Assembly (NCBI GenBank): GCA_009720755.1 | Contig: WNKV01000002.1 | Coordinates: forward strand, 372,001 to 436,000 | Source of the DNA: Rhodoplanes serenus | GTDB lineage: Bacteria; Pseudomonadota; Alphaproteobacteria; Rhizobiales; Xanthobacteraceae | Reading direction: 5' to 3' | Length of the DNA stretch: 64,000 nt | Shown here: one piece after another, positions 1 through 64,000 of the stretch | Position numbering within the stretch: the stretch's first letter is position 1 | How the letters are laid out: each line of letters starts with the position of its first letter | Notes under the pieces: model-generated | The model's input: the letters and a program-made list of their open reading frames with translations, nothing else | Told to the model about the DNA's origin: nothing | The model's database searches: none | Translations under genes and position numbers: made by a program

Positions 1-85
1 GGCACCTCGGTCCGCGGTGCAATTCGAAATTTTTCCTTAACGGTCCGCCAACCATAGTCGGGGCGGAGTCGAGAGGAGCACCGCC

Positions 86-1240
86 ATGGTTTCACGCGCC
101 GAACGCACCTGGTTCGCCGACTGGTGGTGGACCGTGGACCGGCTGCTGCTCGCCGCCATCGCGGCCCTGATGCTGGCCGGCATCATCTTCTCGCTCGCCG
201 CCAGCCCGCCGGTGGCGGCCCGGCTCGGCCTCGATCCGTTCCACTTCGTCAACCGTCACATCATGTACCTGATCCCCGCTATCGGGGTGCTGCTGGCGGT
301 GTCGTTCCTGTCGCCGCGGGCGATCCGCCGGGCCGCCCTGGTGATGTTCCTGGTCGCCCTGGCGCTCACCGCCGCGACCCTGCATTTCGGTGCCGAGGTG
401 AAGGGGGCGCGGCGCTGGATCGTGCTCGCCGGCGTCAACATCCAGCCGTCGGAGTTCGTCAAGCCGGCCTTCGTGATCCTGGTCTCCTGGCTGTTCGCCG
501 AGGCGACCCGCAAGACCGACGTGCCGGCCAACTCGCTCGCCATCGCGCTTTTGGTGGCGGTCGTCGCCGTCCTGGTGCTCCAGCCCGATTTCGGCCAGAC
601 CCTGCTGATCACCCTGGTGTTCTGCGCCCTGTTCTTCATGACGGGGATGCGCTTCGTCTGGGTGCTGGTGCTCGGCGGCCTCGCGGCGGCCGGCGGCCTC
701 GTCGCCTACGCGACCATCCCGCACGTCGCCCGCCGCATCAAACGCTTCCTCGATCCCGCCTCGGGCGATACCTTCCAGGTCGACGCCGCCGTCGAATCGT
801 TCATCCAGGGCGGCTGGTTCGGCCGCGGGCCGGGCGAGGGCACCGTGAAGCGCATCCTGCCGGACAGCCACGCCGACTTCGTCTTCGCGGTCGCGGCGGA
901 GGAGTTCGGCATCGTGGTCTGTCTCGCCGTGGCGGCGTTGTTCGCCTTCATCGTGCTGCGCTCGCTGCGCCGCGCCCAGCGCAGCGACGATGCGTTCGCG
1001 CGCTTCGCCGTCACCGGGCTGGCGCTGCTGTTCGGCACCCAGGCGGCCATCAACATGGCGGTCAACCTGGCGCTGATCCCGGCCAAGGGCATGACGCTGC
1101 CGTTCATCTCCTATGGCGGCTCGTCGATGATCTCGCTCGCCTACGGGGTCGGCATGCTGCTCGCCCTGTCGCGGGAGCAGCCGCGGGCCGAGCTGCTCGC
1201 CGCCTCGTCCGGGCTGGTGCTGACGGAGCGCCCGGCATGA
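86..1240 (+). CDS. ftsW: FtsW, septal peptidoglycan polymerase (SEDS family)
   Basis: Inner-membrane SEDS glycosyltransferase that polymerises lipid II at the division septum. The 384-residue product has about ten hydrophobic segments. Family motifs are visible: QPDFGQT near residues 166-172, GRGPGEG near 246-252, the HADFVFAVAAEEFG block near 262-275, and KGMTLPFISYGGSS near 334-347. Length is normal for FtsW, and the adjacent murG argues for FtsW rather than the elongation paralogue RodA. The ATG at 86 follows a GAGAGGAG ribosome site. Its stop overlaps the murG start (ATGA), so the two are translationally coupled. The first 85 bases of the window carry no complete gene; murD would be the usual upstream neighbour but is not visible. 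Confidence 0.96.
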   Translation: MVSRAERTWFADWWWTVDRLLLAAIAALMLAGIIFSLAASPPVAARLGLDPFHFVNRHIMYLIPAIGVLLAVSFLSPRAIRRAALVMFLVALALTAATLHFGAEVKGARRWIVLAGVNIQPSEFVKPAFVILVSWLFAEATRKTDVPANSLAIALLVAVVAVLVLQPDFGQTLLITLVFCALFFMTGMRFVWVLVLGGLAAAGGLVAYATIPHVARRIKRFLDPASGDTFQVDAAVESFIQGGWFGRGPGEGTVKRILPDSHADFVFAVAAEEFGIVVCLAVAALFAFIVLRSLRRAQRSDDAFARFAVTGLALLFGTQAAINMAVNLALIPAKGMTLPFISYGGSSMISLAYGVGMLLALSREQPRAELLAASSGLVLTERPA

Positions 1241-2445
1241 CCACTCCGGACCAGCCCGAGGCGGCGCCGCCCGCCGCTGCCGACGCGCCCGTGGCGCCCG
1301 TCACCCGGGTCGAGGGGGCGCCGCTGATCGTGGTGGCGGCCGGCGGCACCGGCGGCCACCTGTTTCCGGCCGAGGCGCTGGCGGTGGCGCTGGCGGCGCG
1401 CGGCGCCGTGGTCGACCTCGCCACCGACGAGCGTGCCTTCCGCTGGGGCGGCAGCTTTCCGGCGCGGGCCACCCACATCGTGCCGAGCGCGACGCTGCGC
1501 GGGCGCGACCCCAAGGCTCTCGTCAAGGCCGCCATGGTGCTCGGCCGCGGCATCCTGAACGCCTATCGGCTCTACGGGCGGATCGCGCCGCGCGCCGTGG
1601 TCGGCTTCGGCGGCTATCCGACGCTGCCGCCGGTGCTGGCGGCGACGCTGCGCGGCATTCCGACCGTGATCCACGAGCAGAACGGTATCGCGGGCCGCGC
1701 CAACCGGCTGCTCGCCCCCCGGGTGAGCGCCATCGCGACCGGCTTCCCCGGCCTCTTCGGCCACGATCCCCGCCTCGCCGCGAAAAGCACCCACACCGGC
1801 AATCCGGTCCGGCCCGCCGTGCTGACGGCGGCGGCGGAGCCCTATCCGGGCCCCGATCAGCCGTTCCGCCTGCTGGTGTTCGGCGGCAGTCAGGGCGCCC
1901 GCATCATGGCCGACATCGTGCCGCCGGCGGTCGAGCTGCTGCCCGTGGTGGTGCGCTCGCGCATCCAGGTGGTGCAGCAGGCGCGTGACGAGGACGTGCC
2001 GACCGTCGAAGAGGCGTATGCCCGCATGGGGGTTCCGGCCGAGGTGAAGCCGTTCTTCCGCGACCTGCCGGCCCGCATCGCGGCCGCCAACCTGGTGATC
2101 AGCCGGGCCGGCGCCTCGACGGTGGCCGAGCTGGCGGCGATCGGCCGGCCCGCCATCCTGGTGCCGCTGCCGCATGCGCTCGACCAGGACCAGATGGCGA
2201 ATGCCGCCATGCTGGAGAAGGCCGGCGGGGCGCTGCGCATCAAGCAGGCCGCCTTCTCGCCGGAGCGGCTGGCCGCCGAGATCGCGCGGCTGGCCACCGA
2301 CCCCGCGATGCTGCCCGGGATGGCGGCGGCGGCCCGCCGGAGCGGGGCGCTCGATGCCGCCGACCGGCTGGCCGAGCTGGTGCTGCGGGTGGCCGGGTTG
2401 ATGCCGCCGGCCACGCCGACCCCGGCCGAGCCCGCAAAACCGTAG
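1237..2445 (+). CDS. murG: MurG, lipid II synthase (UDP-GlcNAc transferase)
   Basis: Adds GlcNAc from UDP-GlcNAc to lipid I on the cytoplasmic face of the membrane, making lipid II, the substrate of FtsW. The 402-residue protein has the GT28 glycine-rich loop GGTGGH at residues 36-41, HEQN at 146-149, GGSQGA at 216-221 and, further on, SRAGASTVAEL followed by PLPHALDQDQ in the nucleotide-sugar site. About 28 residues rich in Ala and Pro precede the first conserved strand, which is longer than in E. coli MurG. The start at 1237 is chosen because its ATG overlaps the ftsW stop. An imperfect hairpin at 2521-2544 lies in the gap before murC. Confidence 0.96.
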   Translation: MTTPDQPEAAPPAAADAPVAPVTRVEGAPLIVVAAGGTGGHLFPAEALAVALAARGAVVDLATDERAFRWGGSFPARATHIVPSATLRGRDPKALVKAAMVLGRGILNAYRLYGRIAPRAVVGFGGYPTLPPVLAATLRGIPTVIHEQNGIAGRANRLLAPRVSAIATGFPGLFGHDPRLAAKSTHTGNPVRPAVLTAAAEPYPGPDQPFRLLVFGGSQGARIMADIVPPAVELLPVVVRSRIQVVQQARDEDVPTVEEAYARMGVPAEVKPFFRDLPARIAAANLVISRAGASTVAELAAIGRPAILVPLPHALDQDQMANAAMLEKAGGALRIKQAAFSPERLAAEIARLATDPAMLPGMAAAARRSGALDAADRLAELVLRVAGLMPPATPTPAEPAKP

Positions 2446-2520
2446 TGCTGCGCCGCCGAATTCGCTAAACCGACGGCCGCGATCGCGGGCCACCGTCAGT
2501 CTGGCACGGCGTCGGCCCTC

Positions 2521-2544
2521 CCTCTCTCCGTCCGCGGGGAGAGG
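2521..2544. repeat. Imperfect GC hairpin between murG and murC
   Basis: CCTCTCTCCG pairs with CGGGGAGAGG around a TCCG loop (one G:T pair). A related CTCTCCCCACGGGAGAG palindrome occurs at about 13,554-13,570, so this looks like a dispersed palindromic element rather than a terminator; no T-run follows. Confidence 0.45.
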
Positions 2545-2594
2545 TGACAACGCCACCCGCGCCGCGTGTGGTCCGCCGAGGGGAGGGCATCGAC

Positions 2595-4016
2595 ATGAAG
2601 CTGCCGCAGGACATCGGGCCGGTGCATTTCGTCGGGATCGGCGGCATCGGCATGAGCGGCATCGCCGAGGTGCTGGCCAATCTCGGCTACACGGTGCAGG
2701 GCTCCGACGTCGCCGAGAACGCCAATGTCCGGCGTCTGCGCGACAAGGGCGTCAAGGTCGCGGTCGGGCACGCCGCCGAGAACGTCGACGGGGCGGCCGT
2801 GCTGGTGGTCTCCTCGGCGATCCGTCGCGACAATCCCGAGCTGACGGCGGCGCGGGCCAAGCGGCTGCCGGTGGTGCGGCGCGCCGAGATGCTGGCCGAG
2901 CTGATGCGGCTGAAGAGCTGCGTCGCCATCGGCGGCACCCACGGCAAGACGACGACGACCTCGCTGGTCGCCGCGCTGCTCGACGCCGGCGGCTTCGACC
3001 CGACGGTGATCAACGGCGGCATCATCAACGCCTACGGCACCAACGCTCGGCTCGGCGCCGGCGACTGGATGGTGGTGGAGGCCGACGAGTCCGACGGCAC
3101 CTTCCTCAAGCTGCCGACCGACGTCGCCGTCGTCACCAACATCGATCCCGAGCACCTCGACCACTTCAAGACCTACGAGGCCGTCCAGGAGGCGTTCCAG
3201 ACCTTCGCCGAGAACGTGCCGTTCTACGGCTTCGCGGTGATGTGCATCGACCACCCGGTGGTGCAAACCATGGTGGGCCGCATCGAGGACCGCCGGGTGA
3301 TCACCTATGGCGAGAACCCACAGGCCGACGTCCGGCTGGTCTACGGCGACCACAGCGACGGCCGCTCGCATTTCTCCGTGGTGTTTCGCGACCGCGCCGG
3401 CGGTGCCGCCCACGAGATCGCCGACCTGGCGTTGCCGATGCCGGGCCGCCACAACGCCCTCAACGCCACCGCGGCCATCGCGGTCGCCCGCGAGCTCGGG
3501 TTGCCAGACGACCGCGTCCGCAAGGCGCTCGCCAGCTTCTCCGGGGTGGGGCGGCGGTTCACCCGCACCGGCGTCTGGAACGACGTCACCATCATCGACG
3601 ACTATGGCCATCACCCGGTGGAGATCGCCGCCGTGCTCAAGGCGGCGCGCGAGACCGCCCGCGGCCGGGTGATCGCCGTGATGCAGCCGCACCGCTACTC
3701 GCGGCTCGCCTCGCTGTTCGAGCAGTTCTGCACCTGCTTCAACGATGCCGACACGGTGGTGGTGGCGCCGGTCTATGCGGCCGGCGAGGCGCCGATTCCG
3801 GGCATCGACCGCGACAGCCTGGTGGCCGGCATCCTGGCCCGCGGCCACCGCCATGCGGTGCCACTCGACGGGCCGCAGGCGCTCGCCGGCCTGGTCCGCG
3901 ACATGGCGCGGGCGGGCGACTACGTCGTCTGCCTCGGCGCCGGCAACATCACCCAATGGGCCCACGCGCTGCCGGCCGAGCTGGCGGCGCGCGGCCCGGT
4001 CGCCTGGACACGCTGA
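2595..4016 (+). CDS. murC: MurC, UDP-N-acetylmuramate--L-alanine ligase
   Basis: ATP-dependent cytoplasmic ligase that adds L-alanine to UDP-MurNAc, the first step of the stem peptide. The 473-residue protein starts MKLPQDIG and has the N-terminal nucleotide-binding motif [12 protein letters not shown] (14-25), the Mur ligase P-loop [10 protein letters not shown] (114-123), then [24 protein letters not shown] and MQPHRYSRL, all typical of MurC. An in-frame ATG exists 51 bases upstream, but the ATG at 2595 sits behind an AGGGGAGGGC ribosome site and matches the family N-terminus. The stop overlaps the next start by one base (TGATG), coupling it to the amidotransferase gene. Confidence 0.96.
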
Positions 4017-4714
4017 TGCCGACCTGTCTCGCCGTCCGCCACGTCGCGTTCGAGGATCTCGGCGTGCTCGTGCCGCTGCTCGCGGAACGGGGCTACGCGG
4101 TGCAGTATCGCGAGGCGCCGCTCGAGCCGTTCGACACCGACGCGCTGCTGCGTCCCGATCTCGTCGTCGTGCTCGGCGGGCCGATCGGCGTCTACGAGAG
4201 CGACGCCTATCCGTTCCTGGCCGGTGAGATCGCCGCGATCGGCGCGCGCCTTTCGGCGTGCCGGCCGACGCTCGGCATCTGTCTCGGGGCTCAGCTCATC
4301 GCGGCGGCGCTCGGTGCCCAGGTGGCGCCGGGGCCGACGAAGGAGATCGGCTTCGCGCCGCTGACCGTCACGCCCGAGGGCGAGGCGGCCGGCCTCGCCG
4401 CCTTCGAGGAGACCCCGGTGCTGCACTGGCACGGCGACAATCTCGATCTGCCGGCCGGCGCGACGTGCCTCGCCAGCACGGCCGCGTGCCCGGTGCAGGC
4501 GTTCGCCATTGGTCCTGCGGTGCTCGGCCTCCAGTTCCATGTGGAGGTCGATCCGGCGGCGATCGAGACCTGGCTGGTCGGCCACACGGTCGAGCTGGGC
4601 AAGGCCGGCCTCGATCCGCGCGATCTGCGCCGCCAGGCCGCGACCCACGCCGCCGCCACCGCGGCGGCCGGCCGGACGTTCCTGGCGCAGTGGCTGGACG
4701 GGATCGGCCGGTGA
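4016..4714 (+). CDS. Class I glutamine amidotransferase (GuaA/YfeJ-like), inside the dcw cluster
   Basis: A 232-residue stand-alone class I glutamine amidotransferase. The nucleophile elbow GICLGAQ gives Cys89, and LQFHVEVD gives His175 and Glu177, so the catalytic triad looks intact. LGGPIGVYE near 53-61 forms the oxyanion strand. The N-terminus (LAVRHVAFEDLG) is like the COG0518 GMP-synthase-type amidotransferases, which usually hydrolyse glutamine or gamma-glutamyl compounds. The start codon overlaps the murC stop, so it should be co-translated with murC. The acceptor is unknown. An unlinked detoxifying or scavenging role, or a role in precursor amidation, are both possible; nothing in the sequence decides between them. 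Confidence 0.85.
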   Translation: MPTCLAVRHVAFEDLGVLVPLLAERGYAVQYREAPLEPFDTDALLRPDLVVVLGGPIGVYESDAYPFLAGEIAAIGARLSACRPTLGICLGAQLIAAALGAQVAPGPTKEIGFAPLTVTPEGEAAGLAAFEETPVLHWHGDNLDLPAGATCLASTAACPVQAFAIGPAVLGLQFHVEVDPAAIETWLVGHTVELGKAGLDPRDLRRQAATHAAATAAAGRTFLAQWLDGIGR

Positions 4715-4750
4715 GGGCATCGAGCCTGCCAGCCTCGATCCTCGTCACTC

Positions 4751-4897
4751 GTCATGGCCGGGCTTGTCCCGGCCATCCATGGTCGTCCTCGAGGCGCCGG
4801 CTGCTCTCCCGGGTGCGTGGGATGAGCCCGGTCTCTACGCCGTGCGAGTGCGTGGATGGCCGAGACAAGCCTGGCCGGGACAAGCTTGGCCATGACG
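4751..4897. repeat. Palindromic repeat pair (REP/BIME-like)
   Basis: The left half is a palindrome, ATGGCCGGG / CCCGGCCAT around CTTGT, beginning with GTC. The right half, starting CGTGGATGGCC and ending GGCCATGACG, is its inverted and partly duplicated partner. The same paired design recurs at 5269, 18164, 26843 and 32698. No protein can be supported here. Confidence 0.75.
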
Positions 4898-4926
4898 GCT
4901 CAGAGACCATGGGGCGGGTCGAGATC

Positions 4927-5214
4927 TCAAACCAGGGTCTCGAACAGGTCCTTCCATTCAGGATTTGTCGCGAGGATCAGCCGAACCTTCCAGGTGCGTG
5001 GCCAGTGCTTCATGTTGTGCTCGCGCTGAATGGCGTCCCGGATCGCGTCGTAGCCCTCGAAATAGACGAGGCGCTTGATGCCGTATCGTCTGGTGAAGCC
5101 GGGAACGACGCCTTCGCGGTGCTCGGCGACACGGCGGACGAGATCGTTGGTCACGCCAACATAGAGCGTGCCGTTGGGGTGGTTCGTGAGGATGTAGACC
5201 CAGCCGCTGTGCAT
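4927..5214 (-). CDS. Small GIY-YIG nuclease family protein
   Basis: A 95-residue single-domain GIY-YIG protein of the UPF0213/UvrC-N type. The two signature strands are WVYIL (5-9) and TLYVGVT (16-22); then come the conserved Arg region DLVRRVAEH, the Tyr of GYDAIRDAIQREHNMKHW with its Glu/metal-ligand helix, and NPEWKDL at the end. It lies antisense to the dcw operon and is bracketed by two palindromic repeat pairs. Stand-alone proteins of this size are common and mobile in rhizobial genomes, and their cellular role is mostly unknown. The start at 5214 gives the usual N-terminus; the reading frame stays open well upstream, so a longer form is not excluded. Confidence 0.85.
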   Translation of the reverse strand: MHSGWVYILTNHPNGTLYVGVTNDLVRRVAEHREGVVPGFTRRYGIKRLVYFEGYDAIRDAIQREHNMKHWPRTWKVRLILATNPEWKDLFETLV

Positions 5215-5268
5215 GACGAACGCGTCGATACTCTCGATCGGCGTTATCCTAGCCTCGATGCACTGGCT

Positions 5269-5358
5269 CGTCATGGCCGGGCTCGTCCCGGCCATCCACG
5301 TTCTTGTTCCTGGCGTCGGCTGATGTCGTGGATGGCCGGGACAGGCCCGGCCATGACG
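5269..5358. repeat. Palindromic repeat pair (REP/BIME-like)
   Basis: Two palindromic halves in inverted orientation: CGTCATGGCCGGG...CCCGGCCATCCACG and, after about 25 bases, the mirrored CGTGGATGGCCGGG...CCCGGCCATGACG. It is the cleanest pair beside the GIY-YIG gene and ends 24 bases before murB. Confidence 0.8.
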
Positions 5359-5382
5359 ACGTTCGAATTCCGGGCGTGACCC

Positions 5383-6303
5383 ATGTCCTTCCCCGATCTC
5401 CTTCCCGCCCTTCGTGACGCGATGCCGGACCTGCGGGGCCGGCTGACGGCGAACGCGCCGCTCGCGCCGCTCACCTGGTTCCGGGTCGGCGGACCCGCGC
5501 AGGTGCTGTTCGTGCCGGAGGACGAGGACGACCTCGCCTATGCGCTGGCGCGGCTGCCGGTGGACATTCCGGTGACCATGATCGGGCTCGGCTCCAACCT
5601 GATCGTGCGCGACGGCGGCGTGCCCGGCGTGGTGATCCGGCTCGGTCGCGGTTTCTCGGACATCGTCGTCGAGGAGGGCTACCGCATACGCGCCGGCGCC
5701 GCCGTGCCGGACGTCAAGGTGGCGCGCGCCGCCCAGGACGCCGGCATCGCCGGGCTCGCCTTCTATCGCGGCATTCCGGGCGCCATCGGCGGGGCACTGC
5801 GCATGAACGGCGGCGCCTATGGGGGCGAGACCAAGGACGTGCTGATCGAGGCGCGCGGCGTCGACCGCGCCGGCCGCCTCCACGTCTTCTCGAATGCCGA
5901 CATGCAGTTCACCTATCGCCATTGCGGCGTCGCCGACGACGTGATCTTCACGAGCGCGCTGTTCCTGGGCCGGGCCGGCGATCCGGCCGAGATCGCGGCC
6001 GCGATGGCGGCGATCACCGATGCGCGCGAGGCCACTCAGCCGATCAAGAGCCGCACCGGCGGCTCGACCTTCAAGAACCCGCCGGGCCACAAGGCCTGGC
6101 AGCTGGTCGACGCCGCCGGCTGCCGCGGGCTCGTGGTCGGCGATGCCCAGGTCTCCGAGCTGCACTGCAACTTCCTGATCAACCGCGGCGACGCGACGGC
6201 GGCCGATATCGAGACGCTGGGCGAGACGGTGCGGCGGCGCGTGCAGGAGACCTCGGGCATCACGCTCGATTGGGAGATCAAGCGCATCGGCATTCCGGCC
6301 TGA
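5383..6303 (+). CDS. murB: MurB, UDP-N-acetylenolpyruvoylglucosamine reductase
   Basis: FAD- and NADPH-dependent reductase making UDP-MurNAc, the substrate of MurC. The 306-residue product has the FAD-binding strands WFRVGGPA and [13 protein letters not shown], then [23 protein letters not shown], the active-site serine in TGGSTFKNP, and the C-terminal Glu in LDWEIKRIG. It is the type II (shorter) form typical of Alphaproteobacteria. It is separated from murC by the amidotransferase and a repeat-rich 670-base stretch, so it may depend on a separate promoter. The minus-strand DUF4239 gene ends 4 bases downstream, giving tightly convergent transcription. Confidence 0.96.
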
Positions 6304-6306
6304 CGG

Positions 6307-7080
6307 TCAGCTCGTGGTCGCGAACTGGCTCACCGCCCGCTCCAGCGACGACGGCGCGATGCTGAGGGCGCCGGCGAACGGCTGCTCCTGAAGAGCGATT
6401 GGCCACAGGGCGACGATCACCGACAGGGCGAACACCGCGGCGGCCGCCACATGGGCGCGCGGTCGCTCCAGATGCACCAGCGCGATGCAGAGCTGGGTCA
6501 CCAGTCCGAGCACCAGCACGCTCACCCACTGGATGCGGCTGGTGCGGTTGAAGGCGAGAGCGAGGCGCTCGCCCCGCGCTTCGCCGAGGGTCAGCACCGC
6601 GGAGATCAGCGCGGTCTGCACCGCCGGGCTGGTCTCCCGGGCCATGGCTGGATCGCTGGCGTGACGCATCAGCGCGTGCAACGCCGTCTCGGCGTGGGCG
6701 GAGTGCTGGCTCTGCGCCATCTTGGGCCACTCGTCCGTCACCACCGCCTCGGCGTAGCGCTTCAGCGGGCCGGCGATGGTGGCGGCGCCCTCCGACCGGC
6801 TGAGTGCGTACAGGGTGGCGACGGCGCCGGCCTCGGTGTTCACGGCGACCCAGGCGCGGTGGTTGCGATCGGCCATGTCGCTGGCCAGGAAGCCGGCCAG
6901 CAGCGAGAACAGCACCGCCGTCGAGGCGAACACCGAGTCGGCGATGCCGGTGAGGCTGCGCACCTTGTCGCGTACCGGCGAGCGGAAGGCGAGCCATGCC
7001 AGCAGGGCCGCGCCGGTGGCGAACAGCAGCAGCAGGATGCCGAGAAAGCTGCCGGCGGGCAGACCGACCCAGGTGTTCAT
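6307..7080 (-). CDS. DUF4239-like four-helix membrane protein (copy 1)
   Basis: A 257-residue integral membrane protein of unknown function. Hydrophobic segments lie near residues 8-32 and 47-66, and a second pair near 181-225. A conserved core shared with the next gene reads VLFSLLAGFLASDMADRN, followed by an amphipathic helical region with DEWPKMA. The two-plus-two helix layout with an internal cytoplasmic or periplasmic bundle is the DUF4239 (bestrophin-like) pattern. The ATG at 7080 was chosen over an upstream in-frame ATG because it aligns with the start of its neighbour. It lies opposite to and inside the dcw cluster. Confidence 0.72.
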   Translation of the reverse strand: MNTWVGLPAGSFLGILLLLFATGAALLAWLAFRSPVRDKVRSLTGIADSVFASTAVLFSLLAGFLASDMADRNHRAWVAVNTEAGAVATLYALSRSEGAATIAGPLKRYAEAVVTDEWPKMAQSQHSAHAETALHALMRHASDPAMARETSPAVQTALISAVLTLGEARGERLALAFNRTSRIQWVSVLVLGLVTQLCIALVHLERPRAHVAAAAVFALSVIVALWPIALQEQPFAGALSIAPSSLERAVSQFATTS

Positions 7081-7315
7081 GGCGGCGCTCCAGCGCTGTC
7101 GATGCGCCGGCCTGATCACCGGCGACGCCATGGTGGCTCGCAATAGTTGTAGAATAATAAAAAACAATTCCTGATAGGCCTTGAGGCAGGTTTCGCCCGC
7201 CTGACGGCCCGGCCGTCTCGGCCGCGATGGCTGCCGAGGTCCGCGCCGGCTCTTTCCGCGTCGGCTTTTTCCGCGTCGGCTCGTCGGTGGCGGGCGCGGG
7301 CGCCGGGTGGCGGGA

Positions 7316-8101
7316 TCAGCCGCCGGGCGGCGTGATCAGCGCCAGGGCCCGCTCCAGCGGCATCGGCGACACCCGCATATGGCCGCTGAACGGATACTCC
7401 TGGAGCGCCACCAGGCCGAGCGCGATGACCGCCCCGAGGGTGAACACCGCCATGGCGGCGACCTTGGCGCGCGGCTTGTCGAGATGAACGAGCGCCACCG
7501 CGATCTGGGTCACCAGGCCGAGCGCCAGCACGGTCAGCCACTTCACGTCGTTGGTCTGGTCGGAGGCGAGGGCGAGCCGGTCGGCGCGGGCGTCGCGGAC
7601 GCGGATCACCGCGTTGAGCAGTGCGGCGTGCACGGTCTGGCCGGCATCGCGGGCGATCGCCGGCTCGGCCACCTCGCGCAGCAGGTCGCGCAGCGCCGTC
7701 CCGGTCGCGGCCGAGCGCCGGCCCTCCGCCATGGCGGGCCATTCGTCTTTCAGCACGCTGTCCACATAGGTCCTTAGCTGAGCACGGATCGCCGCCATGT
7801 CGGAGGCGGCCGCGATGCTCAGGGTATTGACCATCACGATGGCGCTCGCCTCGCCGTTGACGGCGCGCCACGCCTGCCGGTTGCGGTCGGCGATGTCGCC
7901 GGCCAGGAAGCCGGTCAGCAGCGAGAACAGCACGCTCACGGTGGCCATGAACGGCGCCACCACGCCGGTGAAGCTCTTGATCCAGGGGCTGACCGGCGAG
8001 GCGACCGCGAGCCAGGTGATCACGGCCCCGGTGGCGCCGTACCCCAGGGTCAGCACGGCGAACAGCGCTAAGGTCGGCAGTTCGAGCCACAGTCCGATCA
8101 T
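7316..8101 (-). CDS. DUF4239-like four-helix membrane protein (copy 2)
   Basis: A 261-residue paralogue of the preceding gene: VLFSLLTGFLAGDIADRNRQAW matches its partner almost residue for residue, and both have DEWPxMA and an AL.LGLVTQ.xxALVHL segment before the last helices. Hydrophobic pairs again sit near the N-terminus and C-terminus. The two lie head-to-tail on the minus strand, 235 bases apart, in a gap that contains two copies of TTCCGCGTCGGCT. They were probably produced by tandem duplication. The family is widespread in Rhizobiales; its function is not established. The start at 8101 gives an N-terminus equivalent to copy 1. Confidence 0.72.
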   Translation of the reverse strand: MIGLWLELPTLALFAVLTLGYGATGAVITWLAVASPVSPWIKSFTGVVAPFMATVSVLFSLLTGFLAGDIADRNRQAWRAVNGEASAIVMVNTLSIAAASDMAAIRAQLRTYVDSVLKDEWPAMAEGRRSAATGTALRDLLREVAEPAIARDAGQTVHAALLNAVIRVRDARADRLALASDQTNDVKWLTVLALGLVTQIAVALVHLDKPRAKVAAMAVFTLGAVIALGLVALQEYPFSGHMRVSPMPLERALALITPPGG

Positions 8102-8229
8102 CAGCCCTCCGCGGCCTGCGGTTTGTTCGGGGGCGCGGTTCAGGCGCGATTCGCTTATACCGGCCGAACCGAATCGGGTCACGGGCCGGGCGGCGCGCCG
8201 CCGCGGCGAGTGGAAGAGGAACCACGAAC

Positions 8230-9153
8230 ATGGGCAGCAAGCACGTCGCCGTTCTGATGGGAGGCTGGTCGTCGGAGCGCGAGGTCAGCCTGCGCTCGGG
8301 GGCCGCCTGCGCGGCGGCCCTGGAGGCGCGCGGCTACCGCGTCACCCGCATCGACGTCGGCCGCGACATCGCCGCGGTGCTCGCCTCCGTGCAGCCCGAC
8401 GTGGCCCTCAACGTGCTGCACGGCCGCCCGGGCGAGGATGGCACCATCCAGGGCATCCTGGAGGTGATGCAGGTGCCCTACACGCATTCGGGGGTGCTGG
8501 CCTCGGCGCTCGCCATGCAGAAGGATGCCGCCAAGGTGGCGCTCGCGGCCGCCGGTGTTCCGGTGCCGGAAGGGGTGACGGTGTCGCGCGCCGAGGCCGC
8601 CAAGGCGCACGTCCTGCCGCGTCCCTATGTGATCAAGCCGGTCTGCGAAGGGTCGAGCGTCGGCGTGTTCATCGTCACCGAGGCGCACGAGCACCCGCCC
8701 CAGGAGCTCACCCGATCGGACTGGCCCTATGGCGAGCAGGTGTTGTGCGAGCGCTACATCGTTGGGAAAGAGTTAACATGCGCCGTGATGGGCGATCGCG
8801 CCCTCGATGTTATTGAAATCGTTCCGAATGTCGCCTTTTACGACTACGAGGCCAAGTACGCGCCGGGGGGCTCCACCCACGTCTTGCCGGCAAGAATTAA
8901 ACCGAATGTTTACCAACAGGTCCGAACACTGGCTCTCCGAGCGCATCAGGCGCTCGGCTGCCGCGGGGTGAGCCGAGCCGATTTTCGGTTCGACGACCGT
9001 CTGGAGGGGACGGCCGGGCTCTTCTGCCTGGAGGTCAACACCCAGCCCGGCATGACCGAGACGTCGCTGGTGCCCGAAATGGCCGCGCATGCGGGCATCT
9101 CGTTCGAAGAGTTGGTTGCATGGATGGTGGAGGACGCGAGTTTGGGTCGCTGA
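8230..9153 (+). CDS. ddl: D-alanine--D-alanine ligase
   Basis: ATP-grasp enzyme making the D-Ala-D-Ala dipeptide for MurF. The 307-residue protein shows VAVLMGGWSSEREVSLRSG at the N-terminus, ALNVLHGRPGEDGTIQGILE, YTHSGVLASALAMQKD, and the ATP-grasp core PYVIKPVCEGSSVGV, with the metal-binding LEVNTQPGMTETSLVPEMA near the end. The length and the position before ftsQ fit the DdlB form. The ATG at 8230 has a GAAGAGGAACC ribosome site. The last 34 bases overlap ftsQ in another frame, so the two are coupled. Confidence 0.96.
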   Translation: MGSKHVAVLMGGWSSEREVSLRSGAACAAALEARGYRVTRIDVGRDIAAVLASVQPDVALNVLHGRPGEDGTIQGILEVMQVPYTHSGVLASALAMQKDAAKVALAAAGVPVPEGVTVSRAEAAKAHVLPRPYVIKPVCEGSSVGVFIVTEAHEHPPQELTRSDWPYGEQVLCERYIVGKELTCAVMGDRALDVIEIVPNVAFYDYEAKYAPGGSTHVLPARIKPNVYQQVRTLALRAHQALGCRGVSRADFRFDDRLEGTAGLFCLEVNTQPGMTETSLVPEMAAHAGISFEELVAWMVEDASLGR

Positions 9154-10118
9154 CCGGGCGAGGGTCGCCCGGGGGATCGCCGCGTGCGCGCGGGGCGAGC
9201 CCGCGACGCCGCCGTCCGTCCGCCCACCGGCCGGCGGGGCGGTTCGCCACCTTCGGCCCGCTGGCCACCATCCGCCGCCAGGCCGAGCGCCTGGTGTGGG
9301 CGCTGGAGCGGCTCCGGCTGCCGCGCTACACCGGCGTCGGCGCCACGGCGCTGATCTTCGCGGCCAGCATCGGGTCGGGCGTCGTGCTCGGCGGTCACAC
9401 CCCGGTCGTCACGGCGTGGTTCGCCGATGTCCGCGACATGGCCGCCAACGCAGCCGGTTTCCGCATCGCCGGGGTGGCGCTCACCGGCCACAAGCATCTG
9501 TCGCGCGACGAGGTGCTGGCGATCGCCGGCATCACCGGCCGCTCGTCGCTGCTGTTCCTCGACGCCGCCGAGGCGCGCAATCGCCTCAAGGCCAATCCGT
9601 GGGTCGGCGACGCCACCGTCCAGAAGCTCTATCCGGACCGGGTCGCCATCGACATCGTCGAGCGCCGCGCCTTCGCGCTGTGGCAGCGCGACGGCCAGGT
9701 CCACGTCATCGCGGCGGACGGCACCGTGCTCGAAGCCTATCTGTCGCGCGGCGTGATGGCGCTGCCCTTCGTGGTCGGCACCGGCGCCGAGCGGCGGGCC
9801 CGCGACTTCCTGGCGCTGCTCGATCGCCATCCCGATCTTCGTGATCAGGTCCGCGCCTCGGTGCTGGTCGGCGAGCGGCGCTGGAACCTCAAGCTCAAGA
9901 ACGGCATCGACATCCGCCTGCCGGAGACCGACGTGCCGGCGGCGCTCGACCGTCTCGCCTCGCTCGAACGCGACAAGAAGCTCCTGTCGCGCGACATCAC
10001 CGTGGTGGATCTCCGTCTGCCGGATCGCATCACCGTGCGGCTCTCCGACAGCGCCGCCCAGGCCCGCGACGAGGCCCTCAAGGCCAAACGCCCGAAGCCG
10101 AAGGGAGGCGCCGCATGA
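9120..10118 (+). CDS. ftsQ: FtsQ, divisome POTRA protein
   Basis: Bitopic divisome protein that links the cytoplasmic FtsA/FtsZ ring to the FtsBL and FtsWI complexes. The 332-residue product has a basic, Arg/Pro-rich cytoplasmic tail, one transmembrane segment near residues 78-96 (ALIFAASIGSGVVLG), then a POTRA domain starting FRIAGVALTGHKHLSRDEVL and containing NPWVGDATVQKLYPD. The C-terminal FtsQ domain follows. The MDGGGRE start at 9120 was chosen because it matches rhizobial FtsQ N-termini as I recall them; this makes it overlap ddl by 34 bases. It ends in an ATGA overlap with ftsA. Confidence 0.94.
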   Translation: MDGGGREFGSLTGRGSPGGSPRARGASPRRRRPSAHRPAGRFATFGPLATIRRQAERLVWALERLRLPRYTGVGATALIFAASIGSGVVLGGHTPVVTAWFADVRDMAANAAGFRIAGVALTGHKHLSRDEVLAIAGITGRSSLLFLDAAEARNRLKANPWVGDATVQKLYPDRVAIDIVERRAFALWQRDGQVHVIAADGTVLEAYLSRGVMALPFVVGTGAERRARDFLALLDRHPDLRDQVRASVLVGERRWNLKLKNGIDIRLPETDVPAALDRLASLERDKKLLSRDITVVDLRLPDRITVRLSDSAAQARDEALKAKRPKPKGGAA

Positions 10119-11434
10119 GTGACCTTCAGTTCGGCCTGGCGCCCAAGATGAAGCCGCTGTCGCCGCGGCGCAGCGCGGTGGTGGCCGCGCTCGACGTCGG
10201 CACCAGCAAGATCGCCTGCCTGATCGCCCGCCTGACGCCGCAGCCGCCGCCCGACGTGCTGCGCCGGCGCACCCATGCGATCGAGGTGATCGGCTTCAGC
10301 CACACCGAGTCGCGCGGCCTCAAGGGTGGCCGCGTCGCCGAGCTGGCGGAGGCCGAGGTGGCGATCCGCCAGGCCGTCGATCTCGCCGAGCGGGCGGGGC
10401 GCTGCCAGGTCGAGGCGGTGATCGTGTCGCTGTCCTGCGGGCGGCCGTCGAGCGAGCTGTTCGCCGCGTCGGTGGACGTGCCCGGCACGGTGCGCGAGGG
10501 CGACATCGCCCGCGTGCTCTCGGCCGGCAGCCGCATGTCGGTGCGGCCGGGGCGGGTGGTGCTGCACTCGGTGCCGATCGGCTACGCCATCGACCAGGAG
10601 CGCGGCATCCGTGATCCGCGCGGCATGCTGGCCCAGCGGTTCGGCGTCGACATGCATGTGCTGACGGCGGACGCCGCGGCGGCCCGCAACCTGATGCTGG
10701 CGATCGAGCGGTGCCATCTGTCGGTCGAGGCGATGGTGGCGAGTCCTTATGTCGCAGCGCTGGCGGCGCTCGCCGACGACGAGGCCGAGCTCGGCGCCGC
10801 GGTGGTCGACATGGGGGCGGGGACGACGACGCTCGCGGTGTTCTCGGGCGGGCGTTTCGTGCATGCCGACGGCTTCGCGCTCGGCGGCCAGCACGTCACC
10901 ATGGACCTCGCCCGGGGGCTCTCCTGCACGGTCCCGGACGCCGAGCGAATCAAGACGCTCTATGGCAATGTGCTCGGTGGCGCGATGGATGATCGCGACA
11001 TGATCGCCGTTCCGGCGGTTCCGGGCGACGATCGGGAGCCGCCGCAGTTCGTCTCCCGGGCGACTCTCACGCGGATCGTCAAGCCGCGGGTGGAGGAGAT
11101 CCTGGAGATGCTGCGCGACCGGCTGGCGGCGTCGCCGTTCGCGGCCGAGCCGCGCGGCCGCGTCATCGTCACCGGCGGGGCGAGCGAGTTGACCGGATTC
11201 TCGGAGCTCGCCGCGCGCATCCTCGGACGTCCGGTCCGGGTTGGACGGCCGCTCGGCGTGGCCGGGCTGCCAGAGGGTGCCAAGGGCGCGGCCTTTGCGG
11301 TCGCCGCCGGGCTCCTGGTCTATCCCCAGGTGGCCCACTTGGAGCATTTCGATCCGCGTCGGGCCCATCGGTCCCGATCGGGGGCGAGCGGATATTTCAC
11401 TCGGGTCGGGCAATGGCTACGCGAGAGCTTCTGA
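10115..11434 (+). CDS. ftsA: FtsA, actin-like Z-ring membrane tether
   Basis: Actin-fold ATPase that anchors FtsZ to the membrane and recruits later division proteins. The 439-residue protein has the phosphate-1 loop [17 protein letters not shown], the SHS2/1C region, the phosphate-2 motif [17 protein letters not shown] and the adenosine motif [17 protein letters not shown]. The C-terminus ends [13 protein letters not shown], the amphipathic membrane-targeting helix. It is longer than E. coli FtsA (420 residues) mainly through an N-terminal extension. The start overlaps the ftsQ stop (ATGA). An 88-base gap separates it from ftsZ. Confidence 0.96.
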
Positions 11435-11522
11435 TGACCCGGATGGATTCGACGAACTTCGCCGGCGGCGGACCGGCGAGACCCGGCGGCGTCCGCGACG
11501 CCACCGCACCGAAGAGGCAGCC

Positions 11523-13343
11523 ATGAGCATCAACTTGAAGATCCCCGATATCCGGGAATTGAAGCCGCGGATCACCGTGTTCGGGGTCGGCGGCGCCGGC
11601 GGCAACGCCGTCAACAACATGATCCGCGGGGGCCTCCAGGGCGTCGACTTCGTCGTCGCCAACACCGATGCTCAGGCGCTGACCATGTCGCAGGCCGAGC
11701 GCATCATCCAGATGGGTGTGCAGGCCACCGAGGGCCTCGGCGCCGGCTCGCAGCCGGACGTCGGGCGCAGCGCGGCCGAGGAGGTGATCGACGAGATCCG
11801 CGACCACCTCACCGGCGCCCACATGGTGTTCGTCACCGCCGGCATGGGCGGCGGCACCGGCACCGGCGCCTCGCCGGTGGTGGCGCGGGCGGCGCGCGAG
11901 CTCGGCATCCTGACGGTCGGCGTCGTCACGAAGCCGTTCCACTTCGAGGGCCAGCGCCGCATGCGGCTGGCCGAGAACGGCATCGCCGAGCTTCAGAAGG
12001 TGGTCGACACCCTCATCATCATCCCGAACCAGAACCTGTTCCGGATCGCCAACGAGAAGACGACCTTCGCGGACGCCTTCGCGATGGCCGACCAGGTGCT
12101 CTACTCGGGCGTCGGCTGCATCACCGACCTGATGGTCAAGGAAGGGCTGATCAACCTCGACTTCGCCGACGTCCGCGCCGTCATGCGCGAGATGGGCAAG
12201 GCGATGATGGGCACCGGCGAGGCGACCGGCGAGAAGCGGGCGCTGCGCGCCGCCGAGGCGGCGATCGCCAACCCGCTGATCGACGACGTCTCGATGAAGG
12301 GCGCCCGCGGGCTCCTGATCTCCATCACGGGCGGCAAGGATCTGACGCTGTACGAGGTCGACGAGGCCGCCACCCGCATCCGCGAGGAGGTCGATGCCGA
12401 CGCCAACATCATCGTCGGCGCCACCTTCGACGAAAGCCTGGAAGGCGTCATCCGCGTCTCGGTGGTCGCCACCGGGGTCGATCAGGTGATGCTGGCGGGC
12501 CAGCAGCCGCAGGCCCTGCCGGGCCTCGACGCCTTCGCGCCGCGGGTGCCGGCCGGGCCGACCAATGCCCAGGCGGCCGCCCACGAGTCGCGCATCGCCG
12601 ATCTCGCCGAGCGGATGCGGGCCGACAACAAGCGGATCGCCGACCGCATCGACCAGGCCGGGCCGACCGCCGCCGACCGCGCCGCCATCCAGCCGCTGAT
12701 CCCGGCCGATCCGGCGGGTCCGTCGAGCATCGACGCCGTCGCCACCGCGGCGGTGGCCGACGCCCTGGCGCCGCGCGAGATCGAGGACGTCACCATCCGG
12801 CCGATCCAGCCGAAGCCGACCTTCTTCCCGGATGCCCTCGGGGCCGAGCCCCCGATGGCCGAGGAGGCGCCCCCGGCGGTGTTCATCCCGCCGCAGCCCG
12901 AGCGGCCGGCGAGTCGGCCGCCCCGCATGCCGCGGATCGACGAGCTGCCGCTGCCGGCCCAGAACGAGCTGCGCGCCCAGCGCGGCGACCCGGCCGGCGA
13001 CGAGCATCCGGAGAAGCGCCGGATGACCCTGTTGCAGCGCCTCGCCGCCGTCGGCCTCGGCCGTCGCGAGGACGAGGCGCGGCCGGCGGAGCCGAGGCCG
13101 CAGGCCCCGCCGCAGATGCGGACCGCGCCGCAGGAGCGGCCCGATCGGCCGATGCCGCGGATGCCGCGCACCGCCGATCCGGTGTCCGACTATGCCCGCC
13201 GTCCGGGCCCGGCGGCGCCGGCGCCCCAGGCTCCGCAGGCGCCGCAGGGACTCGACATGCACGGCCGGCCGGCGCCGCTGCCGACCCAGCACGACGAGGA
13301 TCAGCTCGATATCCCGGCCTTCCTGCGCCGGCAGGCGAACTGA
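11523..13343 (+). CDS. ftsZ: FtsZ, tubulin-like division GTPase
   Basis: Polymerising GTPase that forms the cytokinetic ring. The 606-residue protein has [13 protein letters not shown] (21-33), the tubulin signature [13 protein letters not shown] (109-121), the T7 loop with [11 protein letters not shown], and a C-terminal conserved peptide reading [10 protein letters not shown] just before the stop. Between the globular core (about residues 1-320) and that peptide lies a roughly 270-residue linker rich in Pro, Ala and Arg, far longer than the ~50 residues of E. coli FtsZ but common in Rhizobiales. The ATG at 11523 is preceded by GAGGCAGCC. A strong terminator follows about 95 bases downstream. 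Confidence 0.97.
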
Positions 13344-13438
13344 TCGCGCGCCGTGTTCCGGAGGGGAGGGCGCCCGCCGGCGCCCACCCGTCACGAGCCG
13401 CCAGCGAATCGTCCGACTGCCTCCGGACGGTTCGCCAG

Positions 13439-13474
13439 AAATGGCCGGGCCCCGCGCCCGGCCATTTCGCGTTT
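13439..13474 (+). terminator. Rho-independent terminator after ftsZ
   Basis: A perfect 12-bp stem, AAATGGCCGGGC with GCCCGGCCATTT, encloses a CCCGC loop and is followed by CGCGTTTT. It ends the ftsQ-ftsA-ftsZ transcript. The stem core resembles the dispersed palindromic repeats of this window. Confidence 0.75.
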
Positions 13475-14134
13475 TGAGGGCCCGTCTCGTCTGCTCCAGC
13501 CAGACGCCATCCGTTTAATTGGCTCGCGGCGCGGCGAGTGGCTCGGCTTTCACCTCTCCCCACGGGAGAGTGTCGGATCCCGAGCCGATCAGCCGGCTCT
13601 CGTTTCGGATGTTGCGACGGTGCGCCGCCGCGGGCGTCACCACCGGCCGGATCTCGTCTGCCCGGCTGCCGCCGGCGTCCCGGAGGAGCGATTCGGCGTC
13701 GCGATCCGTCCGATTCCCCGGCCGGCGCATCGATTCGCCGCAATCCATCGGCACGGCACGCGGCCTGGTGCACCCGGAGGCGCGATCCGGCCGCCGGCGA
13801 TCCGGTCACAGGGGTGTGGCGCTGCCGCCACGCCGCAAGCGTCCCATCCGCCGATCAGGACGGTTTTCCTCCTTTTTTCGTGGCCGAAACCCGGTCGAAA
13901 CCCGTCGAAATCCAGGTAACAATCGGTAAGAAAGCGTGAATTGGCGCTGCCGGACCATAGGGTTAATGTTCCTGACGGCACGGGGACAGAGTTGGGCCGG
14001 AACGCGGCAGCCTGAGCGCGAGCAGAACAGCGACAGGTGTTTCGGCGCTCTGCAACGTCCCGTGGGGGAAAACTCGACGGACGGCCGCGTGTAAGCCGGC
14101 GGCGCGCTGTAGTTTTGGATTGGGACGTTCAGGC
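13475..14134. other. Non-coding gap between ftsZ terminator and lpxC
   Basis: No protein is supported. The first part holds a CTCTCCCCACGGGAGAG palindrome (about 13,554-13,570). From about 13,860 the sequence becomes less GC-rich, with GTAACAATCGGTAAG and then TTGGCG, 16 bases and TTAATG near 13,940-13,970, a weak candidate promoter for lpxC. This would leave a 5' leader of about 160 bases. Confidence 0.4.
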
Positions 14135-15091
14135 ATGAAATCCGGCCGACAAGTGACGCTGCGCTCCGACGTGACCGTATCGGGGATCGGCGTGCATTCC
14201 GGCGTTCCTGCAACCCTCACCTTGCATCCCGCCGAGCCCGGCACCGGCATCCGGTTCGTCCGGCCCGGTCGCGACGGCCGCCCCGACCAGGAGGTGCGGG
14301 CCGACGTGCGCTCGGTGGTGGCCACCGAGTTCGCCACCGTGATCGGCGATGCCTCCGGCCCGCTGTGCTCGACCGCCGAGCATGTGCTCGCCACGCTGTC
14401 GGGCCTCGGCATCGACAACGCCGTCGTCGAGGTCGACGGTCCCGAGGTGCCGATCATGGACGGCAGCGCCGAGGACTTCGTCACCGCCATCGATCGCGTC
14501 GGCCTGGAGCTGACCGCGGCGCCGCGCCGCTTCATCAAGGTGCTGAAGCCGGTTCGGGTCGCCAACGGCCGCTCCTATGGCGAGCTGCGCCCCTATGACC
14601 GCGGCATGCGGTTCGAGATCGAGATCGCCTTCGATCACGCCCTGATCGGCCGCCAGAGCATGGCCTTCGACCTCGATCCTCTGCATTTCCGGCGCGAGAT
14701 CGCCCGCGCCCGCACGTTCGGCTTCATGAGCGACGTGGCGAAGCTGTGGAGCGCCGGCTATGCGCTGGGCGCCAGCTTCGAGAACACCCTTGTGGTCGCG
14801 GACAACCGCATCCTCAACCCCGATGGTCTGCGCTGGGCCGACGAGTTCGTGCGCCACAAGGCGCTCGATGCGATCGGCGACCTGGCGCTGTCCGGTGCCC
14901 CTCTTCTCGGGGTCTACCGATCGGTCTGCGGCGGCCACAAGCTCAATCACGCGGTGCTCTCGGCCCTGATGGCCGACCGCTCGGCCTGGACGGTGGTCGA
15001 CGCCGTCGCGCTGGCCCGCAAGACCGTTCGGGGCCGCGCCGAGCTGACCACCGGCGTCGCGGCGCCGGCCTACGGCCCCGACGTGTCCTGA
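14135..15091 (+). CDS. lpxC: LpxC, UDP-3-O-acyl-GlcNAc deacetylase
   Basis: Zinc deacetylase catalysing the committed step of lipid A synthesis. The 318-residue protein has GIGVHSG near the N-terminus, the first zinc ligand in CSTAEHVLATLSGLGIDN, EVPIMDGSAEDFV, and the second metal site H-x3-D in EFVRHKALDAIGDLAL, with the catalytic His in CGGHKLNHAVL. The ATG at 14135 is preferred to one 15 bases upstream. Placement just after ftsZ is the usual Gram-negative arrangement. A 265-base gap with no recognised feature separates it from bamD. Confidence 0.96.
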   Translation: MKSGRQVTLRSDVTVSGIGVHSGVPATLTLHPAEPGTGIRFVRPGRDGRPDQEVRADVRSVVATEFATVIGDASGPLCSTAEHVLATLSGLGIDNAVVEVDGPEVPIMDGSAEDFVTAIDRVGLELTAAPRRFIKVLKPVRVANGRSYGELRPYDRGMRFEIEIAFDHALIGRQSMAFDLDPLHFRREIARARTFGFMSDVAKLWSAGYALGASFENTLVVADNRILNPDGLRWADEFVRHKALDAIGDLALSGAPLLGVYRSVCGGHKLNHAVLSALMADRSAWTVVDAVALARKTVRGRAELTTGVAAPAYGPDVS

Positions 15092-15356
15092 CCGGGCCTG
15101 CCGGTCCTTCGGAGACGCGGGTTTTCAGAGACACGGACGTCAGAGACACCGACTGCGCCTCGTGGGCCGGATCGCCTGCGGGGCGCTCGTCGTCGGGTTC
15201 GGTGTGGCCGTGGCGCCACAAGGGCCCGGACGAACAGGGCGGCCGCCACAATCCCGGCCGAATGTCGCGTTCAAGTGCTCCGACAGGGGACAACCGAGCG
15301 TCGATCCATCGCGGCCCGGCACAGGGACGCGCGGCGCGGGCCGAGGGGGCTGAGGC

Positions 15357-16253
15357 GTGATTCGTAATTCGTCGGACCGCGGATCGTCCGGGCGGTCGTC
15401 CCGGCACCCGCAGCGCCGGGAGCGCGGGCGCCTGCTGGCGATCCTGCCGCTGCTGATTCTGCTCGCCGGGTGCAGCAGCCTCTCCAACCTGTTCGGCAGC
15501 AACGACGACGACATGGGGCCGGAGCTGCCCGCCGACAAGCTCTACAACGAAGGCGTCTACCTGCTGAACGAGAAGGGCTCCGCCAAGGAGGCGGTGAAGA
15601 AGTTCGAGGAGGTCGACCGCCAGCACCCGTATTCCGACTGGGCCCGCAAGTCGCTGCTGATGACCGCGTATTCCTACTACGAGACGAAGCAGTACGAGGA
15701 GGCGATCGGCGCCGCCAAGCGCTACGTCTCCATGCATCCGGGCAGCCCCGACGTCGCCTATGCCCAGTATCTGATCGGCGCCTCCCATTACGACCAGATC
15801 CCCGACGTGACGCGCGACCAGACCCGCACCGAGCGGGCCATCCAGGCGCTCGAGGAGGTGATCCGCAAGTATCCGACCTCGGAATACGCCCAGCAGGCGC
15901 GCAAGAAGATCGAGGTCGGCCGCGACCATCTCGCCGCCAAGGAGATGGCGGTCGCGCGCTACTACATGGAGAAGAAGAACTTCATCGGCGCCATCAACCG
16001 CTTCAAGGTGGTGGTCACGCAGTATCAGACGACCCGGCATGTCGAGGAGGCGCTGATGCGCCTCACCGAGTGTTACATGATGCTCGGCATCGCCAACGAG
16101 GCGCAGACCGCCGCCGCCGTGCTGGGCCACAACTTCCCGGACAGTCCGTGGTACAAGGACGCCTACAGGCTGGTGAAGGGCGGCGGCTTCGAGCCGTCGG
16201 AGAACAAGGGCTCGTGGATCAGCCGCGCTTTCAAGAAAGTCGGGCTGGGCTGA
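15357..16253 (+). CDS. bamD: BamD, outer-membrane assembly lipoprotein
   Basis: Essential lipoprotein of the BAM complex (older name ComL), which inserts beta-barrel proteins into the outer membrane. The 298-residue precursor has a basic N-terminus, a hydrophobic stretch and a lipobox LLAGC with the lipidated Cys at residue 39. TPR repeats follow: LYNEGVYLLNEKGSAKEAV, HPYSDWARKSLLMTAYSYYE, HPGSPDVAYAQYLIGASHYD and KYPTSEYAQQARKKI. The GTG start at 15357 follows GGGGCTGAGGC. It is longer at the N-terminus than E. coli BamD, so a later start just ahead of the signal peptide is possible. Confidence 0.94.
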   Translation: MIRNSSDRGSSGRSSRHPQRRERGRLLAILPLLILLAGCSSLSNLFGSNDDDMGPELPADKLYNEGVYLLNEKGSAKEAVKKFEEVDRQHPYSDWARKSLLMTAYSYYETKQYEEAIGAAKRYVSMHPGSPDVAYAQYLIGASHYDQIPDVTRDQTRTERAIQALEEVIRKYPTSEYAQQARKKIEVGRDHLAAKEMAVARYYMEKKNFIGAINRFKVVVTQYQTTRHVEEALMRLTECYMMLGIANEAQTAAAVLGHNFPDSPWYKDAYRLVKGGGFEPSENKGSWISRAFKKVGLG

Positions 16254-16301
16254 GAGACCGCGCCGCAGTCGCGGCCAGCGGGGCGAGTTGCGAATTTGTT
16301 C

Positions 16302-16336
16302 GACGGCCGGGCTTGTCCCGGCCGTTCGCGTTCTTG
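16302..16336 (+). terminator. Hairpin after bamD (terminator or single repeat half)
   Basis: ACGGCCGGG and CCCGGCCGT form a 9-bp stem around CTTGT, followed by TCGCGTTCTTGT. The stem is the same core as the palindromic repeats, but here it is single and has a short T-rich tail, so it may act as the bamD terminator. Confidence 0.5.
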
Positions 16337-16426
16337 TAGAGACGCGCGGACGCCGCGGCGTCACGCCGGCGCTCGGGCCGGTCCGGCCCCGGCGCCGTCC
16401 GCGTGCGGCTCACGAGTGGACGAAAC

Positions 16427-18094
16427 ATGCTGGCCCGCCTCTCGATCCGCGACATCGTCCTCATCGATCGGCTCGATCTCGATTTCGGGGCGGGGCTCGC
16501 GGTGCTCACCGGCGAGACCGGCGCCGGCAAGTCGATCCTGCTCGATGCCTTCGCGCTGGCGCTCGGGGCCCGCGGCGACGCCGCCCTGGTGCGCAACGGC
16601 GCCGAGCAGGGGCAGGTGACGGCGGTGTTCGAGCCGGCCGCCGACCATCCGGTGCATGCGCTGCTCGCCGGCAACGACATCGCGACCGACGATGCGCTGA
16701 TCCTGCGCCGCGTCCAGCTCGCCGACGGCCGCACCCGCGCCTTCGTCAACGATCAGCCGGTGTCGGTGCAGGTGCTGAAGAGTCTCGGCGAGATGCTGGT
16801 CGAGATCCACGGCCAGCACGATGCCCGCGCTCTCGTCGATACCGCGAGCCACCGCCGGCTGCTCGACGCCTATGGCGGGCTCGAGCGCGAGACCGACGAG
16901 GTCGGCCGCCTGTGGGTGGCGCGGCGCGACGCCCACGCGGCGCTGGCCGCCCAGCGGGCCGAGGTGGAGCGGGCGCAGCGCGAGGCCGACTGGCTGCGCC
17001 ATGCGGTCGACGAGCTGACCAAGCTGGCGCCCGAGCCCGGCGAGGAGACCACGCTGGCCGAGCGGCGCACCACCATGATGCAGGCCGAGAAGGTGGCCGA
17101 CGATCTGCGCGACGCGCTCGCCGTGGTGTCGGGACCGCAATCGCCGGTGACGGCGCTCGCCGCCGCGCTGCGGCGCCTGGAGCGCCGGCAGGGCGGGGCC
17201 GCCTTCGTGGCGCCGGCCGTGACGGCGATCGATGCGGCGCTCGGGGCGCTCGACGAGGCGCGCCGCGAGGTCGAGGCGTCGCTCGCCGCGGCGGCGCACG
17301 ATCCCGCCACCCTGGAGCGCATCGAGGAGCGGCTGTTCGCGCTGCGCGCCGCCGCCCGCAAGCACAATGTGGCGGTCGATTCGCTCGCCGCGCTGGCGGA
17401 GCGCCATGCGGCCGATCTCGCCCGCATGGATGCGGGCGCCGAGCAACTGGCGCGGCTGGAGAAGGAGGCGGCCGCGCTGGCGGAGCGCTTCGACGCCGCC
17501 GCGGCGGCGCTGTCGAGCCGGCGGCGGCGGGCCGCCGAGGCGCTCGACAAGGCGGTGAACGCCGAGCTGAAGCCGCTGAAGCTGGAGCGCGCCCGCTTCG
17601 CCACCGCGATCGCCGGCGAGGCGGACAAGCCCGGCCCGCACGGGATCGACCGTGTCGAGTTCCACGTGCAGACCAATCCGGGCACGACGCCGGGGCCGCT
17701 CGTCAAGGTCGCGTCGGGTGGCGAGCTGTCGCGCTTCCTGCTCGCCCTCAAGGTGGTGATCGCCGACCGTGGCTCGGCGCCGACGCTGGTGTTCGACGAG
17801 ATCGACACGGCGGTCGGCGGCGCCGTCGCCGATGCCATCGGGGTGCGGCTCGCCCGGCTCGGGCGGCGCGTCCAGGTGATCGCGGTGACGCATGCGCCCC
17901 AGGTGGCGGCCCGTGCCGGCCGGCACCTGCTGATCAGCAAGGGGGCGCTCGACCGCGGCAAGCGGGTGGCGACCCGGGTGGCGGTGCTCGATGCCGACAC
18001 CCGGCGCGAGGAGATCGCCCGCATGCTGTCGGGCGCCGAGATCACCGCGGAGGCGCGCGCCGCCGCCGACCGCCTGCTCGATGCGGCGGGGTGA
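16427..18094 (+). CDS. recN: RecN, SMC-like DNA repair ATPase
   Basis: Cohesin-like ATPase acting in double-strand break repair. The 555-residue protein has the Walker A motif GETGAGKSILLDA (29-41), long Ala/Glu/Arg-rich coiled-coil stretches on both sides of the middle, the ABC signature VASGGELSRFLLALK and the Walker B TLVFDEIDTAVGG, followed by VIAVTHAPQVAARAGRH. Length equals typical RecN. The ATG at 16427 is chosen to give the normal MLARLSIRDIVLIDRL start; the open frame extends 8 codons further upstream. The bamD-recN-ligA order is common in Alphaproteobacteria. Confidence 0.96.
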   Translation: MLARLSIRDIVLIDRLDLDFGAGLAVLTGETGAGKSILLDAFALALGARGDAALVRNGAEQGQVTAVFEPAADHPVHALLAGNDIATDDALILRRVQLADGRTRAFVNDQPVSVQVLKSLGEMLVEIHGQHDARALVDTASHRRLLDAYGGLERETDEVGRLWVARRDAHAALAAQRAEVERAQREADWLRHAVDELTKLAPEPGEETTLAERRTTMMQAEKVADDLRDALAVVSGPQSPVTALAAALRRLERRQGGAAFVAPAVTAIDAALGALDEARREVEASLAAAAHDPATLERIEERLFALRAAARKHNVAVDSLAALAERHAADLARMDAGAEQLARLEKEAAALAERFDAAAAALSSRRRRAAEALDKAVNAELKPLKLERARFATAIAGEADKPGPHGIDRVEFHVQTNPGTTPGPLVKVASGGELSRFLLALKVVIADRGSAPTLVFDEIDTAVGGAVADAIGVRLARLGRRVQVIAVTHAPQVAARAGRHLLISKGALDRGKRVATRVAVLDADTRREEIARMLSGAEITAEARAAADRLLDAAG

Positions 18095-18163
18095 TGTCGG
18101 TGCCGGTCATTCGGTTTTTTGGTGTTCGTTCCGGGGGCCACGGCCGCCCCAGCCCTCGTGCGC

Positions 18164-18353
18164 CGTCATGGCCGGGCTTGTCCCGGCCATCCACGCCGCT
18201 TGAGCATTTCCGGCGAAGCGGACGCCGGTTCGCCGTCGAAAATGCGACCACGCACGGATTTCCGGAGCAGGATCCAATCCAGTTGGATCGGATTCTGCTC
18301 TAGAGTCCGCCGCGACGAAGACGTGGATGGCCGGGACAAGCCCGGCCATGACG
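18164..18353. repeat. Palindromic repeat pair flanking an AGCAGGATCC palindrome
   Basis: The left half, CGTCATGGCCGGG...CCCGGCCATCCACG (18164-18195), and the inverted right half (18322-18353) are perfect mirror copies. Between them lies a second inverted repeat, GAGCAGGATCCAATCCA facing TGGATCGGATTCTGCTC, at about 18,265-18,303. The latter resembles the inverted repeat upstream of paaX at 33,873. Confidence 0.8.
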
Positions 18354-18360
18354 AGGCTGA

Positions 18361-20511
<2,151 letters not shown>

Positions 20512-20603
20512 CGGGACCGCGCTCCCTCCGGTGCGGAGGGTGCTCCGCCGCGCTCCTGCAACACCGCGCTTCTGCAACAGAACGCCGACTCACACACAGG
20601 GAC

Positions 20604-20637
20604 GAGCCCGATCAGGGGGTGAGCCTGATCGGGGCTC
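20604..20637 (+). terminator. Hairpin downstream of ligA
   Basis: GAGCCCGATCAGG pairs with CCTGATCGGGGCTC (one bulged G) around GGGTGAG. No T-run follows, so it is a possible but weak terminator about 93 bases after ligA. Confidence 0.4.
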
Positions 20638-20668
20638 TCGATCCGGCGCGACGGGCGCCGGACCGTGC

Positions 20669-20707
20669 GGGCACGACGTGCGGGCATGATATGCGGGCAC
20701 GACGTGC
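20669..20707. repeat. Three tandem 13-bp units
   Basis: GGGCACGACGTGC, GGGCATGATATGC and GGGCACGACGTGC lie head to tail. Each unit is itself near-palindromic (GCACGACGTGC). They sit between the convergent ends of ligA and the small minus-strand gene at 20734. Confidence 0.7.
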
Positions 20708-20733
20708 AGACGCGAACCGCGACATCCGTGCGA

Positions 20734-20997
20734 TCACGCCGCACGGGCGGTGGCCATCCGGGCTGCGGCCCGCCGCCGGGTCGCACGTCGACACGTGACT
20801 TCGGATACTTCGATGATATCGGCCCAGCGGTTCCACTGCGAGACGTTGTGCAGTCTCTCGTACTCTTGCTCGGCCTGCGCGACGGCGCTGTCGGGGGTGT
20901 CCGCATTCCTGATCTCGAGAACATCCTGCAAGCAGCAGAACGGATGGCCGTCGGAGCTGAGCAGGGTCTTGAAGAAGCGGACCTGGTAGGTCGCCAT
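20734..20997 (-). CDS. Small conserved hypothetical protein (87 aa)
   Basis: An 87-residue protein of unknown function. It begins MATYQVRFFKTLLSSDGHPF, contains a Cys-Cys pair (CCLQDVLEI), an acidic Asp/Glu-rich middle and a Trp-rich stretch (SQWNRWADIIEV), and ends in a basic Arg/Ala tail. The start is supported by a strong GGGGAGAG ribosome site immediately upstream. N-terminal patterns of the kind XYxVRFFKxLLSSDGHPFxC occur in small rhizobial hypothetical proteins, from memory. It is divergent from nothing obvious, and its neighbours do not suggest a role. Confidence 0.65.
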   Translation of the reverse strand: MATYQVRFFKTLLSSDGHPFCCLQDVLEIRNADTPDSAVAQAEQEYERLHNVSQWNRWADIIEVSEVTCRRATRRRAAARMATARAA

Positions 20998-21169
20998 CGG
21001 GTCTCTCCCCGTCGTGTTGTGTCTCCTGCTGGTTTTCTCCCGGGGGCTGATTTCCTCGCGGACCGATTCTAGGCAGCCGGCGGGCGCGGAAACTTGCGCC
21101 GGCTCGAGTTGTCGATCAAACCCGCGTGAAGGGGCGGCCGCAGCGGCCTCCGGCGGCCAAGCGTCGCCG

Positions 21170-22012
21170 TCATTCCGCGGAAGCGGCCGCCTCGCTCGCC
21201 CGCCGCACCCGCTCGCGGCTGTTGGCGAGATGCATCCGCATGCCGGCGCGCGCCGATTCGGCATCGCCGCGGCGGATGGCGTCGAGGATCGCCTCGTGCT
21301 CACGGTTGGTGCGTGACAGGTAGGACTCGCTGGATTCGGCCGCGAGGCGCGTGGTGTCGAGCCGCGTGCGCGGGATGGTGGCGGTGCCGAGCTGGCGGAA
21401 GATGCTCTCGAAGTAGCGGTTGCCGGTGGCCAGCGCGACCTGCATGTGAAAACGGAAGTCGGCGTCGACGCCGTTGCGGCCCGCCGCGATCTCGGCCTCG
21501 AAATCCTCGACGGCGCGCTGCATCTCGGCGAGCTGCGCGTCGCTGCGCCGCCGCGCCGCCAGCGCCGCCGCCTCGGTCTCCAGGCTGATGCGCAGCTCCA
21601 GCATGGCGAGCACGTCGCGCAGCGTCACCACGGTGCCGATCTCGACCGGGGCCACGGGCGGGGCGCACACGAAGGTGCCGATCCCGTGCCGGGTGGCGAC
21701 CAAGCCGCTCGCCTGGAGCCGCGAGATCGCCTCGCGCACCACGGTGCGGCTCACCCCGTGCTCCGTCATCACGGCCTGCTCGGTCGGCAGCTTGTCGCCC
21801 GGGCGATAGGCGCCGCCGCGGATACGCGCCGTGATGGCGGCCACCACGGTTTCGGCGAGGCTGGGGCGGCGCTGCCGGTCGGGCGTGGCCGCGGCCGCGG
21901 CTTCGGCGGGCGGGGTGCTTCTCTCGGCGGGAGCGGCCGGTGACGTCGTTCCGTCCGGGGATTCGGTCGGCGACGCTGTCGCGCGCGTCGTGTCCGGGGC
22001 AGGGGGGGTCAT
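21170..22012 (-). CDS. GntR family regulator with FCD domain, probable glucarate regulator
   Basis: A 280-residue transcription regulator of the FadR subfamily. After an N-terminal tail of about 45 residues rich in Pro, Thr and Ala comes a winged helix-turn-helix (LAETVVAAITARIRGG ... LPTEQAVMTEHGVSRTVVREAISRLQASGLV), then an all-helical FCD ligand domain with metal-binding candidates in DADFRFHMQVALATGN and NREHEAILDAI. It is divergent from the glucarate genes across a 402-base intergenic region containing AT-rich palindromic motifs, so it probably controls them, and D-glucarate or a breakdown product is the likely effector. A GTG start 15 bases upstream is an alternative. Confidence 0.88.
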   Translation of the reverse strand: MTPPAPDTTRATASPTESPDGTTSPAAPAERSTPPAEAAAAATPDRQRRPSLAETVVAAITARIRGGAYRPGDKLPTEQAVMTEHGVSRTVVREAISRLQASGLVATRHGIGTFVCAPPVAPVEIGTVVTLRDVLAMLELRISLETEAAALAARRRSDAQLAEMQRAVEDFEAEIAAGRNGVDADFRFHMQVALATGNRYFESIFRQLGTATIPRTRLDTTRLAAESSESYLSRTNREHEAILDAIRRGDAESARAGMRMHLANSRERVRRASEAAASAE

Positions 22013-22045
22013 GGCGGCTGGCCTCACAGCGGCATTTTACTCAGG

Positions 22046-22070
22046 ATCATGTCATCATACATCATACAAT
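22046..22070. promoter_or_regulatory. Candidate GntR operator 1 (ATCATAC repeats)
   Basis: An AT-rich patch in otherwise GC-rich DNA contains GTCATCATAC followed by ATCATAC, just upstream of the GntR gene. The same TCATCATA core reappears in the second patch on the other strand. GntR/FCD proteins bind short palindromes, so this is a plausible autoregulatory site. Confidence 0.4.
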
Positions 22071-22162
22071 AAAACGGGGAAGACCTGCGGTGCTTTGACC
22101 ACCTGCGTATTGTTGCCTATTGAGTGAACATCAGGCCATGGGCCATGGTAGCCGCGGATCTA

Positions 22163-22185
22163 GTCATATGACAACATATGATGAT
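22163..22185. promoter_or_regulatory. Candidate GntR operator 2 (GTCATATGAC palindrome)
   Basis: The perfect 10-bp palindrome GTCATATGAC (22163-22172) is followed two bases later by CATATGATGAT. The reverse strand reads ATCATCATATG, sharing the TCATCATA core with the patch at 22046. It lies about 230 bases before the binding-protein gene. Confidence 0.42.
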
Positions 22186-22414
22186 AGCACACCTGTCGCA
22201 TCCCGGAGCCCCGCCGCCCTGCAACCGTTCGAGGCAAGGTGATGACCTGCTCCCCGCGGCCCGGCCGCTCCGCATCCGAGGCGATCCCGACGGCGGGCTC
22301 GGGTCTGTCGCTCGCCCGGGATCGCGCCGTGACCCTCGCCGTGTTCTGTCCGCACCCGTGACCTGAGGCTGCCGTCGGCCCGCGGCCGACCGGATCTCTG
22401 CTGGAGGAGAATCC

Positions 22415-23425
22415 ATGATGCTCGATCTCGTCACCCGCGCCAAACGGACGCCCGTGGCGCTCACGGCCGCCTTCGCGGTCGCGACGGCGGCCGTCGTGGC
22501 GGCGGCCGCCCCCGCGGCGGCCGGCCCCTGGCCCGATCACGCCGTCACCGTGGTGGTGCCGTTCCCGGCCGGCGGCTCGACCGACATGGTGGCCCGCACG
22601 GTGGCCCAGAAGCTCAACGAGAAGCTCGGCCAGCCCTTCGTGGTGGAGAACCGCTCCGGCGCGACCGGCGCCATCGGGGCCACCTCGGTGGCCCGCGCGC
22701 AGCCCGACGGCTACACCTTCCTGGTCGCCTCGATCGGCGTCTACGCCACCAATCCGTTCCTGCAACCGAAGCTCCAGTACGATCCGCTCAAGGATTTCGA
22801 TCTGCTCACCGTGGCGGTGCGTGCCCCGAACGTGTTGGTCGCCACGCCCAAGTTCCCGGCGAAGTCGGTCGCCGAGCTGATCGCCGAGCTGAAGAAGAAT
22901 CCCGGCAAGGTGTCGTTCGCCAGCTCGGGTGCCGGCTCCTCCGACCACCTCACCGCGGCGCTGTTCTGGCAGAAGACCGGCACCGCCGGGCTCCACGTTC
23001 CCTATCGTGGCGGCGCCCCGGCGATCAGCGATCTCGTCGCCGGCCACGTCGACGTGTCGTTCCAGAACATCAACGCGGTGATCAGCCAGATCAAGGGCGG
23101 CAATCTTAGGGTGCTCGCGGTGACGGGCGACAAGCGCTCGCCGCTGCTGCCCGACGTGCCGACCCTGTCGGAGGCCGGCGTCGTCGGCGCCGACGTGTTC
23201 TCGTGGCAGGCGATCGCCGCCCCCAAGGGGCTGCCGGCCGACGTGAGGACCAAGCTGCACGCCGAGATCGCCGCCGCCCTCAATGCGGCCGACGTGAAGC
23301 CGCGCATGGAGGAGATCGGCTTCGAGATCGTCGCCAACACGCCGGAGGAGTTCCGCGCGTTCTTGACCCAGGAGCTCGCCCGCTGGAAGCAGGTGATCGA
23401 GGACGGCAAGATCTCCATCGAATGA
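22415..23425 (+). CDS. TctC/Bug-family periplasmic binding protein
   Basis: A 336-residue tripartite tricarboxylate transporter (TTT) receptor. A signal peptide covers roughly residues 1-36 (ending [10 protein letters not shown]). The mature domain begins with the family strand [19 protein letters not shown], followed by [14 protein letters not shown], the [12 protein letters not shown] loop and [20 protein letters not shown]. It stands first in the putative glucarate operon, so D-glucarate or another aldarate is the likely ligand. The membrane partners TctA and TctB are absent here. The ATG at 22415 follows a strong GGAGGAGA site; a second ATG is adjacent. Confidence 0.88.
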
Positions 23426-23529
23426 CCGACTGCGACGCGCACCCGCGCTTCGGAGCGCGGGTGCCGGCTCGCCACACTGCCGCGGGGCCGGCCCATTCGC
23501 CGGGTGACCGCGAACCGCAAGGACCTCCC

Positions 23530-24873
23530 ATGACCCGCCAGGACACCGCCGGGACCCCGGTGGTCACCGCCGTGACCGTGATCCCGGTCGCCGGCCGCGA
23601 CTCGATGCTGCTCAATCTCAGCGGCGCGCACGGCCCGTTCTTCACCCGCAACCTGGTGATCCTCACCGACTCGTCCGGCCACACCGGCATCGGCGAGGTG
23701 CCCGGCGGCGAGGCGATCCGCAAGACCCTGGAGGATGCGGCGCCGCTCGTCACCGGCCAGCCGATCGGCGCCTACAACGCCATCCTCAACCGGGTGCGGA
23801 GCACCTTCGCGGCGCGTGATGCCGGCGGCCGCGGTGTGCAGACCTTCGACCTGCGCGTCACCATCCACGCCGTCACGGCGCTGGAGGCGGCGCTGCTCGA
23901 TCTGCTCGGCCAGCATCTCGGCGTGCCGGTGGCGGCGCTCCTCGGCGAAGGCCAGCAGCGCGACGCCGTCGACGTGCTCGGCTATCTCTTCTACATCGGC
24001 GACCGCACCCGGACGCCGCTTCCCTACGAGGCGCCCCCCGAAGGGGGCGACGACTGGCAGCGGCTCCGCCACGAGGTGGCGCTGACACCCGCCGCGGTGG
24101 TGCGGCTCGCCGAGTCGGCGGAAGCCCGCTACGGCTTCCGCGACTTCAAGCTCAAGGGCGGCGTGCTGGCCGGCGACGAGGAGGTCGCCGCGGTGACGGC
24201 GCTCAAGCAGCGCTTCCCGGACGCCCGCATCACCCTCGATCCCAACGGCGCCTGGCCGCTCGACGAGGCGATCCGGCTGTGCCGCGGCCTGGGTGACGTG
24301 CTCGCCTATGCGGAGGACCCGTGCGGCGCCGAAGCCGGCTTCTCGGGCCGCGAGGTGATGGCCGAGTTCCGCCGCGCCACCGGGCTGCCGACCGCCACCA
24401 ACATGATCGCCACCGACTGGCGCGAGATGGCGCATGCGCTGATGCTCCAGGCGGTCGACATCCCGCTCGCCGATCCCCATTTCTGGACGCTTCAGGGCTC
24501 GGTGCGTGTCGCCCAGACCTGCCGCGACTTCGGCCTCACCTGGGGCTCGCACTCCAACAATCACTTCGACGTGTCGCTCGCCATGTTCACCCATGTGGCG
24601 GCGGCGGCGCCCGGCCGGGTGACGGCGATCGACACCCATTGGATCTGGCAGGACGGCCAGTTCCTCACCCGCGAGCCGCTGCGCATCGTCGGCGGTCGCA
24701 TCGGGGTCCCGGACGCGCCCGGCCTCGGCGTCTCGCTCGACATGGACGCGGTCGCGGCGGCCCATGAGCTGTACAAGACGCATGGCCTCGGCGCCCGCGA
24801 CGATGCCGCCGCCATGCAGTTCCTCGTTCCCGGCTGGACCTTCGACCGCAAGAGGCCCTGCCTGGTCCGCTGA
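23530..24873 (+). CDS. gudD: Glucarate dehydratase
   Basis: Enolase-superfamily enzyme converting D-glucarate (and often L-idarate) to 5-dehydro-4-deoxy-D-glucarate. The 447-residue length matches E. coli GudD. Conserved residues are visible with a constant shift of two from the E. coli numbering as I recall it: the KxK pair in FKLKGG (Lys207/Lys209), metal ligands Asp237 (LDPNGAW), Glu262 (AEDPCG) and Asn291 (TNMIATDW), and the catalytic His341 in [11 protein letters not shown]. It lies between the binding-protein gene and the aldolase gene, giving a coherent aldarate pathway. Confidence 0.94.
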
Positions 24874-24909
24874 TCCTCGCTCTCCCGCACGCCCCCACGG
24901 ACACCTGTC

Positions 24910-25698
24910 ATGACAACCGCTCCGTATCGTCCTTTCCCCAACCAGTTCCGCGCCGATGTTCGGGCCGAGAAGCGCCTGATCGGCTGCTGGGCGTCGCTCG
25001 CCAGCCCGATCACCACCGAGATCCTGGGGCTCGCCGGCTTCGACTGGATTCTGCTCGATGCCGAGCACTCGCCCAACGACGTGCTGAGTCTGGTGCCGCA
25101 GCTCATGGCGCTGAAGGACAGCGCCTCGGCCCCGGTGGTGCGGCCGCCGTGGAACGAGCCGGTGATCATCAAGCGGCTCCTCGACATCGGCTTCCACAAT
25201 TTTCTGATTCCCTATGTCGAGTCCGTCGAGGAGGCGGAGCGTGCCGTCGCGTCCACCCGCTATCCGCCGCGCGGCGTCCGCGGCGTCTCGATCGCCCAGC
25301 GCAGCAATCGCTACGGCACGCTCAATGCCGCGGGCTATTTTCCCGGCATCGACGACAACATCACGGTGCTGTTGCAGATCGAGACCCGCAAGGCGGTCGA
25401 GGCGGTGGACGCGATCGCGGCGGTCGACGGCGTCGACGGCCTGTTCGTCGGACCGAACGATCTCGCCGCCGCCTACGGGCATCTCGCCAACCCGGCGCAT
25501 CCCGAGGTGCAGGAGGTGATCAGATACATCTTCGATCGCACCCGGGCGGCCGGCAAGGCGGCCGGCATCCTCACCGGGGTGGAGGCGGAGGCGCGTCGCT
25601 ATCTCGATTGGGGCGCCAGCTTCGTCGCGGTCGGCAGCGATCTCGGCCTGTTCCGCGGTGCCACCCAGGCGCTGCGCGACAAGTTCAAGGTCGGCTGA
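24910..25698 (+). CDS. garL: 2-dehydro-3-deoxyglucarate aldolase (HpcH/HpaI family)
   Basis: Class II aldolase cleaving 5-dehydro-4-deoxy-D-glucarate to pyruvate and tartronate semialdehyde. The 262-residue protein has the active-site strand [14 protein letters not shown] (His base and Glu), the phosphate/carboxylate-binding [15 protein letters not shown], the metal ligand in [11 protein letters not shown] and the second ligand in [15 protein letters not shown]. Overall it reads as E. coli GarL rather than HpaI because of the RSNRYG segment and the genetic context. It follows gudD by 36 bases. Confidence 0.93.
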
Positions 25699-25777
25699 GC
25701 GCGACGCTCCGCTTGCATCTTCGGCGGTCGGAGCCGTGCCGGCGCCGGCCGCCGCGACCATCCGAAGGAGACAGCAC

Positions 25778-26674
25778 ATGAGCAAGATCGGCTTCGTCGG
25801 CCTCGGCATCATGGGCACGCCGATGGCGGCCCACCTGATCGCCGGAGGCCATCAGCTTTTCCTCTACGACCTGCGGCCGCCGAAGCCCGAGCTGACCGAC
25901 AAAGGCGGCATCGCCTGCGCGTCCGCCAAGGAGGTCGCGGAGAAGTCCGAGATCGTCATCGTCATGGTGCCGGATACGCCGGACGTCGGCGCCGCGCTGT
26001 TTGCCGAGAGCGGCATCGCGGCCGGACTGTCCAAGGGCAAGATCGTCGTCGACATGAGCTCGATCTCGCCCATCGAGACCAAGGCGTATGCGGCGAAGAT
26101 CGAGGCGCTCGGCTGCGATTATCTCGACGCGCCGGTGTCGGGCGGCGAGGTCGGCGCCATGCAGGCGTCGCTCACCATCATGGTGGGCGGCAAGCCGGCC
26201 GTGTTCGAGACGGTGAAGCCGCTGTTCGAGCTGATGGGCAAGAACATCACGCTGGTCGGCGACATCGGGGCCGGGCAGACCTGCAAGGTGGCGAACCAGA
26301 TCATCGTGGCGCTCACCATCGAGGCGGTGGGCGAGGCGCTGCTGTTCGCCTCCAAGGCGGGCGCCGATCCGGCCAAGGTGCGGCAGGCCCTGATGGGCGG
26401 CTTCGCCAACTCCCGCATCCTGGAGCTGCACGGCGACCGCATGGTCAAGCGCACCTTCGATCCGGGCTTCCGCATCGAGCTGCACCAGAAGGATCTCAAC
26501 CTCGCGCTGTCGGCGGCGCGCGCCATGGGGATGAGCCTGCCCAACACGGCGACCGCGCAGGAGCTGTTCAACGCCTGCGCGGCGCGCGGCGGCTCCAAGT
26601 GGGATCACTCGGCGATGGTGCGGGCGCTGGAGCTGCTCGCCGATCACGAGATCGGCCAGACGCCGAAAGCCTGA
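25778..26674 (+). CDS. garR: Tartronate semialdehyde reductase (2-hydroxy-3-oxopropionate reductase)
   Basis: NAD(P)H-dependent enzyme reducing tartronate semialdehyde to D-glycerate. The 298-residue beta-hydroxyacid dehydrogenase has the Rossmann motif GFVGLGIMGTPMAAHL at residues 5-20, the substrate loop DAPVSGGEVGAMQASL, the catalytic lysine in GAGQTCKVANQI, and the C-terminal helix KDLNLALSAARAMG. The ATG at 25778 follows GAAGGAGA; the open frame upstream is rejected. It is the last gene of the glucarate set. Glycerate kinase, needed to finish the route, is not present in the window. Confidence 0.94.
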   Translation: MSKIGFVGLGIMGTPMAAHLIAGGHQLFLYDLRPPKPELTDKGGIACASAKEVAEKSEIVIVMVPDTPDVGAALFAESGIAAGLSKGKIVVDMSSISPIETKAYAAKIEALGCDYLDAPVSGGEVGAMQASLTIMVGGKPAVFETVKPLFELMGKNITLVGDIGAGQTCKVANQIIVALTIEAVGEALLFASKAGADPAKVRQALMGGFANSRILELHGDRMVKRTFDPGFRIELHQKDLNLALSAARAMGMSLPNTATAQELFNACAARGGSKWDHSAMVRALELLADHEIGQTPKA

Positions 26675-26842
26675 TCACGATCGGGATGTCGGCGGTCCCG
26701 CCTCGTCATGCCGGGGCTTGTCCGTCGCGGCAGCCGTTCCGCTCAGTCCCGCGCAAGCGGGACTCCAGGGCTTCCATCTCGTGTCGCCCTGGGGTCCCGC
26801 CTCACGCCATGGGATGCACACATTGCGTGCCCCGCATTGGAT

Positions 26843-26931
26843 CGTCATGCGCGGGCGAAGACCCGCGCATCCATCTTGTTCGCATGATGGATGGCCGGGT
26901 CGCGGCGCCCTGCGCCGGCCCGGCCATGACG
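26843..26931. repeat. Diverged palindromic repeat pair
   Basis: CGTCATGCGCGGG...CCCGCGCATCCAT is followed by ATGGATGGCCGGG...CCCGGCCATGACG. The two halves have different stem sequences but the same outer boundaries as the other pairs in the window. The preceding 170 bases contain no gene. Confidence 0.65.
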
Positions 26932-26957
26932 GAGTCGAGGGCGGAAACGGCTCCTCC

Positions 26958-27647
26958 TCACCACTCCAGGCTTTTGCCGTCGTGGTCGAAGAAGCCGCCG
27001 GTCTGGGCCATCGTCAGGCCGTCGATCATCGCGACGAGGCCGCGGGTGGACTGCTCGACCGTGAGGGCCGCGCCGGCGCCGCCCATGTCGGTCCTCACCC
27101 AGCCGGGATGCACGACCACGACGATGATGCCGGACGGGCGCAGCTCCGCCGCCAGCCCCTGCATCACCTTGTTGACCGCCGCCTTGGAGGCCCGGTAGGC
27201 GACGTCGCCGGGCGGCGCGGTGGCGAGCTGGCCCATGATGCTCGACACGGTGACGATGCGCGGCCGCTCGCCGGCCCGCAGGTTCGGCAGCAGCGCCTGC
27301 GCGACGCGCAACGGCGCCAGCGTGTTGACGGCGAGCGTTTCGGCGAAGCCGTCGAAATCCATGTCCAGAGCGCTTTGTCGGCGCGGGCCGCGCAGGCCCG
27401 CATTGTTGATCAGCACGTCGAGCGGCTGCCCGTCGAGAGCCGCCGCGAGGGCCGCCACCGAGGCGTCGTCGCCGACATCGAGACGATGCGCGCTGACGCG
27501 CCCGGCGTGACGCGCCGTGAGTTCGGCGAGCGCTGGCGTTGCCGGATCGCGGGCGCAGGCGAGCACACGGTCACCCCGGGCCGCGAGCCTGTCGACCAGG
27601 CCGAGGCCGATGCCGCGGCTGGCGCCGGTGACGAGGATCGTGGGCAT
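26958..27647 (-). CDS. Short-chain dehydrogenase/reductase
   Basis: A 229-residue classical SDR. The cofactor motif TGASRGIGLGL is at residues 7-17, DVGDD marks the adenine-binding aspartate, NNAG lies near residue 85, the catalytic Ser is in VSSIMG, and YRASK supplies the catalytic Tyr and Lys. The C-terminal VHPGWVRTDMGGAGA and the family shape resemble the Csg/YciK-like SDRs of unknown substrate. It runs head-to-tail with the downstream-transcribed M24 peptidase gene, which ends 31 bases away on the same strand. The substrate cannot be predicted. Confidence 0.88.
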   Translation of the reverse strand: MPTILVTGASRGIGLGLVDRLAARGDRVLACARDPATPALAELTARHAGRVSAHRLDVGDDASVAALAAALDGQPLDVLINNAGLRGPRRQSALDMDFDGFAETLAVNTLAPLRVAQALLPNLRAGERPRIVTVSSIMGQLATAPPGDVAYRASKAAVNKVMQGLAAELRPSGIIVVVVHPGWVRTDMGGAGAALTVEQSTRGLVAMIDGLTMAQTGGFFDHDGKSLEW

Positions 27648-27677
27648 CGCGAGGCTCCTGTGGTGTGAGACGTGGGC

Positions 27678-29510
27678 TCAGCCCGCCATCAGCGGCAGCG
27701 TCGCGCGCACCAGCCACTCGGCGGTCGATGCCTCCACCAGCGGCGCGATCGTGTCGCGCACGCGGGCGTGGTAGGCGTCGAGCCAGGCGATCTCGTCGGC
27801 CGTCATCATGGCGGGCACGATCAGCCGGCGATCAATCGGCGCGAGCGTCAGCGTCTCGAAGGCGTTCAGCGCCTTCTCGGCGCCGTCCGGGACTGGCGCT
27901 TCGACCACCAGCACCAGGTTCTCGATGCGGATGCCGAAGGCGCCGGCCTTGTAGTAGCCGGGCTCGTTGGAGAGGATCATGCCGCGGGCGAGCGGCGTGC
28001 CGCCATACTTGGAGATCCGCGCCGGGCCCTCGTGCACCGACAGGTAGCTACCGACGCCATGCCCGGTGCCATGCTCGAAATCGAGCCCGGCTTGCCACAG
28101 GAAGGCGCGGGCGAAGCCGTCGAGCTGCGCCCCCGAGACGCCGTCCGGAAACACCGCGCGGGCGATGGCGATGTGGCCGCGCAGCACGCGGGTGAAGCGG
28201 TCGCAAATCTCCGCCGTAGGGGTGCCGATCGCCACCGTGCGGGTCACGTCGGTGGTGCCGTCGAGATACTGGCCGCCGGAATCGACCAGGAACAGCTCGC
28301 CCGGCGCCAGCCTTCTGTTGGACCGCCGCGTCACCCGGTAGTGCACGATGGCGCCGTTCGGCCCGGCGCCCGCGATGGTCGGGAACGAGATGTCGCGCAG
28401 CTCGCCGGTGTCGGCGCGGAACTGCTCCAGCGCCTCCACCGCGTCGATCTCGGTCAGCGTGCCGGTCGCGGCCGCCTCGTCGAGCCAAGCGAGGAAGCGG
28501 ACGAGCGCCGCCCCGTCGCGCTGGTGCGCCGCGCGGGTGCCGTCGATCTCCGTGGTGTTCTTGGTCGCCTTCATCAAGGCGATCGGATCGGCGCCGCGCA
28601 CCGGCCGGCCGCCGGCCTCGCGCACCAGGCGAGAGACGGCGTCGGGGGCGGTCGCCTCGTCGAGCCGGATGGCGGCGCCGTCGGCGGCGAGCCGCGTGAT
28701 GGTGGCCGCGAAGGTCTCGATCGGCGCCACCGTCGCGAGCCCCGCCAGCGCCTCGTGGACGGCGGGCTCGACCTTGCGCGGATCGACGTGAAGGATCGCC
28801 TCGTTGTCGCGCGGCACCACGACGACCGCATGGGCGATCGGCGTGTGGGCGACGTCGTGGCCGCGGAGGTTGAGCAGCCAGGCGACGGCGTGCGGGTCGG
28901 AGACCACCAGGGCGTCGGCGCGCTCGGCGCGCAGCGTCTCGCGCAGGCGGGCGAGCTTCTCGGTCGCCGGCTCGCCGGCATAGCGCGGGTCGTGCACCAC
29001 CACGGCCCCGAGCGGGGGCGCCGGGCGGTCGTGCCACACCGCATCGATCGGGTTGTCGTCGACCGGCACGAGGCGCGCCTCGGCCTTCTCGCAGGCGGCG
29101 GCGAGCGCCTTGGCATTGCCCTCGGTGTGCAGCCACGGATCGTAGCCGAGCCGCAATCCGGCCGGCAGGTTGGCTTCGATCCACTCGGTGGGGGCACCGT
29201 CGGCGAGATGCGCGACCTCGATCAGCGCGGGGTCGGTCTGCTCGGCCGCCTGGAGCGTGTAGCGGCCGTCGACGAACAGCACGGCGCGGTCGGCGAGCAC
29301 GATCGCGGTGCCGGACGAGCCGGTGAAGCCGGTGAGCCAGGCGAGGCGCTCGTCGGCGGGCGCCACATACTCACCCTGGAAGCGATCGTGGCGCGGCACC
29401 ACGAGGCCGTCGAGGCCGCGGCGGGCGAGCTCCTGGCGCAAGGCCGCGAAGCGAGGCGCGATCGCGGCCGGCGCGGCCGGATCGTCGAAGGTCTGGAATC
29501 GCGAGGGCAT
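27678..29510 (-). CDS. Aminopeptidase P family protein (M24B, Xaa-Pro)
   Basis: A 610-residue metallopeptidase predicted to release N-terminal residues from Xaa-Pro peptides in the cytoplasm. Two creatinase-like N-terminal domains (about residues 15-300) precede the pita-bread catalytic domain. Metal ligands can be seen in LVDSGGQYLDGTTDVTRT (two Asp), GTGHGVGSYLSVHEGP (His), SNEPGYYKAG (Glu) and IRIENLVLV (Glu). The length matches eukaryote-type aminopeptidase P rather than E. coli PepP (441 residues). Its function in this organism is probably general peptide turnover. Confidence 0.93.
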   Translation of the reverse strand: MPSRFQTFDDPAAPAAIAPRFAALRQELARRGLDGLVVPRHDRFQGEYVAPADERLAWLTGFTGSSGTAIVLADRAVLFVDGRYTLQAAEQTDPALIEVAHLADGAPTEWIEANLPAGLRLGYDPWLHTEGNAKALAAACEKAEARLVPVDDNPIDAVWHDRPAPPLGAVVVHDPRYAGEPATEKLARLRETLRAERADALVVSDPHAVAWLLNLRGHDVAHTPIAHAVVVVPRDNEAILHVDPRKVEPAVHEALAGLATVAPIETFAATITRLAADGAAIRLDEATAPDAVSRLVREAGGRPVRGADPIALMKATKNTTEIDGTRAAHQRDGAALVRFLAWLDEAAATGTLTEIDAVEALEQFRADTGELRDISFPTIAGAGPNGAIVHYRVTRRSNRRLAPGELFLVDSGGQYLDGTTDVTRTVAIGTPTAEICDRFTRVLRGHIAIARAVFPDGVSGAQLDGFARAFLWQAGLDFEHGTGHGVGSYLSVHEGPARISKYGGTPLARGMILSNEPGYYKAGAFGIRIENLVLVVEAPVPDGAEKALNAFETLTLAPIDRRLIVPAMMTADEIAWLDAYHARVRDTIAPLVEASTAEWLVRATLPLMAG

Positions 29511-29817
29511 GACGCGAACCTAATGGCGCCCCGAGGGGGTCGCAATGCCGCCCGCGCTCGCATGGCGGCGCCGAGTGTCTCGGCATGTCGGCATGGCCGC
29601 CATGTCGCCGTCGCGGATCTGGACAGGAAACGCTGCCGCCGCTGGGCGCGGCGAAACGATGCTCCGCTGCAACGATGGCTTGCGAGCATTCGTGTCGTGT
29701 CGGCGCACGGGCCGCCGGCCATCCGGGTTCGTCCGCATCGCGGGGGGCCGCGGCAGCCCTAATCTGAAAGAAAAAAGATGCCCCAGGGAGGTGTGTCGTT
29801 CGAAAGGAACGCGCGCC

Positions 29818-30027
29818 ATGTCGATTCTGAGTCTCGACCATGTCGGCACCTTGGCCGATACCACGTCGGTTCCCCGCAAGGGTCTGCTCGACCGCTTCTT
29901 CACGGCGCTCTACCGGGCCCGGATGGCTCAGGCCGAGCGGGTGATCGCGCAGTACTGCCCGATCGCCGACGAGCGCGGCCGGCGTCTCGACCCGACCGAC
30001 TACCGCTCCTTCACTATCGGCGATTGA
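29818..30027 (+). CDS. Small unknown protein, paralogue 1
   Basis: A 69-residue protein of unknown function. The segment GLLDRFFTALYRARMAQAERVIAQY is an amphipathic helix that aligns with GSLARFYASFYEAQIGQAKRVLDYY in the gene at 30547; both proteins then carry DYRSF or DYHSF and begin MS.L. The ATG at 29818 follows GAAAGGAACG. The start was chosen from this ribosome site and the shared N-terminus. A 300-base gap upstream has no other gene. The general layout (N-terminal tail, then a basic helix) recalls short rhizobial DUF1127-type proteins, but the signature of that family is absent. Confidence 0.6.
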   Translation: MSILSLDHVGTLADTTSVPRKGLLDRFFTALYRARMAQAERVIAQYCPIADERGRRLDPTDYRSFTIGD

Positions 30028-30546
30028 CGACGCGAGACCGCGCGGGTGATCCGGCCCGCCGTCGACGCTTCCGCGTCGATCGGCGCTCTGTTCGATCCGA
30101 CCGGCTGGTGCCCCCACAGCGGCGCCAGCGATCCGCGCCAGCAATCCGGTGCCTGCGATCCAGGGCCGCGGCCGCCCGCCGGCCCGCCGCCCTCCCGGCC
30201 GGCCTGGCGAGCCGCGAGCCGGGACGCCGCGCATCCCTCACTCAAATGATCTGTCCTCATGCTGCATCGCAGCATCGCTGCCATGCAGCCGTGCGGTATC
30301 ACGGCAAGGTCGTGAGCCGAGGGGCCTCCCGGGGCGGTATTTCGCTTCGCTATTCACCAAATGCGCGAAACGGTGCGTTAGCTCTGCACGAAATGCGGGC
30401 GAGGCCTACGGTTTTCCCCGCTGGCGGCGCAACGCCGTCGTCGTTATCTTCGGCGGTGCAGCATAAAAACACTGCATCGCGACGAGCTGCGGTCGCTGTC
30501 GTCAGGAGGAGAGCCGAGGAGGCGCAACAACAAGGATAACTGCGCC
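30028..30546. other. Non-coding gap between the two small paralogues
   Basis: No protein is supported. A short inverted repeat, ATGCTGCATCGCAGCAT (30259-30275), is present, and GCATCGC is repeated near 30,476. The second half (from about 30,340) is less GC-rich and probably contains the promoter of the gene at 30547, but no clear -35/-10 pair was found. Confidence 0.35.
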
Positions 30547-30825
30547 ATGTCCACTCTTGCCTACGACGACCTCCCCCAAAAGCCCGAGTCGACCGGGTCG
30601 GCCTTCGGGTCGCTCGCCCGCTTCTACGCCTCCTTCTACGAGGCGCAGATCGGCCAGGCGAAGCGCGTTCTGGACTACTATCGCAATCTGCTGAACGGTC
30701 TCGGCGGGCAGCGCGAGGCCGATTACCACTCGTTCGTGGTCGGCAGCGCCATCGAGGCTCCCGATGCCCAGGCGCGTGCCCGGGCGGTGCGCTACACGGC
30801 CGGCGGCTACGCTCCGACGGAATGA
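30547..30825 (+). CDS. Small unknown protein, paralogue 2
   Basis: A 92-residue protein related to the 69-residue product at 29818 through the FYASFYEAQIGQAKRVLDYYRN helix and the ADYHSFVVGS segment. The C-terminus adds about 25 residues ending GGYAPTE. Both genes are preceded by long non-coding leaders and purine-rich ribosome sites (AAGGATAAC here), suggesting each is expressed alone. No domain is recognised. Predicted soluble, alpha-helical, with no signal peptide. Confidence 0.62.
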   Translation: MSTLAYDDLPQKPESTGSAFGSLARFYASFYEAQIGQAKRVLDYYRNLLNGLGGQREADYHSFVVGSAIEAPDAQARARAVRYTAGGYAPTE

Positions 30826-30924
30826 GAACGAGATCCACGGGGGCGGTGAGCCGGTCGAGGCTCGCCGCCCGTGTGGCGTCCCGCCGGCTCTGGCGGAGGT
30901 GGGCGGCGATGGCCGCGCGGACCT

Positions 30925-31899
30925 TCAGCGTCTCGCGGGCCGCGCCAGGACGAGGGTGATCCAGCCGTCGAGGACGACGCGGCCGATCAGCCGGAAGCCG
31001 TGCGCCCGATAGGGCGCGAGCGCCGCATTGGCCTGGCTCGCCAGCAACCCCGACAGGATCACCCGGCCGCCCGGTGCCACCCGGCCGGCAATCGGACCGG
31101 CGAGCCGCTTCAGCGGCCCCAGCAGGATATTGGCGAACACCAGGCCGGCCCGGCCGCGCTCCCGAAACGCCGGCGCCGCGAGCCCGGCCGCCGTGATCAC
31201 GCGGACGAGGCCGCCGGCCCGGTTGAGCCGGACGTTGTCGCGCGCCACCGCCACGGCGGCCGGATCGATGTCGCTCGCCAGCACGGGCCGGCGCAGCGCC
31301 CGGGCCGCCGCGATGGCGAGCACCCCGGTGCCGGTGCCGATGTCGAGAATGGCGCCGCCCGGCGGCGTGACGCGGTTCCGCGGCGTGGCGCGGCGCGGCC
31401 GGGCGGTCGGCCGGAGCGGTCGCGGCGGAGCCGCCTTCAGAAGCCGGTCGAGCGCCAGCAGGCAGCCCCGGGTGGTGCCGTGGTGGCCGGTGCCGAAGGC
31501 CAGCGCCGCATCGATCTCCAGCGCGATCCGGTTGGCTGCGATCCGCTCGCGATCATGGGCGCCGTGCACCACGAAGCGGCCGGCCGGCACCGGCGCGAGC
31601 CCGGCCAGCGAGGCCGCCACCCAGTCCTTGGGATCGAGGCGGTCGAACGCGAGCGCATCGGCCGTCGTGTCGTCGGCGGCGAGCCGGACGAGGGCGCGCA
31701 CCGCGTCCTGGTCGGGCTCATGCTCGAAATAGATCTCGACGCCCCAGCTCCGCTCGTCCGGCATCTCGTAGGCGGCGACCGCGGTTTCTGCCGGATCGAA
31801 GCTCTCCCCGATCAGATCGGCGATGCGGCGCGCCAGCGGCTCGGTGGTGGTGAGCCGGGCCACGGTGGCAGGACGGGCGGGGTGCAGACCTTCGCGCAT
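30925..31899 (-). CDS. prmA: PrmA, ribosomal protein L11 methyltransferase
   Basis: SAM-dependent enzyme that trimethylates ribosomal protein L11 on lysines and its N-terminus. The 324-residue protein has an N-terminal substrate-binding domain with WGVEIYFEHEPD, the linker FGTGHHGTTRGCL, the SAM motif ILDIGTGTGVLAIAAARA, the acidic motif ASDIDPAAVAVARDNV and the catalytic strand VFANILLGPLKRLA. A basic, Pro-rich insertion (PRPLRPTARPRRATPRNR) interrupts the region before the SAM motif and is not typical. The ATG at 31899 was chosen over a GTG 21 bases upstream. Confidence 0.9.
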   Translation of the reverse strand: MREGLHPARPATVARLTTTEPLARRIADLIGESFDPAETAVAAYEMPDERSWGVEIYFEHEPDQDAVRALVRLAADDTTADALAFDRLDPKDWVAASLAGLAPVPAGRFVVHGAHDRERIAANRIALEIDAALAFGTGHHGTTRGCLLALDRLLKAAPPRPLRPTARPRRATPRNRVTPPGGAILDIGTGTGVLAIAAARALRRPVLASDIDPAAVAVARDNVRLNRAGGLVRVITAAGLAAPAFRERGRAGLVFANILLGPLKRLAGPIAGRVAPGGRVILSGLLASQANAALAPYRAHGFRLIGRVVLDGWITLVLARPARR

Positions 31900-31974
31900 G
31901 CGGCGGTTAGAGCCCGGCACGGGCGGCCGCGCAAGAGGTGCCTGGGGCGGCTCGGGGCTGCCCGGCGTGGGCGC

Positions 31975-32125
31975 CGAGAAGGTTAACGAAACGTAGCAGG
32001 TTGGCGGGGGCGGCTGAGTTCATTTGTTAACGGGAGGGCTGAGGGCCGGGCAATTCAACCGATTTTTCAGCAGTGGATTCTTAACAGACATGGTTAACGC
32101 CTTGTAAAATATGAATTGGTTGCGG
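31975..32125. promoter_or_regulatory. AT-richer segment with repeated GTTAAC motifs
   Basis: Upstream of prmA lie GTTAAC near 31,982, 32,030 and 32,093, the last preceded by TTAAC at a 9-base spacing (TTAA-N9-TTAAC), and one GANTC site (GATTC) near 32,086. TTAA-N7-TTAA is the CtrA consensus, so the 9-base spacing is only suggestive. The patch GTAAAATATGAATTGG near 32,104 is the least GC-rich part of the gap. Confidence 0.35.
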
Positions 32126-32378
32126 TTGGGGCAGGGGCTGCCGCAGCCGGCGCGGAGGGGACCAACGGGGACCGCTTCACGGTGGGATCGACGTCATCCA
32201 GTCCCCCGCGACGGAGGAGAAGCGCAAGAGCGACCATGCCTTATGGCAAAGTCCCGAGGTCCGCCGCGAAGCCGGCCTGCCTTTGGGACTTGCCGGCGGA
32301 CGGCCGGAGCGGAGGCCCCGACCCGAGCGATGTGGCCGTGACCCAACCCGTCGGGGGCTCCAGGCCGGCCGCGGACTC
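32126..32378. other. Non-coding stretch before the 19-bp repeats
   Basis: Open reading frames cross this part, but their products have no recognisable motif, they read straight through the tandem repeats downstream, and none has a clear ribosome site. I see no gene here. Confidence 0.35.
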
Positions 32379-32454
32379 CTATGCGGGTCGCGGGCTCTTA
32401 TGCGGGTCGCGGGCTCTTATGCGGGTCGCGGGCTCTTATGCGGGTCGCGGGCTC
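32379..32454. repeat. Tandem repeat, four copies of a 19-bp unit
   Basis: Four head-to-tail copies of TTATGCGGGTCGCGGGCTC; the first copy starts CTATG instead of TTATG and the other three are identical. Period 19 is not a multiple of three, so a reading frame through it cycles through all three phases, which argues against a coding role. Confidence 0.9.
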
Positions 32455-32499
32455 CGGGCTGGTCGTGTTCCACACGCCTTCCCCAGGTCACACCTGGCC

Positions 32500-32872
32500 T
32501 GGTCCACAGCCGGTCCACAGCCTCGTGCACAAGCTGTCCACAGGCCCGTCGGAGACTTGTCCACAGGCTTGTCCTCCGGCAGGAGCCGCATCCGTCCAGC
32601 GCTTCTCCACACCTCGTACACAGGCTTCTCCCCCGGGTCCCACACAGGGTTATCCAGAGGGCTCTCTACCAACAGCGCACCCTCGGATCGCATCCTCCGT
32701 CATGGCCGGGCTTATCCCGGCCATCCACGTCTTTGTTGCTGCTCGGCCTCAAATCGTGGATGCCCGGCACGAGGCCGGGCATGACGAGTCAGCATCAGCG
32801 GCCATCGGTTCCCCCGCCTCGGCCGCCCTGATCGACGGCCTTTCCAGAGGCTTGTCCACAGGCTCGTCCACA
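32500..32872. promoter_or_regulatory. Array of DnaA-box-like GTCCACA motifs
   Basis: At least eight same-strand sites resemble the DnaA box TTATNCACA: TGGTCCACA 32500, CGGTCCACA 32511, CTGTCCACA 32534, TTGTCCACA 32557, TTCTCCACA 32603, TTATCCAGA 32650, TTGTCCACA 32852 and TCGTCCACA 32864. The best have one mismatch to the consensus. Spacing is irregular. A palindromic repeat pair (32698-32786) splits the array. It may be a DnaA-binding or titration region, or merely a degenerate repeat. Confidence 0.4.
32698..32786. repeat. Palindromic repeat pair (REP/BIME-like)
   Basis: CGTCATGGCCGGG...CCCGGCCATCCACG, then after about 25 bases the inverted partner CGTGGATGCCCGG...CCGGGCATGACG, in which the second stem has diverged. 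It has the same outer boundaries as the pairs at 5269 and 18164. Confidence 0.78.
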
Positions 32873-32901
32873 GGCCCCTGGGCCTCTTACGACTGGGTCC
32901 C

Positions 32902-33858
32902 TTACGGCGGGGCCGCTGGGGCGCCGCGCTCGACCGGGGCTGCCGGAATGCCGCCGAAACGGGCGTGGACGCTCGCGCCGGCCCGCGGCAGCGGCCCGTT
33001 GGAGGTCTCCAGCATCTGCATGAGATGCGCCTCGGTCTCGGCCCAGCACAGCCGGTAGATGTCGCGGCACAGCGCCCGCGCCCGGTGGCCGGGCCAGTCG
33101 TCCGGCAGGAGCTGCCGCGGCAGCGCCGGGTCGCGCAGCTGGACCCGGCGGAACTCGTGCATCAGCAGCGTGCGGACCAGGAAGCATTGCTCCGGATCGC
33201 GCTGCGCGGCGCTCTGCATGGCTCGCGCCACGCTGCGGAAGCGGGCGATGAAGCTCTGGTACTCGGCCGCGACGGCGCCGAGGTTCCAGCTGCGGTCGAC
33301 CAGCTCCTTCAGGGGGCGGCCCGACAGCGTCCCCAGCGTTCGCGCCTGCATGATCACGACCTTGTCGCGCAGGCCGGCGTTCTCGAGAATGTCGAGGAGC
33401 GCGTCGGATTGCTCGAACGGATGCGCCAGGATGCCGGGCGCGATGGCCGCGTAGCCCGCCCACAGCAGCTCCTTGCGCACCGCCGGCGTCAGCACGTCGC
33501 CGGGCGGCGCCACCACGATCTGCCAGTCGCCCGTCCAGGTGTCGCACGGCGCCTCGTAGATGCGGCGGAAGGCGACCTCGAAGCGCCGCCGCCCGGTGGC
33601 GGTGAGACCGTAATAGCTGCGCCGCCCGATCTGCTCGGACGCCAGCCACTTCTCGCGCGACAGGCGGAACACCGAGGTACGCACCGCCCGGGCGTTGAGC
33701 CCGAGCGGCTCCACCAGTCGGATGAAGCCGCCCAGCCAGACCGTGCCGCCGAGCGGCGCGATCATGTCGCCGTAGATGGTGATGATCAGTGACTTGGCCC
33801 GCAACGGGCGATCGGCCAGCTGGGTCTTGATCCACTGGCTCAGCAGGCGACTCTTCAT
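32902..33858 (-). CDS. paaX: PaaX-family phenylacetyl-CoA-responsive repressor
   Basis: A 318-residue transcriptional repressor of the PaaX family. The N-terminal winged helix includes RAKSLIITIYGDMIAPLGGTVWLGGFIRLVEPLGL and RAVRTSVFRLSREKWL; the central domain has the characteristic RRSYYGLTATGRRRF and TWTGDWQIVV, and the C-terminal part LVRTLLMHEFRRVQLRDPALPRQLLPDDWPG is diagnostic. In E. coli the effector is phenylacetyl-CoA, which is also the first intermediate of the Pad pathway encoded upstream. It is the last gene of the unidirectional pad-liv block, 78 bases after livK. The ATG at 33858 gives the standard N-terminus. Confidence 0.93.
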   Translation of the reverse strand: MKSRLLSQWIKTQLADRPLRAKSLIITIYGDMIAPLGGTVWLGGFIRLVEPLGLNARAVRTSVFRLSREKWLASEQIGRRSYYGLTATGRRRFEVAFRRIYEAPCDTWTGDWQIVVAPPGDVLTPAVRKELLWAGYAAIAPGILAHPFEQSDALLDILENAGLRDKVVIMQARTLGTLSGRPLKELVDRSWNLGAVAAEYQSFIARFRSVARAMQSAAQRDPEQCFLVRTLLMHEFRRVQLRDPALPRQLLPDDWPGHRARALCRDIYRLCWAETEAHLMQMLETSNGPLPRAGASVHARFGGIPAAPVERGAPAAPP

Positions 33859-33872
33859 GGGGCCAGTGTAGA

Positions 33873-33904
33873 GCGAATTCCGATCCGGTCGAATCGGAAT
33901 TCGC
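33873..33904. promoter_or_regulatory. Perfect 12-bp inverted repeat upstream of paaX
   Basis: GCGAATTCCGAT and ATCGGAATTCGC face each other around CCGGTCGA, 14 bases before the paaX start and 32 after livK. It could be a PaaX operator for autoregulation, or a member of a dispersed inverted-repeat family, since a similar arrangement (AGCAGGATCC...) occurs at 18,265. No T-run follows on the minus strand. Confidence 0.45.
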
Positions 33905-33936
33905 GCTCCCATCTGGCCCGGTCCTCGGTCGATCGG

Positions 33937-35082
33937 TCAGTCGATCAGCACCCAGTCGCCGTTACGCACCTCGAGCATCCGGAAGGCCGAGAGATCGAGC
34001 CCCATATGGTCGGTCGGCGACATGGTGAAGCGGCCGCCGGCCCCGACATGATCCTTGGTCTGCTCGATGGCGTCGCGGACCTTGGCCTTGTCGGTGCTGC
34101 CGGCGCGCTCGATCGCCGACACCACGATGCTCAGCGCGTCGTGGGCATGGCCGCCGAAGGTCGAGACATCCTCCTTGAAGCGCTCCGTGTAGGCCTTGGT
34201 GTAGCCCAGCGCGACCGGCTTCTGCGGGTCCTCGTCCGGCAGCTTGGCGGCGACCAGCAGCGCCGCGGCCGGCAGGCGGACGCCCTCGGCGGCACCGTCG
34301 GACAGGCGGATGAACTCCTCCGACGCCACCCCGTGGGCATGATAGACCGGCAGGCTGAGGCCGAGCATCTTGGCGTTCTTGTTGACGATCGCCGGCCCCT
34401 GGCCGAGCCCGAAGACGAACAGCGCCTGGACGTCGGCCTTGCCGCGAATGGTGGTGAGCTGCGGCGTCATGTCGGTGTCCTTGGGGCCGTAGGTCTCGTT
34501 GGCCACCAGCGTGATCCCGAGCCGGGTCGCCGCCGCCTCGCTCTCCTTGCGGCCGGACTGGCCGAAGCCGCTCGTCTCCGACAGGAGGGCGATACGGGTG
34601 AGGCCACGCTTCTTCATGTCCTCGAACACGCGCTCGGCCGCCATGCGATCGGTGTGCGGTGTCTTGAACAGCCACTTCTTCACCGGATCGACGATGACCA
34701 CGCCGCCCGCCAGCGAGACGAACGGAATGCCGGCGCGCTCCACCGCCGGCACCATCGACATGGTCGAGCCCGTCGTCGTGCCGCCGATCAGCACGTCGAT
34801 CTTGTCGTCCTCGATCAGCCGCTTGACGAAGCCGTTCGCCTTGCTGGCGTCGGACCCGTCGTCGTAATGCACGAGCTGGAGCGGCCGTCCGAGGACGCCG
34901 CCGCGCTGGTTGATCGTCTCGACATAGAGCTGGAGCGTCTTCAGCTCCGGGTCGCCGAGAAACGCCGCCGGCCCGGTGACCGAGAGGATCGACCCGATCC
35001 TGATCGGCTCGGCGGCGCCGCCTGGTGCCGACAGCCCGAAACACATCGCGGCCGCCGCGATGATCGTCTGCAATCGTCTCAT
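33937..35082 (-). CDS. livK: Liv-type ABC transporter substrate-binding protein
   Basis: A 381-residue periplasmic binding protein of the Peripla_BP_6 type. A signal peptide is visible (MRRLQTIIAAAAMCFGLSAP, then GGAAEP). The mature protein starts IRIGSILSVTGPAAFLGDPE, followed by YVETINQRGGVLGRPLQLVHYDDGSD and LIGGTTTGSTMSM, typical of LivK-like receptors used also for aromatic acids. Together with livHMGF it forms a complete importer. Its position between padJ and paaX suggests phenylacetate or a related aromatic acid as substrate rather than leucine. The ATG at 35082 follows GGGAGGGAC. Confidence 0.9.
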   Translation of the reverse strand: MRRLQTIIAAAAMCFGLSAPGGAAEPIRIGSILSVTGPAAFLGDPELKTLQLYVETINQRGGVLGRPLQLVHYDDGSDASKANGFVKRLIEDDKIDVLIGGTTTGSTMSMVPAVERAGIPFVSLAGGVVIVDPVKKWLFKTPHTDRMAAERVFEDMKKRGLTRIALLSETSGFGQSGRKESEAAATRLGITLVANETYGPKDTDMTPQLTTIRGKADVQALFVFGLGQGPAIVNKNAKMLGLSLPVYHAHGVASEEFIRLSDGAAEGVRLPAAALLVAAKLPDEDPQKPVALGYTKAYTERFKEDVSTFGGHAHDALSIVVSAIERAGSTDKAKVRDAIEQTKDHVGAGGRFTMSPTDHMGLDLSAFRMLEVRNGDWVLID

Positions 35083-35129
35083 GCGCAGTCCCTCCCTTGC
35101 CCCCACAGGGTCGTGCCCCGTGTTCTGAT

Positions 35130-35960
35130 TCAGAGTCCGAGATAGGCTTCACGAACCCGCTCGTTGTAGAGCAGCTCCTTGCCGTTGCCCGACAGGACGA
35201 TCTCGCCGGTCTCGATGACGTAGCCGCGGTCCGCGATGGCGAGCGCCGCGTGGGCGTTCTGCTCGACCAGCAGGATCGTCATCGCCTGCGCCCGCAGCGC
35301 CACGATGGCGGCGAACACCTCCTCGACGAGGCGCGGCGCCAGGCCCATGGAGGGCTCGTCGAGCAGCAGCAGGCGCGGGCGCCCCATCAGCGCCCTCGCG
35401 ATCGCCAGCATCTGCTGCTGTCCGCCCGACAGGGTGCCGGCCGGCAGTCGCGCGCGCTGTCGCAGGATCGGGAACATCTGATACATGCGCTCGATGTCGT
35501 CGGCGACGGCGTCGTGATCGCGGCGCCCATAGGCGCCGAGAACGAGGTTGTCGGCGACCGACAGCGGGCCGAACACCCGCCGGCCCTCCGGCACATGGCA
35601 CAGCCCGAGGCGCACGCGCCGGTCCGGCCGCAGCGTCGTGATGTCGTCGCCGTCGAACACGATGCTGCCGGCAGTGGCCCGCTGCACGCCCGAGATGGTC
35701 CGCAGCAGGGTGGTCTTACCGGCCCCGTTGGCGCCGACCAAAGCGACGAGCTGGCGCCGGCCGACCACCAGGTCGACGCCGCGTAGCGCCGCGATGCGGC
35801 CGTAGTGGCTGCCGAGCCCGCGGACCGACAGGAGCGGCGCCTCCACGGCCGCTGCGATGCCGTCGCCGGCCCCGTGCGGGCTCGCCGAGGACGTGGTGAC
35901 CGCCATCGCGGCCGCCGTCGTGGTGCCTGTCGCGACCGTCGTGTCCCTGGCGGTGCTCAT
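35130..35960 (-). CDS. livF: Liv-type ABC transporter ATP-binding protein (LivF-like)
   Basis: A 276-residue ABC ATPase. Walker A GANGAGKTTLL, the Q-loop region, the signature LSGGQQQMLAIARAL and Walker B LLLLDEPSMGLAP are all present, with the LivF-type end VREAYLGL. The first 40 residues are a low-complexity Thr/Ala/Ser extension not found in typical LivF; a second in-frame ATG at codon 19 could be the real start. The annotated start overlaps the livG stop (ATGA). It pairs with LivG as the ATPase heterodimer of the putative aromatic acid importer. Confidence 0.92.
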   Translation of the reverse strand: MSTARDTTVATGTTTAAAMAVTTSSASPHGAGDGIAAAVEAPLLSVRGLGSHYGRIAALRGVDLVVGRRQLVALVGANGAGKTTLLRTISGVQRATAGSIVFDGDDITTLRPDRRVRLGLCHVPEGRRVFGPLSVADNLVLGAYGRRDHDAVADDIERMYQMFPILRQRARLPAGTLSGGQQQMLAIARALMGRPRLLLLDEPSMGLAPRLVEEVFAAIVALRAQAMTILLVEQNAHAALAIADRGYVIETGEIVLSGNGKELLYNERVREAYLGL

Positions 35961-36718
35961 GCGGCGGTCCCGAGATAGGCGGCGATCACCTCCGGATCGG
36001 CGCGGATGTCGCGTGCCGTTCCTTCGGCCAGCCGCTTGCCGTAGTTGAGGACGAGAATGCGATCCGAGATGCTCATCACCATCTTCATGTCGTGCTCCAC
36101 CAGCACCACGGTGATGCCGCTGTCGGCGATCTCACGGACCAGAACGGCGATCTCCGCCGTCTCTTTGGGGTTGAACCCGGCGGCCGGCTCGTCGAGGAAG
36201 AGGATGCGCGGCGTCGCCGCCAGTGCCCGGGCGATCTCCAGCCGCTTCAGCCCGCCATACGACATGCTGGCGGCCGGCACATCGAGCTGATCGCCGAGAC
36301 CGACCCGGGCCATCAGCGCCGCGGCCCGCTCGCGCAATGCCGCGTCGGCCCGGCGCACCGCGGGGAACCGCAGCATGCCCTTGATCAGGTTGCGATCGAG
36401 CGACAGATGGCCGCCCACCATGACGTTCTCGATCGCCGTCATGTTCATGCAGATCTGGAGGTTCTGGAACGTCCGCCCCATGCCCAGGCGGGCGAGCGCG
36501 TGGGGCGGCAGGCTGGTCACCGGCTGGCCGCCGAGCCGGATCTCGCCGACACAGGGCGTGTAGATGCCGGTGATCAGGTTGAACAGCGTCGTCTTGCCGG
36601 CGCCGTTCGGCCCGATCACCGCGTAGACGACGCCGGGCTCCACCGCGAAGCTGACATCCTGCACGGCGCGCACGCCGCCGAAGGTTTTCGACAGGCCGGA
36701 CACTTCGAGAAGCGCCAT
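35957..36718 (-). CDS. livG: Liv-type ABC transporter ATP-binding protein (LivG-like)
   Basis: A 253-residue ABC ATPase. Walker A GPNGAGKTTLFNLITG, the LivG-specific GMGRTFQNLQIC segment, signature SYGGLKRLEIARAL, Walker B ILFLDEPAAGFNP and the H-loop VVLVEHDMKMVM can be read. The C-terminus ends EVIAAYLG as in family members. Start and stop both form ATGA overlaps with livM and livF, so the three are translated as one coupled unit. Confidence 0.94.
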   Translation of the reverse strand: MALLEVSGLSKTFGGVRAVQDVSFAVEPGVVYAVIGPNGAGKTTLFNLITGIYTPCVGEIRLGGQPVTSLPPHALARLGMGRTFQNLQICMNMTAIENVMVGGHLSLDRNLIKGMLRFPAVRRADAALRERAAALMARVGLGDQLDVPAASMSYGGLKRLEIARALAATPRILFLDEPAAGFNPKETAEIAVLVREIADSGITVVLVEHDMKMVMSISDRILVLNYGKRLAEGTARDIRADPEVIAAYLGTAA

Positions 36719-37647
36719 CACCGCCCCCATCCGATCTTGGCCGCGAGGGTCGGCACCAGGCCCTTCGGCAGGAAGATCATCGACACGATGAGAATGACGC
36801 CGAACGCGACGGTCTCCCATCCCTCGATGGTCGCCAGGGCCTGAGGCAGGGCGGTGAGCAGCACGGCGCCGATCACCGACCCGAACACCGACGCCATGCC
36901 GCCGACGATCACCATGGTCAGCAGCTCGACCGAATGGAAGAACTCGGCACAGTTCGGCGTGACGAAGCCCACATAGTGGGCGCTGAGGCTGCCCACGATG
37001 CTGGCGAAGAACGCCGACAGCGCGAAGATGGTGACCTTGTAGCGGGTCACGTCGACGCCGACGACCTGCGACGCCACCTCGGAGCCGTGCAGCGCGCGCA
37101 GCGCACGGCCGAACGGCGAGTCGATCAGGTTCTGGCACGCCCACACGCTGAACAGCAGCAGGCCGGCCAACACCCAGTACCATTCCCGCTCGCCGCCGAT
37201 CTCGAACCCGAAGGCGGCGAGCGGGGGCACCGGCATGCCGTCCGGACCGCCCGTGTAGGTCGCCTCGTTGCGGATCACGATGGAGATGACGATGCCGAGA
37301 CCGAGGGTCGCCATTGCCAGGTAATGACCGCGCAGCCGGAAGATCGGCGGCGCGATGGCGAGCGCCAGCAGCGCCGCGGCGACTGCGCCGGCCACGAGCG
37401 CGGCCAGCGGCGACCAGCCGAAATGCGTCGTCAGCACCGCCGATGCGTAAGCCCCTATGCCGAAGAAGCCGGCATGGCCGAGGCTGATCTGGCCGGCGAA
37501 GCCGATCAGCAGGTTCAGCCCCAGCACGACGATCGCGTTGATCGCCATGCGGTTGACCACGTCGAAGTAGAAGGCGTTCGGCAGCGCCAGCGGCAGGGCC
37601 AGCAGGATCGCCGCGAGGACGAGGAGACCGATGCGTGCGCGCCTCAT
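36718..37647 (-). CDS. livM: Liv-type ABC transporter permease (LivM-like)
   Basis: A 309-residue permease with about nine hydrophobic segments. The family motif NLLIGFAGQISLGHAGFFGIGAYASA lies near residues 44-69, and RLRGHYLAMATLGLG and FGRALRALHGSEVASQVVGVDVTRYK follow, the last being the cytoplasmic loop that contacts the ATPases. It overlaps livH (start) and livG (stop) by four bases each. Confidence 0.94.
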   Translation of the reverse strand: MRRARIGLLVLAAILLALPLALPNAFYFDVVNRMAINAIVVLGLNLLIGFAGQISLGHAGFFGIGAYASAVLTTHFGWSPLAALVAGAVAAALLALAIAPPIFRLRGHYLAMATLGLGIVISIVIRNEATYTGGPDGMPVPPLAAFGFEIGGEREWYWVLAGLLLFSVWACQNLIDSPFGRALRALHGSEVASQVVGVDVTRYKVTIFALSAFFASIVGSLSAHYVGFVTPNCAEFFHSVELLTMVIVGGMASVFGSVIGAVLLTALPQALATIEGWETVAFGVILIVSMIFLPKGLVPTLAAKIGWGR

Positions 37648-38519
37648 ACCCGCTCCGTCGTCTTGGGGCCGAGCAGGCCGCGCGGCATGAAGAACAGGAT
37701 GACGAAGATCAGCACGAACGGCACCGCATCCTTGTAGGCGGACGACACGTAGCCGGCGGTGAGCGCCTCGATCACGCCGACCAGAAGCCCGCCGATCACC
37801 GCGCCCGGCCCGGACCCGAGGCCGCCCACCACGGCAGCGACGAAGCCCTTGAGGCCCAGCATGATGCCGACGTCGTAGGACGTCATGGTGATGGGCGTGA
37901 GCAGGATGCCGCCGGCGGCCCCGATGGCGGCGGCCAGCGCGAAGCTGACCAGCAGCACGCGCTGCGTGTTGATGCCGACGAGCTGCGCCGCCAGCGGATC
38001 GACCGCGGTGGCGAGAATGCCCTTGCCGGCGATGGTGCGGCTGAAGAACAGCCAGAGCGCCACCACGATCACCGCCATGGAGCCGAGCACCCACAGGCTC
38101 TGCGGGGCGAGTGCGGCGCCCGCGACCGCGATCGGGGTGGAGCCGGAGAACGCCGGGAAGGTGGCGGCCCCCTTGCCGAACCAGACCTGGACCAGCCCGC
38201 GCACCACCAGCGACGCCCCGATGGTGATGATGATCAGGCTCTCGACGCCGGCCCCCTTGGCCGGCTCGATGGTGAGCTTCTCGATCACGACGCCGGCGAC
38301 GGCCGGGATCAGCAGGGCGAGCAGGATCGCCACCGGCAGCGGCAGGCCGCTGGCGAGGAACACCACTGTCAGGATGCCGCCCAGCATGATGAACTCGCCC
38401 TGGGCGAAGTTGATGACATGGCTGGCGTTGTAGATGAGGGTGAAGCCGAGCGCCGCCAGCGCATAGGTGGCGCCGACGGTGAGGCCGGAGAAGACGAACT
38501 GGAGAAGCTGCGCGAGCAT
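37644..38519 (-). CDS. livH: Liv-type ABC transporter permease (LivH-like)
   Basis: A 291-residue permease with about eight transmembrane segments. YALAALGFTLIYNASHVINFAQGEF near residues 19-43 is the LivH hallmark, and ATAVDPLAAQLVGINTQRV is the ATPase-contact loop. It begins 33 bases after padJ on the same strand, so the importer is probably transcribed with the phenylacetate genes. The livM start overlaps its stop. Confidence 0.94.
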   Translation of the reverse strand: MLAQLLQFVFSGLTVGATYALAALGFTLIYNASHVINFAQGEFIMLGGILTVVFLASGLPLPVAILLALLIPAVAGVVIEKLTIEPAKGAGVESLIIITIGASLVVRGLVQVWFGKGAATFPAFSGSTPIAVAGAALAPQSLWVLGSMAVIVVALWLFFSRTIAGKGILATAVDPLAAQLVGINTQRVLLVSFALAAAIGAAGGILLTPITMTSYDVGIMLGLKGFVAAVVGGLGSGPGAVIGGLLVGVIEALTAGYVSSAYKDAVPFVLIFVILFFMPRGLLGPKTTERV

Positions 38520-38552
38520 CGGAAATCCTCGGCACGAGTGGAGCCCGACGGC

Positions 38553-39869
38553 TCACTTCGGGCGCTTGTCGACGACGCGACGGGCCTTGCCGACCACCGT
38601 GCGCTCGATGGTGTCGGTCTCGACCACATGGACCGCGGCCGAGATGCCGATCATCGACTTGATGTGGTGCGCCACGTCGCGGCCGATCGCCTCGCGGTCG
38701 TCGGCGGAGTAGCGCCGTGACAGCTCGGGCTGGAGCTCGACCAGCACGTCGAGCCTGTCGAGATGGCCGTCGCGCGAGATCTGGAGCTGATACTGGCCGC
38801 AGAGATTGGGGTTGCGCAGCAGGATCTCCTCGATCTGGGTCGGGAACAGGTTGACGCCGCGGATGATCAGCATGTCGTCGGAGCGGCCCGACACCTTGGC
38901 CATGCGGCGCATGCTGCGCACGCTGCCGGGCAACAGCCGCGTCAGATCCCGCGTCCGATACCGGATGATCGGCAGCGCCTCCTTGGTCAGCGTGGTGAAC
39001 ACCAGCTCGCCTTCGGCGCCGTCGGGGCGCGGCTCTCCGGTCAAGGGGTCGATGATCTCGGGATAGAAGTGGTCCTCCCAGATATGCGGGCCGTCCTTGG
39101 TCTCGATGCACTCGCAGGCGACGCCGGGACCCATCACCTCGGACAGGCCGTAGACGTCGACCGCATCGATGCCGAGCCGTGTCTCGATCTCGCGGCGCAT
39201 CTCGTTGGTCCACGGCTCGGCGCCGAACAGGCCGAGGCGCAGGCTGGTGTCGTCCGGCCGCAGATTGTTGCGGGCCAGCTCGTCGGCGAGCGTCAGCGCG
39301 TAGGAGGGCGTGCACAAGAGCACGGTCGGCCGCAGGTCGCGGATGAGCTGGACCTGCTTCTCGGTCTGGCCGCCCGACATCGGGATCACGGTGGCGCCGA
39401 GGCGCTCGGCTCCGTAGTGGGCGCCGAGCCCGCCGGTGAACAGCCCGTAGCCGTAGGAGTTGAGGATGATGTCGTCGGCGGTGGCGCCGGCGGCCCGCAG
39501 CGACCGCGCCATCAGGCTCGCCCACACCGCGATGTCGCGCTCGGTGTAGCCGACCACGGTCGGCTTGCCGGTGGTGCCCGACGAGGCGTGCAGGCGGACC
39601 ACATCGCGCATCGGCACCGCGAACATGCCGTACGGATAGGTCTGGCGGAGATCGTCCTTGGTGGTGAACGGGAAGCGGGCGAGGTCGGCGAGCGACCGCA
39701 GGTCCTCGGGCGTGATCCCGATGCGGTCACACTTGGCTCGATAATGCGCGACATTGTCGTAGGCGTGCCGCAGCGTCCAACGCAGCCGGTCGAGCTGCAA
39801 CGCCTGCAATTCGTCGCGGCTCGCCGTCTCGATCGGCTCGAGCCCGCTCGTTGTCACTGCCATGTCCAT
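38553..39869 (-). CDS. padJ: Phenylacetate-CoA ligase (anaerobic type)
   Basis: AMP-forming ligase that activates phenylacetate to phenylacetyl-CoA, the entry step of the pathway. The 438-residue protein has the P-loop LHASSGTTGKPTVVGYT (94-110), YGLFTGGLGAHYGAERLGATVIPMSGGQTEKQ, the adenylate motif VYGLSEVMGPGVACEC, and the hinge and C-terminal lid beginning GRSDDMLIIRGVNLFPTQIEEILL. This is the PaaK fold. The name padJ is given from its position after padI, as in denitrifying Azoarcus/Aromatoleum; PaaK of aerobic pathways is sequence-wise close, so the assignment rests on context. Confidence 0.93.
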   Translation of the reverse strand: MDMAVTTSGLEPIETASRDELQALQLDRLRWTLRHAYDNVAHYRAKCDRIGITPEDLRSLADLARFPFTTKDDLRQTYPYGMFAVPMRDVVRLHASSGTTGKPTVVGYTERDIAVWASLMARSLRAAGATADDIILNSYGYGLFTGGLGAHYGAERLGATVIPMSGGQTEKQVQLIRDLRPTVLLCTPSYALTLADELARNNLRPDDTSLRLGLFGAEPWTNEMRREIETRLGIDAVDVYGLSEVMGPGVACECIETKDGPHIWEDHFYPEIIDPLTGEPRPDGAEGELVFTTLTKEALPIIRYRTRDLTRLLPGSVRSMRRMAKVSGRSDDMLIIRGVNLFPTQIEEILLRNPNLCGQYQLQISRDGHLDRLDVLVELQPELSRRYSADDREAIGRDVAHHIKSMIGISAAVHVVETDTIERTVVGKARRVVDKRPK

Positions 39870-39970
39870 TGTATCCCCCCTGTAGGCGAGCGCCTGCGGC
39901 CCGCGTCGCCGACGCGGCCGGCCTCGCCGTGTTTGCCTGTTCTCGTCGTTGGTCGGAGCCTCGGCGTGCC

Positions 39971-41341
39971 TCAGCGCGCCGCGGCTCCTGCTGCAATCTG
40001 CGCGATGACGGCGCGGTTCTCCTCGACCTTCGCCTGAATGTGTCCGATCTGATCGTCCGTCAGATGCCTGAACCGGCCCATGGCCTTCAGATAATCGGCA
40101 ACGGGACGCGGCGATTCGATCGGGTGGGTGAGATGCAATCCGTCTTGCGGCGTAAACTCCCAGAGCATCACGAAATTGGTCTCCACCGCCGTGCGGGCCA
40201 CCGCGATGTTGCGCTCGGTCGGAAACCGCCAGCCGGTGGTGCAGGGCGAGTAGACGTGCAGATAGGCGAAGCCGTGCTTCGAAGCCGCGATCGCCTTGTC
40301 GAGCTTGTCGTAGAAGTCCTGCATGAAGGCCGTGGAGGCGGTCGCCACATAGGCGCAGCGGTGCCCCACCATCAGCAGCGGCAGGTTCTTGGCGTCCTGG
40401 CTCTTGCCCTTGGTCTCCCGTCCCACCGGGGTGGTCGAGGTCCAGGCGCCGTAGGGCGTGCAGCTCGATCGCTGCATGCCGGTGTTCATGTAGCCCTCGT
40501 TGTCGATGACGAGGAACAGGATCTCCTCGCCGCGCTCGGCCGCGCCGGAGAGCGACTGGAAGCCGACATCGGAGGCGCCGCCGTCGCCGGCGATCGCCAT
40601 CGCGGTGATGTCGCGCCCGACGCGCTTGTACTGGCGCTTGACGCCCGCCAGCATGGCGGCCGTGTTGGTCAGCAGCGGATGGAACACCGGCACCTTGGTG
40701 CCGGTGAGCCCGTTGTAGCCGACCGAGCCCATGCCGGGCACGCAGCCGGGCGGCGTCGCCAGCACGGTGTCGGGGCCGACGCGGCGCAGCGCGTGGCGCA
40801 TCACCAGCTCGCTGTTGCAGCCCTGGCAGCCGGCGAGGCCGGGCGCGAACAGATCCTCCCAGTCACCGACCTCGTTGTAGATGCGCGCGGTGGTGACATG
40901 GCGCAGCGCGCCGGTCGGGCAGGCGGCCACGCAGGCCGGCGCGCCGTCGCACATGTCGCACTTGGCGACGCGGCCGTCGGCCGGATCGGGCGCGATCCCC
41001 GCATAGGCGCAGCCGACGGTGCAGAGCAGGCAATCGACGCAGGTGTCGGCGTTGCGCGTGATCACGCCGGTCTCGACGTCCTTGGCGAGCGCGCCGGCCG
41101 GGCACACGGCGACGCAGCGCGGATCGCCGCACTGGCGGCACATCGCCAGCTCGAAGGACGCGGGGGCGCCGCCGTCGAGCGGCTGGCCGGCCGGCAGCAC
41201 GGCCGGCAGTACTTGAAGCCGGGCGCGAGAAATGTCGTCGCTGCCGCACTTGGCGGTGGCGCAGGCGCGCATGCAGTCCTGGCAGCCGTCGCAGCGGGCG
41301 GCCTCGAAGGCGATCGTGGCGTAGGCGTGCCCCATGGTCAT
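39971..41341 (-). CDS. padI: Phenylglyoxylate dehydrogenase, beta (TPP-binding) subunit
   Basis: Thiamine-diphosphate subunit of the NAD-linked enzyme that converts phenylglyoxylate and CoA to benzoyl-CoA and CO2. The N-terminal ~150 residues hold four [4Fe-4S] motifs: C17-x2-C20-x2-C23-x3-C27, CRQCGDPRCVAVCP, CVDCLLCTVGC and CDMCDGAPACVAACP. The C-terminal part is the 2-oxoacid:ferredoxin oxidoreductase beta domain, with the TPP motif AIAGDGGASDVG ... NEGYMNTGMQ. This ferredoxin-TPP fusion is characteristic of PadI. The ATG at 41341 is chosen because it overlaps the padH stop (ATGA); ATG 41335 and GTG 41347 are alternatives. Confidence 0.92.
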   Translation of the reverse strand: MTMGHAYATIAFEAARCDGCQDCMRACATAKCGSDDISRARLQVLPAVLPAGQPLDGGAPASFELAMCRQCGDPRCVAVCPAGALAKDVETGVITRNADTCVDCLLCTVGCAYAGIAPDPADGRVAKCDMCDGAPACVAACPTGALRHVTTARIYNEVGDWEDLFAPGLAGCQGCNSELVMRHALRRVGPDTVLATPPGCVPGMGSVGYNGLTGTKVPVFHPLLTNTAAMLAGVKRQYKRVGRDITAMAIAGDGGASDVGFQSLSGAAERGEEILFLVIDNEGYMNTGMQRSSCTPYGAWTSTTPVGRETKGKSQDAKNLPLLMVGHRCAYVATASTAFMQDFYDKLDKAIAASKHGFAYLHVYSPCTTGWRFPTERNIAVARTAVETNFVMLWEFTPQDGLHLTHPIESPRPVADYLKAMGRFRHLTDDQIGHIQAKVEENRAVIAQIAAGAAAR

Positions 41342-42585
41342 TTCCACATTCGCGACATGAGTTCACGTCCGGTCCGCAGCGGATCGGCGAGAAGCCGGTC
41401 GATGACGGCCGACACGTCGGTCCGCCGCAGGATGAGCTGGCGCATCACGCCGCCGTCGAAGAACACGTCGACGCCGAACATGCCGTGCAGGCGGCCGTCG
41501 GCGACGGCGATCCGCAGGTAGCGGCCGTGCGCCGCGTCGTGACGCAGATGGTCGGCGGCGCCGGCCGGCACCGTGCCGACCGCGATGGCGTGGTGACCGA
41601 AGAACCGATAGGTGTTCAGCGGCACGCCGCCCGCGTAGCTGCGCGTCCCCGGATCGCCCGCCATCGCCATCCCGGCGAGGCGTCCTTGCTCGGCCGCTTC
41701 CGGCAGGATGGCATTGAGTATCGGCCGTCCGGTGAGGAAGTCGCGCGCCTGGGCGCAGTCACCGGCCGCCCACACATTGGCGACGCTGGTCCGCATGCCG
41801 TCGTCGACCAGGATGCCGGCCTCGTGCGCCACGCCGCTGTCGGCCAGGTAGGCGAGATCGGGCTTCACCCCGGTCGCCACCAGCAGCAGGTCGGTGGTGA
41901 GCGTGTCGCCGTCGTCGAGATGCACACGGGTCGCCGCATCCTCGCGCGACACCGCGACCACGCGCCGGCCGGTGACGATGCGGGCACCGTGCGCCACGAA
42001 GGCGCGTTCGATCAGGCCGGCGGCGATCGGATCGAAATAGGCGCCGAGCACCCGCGGCTGCATCTCGACGACGGTGACGGCGGCACCCGCCTCGACGAGA
42101 TTCTCGGCCGCGTGCATGCCGACCAGCCCGCCGCCCAGCACCACCGGCCGGCGTGCGGTGGCGATGGCGGAGCGCAGCGCCAGCGCGTCGTCGAGGGTGC
42201 GCAGCACATGATAGGCGGCCCGATCGAGGCCCGGGATCGGCGGGATCGCCGGCGTCGCCCCGGTCGCCAGCAGCAGCTTGTCGTAGGCGATGGTGGCGCC
42301 GTCCGACAGCGTCGCGGTGCCGTGCTCGGGCCGCAGGCGGACGAGCGCGCGCCCCGGCAGATAGGTGACGCGGTTGGCGGTGAAGTACCGATCGTCGCGC
42401 AGCCGCACCGATTCCGGCACCGAGCGGCCCGACACCACATAGGGCAGCACGGTCGGCGAGTAGGGCGGATGGCGGTCGCGCGTCACCAGCGCGAGGCTGC
42501 CGTCGGGATCGTGCATGCGGATCGCCGCGACGGCTTCGAGCGCCGCATGGCTGCTGCCGACGACGAGATAGCGGGTGTCCATCAT
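41338..42585 (-). CDS. padH: Phenylglyoxylate dehydrogenase, epsilon (FAD/NAD) subunit
   Basis: Flavoprotein that should pass electrons from the iron-sulfur subunits to NAD+. The 415-residue protein has an FAD-binding N-terminus (YLVVGSSHAALEAVAAI), LLLATGATPAIPPIPGLD, a second nucleotide motif PVVLGGGLVGMHAAENL, and VWAAGDCAQARDF near the C-terminal third. It belongs to the class of NADH:rubredoxin/nitrite-reductase-like reductases without redox cysteines. The order E-F-G-H-I and its overlap with padI match the Azoarcus enzyme described as phenylglyoxylate:NAD+ oxidoreductase. Confidence 0.92.
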   Translation of the reverse strand: MMDTRYLVVGSSHAALEAVAAIRMHDPDGSLALVTRDRHPPYSPTVLPYVVSGRSVPESVRLRDDRYFTANRVTYLPGRALVRLRPEHGTATLSDGATIAYDKLLLATGATPAIPPIPGLDRAAYHVLRTLDDALALRSAIATARRPVVLGGGLVGMHAAENLVEAGAAVTVVEMQPRVLGAYFDPIAAGLIERAFVAHGARIVTGRRVVAVSREDAATRVHLDDGDTLTTDLLLVATGVKPDLAYLADSGVAHEAGILVDDGMRTSVANVWAAGDCAQARDFLTGRPILNAILPEAAEQGRLAGMAMAGDPGTRSYAGGVPLNTYRFFGHHAIAVGTVPAGAADHLRHDAAHGRYLRIAVADGRLHGMFGVDVFFDGGVMRQLILRRTDVSAVIDRLLADPLRTGRELMSRMWK

Positions 42586-42591
42586 GACGCC

Positions 42592-43836
42592 TCAATCGTT
42601 CTCGTTGACCCAGATCGGCCCGTCGGGCACGTCGCCGCCGAGCAGCGCCGCGGTGCGCGCGATGACCGCGTGGAAGTGCTCCACCGTCAGGTCGGCGCCG
42701 GCGAGCCCGCCGATGAAGCTCGCCGTCGGCACCGGCCGGCCGAGCCGGTAGAGGACGCCGAGCAGCTCCTGGAACACCGGCCCGCAGTTCCAGCGGAAGC
42801 CGACCGAGCGGTCGACGACGCCGATGGCGCCGACGCCGGCGAGCGCCTGCGCCAGCGCCTCCACCGGGAACGGGCTGAAGGTCTTGATCTTGACGATGCC
42901 GACGCGCCGCCCGGCGGCGCGCGCCTCGTCGACCGCGTCCTTGGCGGCGCCCGTCATGCTGCCGAGCGTCACCAGCGCCATCTCGGCGTCGTCCATGCGG
43001 TAGCGCTCGACCAGCGGCGCGAAGGCGCGGCCGAAGCGCGCCGCATACTCGTCGTGCACCTCGGTGATGACGCGCAAGGCGTTCTGCATGCTGCGGCACT
43101 GGCCCTTGCGGTAGCGCAGGAACGCCGCCGGTCCCTTGCCGCCCGAGCCGCCGGTGAGCGGATCGACCGCCATCGGGCGCAGCGGATCGAGCGCCGCGTG
43201 CCAGTTGATGTTCCTCTCGCCCATGAAGGCGTCGACGCCGGCCTGATCGGGCAGGGTGACGCGCGCCGCCCCGTAGGACAGATAGTTGCCGTCGAGACAG
43301 ACATTGACCGGCAGCATCACGTCGCGATGCTCGGCGATGCGGAACGCCATGATGGTGGTGTCGAGCACCTCCTGCACGGTCTCGCAGTAGATCTGAATCC
43401 AGCCCGCCTCGCGCACCGTCATGGCATCCTGGTGGCCGCCCCACACCGATTGCGGCGTGATGCCGTCGCGGGTGACGAGCGCCATCACGATGGGCAGCCG
43501 CAGGCCGGGCGTGCGCCAATAGGGCTCGAACATGAAGGCGAGGCCGGGTCCGCAGGTGGCCGTGAAGGTGCGCCCGCCGGCGAGCGCGGCGCCCTGGAGC
43601 ACCGACAGCACCGAGTGCTCGCCCTCGGCGTCGACGATCTCGGCGTCCATCCGGCCGTCGGCGCAGAGCTTGGCCAGATGCTCGACCAGGCTCGACTGCG
43701 GCGTGATGGGATAGACCGACAGCATGTCGGGCCGCACCATGGCGACCGCGAGAGCGGCCGCCTCGTTGCCTTCGCAGACGATGTGGCGGGGCCGTGTGGC
43801 CGCCGCCGTGCCGGCTTCGCGGACCGCCATGGTCAT
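42592..43836 (-). CDS. padG: Phenylglyoxylate dehydrogenase, alpha subunit
   Basis: Alpha subunit of the 2-oxoacid:acceptor oxidoreductase complex. The 414-residue protein has VCEGNEAAALAVAMVRPDMLSVYPITPQSSLVEHLAKL near residues 19-56, in which YPITP is the family signature, then AEGEHSVLSVLQGAALAGGRTFTATCGPGL, and a C-terminal domain II beginning AEMALVTLGSMTGAAKDAVDEAR. It overlaps padF by four bases (ATGA) and ends 6 bases before padH. Confidence 0.94.
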   Translation of the reverse strand: MTMAVREAGTAAATRPRHIVCEGNEAAALAVAMVRPDMLSVYPITPQSSLVEHLAKLCADGRMDAEIVDAEGEHSVLSVLQGAALAGGRTFTATCGPGLAFMFEPYWRTPGLRLPIVMALVTRDGITPQSVWGGHQDAMTVREAGWIQIYCETVQEVLDTTIMAFRIAEHRDVMLPVNVCLDGNYLSYGAARVTLPDQAGVDAFMGERNINWHAALDPLRPMAVDPLTGGSGGKGPAAFLRYRKGQCRSMQNALRVITEVHDEYAARFGRAFAPLVERYRMDDAEMALVTLGSMTGAAKDAVDEARAAGRRVGIVKIKTFSPFPVEALAQALAGVGAIGVVDRSVGFRWNCGPVFQELLGVLYRLGRPVPTASFIGGLAGADLTVEHFHAVIARTAALLGGDVPDGPIWVNEND

Positions 43837-44135
43837 CCCGCGACCTCCTCGATCATGGTGATGGCGCGGTGCGGGCATTCGGTGGCGCAGATGCCGCAGC
43901 CCTTGCAGGTGGCGAGGTCGATGTCGAACCACGCCGGCCGCTCCACCACGCACTGCACCGGGCAGTAGAGCCAGCAAACCGCGCACTTGACGCATTTGCC
44001 GCGGTCGACCACCGGCCGCAGGCTGCGCCAGTCGCCCGGCTGCATGGGGTTCAGCGCAGTGGCGATCGGGCACAGATCGGCCGGCACGCCGTCGGCGGCC
44101 GGATCGCGCATCGGGTAGGCGCGACGCGCGCTCAT
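43833..44135 (-). CDS. padF: Phenylglyoxylate dehydrogenase, delta (2x[4Fe-4S]) subunit
   Basis: A 100-residue ferredoxin-like subunit of the complex. Two cluster motifs are present: C48-x2-C51-x2-C54-x3-C58 (GKCVKCAVCWLYCPVQC) and CKGCGICATECPHRA near residues 77-91. The N-terminal ~45 residues include LNPMQPGDWRSLRPVV, common in delta subunits of 2-oxoacid:acceptor oxidoreductases. It transfers electrons between the TPP subunit and the flavin subunit. Both ends overlap neighbours by ATGA. Confidence 0.93.
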   Translation of the reverse strand: MSARRAYPMRDPAADGVPADLCPIATALNPMQPGDWRSLRPVVDRGKCVKCAVCWLYCPVQCVVERPAWFDIDLATCKGCGICATECPHRAITMIEEVAG

Positions 44136-44704
44136 GCGGCGACCTCGCGATCGAGGTGGTGGATCTGCGTCTCGCGATAGCCGCGGCCGAGCGCCGCGAT
44201 GTTCTGGTCGAGGCCGGCGTCGCGGAACTCGGAGTCGGCCAGCGCCTGCTCGAGCGCCGCCAGCGACACGATGCCGGTGGTCCGGGCGAGCGCGCCGAGC
44301 ATCAGCGTGTTGGTGATCGGCCGGCGGAAGATCTCCATGGCGATGCGCACCGCGTCGATCAGCCCGACGGTGCGCAGACCCGCCGGCAGCGTCAGCTCGG
44401 CGAGCGCGCGCCCGCTGGTCTGCACCAGCGTGCCGCCCGACCGCATGCCGGCGAAGATGTCGACCGAGCGGCCGACCGTCGGGTCGATGCACAGCACGCA
44501 GTCCGGGTGCGTGATGTTGGTCATGCGCCGGATCTCGCGCTCGTCGGCGCGCACGAAGGCCACCACCGGGGCGCCGCGCCGCTCGAAGCCGAACGACGGG
44601 ATCGCCACGGCGTACTTGCCCTCGGCGACGAGCCCGGCGGCGAGCAGGCCGGCCGCCATCACGGCGCCCTGTCCTCCGCGTCCATGGAGACGAACCTCGT
44701 ACAT
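44132..44704 (-). CDS. padE: Phenylglyoxylate dehydrogenase, gamma subunit
   Basis: A 190-residue gamma subunit. The N-terminus VRLHGRGGQGAVMAAGLLA (4-22) is the CoA-binding family signature, followed by YAVAIPSFGFERRGAPVVAFVR, the core beta strands, and RRPITNTLMLGALARTTG near residue 128. It begins 57 bases after padD and is the first gene of the phenylglyoxylate dehydrogenase part of the operon. It overlaps padF. Confidence 0.93.
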   Translation of the reverse strand: MYEVRLHGRGGQGAVMAAGLLAAGLVAEGKYAVAIPSFGFERRGAPVVAFVRADEREIRRMTNITHPDCVLCIDPTVGRSVDIFAGMRSGGTLVQTSGRALAELTLPAGLRTVGLIDAVRIAMEIFRRPITNTLMLGALARTTGIVSLAALEQALADSEFRDAGLDQNIAALGRGYRETQIHHLDREVAA

Positions 44705-44760
44705 TCTTCCTCCACCCGCCTCCGGGTTTGCTCGTCGGGCGTCGTCGCCGTCCGGCTCGG

Positions 44761-45657
44761 TCACTGCGCCTTGGCGCGGGACCAGCCGGGCCGGGCGCCG
44801 ACGCCGGGGCGGCCGCTGCCGCGCGCCGGCGCCTGCGGCAGCGCGAAGCCCTGGGTCAGCGCGGCGCGGCCGATCAGCACGAACTTGAACCAGGCTCCGG
44901 CCACGACGGCGGCGGCACCGGCGAGCGCGACCGCGATCGGCCAGCCGAGCAGCGCGCCGGCGATGCCGAGGCCGATCGGCACCGCGTGCCCAACCCAGAC
45001 GAACGGAACGTCGATGGCATCGAATGCCTTGAGGGTGCCGACCGGGACGCCGACGCCGCGCAGGCTCTCGCGATAGCGCCGCCAGACGACCAGGCGCGCC
45101 ACCGCCAGGACCGCGAGCAGGACCCCGAAGGGCGTGAGCGCGGGCCAGATCAGCGCCGCCATGACGAGGAGGCCGGCCCCCTCGGTCACTCCGGTGGCGA
45201 CCACGAGGGCGGCGCACAGGCCGTGGCGCCACGCCGGAATGCCCTTCTGGTTGCGCAGGATGCGGCCCTGGGCATAGACGAGGCCGATGCCGGAGAGGCC
45301 AGCCAGCCAGATCGCCGCCGGCTGATCGAGCACGACGGCGGCAGCGCCGGCCGCGAACAGCAGGGTGGCGACCAGCGCCTCGCGCGTCATCCACGAGGTC
45401 GCGACGTTGCGGTACACGTTGAGGGCGCGCAGCGGCCGACCGATCTCGAGCCACACCGCCAGCAGCCCGAGCCCGACGAGCGCGAGACCGAGCACGATCA
45501 GCGACCGCAGGTCGACGCCGAGCGGCGAGGCGAGGGCGGTGGCGGCCAGCAGGCCACCGCCGGCGCCGCCGCAGATGAAGTTCGTCGCCGCCCGCGCGTC
45601 CCAGCTCGTCTGGCGACGCGGCGACATTCGATCGAGCGCTCGGCCGGATCGCTTCAT
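44761..45657 (-). CDS. padD: Phenylacetyl-CoA:acceptor oxidoreductase membrane subunit
   Basis: A 298-residue integral membrane protein with about eight hydrophobic segments, of the DmsC/NrfD-like class that anchors molybdo-iron-sulfur oxidoreductases and exchanges electrons with quinone. Features shared with this class are SWDARAATNFICGGAGGG at the start, WLEIGRPLRALNVYRN after the third segment, TSWMTREAL and GRILRNQKGIPAW. The C-terminus is a basic, Gly/Pro-rich cytoplasmic tail. It overlaps padC by four bases. The role as PadD is from gene order and subunit type. Confidence 0.88.
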   Translation of the reverse strand: MKRSGRALDRMSPRRQTSWDARAATNFICGGAGGGLLAATALASPLGVDLRSLIVLGLALVGLGLLAVWLEIGRPLRALNVYRNVATSWMTREALVATLLFAAGAAAVVLDQPAAIWLAGLSGIGLVYAQGRILRNQKGIPAWRHGLCAALVVATGVTEGAGLLVMAALIWPALTPFGVLLAVLAVARLVVWRRYRESLRGVGVPVGTLKAFDAIDVPFVWVGHAVPIGLGIAGALLGWPIAVALAGAAAVVAGAWFKFVLIGRAALTQGFALPQAPARGSGRPGVGARPGWSRAKAQ

Positions 45658-46301
45658 GTCTCGCTCCAGATGTAATAGATCGACGGTCCCGTCCCGAGAT
45701 CCTCGTGGACGCGGAAATGCCGTGCGCTCTCCAGTAGCTTCACCACGCCGCTGGTCGGATCGTTGATGTCGCCGAACAGCATCGCGCCCGAGATGCACGA
45801 GTTCACGCAGGCCGGCGTCACCTCGGGGTCGACACCGGGCGTCTGCCCGGTGATGGCGGCGCGGTCGATGCGCTCCTTGCAGAAGGTGCACTTGGTGGCG
45901 ACCGACAGGCGCCCCGGATCGGCCCGCGCCAGCTCGTGCGCCATCGGCACGCCATAGGCCCAGCGCGGCTCGTGCTGGATCGTACGGGCGTCGTACGGGC
46001 AGGCCATGATGCAGTTGGCGCAGCCGATGCAGACGTCGTAGTCGATGGTGACGAGGCCGTCCTCGCGCTTCTGCGTCGCCGTGGTCGGGCACACCTCGGC
46101 GCAGGGCGGCTCGGCGCAGTGCATGCAGGAGACTGGCAGGAAGGTGCGGCGGACATCCGGATACTCGCCCGACTCCTGATCGAGCACGCGGCGCCACTGG
46201 ACGCCGGGCGGCGTCGCGTTGGCGCTCTTGCAGGCGGCCGTGCAGGTCTGGCAGCCGACGCAGCGCCGCAGATCGATCACCATGACGTAACGCGGGCTCA
46301 T
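45654..46301 (-). CDS. padC: Phenylacetyl-CoA:acceptor oxidoreductase iron-sulfur subunit
   Basis: A 215-residue DmsB/PsrB-type subunit with four [4Fe-4S] motifs: CVGCQTCTAACKSANATP, CMHCAEPPCAEVCP, CIGCANCIMACPYDAR, and CTFCKERID with CVNSC. It should carry electrons from the molybdenum subunit to PadD. No twin-arginine signal is present, consistent with a complex on the cytoplasmic side of the membrane where CoA esters are available. Both ends overlap neighbours by ATGA. Confidence 0.92.
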   Translation of the reverse strand: MSPRYVMVIDLRRCVGCQTCTAACKSANATPPGVQWRRVLDQESGEYPDVRRTFLPVSCMHCAEPPCAEVCPTTATQKREDGLVTIDYDVCIGCANCIMACPYDARTIQHEPRWAYGVPMAHELARADPGRLSVATKCTFCKERIDRAAITGQTPGVDPEVTPACVNSCISGAMLFGDINDPTSGVVKLLESARHFRVHEDLGTGPSIYYIWSET

Positions 46302-49045
46302 GCGGCCGGCCTCTCCATGCGGCGCACCGCGACCCGGACGATGTCGGCCCCGGAGCCGGTCGCGTCGGTGAGCGCCAGCGTCATCGGCGCGATGGAGTTG
46401 AGGCTCGCCCGCTCGATGTCCTTGATGTAGGGGGTCGCCCAGTGGTCGAACTGGCCGACGATGACGAGGGTGTCGGGCCGCACGCCCTTGACCAGCGCGG
46501 CACGGCCGTAGGTCGCGCCGATATGCGAGCGCACCTCGACCGGATCGCCGTCACCGATGCCGAGCGTCGTCGCGGTGTCGACATGGATGATCACGCCGGT
46601 GTGGCCGCGCAGGTTCTCCGAGACCTCGTCCATCAGGGCGATGCTGGCATTGCCGCCGGAGTGGTACTGCATGCTCTTGGTGGTGAGGAGCCAGAACGGG
46701 AAGTCCTCGGTCCGCGCGCCCGCGGCGATCAGCGCCTGCTCCCAGCGGCCGGGCACGTCGTGCCAGTCGGGCAGTGCCGCATATTCGGCGAGCTGCTCGT
46801 CCCACCAGTGCATGTTCTGCTCGTGCAGGCGGTTGCGCAGCTCGCGCCCGATCCGCATGAGCCGCTCCTGATAGGGCAGCTCGTAGCGCAGGCCCTGCTC
46901 CTCCAGGGTCGGCGTCAGATACCAGCTTCGCCGCGACACCGGCACCTTGTAGAAGCCGTGCTGGCGGAACCAGTCGAGCCCGTGGGTGTCGCGTCCGTCC
47001 GACAGCGTGAAGGTGGCGGCGCGGCAGATGGCGTCCCAGATCCGTTCGGGCTCGGGCACTTCGGCCGGATCGAGGCGGACGTCGTAGCCCTCGCCCTTGA
47101 GCGGCGCGACGCCGGCGACGCCGCGGTTGAGCTGCTCCACATAGGCGGAGAGCAGCCCGGTGCGTCGCGCCAGCTCGGTGGCGATCCAGGTGAAGTCGCG
47201 CGCCTCGCCTTGCGGCTCGACTGCCTGCTGGCGCAGCACGACGCCGTGACAGTCCCAGAAGTGCTCCATGTACTTGGTGGCGCCCATGCGGATGAGCTGC
47301 GTCGACTCGAGGTCGGTCGCCTCCGGCAGCAGCAGGTCCGCCATGTAATTGGTCTCGTCGACCGTGTAGGCGAACGCCACCATGAACGGGAAGCGGGCGA
47401 TCGACTCCGCGAGCCGGCGCGTGTCCCAGAACGAGATCGCCGGGTTGGAGCGGTAGACGAACCACACGTCCGGATGGGTCGGCTCCGGCATCGGCCAGTC
47501 GGCCGGCCGCTCCTCCTGGAACATCCAGGCGAGTTGCGTCGGTCCCAGCGCCTGGCTCCAGCCGCCGTTGCGGCCGACGATCGGCACCAGGGTTCGATGC
47601 AGATTGCGCGTCGTCGGCGTCGCCTCCCAGCGCTCGCGGCTGGTGGGGTTGAAGTGCTGCACCATGAAGCCGTCGTCGCCCGGCTTCACCGAGAGGTGCC
47701 GGTTGTCGTGCGGGCGGTTGAGCCGCACCGTGGTGCCGAGAATGCCGCCGGGGTTCTCCAGGGCGCCGACCAGCATGGCGAGCACGGTGCGGGCCCAGCA
47801 GCATTCGTAGGCGCCCCAGCCGTTGTTGACCGACTTGCCGAGCGTCACCGCCACCGGGCGCAGCGGCATGGTGTGGCCGTCGATATCGATGGTGGCGCCG
47901 ATGCTGGCCGCCTCCAGATACTCGCCGGCGATGCGGCGGATGGTCTCCGCCGGCACGTCGCAGATCGCCGCCGCCCATTCGGGCGTGTAACGGGCGATGT
48001 GATCGCTGAGCGCCTGAAAGGCCGTCGTCCCCTCGACGCCGGCGTGGTTCACGCGCACCCTGTCGGCGTCCATCGTGACCGCGGTGGCGACGCGGAAGCG
48101 GCCCGCCACCGCCGGCACCGCGCGGGCCGTGTCGAACGCCACCGCGGCACGGCGCGTTTCGTCCCACACCAGCGGCTTGCCGGTCGCGCGGTCGCGCAGA
48201 TAGAGGCCGTTCGGGCCGACGAGATACGCGGAGGCGGTGCGGTCGCGCAGGAAGGGCTGGTCGAGCGCGGCGAGCCCGTGCTCGTGAATCAGCACGTTAA
48301 TGAGCGCGAACAGGAAGGCCGGATCGGTCTTCGGCCGGATCGGCACCCACTCGGCCGAGCAGGCGGCCGTGATGGTCAGGCTCGGCTCCACCTGCACTCG
48401 CTTGTAGCCGCGGATGCGGGCATCGGCGTGGCGGATGACGGCGGTCGGCCCGCCGGTGACCTCGACATTGGCGCCGCAGGCGATCACGTAGCGGGTGTTG
48501 GGCGTGTCGGCCGAGACCGTGAAGGCGCGGTGCCAGAACTCGCCGTAGAGATGCTCCGAGTGGGTGCATTTCACCCCCTGGCCGGAGCCGAAGCTGAAGT
48601 CGACCGGCCCCCATGCGGCGAGAAACGCCGGGAACGTGCCCATGTAGTTGGCGGGCGTGCCGCCGTGGCCGAAGCTGGCGGCGAGCCGCGGCAGTCCGGC
48701 CTGGTCGATCAGCCCGCCGGTGCGGACGGCCTTCAGGCGTTCGGCGATGGTGTCCAGCGCCTCGTCCCACGAGATCGGCGTGAAGCCCGGGTCCTCGTCG
48801 CGTCCCTTCTTCGGGTTGGTCCGCTTCATCGGGGTGCGGACGCGGTTGGGATTGTAGGTCTTCTGCACCAGGCCGTAGGCCTTGACGCAGGGGCGCCCGC
48901 GGCCCGGATGCACCGTCTCGGCGGCGAAGTTCGGCTCGATCTCGGTGGCGATTCCGTTCTCGACCTTGACGGTCAGGAAATCAGGACCGGAGACGCAATT
49001 GTAGCAGAAGGTCGGGACGCGCCTGACGGGCTCGTCTGCTGTCAT
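46298..49045 (-). CDS. padB: Phenylacetyl-CoA:acceptor oxidoreductase molybdopterin subunit
   Basis: A 915-residue DMSO-reductase-family catalytic subunit that oxidises phenylacetyl-CoA to phenylglyoxylate. The N-terminal cluster motif has Cys14, Cys17 and Cys53 but no third Cys of the usual C-x2-C-x3-C (CYNCVSGPD instead). The MGD-binding region has PISWDEALDTIAERL and ATDLESTQLIR, and VKCTHSEH supplies Cys160 as the likely Mo ligand. The C-terminal domain includes PFWLLTTKSMQYHS and GDPVEVRSHIGATYGRAALVKG. No Tat signal is seen. The ATG at 49045 follows a strong GGGAGGGGAGGAAG site; longer upstream readings are rejected. It is the first gene of the unidirectional pad-liv-paaX block. Confidence 0.93.
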   Translation of the reverse strand: MTADEPVRRVPTFCYNCVSGPDFLTVKVENGIATEIEPNFAAETVHPGRGRPCVKAYGLVQKTYNPNRVRTPMKRTNPKKGRDEDPGFTPISWDEALDTIAERLKAVRTGGLIDQAGLPRLAASFGHGGTPANYMGTFPAFLAAWGPVDFSFGSGQGVKCTHSEHLYGEFWHRAFTVSADTPNTRYVIACGANVEVTGGPTAVIRHADARIRGYKRVQVEPSLTITAACSAEWVPIRPKTDPAFLFALINVLIHEHGLAALDQPFLRDRTASAYLVGPNGLYLRDRATGKPLVWDETRRAAVAFDTARAVPAVAGRFRVATAVTMDADRVRVNHAGVEGTTAFQALSDHIARYTPEWAAAICDVPAETIRRIAGEYLEAASIGATIDIDGHTMPLRPVAVTLGKSVNNGWGAYECCWARTVLAMLVGALENPGGILGTTVRLNRPHDNRHLSVKPGDDGFMVQHFNPTSRERWEATPTTRNLHRTLVPIVGRNGGWSQALGPTQLAWMFQEERPADWPMPEPTHPDVWFVYRSNPAISFWDTRRLAESIARFPFMVAFAYTVDETNYMADLLLPEATDLESTQLIRMGATKYMEHFWDCHGVVLRQQAVEPQGEARDFTWIATELARRTGLLSAYVEQLNRGVAGVAPLKGEGYDVRLDPAEVPEPERIWDAICRAATFTLSDGRDTHGLDWFRQHGFYKVPVSRRSWYLTPTLEEQGLRYELPYQERLMRIGRELRNRLHEQNMHWWDEQLAEYAALPDWHDVPGRWEQALIAAGARTEDFPFWLLTTKSMQYHSGGNASIALMDEVSENLRGHTGVIIHVDTATTLGIGDGDPVEVRSHIGATYGRAALVKGVRPDTLVIVGQFDHWATPYIKDIERASLNSIAPMTLALTDATGSGADIVRVAVRRMERPAA

Positions 49046-49687
49046 CGCTTCCTCCCCTCCCGCCTCTGGGGCGGATTTTTTGTTGTGGACCTCGGCATCG
49101 GAGCTCCGAATCCGGAGCTTCGATGCGAGCCCGATATCGAGCACCGCGCTGCATCGAGCACCGCGCCGCGCCTGCGTCAGCGTTGCGCCCAGACACGACC
49201 GGCCGCGCGCAATCGACGGGCGCGATCGATAGGCGCGATCGACCACACACGATCGGCCGCGTGCCTCGACCGCGTACAATCGACCAACCGCGTCGTTCGG
49301 TGCGCTGTGAGGCGCGCCGTCTGACGATGAGCCAACACGTGCTGCGCTCGCCCGATCACCGCTCGGGTGGCGTCCTGGTCTCTTGCAATCACGGTCGCCG
49401 GCCGTCTCCGGCCCGGCTGCAATGCAATTTCGGCAATTGCGTACCGGAAATCATGATACTTGTAGCGGAGGTCGTGTCAATCTATGTGTGTCAAGTTGTG
49501 CTCACAGCCGATGCTGCAATGCGATTGATCGTGCTGCATTGCGACGCGATGGAAGGCTCGGACTCGCCAGTCCGTCGCCCCCGCAGGCCGGACAGCGGGC
49601 TCCGTCGTGTTTCATTATTTCGGTTCAGAACGAAAAATTGTGTGTCACGCTAGACTGAGACCGACATCCGATCGAAACGGGGGACTC
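49046..49687. promoter_or_regulatory. Divergent control region between padB and the thioesterase gene
   Basis: No protein is supported. Short direct repeats are present: ATCGAGCACCGCGC twice at a 17-base period (49136, 49153), GCGCGATCGA twice at a 13-base period (49220, 49233), plus further ATCGAC near 49,212 and 49,279. The part from about 49,430 to 49,520 is less GC-rich and probably contains promoters. An inverted repeat like that upstream of paaX was not found. Confidence 0.4.
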
Positions 49688-50095
49688 ATGACTTCGACCT
49701 TGACCATCGGCGCCACGGCGACGCGCCGGATCGTGATCGACACGCCGCGCACCATCGACTTCCTCGGCGAGGCGCTGCGCGTCTACGCCACACCCGAGCT
49801 GGTGCGTGATTTCGAGGTGGCCTGCCGAGAGCTGCTGCTCGAACACATCGAGGCCGGTGAGGATTCGGTCGGCACCGGCATCAGCGTGTCGCATGGCGGC
49901 GCCACCCTGCGCGGCATGCCGGTCGACATCACCGTCACCGTCGCCCGCATCGAAGGGCGTCTCGTCACCTTCGATCTGGTGGCGAGTGACACGGTCGAGG
50001 AGATCAGCCGCGGCACCCACAGCCGCTTCGTCGTCGCGGTGGAGAAGCTGCGCAAGAAGGTCGCCGACAAGGCCGCGCGGGCCGCTGTGGCGTGA
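49688..50095 (+). CDS. FlK-like hot-dog acyl-CoA thioesterase
   Basis: A 135-residue single hot-dog-fold thioesterase similar to FlK (fluoroacetyl-CoA thioesterase). With a constant shift of seven residues, the FlK catalytic set that I recall (Thr42, Glu50, His76, Gly69, Arg120) is kept here as Thr35, Glu43, His69, Gly62 and Arg113; the motifs are YATPELVRDFEVA, GEDSVGTGISVSHGGATLRG and SRGTHSRFVV. The residue at the FlK Phe36 gate position is Ala29, so fluoroacetate selectivity is unlikely. Divergent from padB, it may hydrolyse phenylacetyl-CoA, benzoyl-CoA or a dead-end CoA ester to free CoA. The substrate is not known. Confidence 0.82.
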   Translation: MTSTLTIGATATRRIVIDTPRTIDFLGEALRVYATPELVRDFEVACRELLLEHIEAGEDSVGTGISVSHGGATLRGMPVDITVTVARIEGRLVTFDLVASDTVEEISRGTHSRFVVAVEKLRKKVADKAARAAVA

Positions 50096-50145
50096 CGCGC
50101 CGGGCCGTCAGGATCGTGTCGGATCGAAGCGGGAGGGCAGGGGCC

Positions 50146-50997
50146 ATGCGGTCGGCGTCACCGGGCTTCGCGATGACCAACGCCATCCGCACCGGCCGTC
50201 CCGCGGTCTCGGTGACGTATGGCGAGGGCGGGCCGTGCGCGGGCGCCCGCATGGTGGCCGAGGAGACCGCCGTCGCCTTCGTGTATGACGGCGGCGGCCA
50301 CGCCGTGATGATGGCGACGCCGGCCGATCTCGAGGATTTCGCGGTCGGCTTCACCCTCGCCGAAGGGATCGTCGAGGCCAGCGACGAGATCGAGCAGATC
50401 GACGTCGTGGCGCGGGAGGCCGGGATCGAGCTGCGGCTGTGGCTGGCGGCGTCGCGGACGCGGGCGCTGCGCGAGCGGCGGCGTCGGCTCGCTGGGCCGA
50501 CCGGCTGCGGCCTGTGCGGCATCGAGACGCTCGCCGAGGCGATGCGCCCGTCGCGGCCCGTCACCGCCGACCTGCGGGTCACGCCGGCCGCGATCCACGC
50601 GGCGCTGCGGGCGCTCGGTCCGGCTCAGGCGCTCGGCCGCGAGACCCGCGCCGCGCATGCCGCGGCGTTCTTCGATACGGACGGCGGCCTCATCGCGATC
50701 CGGGAGGATGTCGGCCGCCACAATGCCCTCGACAAGCTGCATGGCGGGCTCGTTCGCGGCGGCTGCCCGGCCGCCTCGGGATTCGTCGTGGTCACCAGCC
50801 GCGTCTCGGTCGAGATGGTGCAGAAGACCGCGAGGCTCGGGGCGCCGCTGCTGGTGGCGGTGTCGGCACCGACCGCCTTGGCCATCCGCACCGCCGAGGC
50901 GGCCGGGCTGACGCTCGCCGCGGTGGCGCGGGCGGACGGCTTCGAGGTGTTCACCCGGCCGGAGCGCATCGGTGCCGATCCGTCGTCGCCGATGTGA
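50146..50997 (+). CDS. fdhD: FdhD, sulfurtransferase for molybdenum bis-MGD enzymes
   Basis: Accessory protein that delivers sulfur to the molybdenum cofactor of formate dehydrogenases and related enzymes. The 283-residue protein has [28 protein letters not shown], the conserved [11 protein letters not shown] with Cys121 and Cys124 (the same numbers as the E. coli pair), [15 protein letters not shown] and [15 protein letters not shown]. Only the molybdoenzyme PadB is encoded nearby, so activating PadB is the simplest role. The ATG at 50146 has a GGGAGGGCAGG site; a GTG at 50092 overlapping the thioesterase stop is an alternative that would add 18 residues. Confidence 0.93.
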
Positions 50998-51036
50998 CGC
51001 GGCGTTCGCCATCCTGCCGCGTCGCCACCACGGCGA

Positions 51037-51068
51037 CGCAAAAAGAAAGGGCGTGCCGAAGCACGCCC
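51037..51068 (-). terminator. Rho-independent terminator of icd
   Basis: On the minus strand an 8-bp perfect stem GGGCGTGC / GCACGCCC with a TTCG loop is followed by TTTCTTTTT. It lies 66 bases after the icd stop, and on the other strand also separates fdhD from icd. Confidence 0.9.
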
Positions 51069-51134
51069 GTGGTCGGTCGATGTGGTGAGCGACGCGGCAC
51101 CGCGCCGGAGCGCGGCACCGCGCCGAGGCGCGCG

Positions 51135-53989
<2,855 letters not shown>

Positions 53990-54199
53990 ATGACCAAGGG
54001 CACCGTGAAGTTCTACAACGACCAGAAGGGCTTCGGATTCATCGCCCCGGACGACGGCGGCAAGGACGTGTTCGTCCATGCGACCGCCCTGGAGCGCGCC
54101 GGAATGCGCAGCCTGAGCGAAGGCCAGAAGGTGGTCTTCGACACCCAGGAAGACCGCCGCACCGGCAAGATCGCGGTCGGCAACATCCAGGCCGCGTGA
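53990..54199 (+). CDS. Cold-shock domain protein (CspA family)
   Basis: A 69-residue single-domain RNA/DNA-binding protein. The RNP1 motif KGFGFIAPD (13-21) and RNP2 motif VFVHATA (27-33) are present, and GTVKFYNDQ begins the first strand. It binds single-stranded nucleic acids and acts as an RNA chaperone. A clear terminator follows 48 bases after the stop, so it is monocistronic. The ATG at 53990 is preceded by AGGCACCCGAG. Confidence 0.96.
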   Translation: MTKGTVKFYNDQKGFGFIAPDDGGKDVFVHATALERAGMRSLSEGQKVVFDTQEDRRTGKIAVGNIQAA

Positions 54200-54246
54200 T
54201 CGGCTCCGCGGCTCGGTCCACGTGACCGGAGACGCGACGACAGTGC

Positions 54247-54281
54247 GAGAAGCCGCCCTCCGGGGCGGCTTCTCTGTTTTT
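54247..54281 (+). terminator. Rho-independent terminator of csp
   Basis: Perfect 12-bp stem GAGAAGCCGCCC / GGGCGGCTTCTC with a TCCG loop, followed by TGTTTTTG. It ends 24 bases before the next gene. Confidence 0.92.
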
Positions 54282-54304
54282 GCGATCCGTGCCAAACCCA
54301 TCCG

Positions 54305-54625
54305 ATGACCTCCTTGGACCAGCACGACAGCGCGGCGACGGGCGAGACCTGGTCCTGCCAGACCTGCGGGGCGTGCTGCTCCTTCTCGGCCGAGTGGCCG
54401 CGCTTCTCGCTGGAGAGCGAGGCCGACATCGCCCGCATTCCGGCCGTCCATGTCGACGATGCCGCCGGGCGCATGCGCTGCGTCGGCGATCGCTGCTCGG
54501 CGCTCGTCGGCGAGGTTGGGAGCGACACCGCCTGCTCGGTCTATGCGGTCCGCCCGGAGGTGTGCCGCGCCTGCGAGCCCGGCGATCCCGAATGCCTGAT
54601 GGCGCGGGCGCGCTGGGGGCTGTGA
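54305..54625 (+). CDS. Small Cys-cluster protein (YkgJ/UPF0153-like)
   Basis: A 106-residue cysteine-rich protein. The motif CQTCGACCSFS near residues 18-28, then RCVGDRCSAL, CSVYAVRPEVCRACEPGD and CLMARARWG carry about ten Cys in the pattern of the YkgJ/UPF0153 metal-binding family. Such proteins are predicted to bind zinc or an iron-sulfur cluster; the function is unknown. It is shorter than most family members. The gap to trmJ is 126 bases. Confidence 0.75.
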   Translation: MTSLDQHDSAATGETWSCQTCGACCSFSAEWPRFSLESEADIARIPAVHVDDAAGRMRCVGDRCSALVGEVGSDTACSVYAVRPEVCRACEPGDPECLMARARWGL

Positions 54626-54751
54626 AGCCGTTGCGCCGCGTCTGCGGCACGCGCGGGCGGGACGGCGGTCGACACCGCACGGCCGATCGGGTAGGGGAAC
54701 GCGCCGCCGAACGGCCCTGCCGCAAGCCCCCTGTCGAGACACACGAAAACC

Positions 54752-55948
54752 ATGCCCGGCGCCGGAACCGACAAGACCAAGAGCTGGGTGGCCGCACCGG
54801 CCCCCGTCGTCGTGCTGGTGGAGCCCCAGCTCGGCGAGAACATCGGCGCGGCGGCGCGCGTGATGGCGAATTTCGGCCTGTCGCGGCTGCGCCTCGTGGC
54901 GCCCAAGCAGGCGTGGCCCAACCCGAAGGCACGCATGATGGCGGCCGGCGCCGACCGCGTGCTCGACGCCGCCGAGCTGTTCGACGATCTGACTTCGGCC
55001 ATCGCCGACTGCACCTATGTGGCCGCCTGCACGGCGCGCGCCCACGACCAGGCCAAGCCGGTGCTGGCGCCGGAGGCGGTGGCGGCGACGCTGGCACCGC
55101 GGGTGGCCGGCGGCGAGACGGTGGCGATCGTGTTCGGACGCGAGCGCAACGGGCTCGAGAACGACGAGGTCGGCCTCGCCGACGCCATCTGCACGTTTCC
55201 GGTCAACCCGGCCTTCGCGTCGCTCAACCTCGCCCAGGCGGTGGCGCTGGTGTCCTACGAGTGGTTCAAGCGCGCCGGCACCGGCCTGCCGTTCACCATG
55301 CCGGTGAAATCGCAGCCGGCCCCCAAGGAGCAGATCCACGCCTTCTTCGCCGATCTGGAGCGTGAGCTGGAGCGCGTCGAGTTCTTCCGCCCGGCCGAGA
55401 AGCGCGAGACCATGACGATCAACCTGCGCAACATCTTCGCGCGGATGCAGCCGACCCGGCAGGACATCCAGACCCTGCACGGCGTCGTGATGGCGATCGC
55501 CGAGGGCCGCAAGGGGCCGGCGCGGGGCGGCGTGCTGGACGGCGAGGAAGCCTCGCTGCTGCGCAAGCTGCTCGCCGAGCACGGCGAGGGGCGGGTGCCG
55601 TCCGAGCGCGGCCCGGTGCGTGGCCTGTCGCGGCTGCTGCGCCGCAACCCGACCGAGGCTGAACGAGCGCTGTGGGCCGCGCTGATCGCCGACCGCCGCT
55701 TCGCGGTGCACGGCTTCAAGCGGCAGGTGCCGGTCGGTCCGCACATCGCCGATCTCGTCTCGTTCCCGCTGCGGACCGTCATCGATCTCGCACCGGCCGA
55801 AGAGAGCGCCGAGGCGGCGCGGGCGCGGGCCGTCAAGCGCGCCTGGCTGGCCGAGCGGGATTACCGGGTGGTGGCGCTCGCCGCCGCTGCGGTCGAGGCC
55901 GATCCGCGTGCCGCGCTCGACACCATCGCGGCGACTCTGGCGCTGTAG
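54752..55948 (+). CDS. trmJ: TrmJ tRNA 2'-O-methyltransferase fused to a degenerate DUF559 domain
   Basis: SPOUT methyltransferase expected to 2'-O-methylate position 32 of tRNAs. Residues ~17-255 are the TrmJ domain: VVLVEPQLGENIGAAARVMANFGL, VAACTARAHDQ, IVFGRERNGLENDEV (knot and SAM site) and FPVNPAFASLNLAQAVALVSYE. Residues ~290-398 form a second domain like DUF559 (Vsr-fold): LRRNPTEAERALWAALI, GFKRQVPVGPHIADLVSF, then VIDLAPAEE where the family usually has an E(V/L)DGxQH motif. Loss of that motif suggests a non-catalytic, possibly RNA-binding, domain. At 398 residues it is far longer than E. coli TrmJ (about 246). Confidence 0.9.
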   Translation: MPGAGTDKTKSWVAAPAPVVVLVEPQLGENIGAAARVMANFGLSRLRLVAPKQAWPNPKARMMAAGADRVLDAAELFDDLTSAIADCTYVAACTARAHDQAKPVLAPEAVAATLAPRVAGGETVAIVFGRERNGLENDEVGLADAICTFPVNPAFASLNLAQAVALVSYEWFKRAGTGLPFTMPVKSQPAPKEQIHAFFADLERELERVEFFRPAEKRETMTINLRNIFARMQPTRQDIQTLHGVVMAIAEGRKGPARGGVLDGEEASLLRKLLAEHGEGRVPSERGPVRGLSRLLRRNPTEAERALWAALIADRRFAVHGFKRQVPVGPHIADLVSFPLRTVIDLAPAEESAEAARARAVKRAWLAERDYRVVALAAAAVEADPRAALDTIAATLAL

Positions 55949-56062
55949 ATCCGGACCGCTGGGCGATCACGCAGGCGCCTTGCTCTCGGTCAAAGACGCC
56001 GCGCGCGGCGGACTTTTATCAGTCCCTCATTCCAACACTGTCCGGATACGAGGTCTATTCCC

Positions 56063-56608
56063 ATGGGGCTGCGCAATACTCCCGATTCCTACGGCGCAAT
56101 GGCGCGCGCATTTCATTGGCTCACGGTGGTTCTGGTGCTGGTGGCCTGGTTGATCGGCTTGTTCCGCGGTGAGCTGCCGGAGGCCAACCGCGCCGCCGCG
56201 ATGTTCGTCCATATCAGCCTGGGCCTGGCGGTCGTCGGGCTGCTGGTGCTGCGGCTGCTGTGGCGGATGGTCGATCCGGCGCCGCCGCCGGTGCAGACGC
56301 CCCTCGGCCGGCTCGGCGACATCGCGGCCGCCTCCATGCACGGCCTGAGCTATCTGCTGCTGCTCGCCGTGCCGGTGATCGGCATCGTGCTGGTGTTCGC
56401 CCGCGGCCGGCCGCTGCCGGTGTTCGGCCTGTTCGAGATCGCCTCGCCGTGGCCCGCCGATCGCGCCTTCGCGCGCTCCATCAAGCCGTATCACGAATGG
56501 CTGGCCCACGGCCTGATGGCGCTGGCCTTCATCCATGCGGCGGCCGCGCTGGTGCACCATTTCGTGTTTGGCGATCGCACGCTGCGGCGGATGGCCGGGC
56601 CGGCCTGA
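56063..56608 (+). CDS. Cytochrome b561
   Basis: A 181-residue diheme membrane cytochrome b561 of the bacterial (CybB-like) type. Four hydrophobic segments lie near residues 14-32, 44-63, 87-113 and 147-168. Potential heme ligands are visible in FHWL (first segment), FVHISLG (second), and HEWLAHGLMALAFIHAAAALVHHF (fourth). It probably moves electrons between quinol and a periplasmic acceptor such as superoxide. No partner gene is adjacent. The start ATG at 56063 fits the family N-terminus GLRNTPDSYG. Confidence 0.9.
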   Translation: MGLRNTPDSYGAMARAFHWLTVVLVLVAWLIGLFRGELPEANRAAAMFVHISLGLAVVGLLVLRLLWRMVDPAPPPVQTPLGRLGDIAAASMHGLSYLLLLAVPVIGIVLVFARGRPLPVFGLFEIASPWPADRAFARSIKPYHEWLAHGLMALAFIHAAAALVHHFVFGDRTLRRMAGPA

Positions 56609-56705
56609 CAGCCGCCCACAGGCGCTCGTCGCAGGGGCACCTCGTACGCCTTCCGATACGGCCGCCGCGCCACGGCGCGGCGGTATCGGCTGCGGTCTCG
56701 CAGCG

Positions 56706-57029
56706 TCAGCCCGCGGTCTTGATGATCTCCTCCGCCTTCTCCATCAGCTCGTGCATGGTGCGGCGGATCTGGTGGTCGGATTGGTGCACGCCCTTGGCGT
56801 CGAAGTCCTTACGGATCTTCTGGAACACGTCGTCCTCGCCGGGGCCCTCGAAGTCTGCGACGACCACCTCCTTGGCGTAGGCTTCCGCGTCCGCGCCGGC
56901 GAGGCCGAGCTTCTCGGCCGCCCACAGGCCGAGCATCTTGTTGCGGCGGGCCGTCGCCTTGAAGCGAAGCTCCTCGTCCTGCGCAAACTTCTTCTCTTGC
57001 GTGTCGCGTCTGTCCTGAAACGTGTTCAT
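56706..57029 (-). CDS. ATP synthase inhibitor, zeta subunit (DUF1476)
   Basis: A 107-residue all-helical protein of the DUF1476 family. In Paracoccus this family was shown to be the zeta subunit that inhibits the F1Fo-ATPase in alphaproteobacteria. The start MNTFQDRRDTQEKKFAQDEELRFKA, the middle RRNKMLGLWAAEKLGL, and the end KIRKDFDAKGVHQSDHQIRRTMHELMEKA agree with it; the N-terminal helix is the inhibitory part. The ATG at 57029 was selected; the frame stays open upstream but that part looks non-coding. Confidence 0.9.
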   Translation of the reverse strand: MNTFQDRRDTQEKKFAQDEELRFKATARRNKMLGLWAAEKLGLAGADAEAYAKEVVVADFEGPGEDDVFQKIRKDFDAKGVHQSDHQIRRTMHELMEKAEEIIKTAG

Positions 57030-57345
57030 GGCGTTCCTCGTGCCTCCCGTACCGCCGTGGGACTGCCGCGCATCATGACGCGGCAAGGTTGCTGCCCGGC
57101 AGGATCGTCATTGCGACTTGCATATCGCACCGGAGCGGTCAATGGCGCGAAAACGCTCGCACAAGTCCTCATTGCACCGCCTGCGCGGGCGGTCTATGTC
57201 GATTGTGCTCGTCGCCCCCTTCGGATAGGGTCCGGGGGAATCGAGACGAGCGTGTCTCGCGTATGCACGACGTCGCCGCGGGCCTTGAACCCTCAATCGG
57301 AGCCACGGCAACCCTATGGATTTTCTCAAGCCACGGTATACCCCC
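57030..57345. other. Divergent gap between the ATPase inhibitor gene and purC
   Basis: Promoters of both genes must lie here. A less GC-rich patch is found near 57,100-57,140. No protein or clear promoter pair was identified, and no PurR- or PurR-box-like palindrome was recognised. Confidence 0.35.
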
Positions 57346-58113
57346 ATGAGCCGCCGCCGCCGCATCTACGAAGGCAAGGCGAAGGTCCTCTACGAGGGCC
57401 CGGAGCCGGGAACGTTGATCCAGCACTTCAAGGACGACGCCACCGCCTTCAATGCCAAGAAGCACCAGGTGATCGAAGGGAAGGGTGTACTCAACAACCG
57501 TATCTCCGAGTACCTGTTCCAGCATCTCAACGATATCGGCGTGCCGACGCACTTCATCCGCCGGCTCAACATGCGTGAGCAGCTGATCCGCGAGGTGGAG
57601 ATCATCCCGCTCGAGGTGGTGGTGCGGAACGTGGCGGCGGGATCGCTGTCGCAGCGTCTCGGAATCGAGGAAGGCACCCAGTTGCCGCGCTCGATCATCG
57701 AATTCTACTACAAGAACGACGCTCTCGGTGACCCGATGGTGTCGGAGGAGCACATCACGGCGTTCGGCTGGGCGACCCCCCAGGAGATCGACGACATCAT
57801 GGCGCTGGCCATCCGGGTCAACGACTTCCTGTGCGGCCTCTTCCTCGGCGTCGGCATCCGTCTGGTCGACTTCAAGATGGAATGCGGCCGGCTGTGGGAG
57901 AACGACATGATGCGGATCGTCGTCGCCGACGAGATCTCGCCCGACTCCTGCCGCCTGTGGGACATCAAGTCGAACGAGAAGCTCGACAAGGACCGCTTCC
58001 GCCGCGATCTCGGTGGTCTGCTCGAAGCCTATACCGAGGTGGCGCGCCGGCTCGGCATCATGAGCGAGAACGAGCGCCCGATCGGCAACGGCCCGGTCCT
58101 GGTCAAGGGCTGA
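57346..58113 (+). CDS. purC: PurC, SAICAR synthetase
   Basis: ATP-dependent purine enzyme joining CAIR and aspartate to form SAICAR. The 255-residue protein starts [84 protein letters not shown] and [17 protein letters not shown] are conserved motifs. An in-frame ATG 30 bases upstream would add ten residues, but MSRRRR is the N-terminus I recall from related proteins. A strong terminator follows. The transcript is thus separate from purS-purQ. Confidence 0.97.
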
Positions 58114-58152
58114 CGCGAGCCCGGCCGGGCTGTGCGGCCGATCCGACCATTT

Positions 58153-58193
58153 CGAACGCCGCGCGGAGTCACCCCGCGCGGCGTTCGCGTTTT
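58153..58193 (+). terminator. Rho-independent terminator of purC
   Basis: Perfect 14-bp stem CGAACGCCGCGCGG / CCGCGCGGCGTTCG with a seven-base loop, followed by CGTTTT. Confidence 0.88.
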
Positions 58194-58506
58194 GGGGGGC
58201 AGGTGACCACCCTGGGCGAGGGTGGGCCGCGTGCGGCCGGGTGGTTCTCCGCGCCATCGCTATCAATCGGTGCTCCAGGCCGGCCTCTGCGCCGGGCCGG
58301 GTCGGCGCTGCGGTGGATGCGAGACCTATCGCCTCTCGTGCTTCCTTGACGTGGCGATCCTTGGGGTCGGCGTCGAGGTGGTATGATCAGCCCGCGACAA
58401 CACGTCCCGGTGGGGAGCCCGTGGCTCTGCCGCTCCGCCCCCCTGGCTGGAGCTTCCGCCGGCGGCGGCCTATCCTGGTCACGGGGGAGCGAGCCGGAGA
58501 ACCGTC
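58194..58506. promoter_or_regulatory. Gap before the Uma2 gene with a weak promoter candidate
   Basis: A -10-like TATGAT (58382-58387) lies 15 bases after TTGGGG (58361-58366), which is a poor -35 and short spacing. Otherwise no gene or repeat is visible. Confidence 0.25.
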
Positions 58507-59082
58507 ATGGGCGTGCCCAGGATCAGCACCGGACCGATGTCGATCGACGAGTTCTACGCCTTCACGGACACCCGCCCCGACGAGGAAAAGTGGGAGCTGA
58601 TCGACGGGGAGCCGGTCATGCAGGCGTCGCCGGGGTATTCGCACCAGTTGATCGTGTCCAACATCATCATGGCTCTCGGGGCGGCGCAGCGAGCCCGCCC
58701 GGAGGCCGGATGGAGAGTCATTCCAGGGCTGGGGATTCGCTTGGGAACGAGCCGGCCCGAGCCCGACGCCATGGTGGTTCCGAGTCGCGGCGCCGCGGTC
58801 GACCTGCGGGTCCGTCACCGCGACGACGTCCTCGTCGTCTTCGAGGTCCTGTCGCCGTCCACCGCCGACCGCGATCTCCGCTGGAAGCGCAACGCCTACA
58901 CGTCGCTGCCTTCACTCACCCATTACGTCGTGATCGCCCAGGATGCGGTCGAGGTGGTGGTGTTCGCGCGTGACGACGGCTTTGCCGAGCAGCGCCTGAC
59001 ATCCCCGGACGATGTGGTCGCGTTCCCGGACCTCGGCGTCACCCTGCCGCTGACCGAGATTTTCCGCGACACCGGGCTGTGA
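58507..59082 (+). CDS. Uma2 family endonuclease-like protein (DUF820)
   Basis: A 191-residue restriction-endonuclease-fold protein of the Uma2 family. Residues 10-30 (MSIDEFYAFTDTRPDEEKWE) and LIDGEPVMQASPGYSHQLI open it; the PD-(D/E)xK-like core is RPEPDAMVV followed by DVLVVFEVLSPSTADRDLRWKRNAY, giving a likely Asp and Glu-x-Ser/Lys arrangement. The family is common in cyanobacteria and present in many soil bacteria; function is unknown. It sits between purC and purS, with no evident link to purine synthesis, and may have been inserted there. Confidence 0.85.
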   Translation: MGVPRISTGPMSIDEFYAFTDTRPDEEKWELIDGEPVMQASPGYSHQLIVSNIIMALGAAQRARPEAGWRVIPGLGIRLGTSRPEPDAMVVPSRGAAVDLRVRHRDDVLVVFEVLSPSTADRDLRWKRNAYTSLPSLTHYVVIAQDAVEVVVFARDDGFAEQRLTSPDDVVAFPDLGVTLPLTEIFRDTGL

Positions 59083-59207
59083 CGGGACATCGCCCGGGAC
59101 GTCGGTGCCGGGCAAAGTGGTGGGCTGGTGACCTGTCGAGGCTACCGCGTGTTGACGCAGTGGTGGGGCGCCCGTATGGACCAGCATCGGAATTTTCGAG
59201 GCGACCC

Positions 59208-59450
59208 ATGAAAGCCCGCGTCACCGTCACGTTGAAATCCGGGGTTCTCGACCCCCAGGGCAAGGCCATCGAGGGAGCGCTCAAGTCGCTCGGTGTCGAC
59301 GGGATCGCCAGCGTCCGCCAGGGCAAGGTGTTCGACGTCGAGGTGCCGGGCAGCGACCGCGGCGCCGTCGAGGCGATCCTGCGCGAGGCCGCCGAGCGCC
59401 TGCTCGCCAACACGGTGATCGAGGATTATCGGGTGGAGATCGTCGGATGA
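59208..59450 (+). CDS. purS: PurS subunit of FGAM synthase
   Basis: The 80-residue PurS bridges PurQ and PurL in the multi-subunit formylglycinamidine ribonucleotide (FGAM) synthase. It begins [20 protein letters not shown], followed by [24 protein letters not shown], as expected. The ATG at 59208 is preferred over an upstream in-frame start because it gives the normal length. purQ starts 31 bases downstream. The large subunit gene purL is not in the window. Confidence 0.95.
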
Positions 59451-59481
59451 GGCCGACCTCCGGCACGTTGCGGAGCCTGCC

Positions 59482-60177
59482 ATGAAGTCCGCCGTCCTGG
59501 TTTTTCCCGGCATCAACCGCGAGGGCGACATGGCCCGGGCGCTGCGGCTGTGCGCCGGCAGCGATCCCGCGATGGTCTGGCACACCGAGACGGCGCTGCC
59601 GGCCGGCACCGATCTGGTGGTGCTGCCGGGCGGCTTCTCGTATGGCGACTATCTGCGCTGCGGCGCCATCGCGGCGCGCGCCCCGGTGATGGACGCGGTG
59701 CGGGCCCATGCCGAGCGGGGCGGCCTGGTGCTCGGCATCTGCAACGGGTTCCAGATCCTGTGCGAAGCCGGCCTGCTGCCGGGCGTGCTGATGCGCAATG
59801 CCGGCCTCAAGTTCATCTGCAAGGATGCCTATATCCGGGTCGAGCGGGCCGATACGCCCTTTACCGGCGGCTATCGGGCCGGACAGGTGATCCGGGTGCC
59901 GGTTGCCCATGGCGAAGGCAACTACATGGCCGATTCGGAAACCATCGCCCGCCTCGAGGGCGAGGGCCGGATCGTGTTCCGCTACACGGCGCCGGACGGG
60001 GCGCTGTCGCCCGACTGGAACATGAACGGCTCGATCTACGCCATCGCCGGCATTCTCAACGCGCGCGGCAACGTGCTCGGCATGATGCCGCACCCCGAGA
60101 ACCACATCGAGGCGTCGATGGGCTGCACCGACGGGCGCGGCCTGTTCTCCGGGCTCGGCCGGCACTTCGCGGCCTGA
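59482..60177 (+). CDS. purQ: PurQ, glutaminase subunit of FGAM synthase
   Basis: A 231-residue class I glutamine amidotransferase that supplies ammonia to PurL. The N-terminus [20 protein letters not shown], the nucleophile elbow [18 protein letters not shown] (Cys) and the C-terminal [10 protein letters not shown] (catalytic His and Glu) are visible. Gene order purS-purQ with 31 bases between them indicates co-transcription. Confidence 0.96.
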
Positions 60178-60267
60178 GCCGCGCTTCGCCGCCTGAGCGG
60201 CGCTTCGGCCGGAGGCGCCGGCCCGGCCGCCGGCGCGACAGCCCGTGCGCGGTCGCCGAATGCTCGA

Positions 60268-60912
60268 TTACCGCTTGAACGGGTGCCCCGGCATCAGGTC
60301 GTAGGGGTGCGCCCAGCCGGGCAGGGCCTTCATCCGCTCCAGCCAGGCCGCGACATGCGGGTTCTGGGCCGCGATGTCGAAGCCGTACTCCTCGGCCGGA
60401 TAGTAGAGGTAGGCGGTCATCGACACGTCCGCGATGGTGGGCCGCTCGCCGAGCAGGAACGGCCGGCCGGCGAGGCGCTTATCCACCACCGCCAGGGCGG
60501 CTTCGGCGCGGCCGCGCAGGAAGGCCAGCACGGCGGGATCGCCGGGCTTCGGGGCGAAGTTGCGCAGGAAGCGATACGGGCCGAGCATCCCGTTCACCTT
60601 CTGGTTGTCGAACACCATCCAGCGCCACGCCTCCAGCTCCTCGTCCTCGCCTTGCGGCAGGTACTGGCCGGAGCGGCGGGCCAGCCAGGTCAGGCAGACG
60701 CTCGACTGGGTCAGCGTCCGGTCCCCGTGCCGAAGCACCGGAACCTCGCCCATCTCGTTGATCTCCGAGCGGTATTCTGGCGTTCGTGTCTCCCCTTTGG
60801 CGAAGAAGTCGACGAACACCGGCTCCCAGTCGGCGCCGATCAGCTCGAGCATCAGGGCGACCCGGTAGGCATTCCCGGACTGGGCGAAGCAGTAGAGGCG
60901 GTATTCGGCCAT
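60268..60912 (-). CDS. Glutathione S-transferase family protein
   Basis: A 214-residue cytosolic GST. The thioredoxin-like N-terminal domain begins YRLYCFAQSGNAYRVALML, has a SNAIL/TRAP-like GEVPVLRHGDRTLTQSSVCLTWLA loop with the glutathione-binding Ser, and the C-terminal all-helical domain contains GRPFLLGERPTIADVSMTAYLYY. The substrate is unknown. The ATG at 60912 was chosen; the longer upstream frame is Pro/Arg-rich and unlikely to be coding. A GST near purQ/purL is common in Rhizobiales, from memory. Confidence 0.88.
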   Translation of the reverse strand: MAEYRLYCFAQSGNAYRVALMLELIGADWEPVFVDFFAKGETRTPEYRSEINEMGEVPVLRHGDRTLTQSSVCLTWLARRSGQYLPQGEDEELEAWRWMVFDNQKVNGMLGPYRFLRNFAPKPGDPAVLAFLRGRAEAALAVVDKRLAGRPFLLGERPTIADVSMTAYLYYPAEEYGFDIAAQNPHVAAWLERMKALPGWAHPYDLMPGHPFKR

Positions 60913-61228
60913 CGGCTTTCTCGTCGGTGCGGTGGGTCGGATCGGTGCCCCGCGGGACTGGCGCGAGGCTGGAGGCGAAGGTGTGAAACGGGTCTCGGTT
61001 GGCGGGACTCGGCTGGGTGTGGCTCCGAAGGCGGGCCTCGGTGATATCGCGGCGGCGGGCGGGTCGATCACGGGTCGGTGAGAGGGGAGCGGGGGCCGCC
61101 GCGCCGATCGTTCGATACGGCCTACATCCCTACCCTTTTACGCTTTTTAGACGCCTTCCGCCTACAGTTCGTTGGGTGTTCCGGCGGCATGTGTGCCGCG
61201 TCAAGCGCGCGTGGCGTTGGAGTTGCGT
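60913..61228. other. Divergent gap between the GST and stator genes
   Basis: A CTACCCTTTTACGCTTTTTAG patch (about 61,130-61,150) is the only AT-rich part and is the likely promoter area of the stator operon. No protein, hairpin or repeat is supported. Confidence 0.3.
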
Positions 61229-62002
61229 ATGGACATTTCGACCGCGCTCGGTCTGCTCGCGGGTCTCGCCGTGCTCGCCGCCCTCATCCTCATGGGTGGC
61301 GATCTCGGCATGTTCGTCGACAGCCATGCCTTCATCGTCATCTTCGGCGGCGCCTTTGCGGCGACGCTGATCCGCTTCCCGCTGTCGTCGATCTTCCATG
61401 GCCTGCCGCTCGGCATCAAGTTCGCCTTCACGCTGCGGCGGATGACCCAGCGCGAGCTGATCGACGAGATCTCCAACCTGGCCGAGATCGCCCGCAAGCA
61501 GGGGCCGATCGGGCTGGAGAAGGCGGAGACCGAGGACACATTCCTGGCCAAGGGCATCCGGCTCGTCGCCGACGGCTACGACGTCGACTTCATCCGCGAC
61601 AATCTCGAGCGCGACCGCGACAACTTCCTGACCCATCTGGACGAGGGGCAGAAGATCTACCGCGCCATCGGCGACTGCGCCCCGGCCTTCGGCATGATCG
61701 GCACCCTGATCGGCATGGTGCAGATGTTCGCCAACATGACCGATCCCTCCAAGCTCGGCCCGTTCATGGCGGTGGCCCTGCTGGCCACCTTCTACGGCGC
61801 CGCGGTCGCCAACCTGTTCTGCCTGCCCATCGCCGACAAGCTGCATGGCAAGCTGGTCGACGAAGAGATCAACCGCACCCTCATCATCGACGGCGTGCTG
61901 ATGATCCGCGAGGCCAAGAGTCCCTCGGTGGTGCGCGAGATGCTGCTCGCCTACGTGCCGGAGAAGAACCGCGAGGAGATGGTCGAGGCGGCGGCCGCCT
62001 GA
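61229..62002 (+). CDS. Flagellar motor stator protein, PomA type
   Basis: A 257-residue MotA/PomA-family stator subunit that converts ion flow into flagellar torque. Four transmembrane segments are present (near residues 7-22, 32-50, 150-170 and 180-204), with the cytoplasmic charged loop between TM2 and TM3. MDISTALGLLAGLAVLAALILMGGDLGMFVD and PAFGMIGTLIGMVQMFANM...DPSKLGPFMAVALLATFYGA closely resemble Vibrio PomA rather than E. coli MotA, which has a larger loop. The ATG at 61229 gives the PomA N-terminus. The pomB-like gene follows after 137 bases. Confidence 0.9.
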   Translation: MDISTALGLLAGLAVLAALILMGGDLGMFVDSHAFIVIFGGAFAATLIRFPLSSIFHGLPLGIKFAFTLRRMTQRELIDEISNLAEIARKQGPIGLEKAETEDTFLAKGIRLVADGYDVDFIRDNLERDRDNFLTHLDEGQKIYRAIGDCAPAFGMIGTLIGMVQMFANMTDPSKLGPFMAVALLATFYGAAVANLFCLPIADKLHGKLVDEEINRTLIIDGVLMIREAKSPSVVREMLLAYVPEKNREEMVEAAAA

Positions 62003-62139
62003 TGCGGCCCCGCAGGGGAGTGCTGCGCGGTCCGATCCGGCCGGATCGGGCTTCGCTCTGCAAGTCTTGACATGAGCGCATCGTCGGGCGTGACGGGTCC
62101 ACCTCGCCGCGCGATGCGCTCGTCGCGGAGACGATCGGG

Positions 62140-62967
62140 ATGGCACGGCGCAAGGACGGTGGGCACGGTGGGGGGCACGGGTGGTTCGTCACCTTCGCCG
62201 ACCTCATGGGGCTGCTCGTCGCCTTCTTCGTCATGCTGTGCGCGTTCTCGACCCAGGACCAGCAGAAGCTCCAGATCGTCGCCGGCTCGATGCGCGACGC
62301 CTTCGGGGTGCAGAACAACATCCGCTACTCGGGCATCATCGAGGTGCCCGGCCTGCCGACCCGGCCGAGGCTCAAGAACGCCGCCCACATCCCGCCCGAG
62401 GAGGCGTCCGCCAATCCGACGCCCGACCAGCACGACCGCAACCGCAGCGCGGGGGCCCGCCTGAAGCAGGACAAGGCGTTCGCGCTCGCGGCGGCCTCGC
62501 TGCGCCAGGCCCTCCAGGACATGCCGGAGCTGACCGAGGTCTCCAAGCACATCATGATCGAGGAGACCCGGGAGGGGCTGAACGTCGAGATCGTCGACCA
62601 GGACGGCCGCTCGATGTTCCCGGAAGGGTCGCGCGAACCCTACGAGCGCACCCGCCGGTTGATCGAGAAGCTCAGCGTGCCGCTCAAGGCCACCCCGTTC
62701 CGCATCTCCATCACCGGCCATACCTCCGCCACCCGCACCCCGTTCCGCCCCGGATTCGGCCCCTGGGAGCTGTCGGCCGAGCGGGCCAATGCGGTGCGGC
62801 GAATCCTGGAGGAGGAGGGCGTGTCCACCGCCAACTTCTTCATGGTGGCCGGCAAGGCCGATACCCAGCCGCTGTTCCCGGACGATCCCTATATTGCGGC
62901 AAACCGCCGCGTGACCATCACGCTGATGCGGGAAGAGCCTCCAATTCCTCTCGATTTTGCTCCGTGA
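62140..62967 (+). CDS. Flagellar motor stator protein, PomB type (OmpA domain)
   Basis: A 275-residue MotB/PomB-family protein with one transmembrane segment (about residues 14-34). Asp21 in WFVTFADLMGLLVAFFVML is the ion-binding residue, and the next part STQDQQKLQIVAGSMRDAFGVQN matches PomB after TM1. A plug/linker follows, and the C-terminal OmpA-like peptidoglycan-binding domain contains ISITGHTSA and WELSAERANAVRRILEEEG. The PomB-like core suggests Na+ rather than H+ coupling, though that cannot be settled from sequence alone. No flagellar genes are close by. Confidence 0.92.
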   Translation: MARRKDGGHGGGHGWFVTFADLMGLLVAFFVMLCAFSTQDQQKLQIVAGSMRDAFGVQNNIRYSGIIEVPGLPTRPRLKNAAHIPPEEASANPTPDQHDRNRSAGARLKQDKAFALAAASLRQALQDMPELTEVSKHIMIEETREGLNVEIVDQDGRSMFPEGSREPYERTRRLIEKLSVPLKATPFRISITGHTSATRTPFRPGFGPWELSAERANAVRRILEEEGVSTANFFMVAGKADTQPLFPDDPYIAANRRVTITLMREEPPIPLDFAP

Positions 62968-63175
62968 CGGCATTGTCTGCGACTTGATGGTGGGGCCGGG
63001 GCCGACCATCTAGGCTCGACCGTCGGCCGATCGGCATGGCCCGTCCGACCTTGGCGGCGGTTGTGCGCGGCGTCGGGCGTGCTATTGGCGTGGCGTGCCG
63101 GCGGCAGCGGGGCGCCTTCCAGGGGCGTGCTCGGACGTTCGACGGCTCGATGGCGGGTTCGGATCGACGGCACCA

Positions 63176-64000
63176 ATGAACGAAGCGACCCGCGATACCG
63201 CGTCGGCGGACCGACACGACACCTCCGCCCACGGCAACGCCTCCGCCCACGGCGACGCCTCCGCGCGCAGCGACACGACGGCGCGCAACGGGCGCCACGG
63301 CTCCGGCTTCTGGGGCCTCACGCTCGGCAGCATCGGCGTCGTCTATGGCGACATCGGCACCAGCCCCCTTTACGCCTTCCGCGAGGCGCTGCGAGCGGCG
63401 GTCGGCCACGGGCCGATCACGCAAGGCGCGGTGCTCGGGGTGCTGTCCCTGATCATCTGGGCGCTGATCATCGTGGTCACCGCCAAATACGTGCTGCTGC
63501 TGCTGCGGGCCGACAACCACGGCGAGGGCGGGACGCTGTCACTCACCGCGCTCGCCTCGCGGGCGGTGGGGCGCCGCACCATGCCGATCGTCATGCTTGG
63601 TATCATCGGGGCGGCCATGTTCTACGGCGACTCGGTGATCACGCCGGCCATCTCGGTGCTGTCGGCTGTCGAGGGCCTCAAGATCGTCACCCCGGCCTTC
63701 GAGCATGCGGTGCTGCCGTTCACGGTGACCATCCTGGTCGCCCTGTTCGCGGTGCAGTCGCGCGGCACCGCCGGGGTCGCCACCTTCTTCGGTCCGGTGA
63801 TGGTGGTGTGGTTCCTGGCGCTGGCCGGCCTCGGGCTCCTGCACATCGCCGACGATCCGCACGTCTTCGGTGCCATCAACCCGCTGCATGGCGCCCGCTT
63901 CGTGATCGAGCATCCGGTCACCGGCCTGGTCACCCTCGGGCTGGTGTTTCTGGCCGTGACGGGCGGGGAGGCGCTCTATGCCGATCTCGGCCATTTCGGC
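63176..64000 (+). CDS. kup: Kup potassium transporter (partial, cut by window end)
   Basis: The first 275 codons of a Kup/HAK/KUP K+ uptake permease; the rest lies beyond the window. After a hydrophilic N-terminal tail of about 40 residues with short His/Gly/Ala-rich repeats ([14 protein letters not shown]) comes the family hallmark [25 protein letters not shown], then [43 protein letters not shown] and the beginning of later helices ending with [20 protein letters not shown]. About seven transmembrane segments are included. The ATG at 63176 was chosen for lack of a better upstream start. Confidence 0.93.

Follow-up and report, generated by a model that had tools for sequence, protein, structure and literature searches.

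In the window, i.e. the whole stretch of 64,000 nucleotides of Rhodoplanes serenus DNA that was analyzed, we found what is in all likelihood (a probability of about 0.88) an intact anaerobic phenylacetate (pad) module, which a Hyphomicrobiales bacterium with genes for photosynthesis and NirK gained by horizontal transfer. The order Hyphomicrobiales agrees with FtsZ, which is 84.8% identical to a Rhizobium record of a plasmid collection over 53% of the query. Gene content, sequence relationship, gene order and the presence of the downstream genes were all observed directly for the pad route, and growth on phenylacetate by way of it is predicted.

Structure of the pad gene cluster

The cluster reads padBCDEFGHIJ-livHMGFK-paaX and consists of 15 uninterrupted open reading frames on the minus strand, running from 49045 (the ATG of padB) to 32902 (the stop codon of paaX), none of the frames containing an internal stop. 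The surrounding region is bounded by a PrmA-like gene (30925-31920) and an isocitrate dehydrogenase gene (51135-53357). An earlier reading made from the sequence only had described a collinear padB-J series followed by a Liv importer and PaaX. This order was borne out with 15 of 15 genes present, as was the linkage of transporter and regulator to the pad genes, since livHMGFK and then paaX lie directly 3' of padJ. The accompanying statement that ATGA overlaps mark nearly all junctions was too generous: they were counted at 7 of the 14 junctions, the others being one TGATG and six gaps of 6, 33, 47, 56, 78 and 101 nt, and paaX may be a unit apart from the pad-liv genes. GC content is 0.703 in 32902-49045 and 0.702 in the remainder of the window, so that composition lends no support to a recent transfer.

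Scores above the curated NCBIfam cut-offs were obtained for PadE-J and PaaX, which upholds their earlier names. Phenylglyoxylate dehydrogenase is represented by five out of five subunits, each exceeding its own cut-off, namely gamma (padE, 44132..44704; NF045762, 322.8 bits, cut-off 300), the ferredoxin-like delta (padF, 43833..44135; NF045763, 155.8 bits, cut-off 150), alpha (padG, 42592..43836; NF045764, 790 bits, cut-off 700), the pyridine-nucleotide/flavin subunit epsilon (padH, 41338..42585; NF045765, 706.9, cut-off 475; PF07992) and beta with its TPP and ferredoxin domains (padI, 39971..41341; NF045766, 821.1, cut-off 700). An alternative GTG start of padE is situated at 44764. The phenylacetate-CoA ligase gene padJ (PadJ/PaaK; 38553..39869) scores 691.4 with TIGR02155 (cut-off 646.3). 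Pfam permease, ATPase and periplasmic-binding families identified the liv genes, i.e. the permeases livH (37644..38519; PF02653) and livM (36718..37647; PF02653), the ATPases livG (35957..36718; PF00005 and PF12399) and livF (35130..35960; PF00005), and the periplasmic binding protein livK (33937..35082; PF13458).

No NCBIfam model matched PadB, PadC or PadD, and the PadBCD assignment consequently rests on identity and gene order. Besides those of A. aromaticum EbN1 and Thauera aromatica, the closest known pad clusters include that of Aromatoleum (Azoarcus) evansii KB740 (L019), with which the comparison was made. Excerpts of PMC5109826 place A. evansii among the strains credited with a demonstrated anaerobic phenylacetate pathway. 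Its locus has the same padBCDEFGHIJ order at 50-76% protein identity (76% for PadI, 72% for PadJ). The molybdenum catalytic subunit of phenylacetyl-CoA:acceptor oxidoreductase (padB, 46298..49045; 915 aa, PF00384/PF01568, 72% identity), the 4Fe-4S subunit (padC, 45654..46301; 71%) and the DmsC-like membrane anchor (padD, 44761..45657; PF04976, 27.7 bits, cut-off 22.3) thus match this characterized strain in both sequence and position, the similarity of PadD being modest at 50%. A different substrate class for PadBCD, e.g. tetrathionate or polysulfide reductase, had been named earlier as the finding that would speak against the pathway, and it did not emerge. We rejected PadB as a tetrathionate, polysulfide or thiosulfate reductase, its best curated match being PhsA at 166.1 against a cut-off of 694, with TtrA at 34.9 against 1750. 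In a PDB alignment, Cys160 of PadB falls on Cys173 of the polysulfide/thiosulfate reductase 2vpw, which we take to be the molybdenum ligand, and this cysteine is kept in 42 of 42 aligned sequences, the window's own included.

Proposed pathway and the host genome

The module encodes phenylacetate-CoA ligase, PadBCD and the five-subunit PadEFGHI side by side. In the route we propose, the Liv-type ABC importer would take up phenylacetate and PadJ would convert it to phenylacetyl-CoA. In the Thauera literature, PadBCD oxidizes the alpha carbon, taking the oxygen from water and using a quinone as acceptor; the membrane-anchored molybdenum/Fe-S enzyme of the window would likewise yield phenylglyoxylyl-CoA, which would then be hydrolyzed to phenylglyoxylate. 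PadEFGHI would decarboxylate the latter with NAD+ and CoA to benzoyl-CoA, whose ring would be reduced and then opened by BcrABCD, Dch, Had and Oah.

The sequence-only reading had called for benzoyl-CoA pathway genes elsewhere in the genome, and a search for benzoyl-CoA reductase recovered a full bcr-type set (BcrABCD, Dch, Oah and Had, all above cut-offs), located on another contig than pad. No BoxB was found in the host genome, hence no trace of an aerobic box route for benzoyl-CoA. Next to bcr lie a 4-hydroxybenzoyl-CoA reductase alpha gene, above its cut-off, and, as judged by eye, two more aryl-CoA-ligase-like genes. These neighbors, together with the lack of a curated substrate-specific model for PadB, would suit a module that mainly serves another arylacetate, e.g. 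4-hydroxyphenylacetate, which would reach benzoyl-CoA via 4-hydroxybenzoyl-CoA and its reductase; however, all five dehydrogenase subunits exceed cut-offs specific to phenylglyoxylate dehydrogenase, and PadJ that of phenylacetate-CoA ligase, which makes this alternative improbable.

Reaction-centre L and M proteins and NirK are encoded in the same genome, which makes phototrophic or nitrite-linked growth on phenylacetate plausible. By eye, no nitric or nitrous oxide reductase was recognized in the 20 kb around nirK. PaaA is encoded too, and a separate aerobic paa cluster has a PaaX of its own as well as genes assigned by eye as Liv and TetR.

Regulatory features

The paaX-type repressor gene (32902..33858) scores 297.4 with TIGR02277, above the cut-off of 264.55, and its product shares 60% identity with that of A. 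evansii. Its start was set at 33858, where homologs begin to align, the first ATG of the reading frame being at 33912. Phenylacetyl-CoA would lift repression by PaaX. A perfect 12-bp inverted repeat with an 8-bp spacer (33873..33904) precedes the paaX ATG by 14 nt and had one match in the window and none in 100 shuffles, with a pattern derived from the same sequence; inverted repeats are found upstream of padB as well. This repeat is a possible operator, or may mark the boundary between livK and paaX, where no promoter- or terminator-like consensus was seen in 33700-34100. Inspection by eye of the sequences preceding paaX at the related loci L016, L017, L018 and L020 showed no common motif. 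Between livK and paaX, L016 and L020 carry different inverted repeats and L017 a stretch that looks hairpin-like by eye, so that the repeat may be either an operator or a terminator.

FNR-type boxes with at most one mismatch precede padB or a padB-like start at 19 of 47 loci (shuffles: mean 4.0, maximum 9 of 47, n=50), within up to 1.5 kb upstream, or 971 nt for L018 and 1171 nt for L070. No convincing box was found upstream of padB in the window, where the best candidate has two mismatches and was equaled in 78 of 200 shuffles; FNR control was accordingly rejected for this gene and retained as an idea for the relatives only. The want of such a box and the presence of an aerobic paa cluster that has a separate PaaX could mean that the pad genes are intact but cryptic or rarely expressed, phenylacetate being used solely via the aerobic route. 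We regard this as improbable as well, given 15 genes free of internal stops and the retention of matching downstream bcr genes.

Distribution and origin

The distribution is patchy: within the host's genus padI was found in one of six genomes, and in the order sample in one of 397 (E 1e-100). One of the 398 genomes of the phylum sample was over the cut-off, and three more appeared at E 1e-60 below it. Among 79 pad loci, livHM recur at 13, and five alphaproteobacterial records have padI at 61-83% identity, two of these being named Hyphomicrobiales species that carry padB-J. The rarity implied by the sequence-only reading therefore holds only in part, and the architecture is not unique. The same 15-gene order, including liv and the 3' paaX, occurs in Rhodopseudomonas pseudopalustris DSM 123 (L016), at 63-86% identity for padB-J and liv (LivH 84%, LivM 86%) and 78% for PaaX, and the Liv and PaaX linkage also in betaproteobacterial loci. 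Two of the latter, L017 and L018, are metagenome-assembled records and have padB-J, livHMGFK and paaX ordered as in the window; L017 shares 69-82% identity over padB-J, except for PadD (51%). The anaerobic phenylacetate pathway itself is already known.

Flanking arrangements are more variable. The R. pseudopalustris locus resembles the window in having a thioesterase gene divergent from padB, and differs in a fetched stretch without FdhD and in a perfect FNR-type box that precedes padB by 237 nt. A PaaX-type regulator and FdhD are near padB in A. evansii also, but there paaX is divergent and upstream of fdhD-padB instead of following liv, and the thioesterase gene is 3' of padJ, whereas in the window the thioesterase gene and fdhD both diverge from padB. 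Unlike the window, the fetched A. evansii stretch has no livHM at 60% identity or more.

In the phylogenetic tree, the window, R. pseudopalustris and Rhodoblastus sphagnicola form a group (support 0.997), apart from Magnetospirillum and within a mainly betaproteobacterial clade (1.0). Links between the Hyphomicrobiales clade and particular betaproteobacteria have weak support (0.776 and 0.514). The nesting of these three copies suggests that Hyphomicrobiales acquired pad by horizontal transfer. A plasmid origin was rejected, as none of 389 matching plasmid records had one place covering 80% of PadI. Nothing joining phenylglyoxylate with Rhizobiales was found in the open-access literature, and no paper on pad in phototrophs was recognized from the titles and abstract beginnings of the open-access matches listed.

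Thioesterase and FdhD genes adjoining padB

Just outside 32902-49045, and overlooked earlier, are two plus-strand genes divergent from padB. One (49688..50095) encodes a FlK-type hotdog thioesterase (PF22636, 95.8 bits, cut-off 27) with no NCBIfam match at E 1e-30. The other is fdhD (50146..50997; PF02634), encoding a molybdenum-cofactor sulfurtransferase and the single FdhD match in the host genome; it scores 210.6 with TIGR00129, above 140.9, yet 169.2 with NF001943, below 269. Thioesterase residues T35, E43 and H69 align with the Thr, Glu and His of the fluoroacetyl-CoA thioesterase FlK (PDB 3p3f and 3kv7), presumably its catalytic residues. Across 33 thioesterase rows the threonine is found in 31 (2 gaps), the glutamate in 32 (1 gap) and the histidine in all 33. 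FlK thus shares PF22636 and these aligned residues with the window's protein, whose context, unlike that of FlK, is anaerobic arylacetate catabolism and gives no reason to expect fluoroacetyl-CoA hydrolysis.

The thioesterase was found at 32 of the 79 pad loci. Where 1.2 kb or more upstream of padB was available (42 loci), and counting fetched stretches only, FdhD and/or the thioesterase occur at 38, FdhD at 28, the thioesterase at 19 and neither at 4. We consider it less certain than the pad assignment that the thioesterase carries out the hydrolysis of phenylglyoxylyl-CoA, or aids it, and that FdhD matures the molybdenum cofactor of PadB. Such roles in the phenylacetate route appear to be new. 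Among the open-access matches listed, the portions available assign no gene to phenylglyoxylyl-CoA hydrolysis, the word thioesterase does not occur in the main texts of PMC9765128 and PMC5109826, and the pairing of FdhD with phenylacetyl-CoA was met in connection with bam genes in excerpts of PMC13101534 and with a formate dehydrogenase cluster in PMC2842291.

About even odds attach to the alternative that both neighbors are incidental or protective, the thioesterase rescuing stalled CoA esters in the way described for PaaY, FdhD serving formate dehydrogenases and PadBCD itself releasing CoA. Neither gene is universal at the padB loci, although further copies may lie beyond the fetched stretches, which cuts both ways. 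According to the parts consulted, PaaY is a thioesterase guarding the CoA pool in the aerobic pathway (PMC7497051), and fdhD belongs to a formate dehydrogenase cluster in Cupriavidus necator (PMC2842291). On the other hand, the two genes recur in several different arrangements relative to pad, the window's thioesterase is 72-80% identical to copies at three other pad loci as opposed to approximately 37% to the host genome's two paralogs, and six padI loci without padB/C have the thioesterase in none and FdhD in one. The full proposal, namely that a dedicated FlK-type thioesterase hydrolyzes phenylglyoxylyl-CoA, that FdhD sulfurates the molybdenum of PadB and that the extended module passed from betaproteobacteria to several purple phototrophs, is tentative and somewhat doubtful. 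If true, PadB would be a cysteine-ligated, sulfido-molybdenum alpha-carbon hydroxylase, closer to formate dehydrogenase than to ethylbenzene dehydrogenase.

The linked thioesterase and FdhD offer specific candidates, the former for the CoA-release step and the latter for maturation of the PadB cofactor, both of which padBCD alone leaves unsettled. Lastly, a pathway characterized in denitrifying betaproteobacteria extends to a bacterium that encodes photosynthesis as well as an aerobic and an anaerobic route for phenylacetate, in which light-driven, nitrite-linked and aerobic use of phenylacetate could therefore be compared in one strain.

The pad-liv-paaX gene array

On the minus strand of the window, translation gave 15 genes without interruption from position 49045 to 32902, namely padBCDEFGHIJ, livHMGFK and paaX. 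PadE, F, G, H and I exceeded the NCBIfam cut-offs for phenylglyoxylate dehydrogenase, as PadJ did for phenylacetate-CoA ligase and the terminal gene for PaaX. By Pfam domains, padB encodes a molybdopterin oxidoreductase, padC an Fe-S protein and padD a DmsC-like anchor, and the liv part encodes two permeases, two ATPases and one binding protein. The sequence-only reading of a complete anaerobic phenylacetate operon with Liv importer and PaaX holds, both as an observation and in most of its interpretation. The set is an operon-like array, but looser than claimed, as not almost every junction is an ATGA overlap: 7 of the 14 are, one is TGATG and six are gaps of 6-101 nt. The 78-nt gap preceding paaX contains a perfect 12-bp inverted repeat, and paaX may therefore be transcribed apart from the rest of the array.

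PMC9765128 gives padR as the regulator linked to the pad cluster. The padB leader carries a 32-bp inverted repeat at 49095-49126 (14-nt arms with one mismatch, 4-nt spacer), situated 50-81 nt ahead of the padB start codon, and a short tandem repeat at 49207-49243 (13-bp unit, 2.8 copies).

Identity of PadBCD

The NCBIfam search returned no PadB model. Reductases acting on other substrates, which would have spoken against the operon assignment, were considered for PadB, and the best named families were far below their cut-offs (PhsA 166.1 against 694 bits, ArrA 116.1 against 1600). Identities to the proteins at the same positions in A. evansii KB740 were 72% for PadB, 71% for C, 50% for D, 69% for E, 71% for F, 76% for G, 62% for H, 76% for I and 72% for J. 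According to PMC5109826, three strains served to demonstrate the Pad pathway: T. aromatica K172, A. evansii and A. aromaticum EbN1.

PadB Cys160 is kept in the window and at all 41 loci aligned with it (42 of 42 sequences), and it aligned with Cys173 of 2vpw, the molybdenum ligand of that protein. A four-cysteine N-terminal motif is usual; PadB has three of these cysteines only (14, 17 and 53), each in 42 of 42 sequences.

Genes resembling padB (27-28%) and padC (37-42%) occur near padEFGHI at four loci (L052, L084, L089, L091; one betaproteobacterial and three deltaproteobacterial-type records), with FdhD at L052 and L091, and are possibly a distant relative of PadBC. Five other loci (L060, L062, L067, L073, L074) have padC-D-E-F-G-H-I with an FlK thioesterase nearby and no padB match in the fetched stretch, which extends at least 4.8 kb upstream of padC; their padB may be located elsewhere in the genome. 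At L073, a complete-genome record, padJ adjoins padC and leaves no space for padB. L063 and L076 resemble these loci, but with less than 2 kb upstream.

Distribution and origin

Among six genomes of the genus, one of them 58% complete, padI was found in one and BcrC in two (E 1e-40). PadI occurred in one of 397 order-sampled genomes (E 1e-100) and, above cut-off, in one of 398 phylum-sampled genomes, each time the window's own, with three further phylum matches at E 1e-60 under the cut-off; both sets are samples in which members can be missed. Scanning genome_contigs with one PadI sequence, a search limited in reach to close relatives, gave 79 loci, many of whose fetched stretches end at contig ends. 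Thirteen of the 79 had livH and livM (at least 60% identity) and 33 had PaaX matches (E <=1e-8). Hyphomicrobiales were represented by Rhodopseudomonas pseudopalustris DSM 123 (PadI 83%), Rhodoblastus sphagnicola (77%) and a MAG (80%), and other Alphaproteobacteria by Magnetospirillum SS-4 (62%) and a MAG (61%). The first two are phototrophs.

A FastTree phylogeny with 64 tips, built on concatenated PadE, G, H and I, grouped the window with R. pseudopalustris and R. sphagnicola (support 0.997). This group fell within a 33-tip clade (support 1.0), mainly betaproteobacterial as judged by record title, and apart from Magnetospirillum. The simplest reading is that pad entered Hyphomicrobiales by transfer.

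Related genes elsewhere in the genome

The benzoyl-CoA reductase sought in the rest of the genome was found on another contig, contig 51, where Had, Oah, Dch and BcrC, B, A and D each scored above their cut-offs. The gene set is the one known from Thauera, not the one of Rhodopseudomonas palustris. After it come genes identified by eye as a Liv importer and CoA ligase, and then 4-hydroxybenzoyl-CoA reductase, whose alpha subunit was above its cut-off. Near bcr, a gene pair noted by eye, glutamate-synthase-beta-like and NAD(P)H-ferredoxin-reductase-like (4472-6919 of the fetched stretch L004), may supply benzoyl-CoA reductase with electrons.

PaaA is also encoded, clustered with a second PaaX. 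By eye, this aerobic paa cluster (5703-12349 of stretch L095) includes a Liv importer of its own, and a TetR-like gene overlaps PaaX immediately before paaA; several groups have PaaR and PaaX together, according to PMC13186573. Reaction-centre L and M proteins and NirK are encoded in the genome, and a search of it for BoxB found none. Within a plasmid collection, rhizobial records gave the best matches to FtsZ and to the mur-fts region.

Thioesterase and FdhD genes beside padB

Across a 642-nt gap, and divergent from padB, lie genes for a 135-aa FlK-type thioesterase (49688-50095, plus strand) and FdhD (50146-50997, plus strand), the latter the single FdhD match in the whole genome. With a model built from pad-linked sequences, the thioesterase was found at 32 of the 79 loci in several arrangements: it diverges from padB, immediately precedes padB or padC, or lies 3' of padJ. 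Over 33 aligned rows, Thr was present in 31 (2 gaps), Glu in 32 (1 gap) and His in 33. The window protein shares 72% identity with that of R. pseudopalustris, 80% with that of a betaproteobacterial locus (L017) and 77% with that of L027, against approximately 37% with two paralogues in its own genome.

Of the loci that carry padB, 42 had 1.2 kb or more of upstream sequence. Among these 42, counting anywhere in the fetched stretch, we found FdhD at 28 and the thioesterase at 19. Either or both occurred at 38; L068, L071, L072 and L075 had neither. In a small control group of six padI loci that have 7.9 kb or more of upstream sequence and lack padB/C at 55% identity, the thioesterase was found at none and FdhD at one, L052, which has a padB-like gene at 28%.

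In the pathway as given in PMC9765128, phenylacetyl-CoA is converted to phenylglyoxylyl-CoA, which is then hydrolyzed to phenylglyoxylate; the word thioesterase does not occur in the main text of that article. The pad-linked thioesterase could perform or assist this hydrolysis, and FdhD would mature PadB. Somewhat likelier than hydrolysis by the thioesterase, in our analysis, is that PadBCD frees CoA itself and the thioesterase merely rescues CoA, a role that PMC7497051 gives to PaaY in the aerobic pathway. The pad operon is a known type of system, rare, though not unique, in this host group, and the added interest of the locus lies in these two linked helper genes, which were absent from the sequence-only reading.
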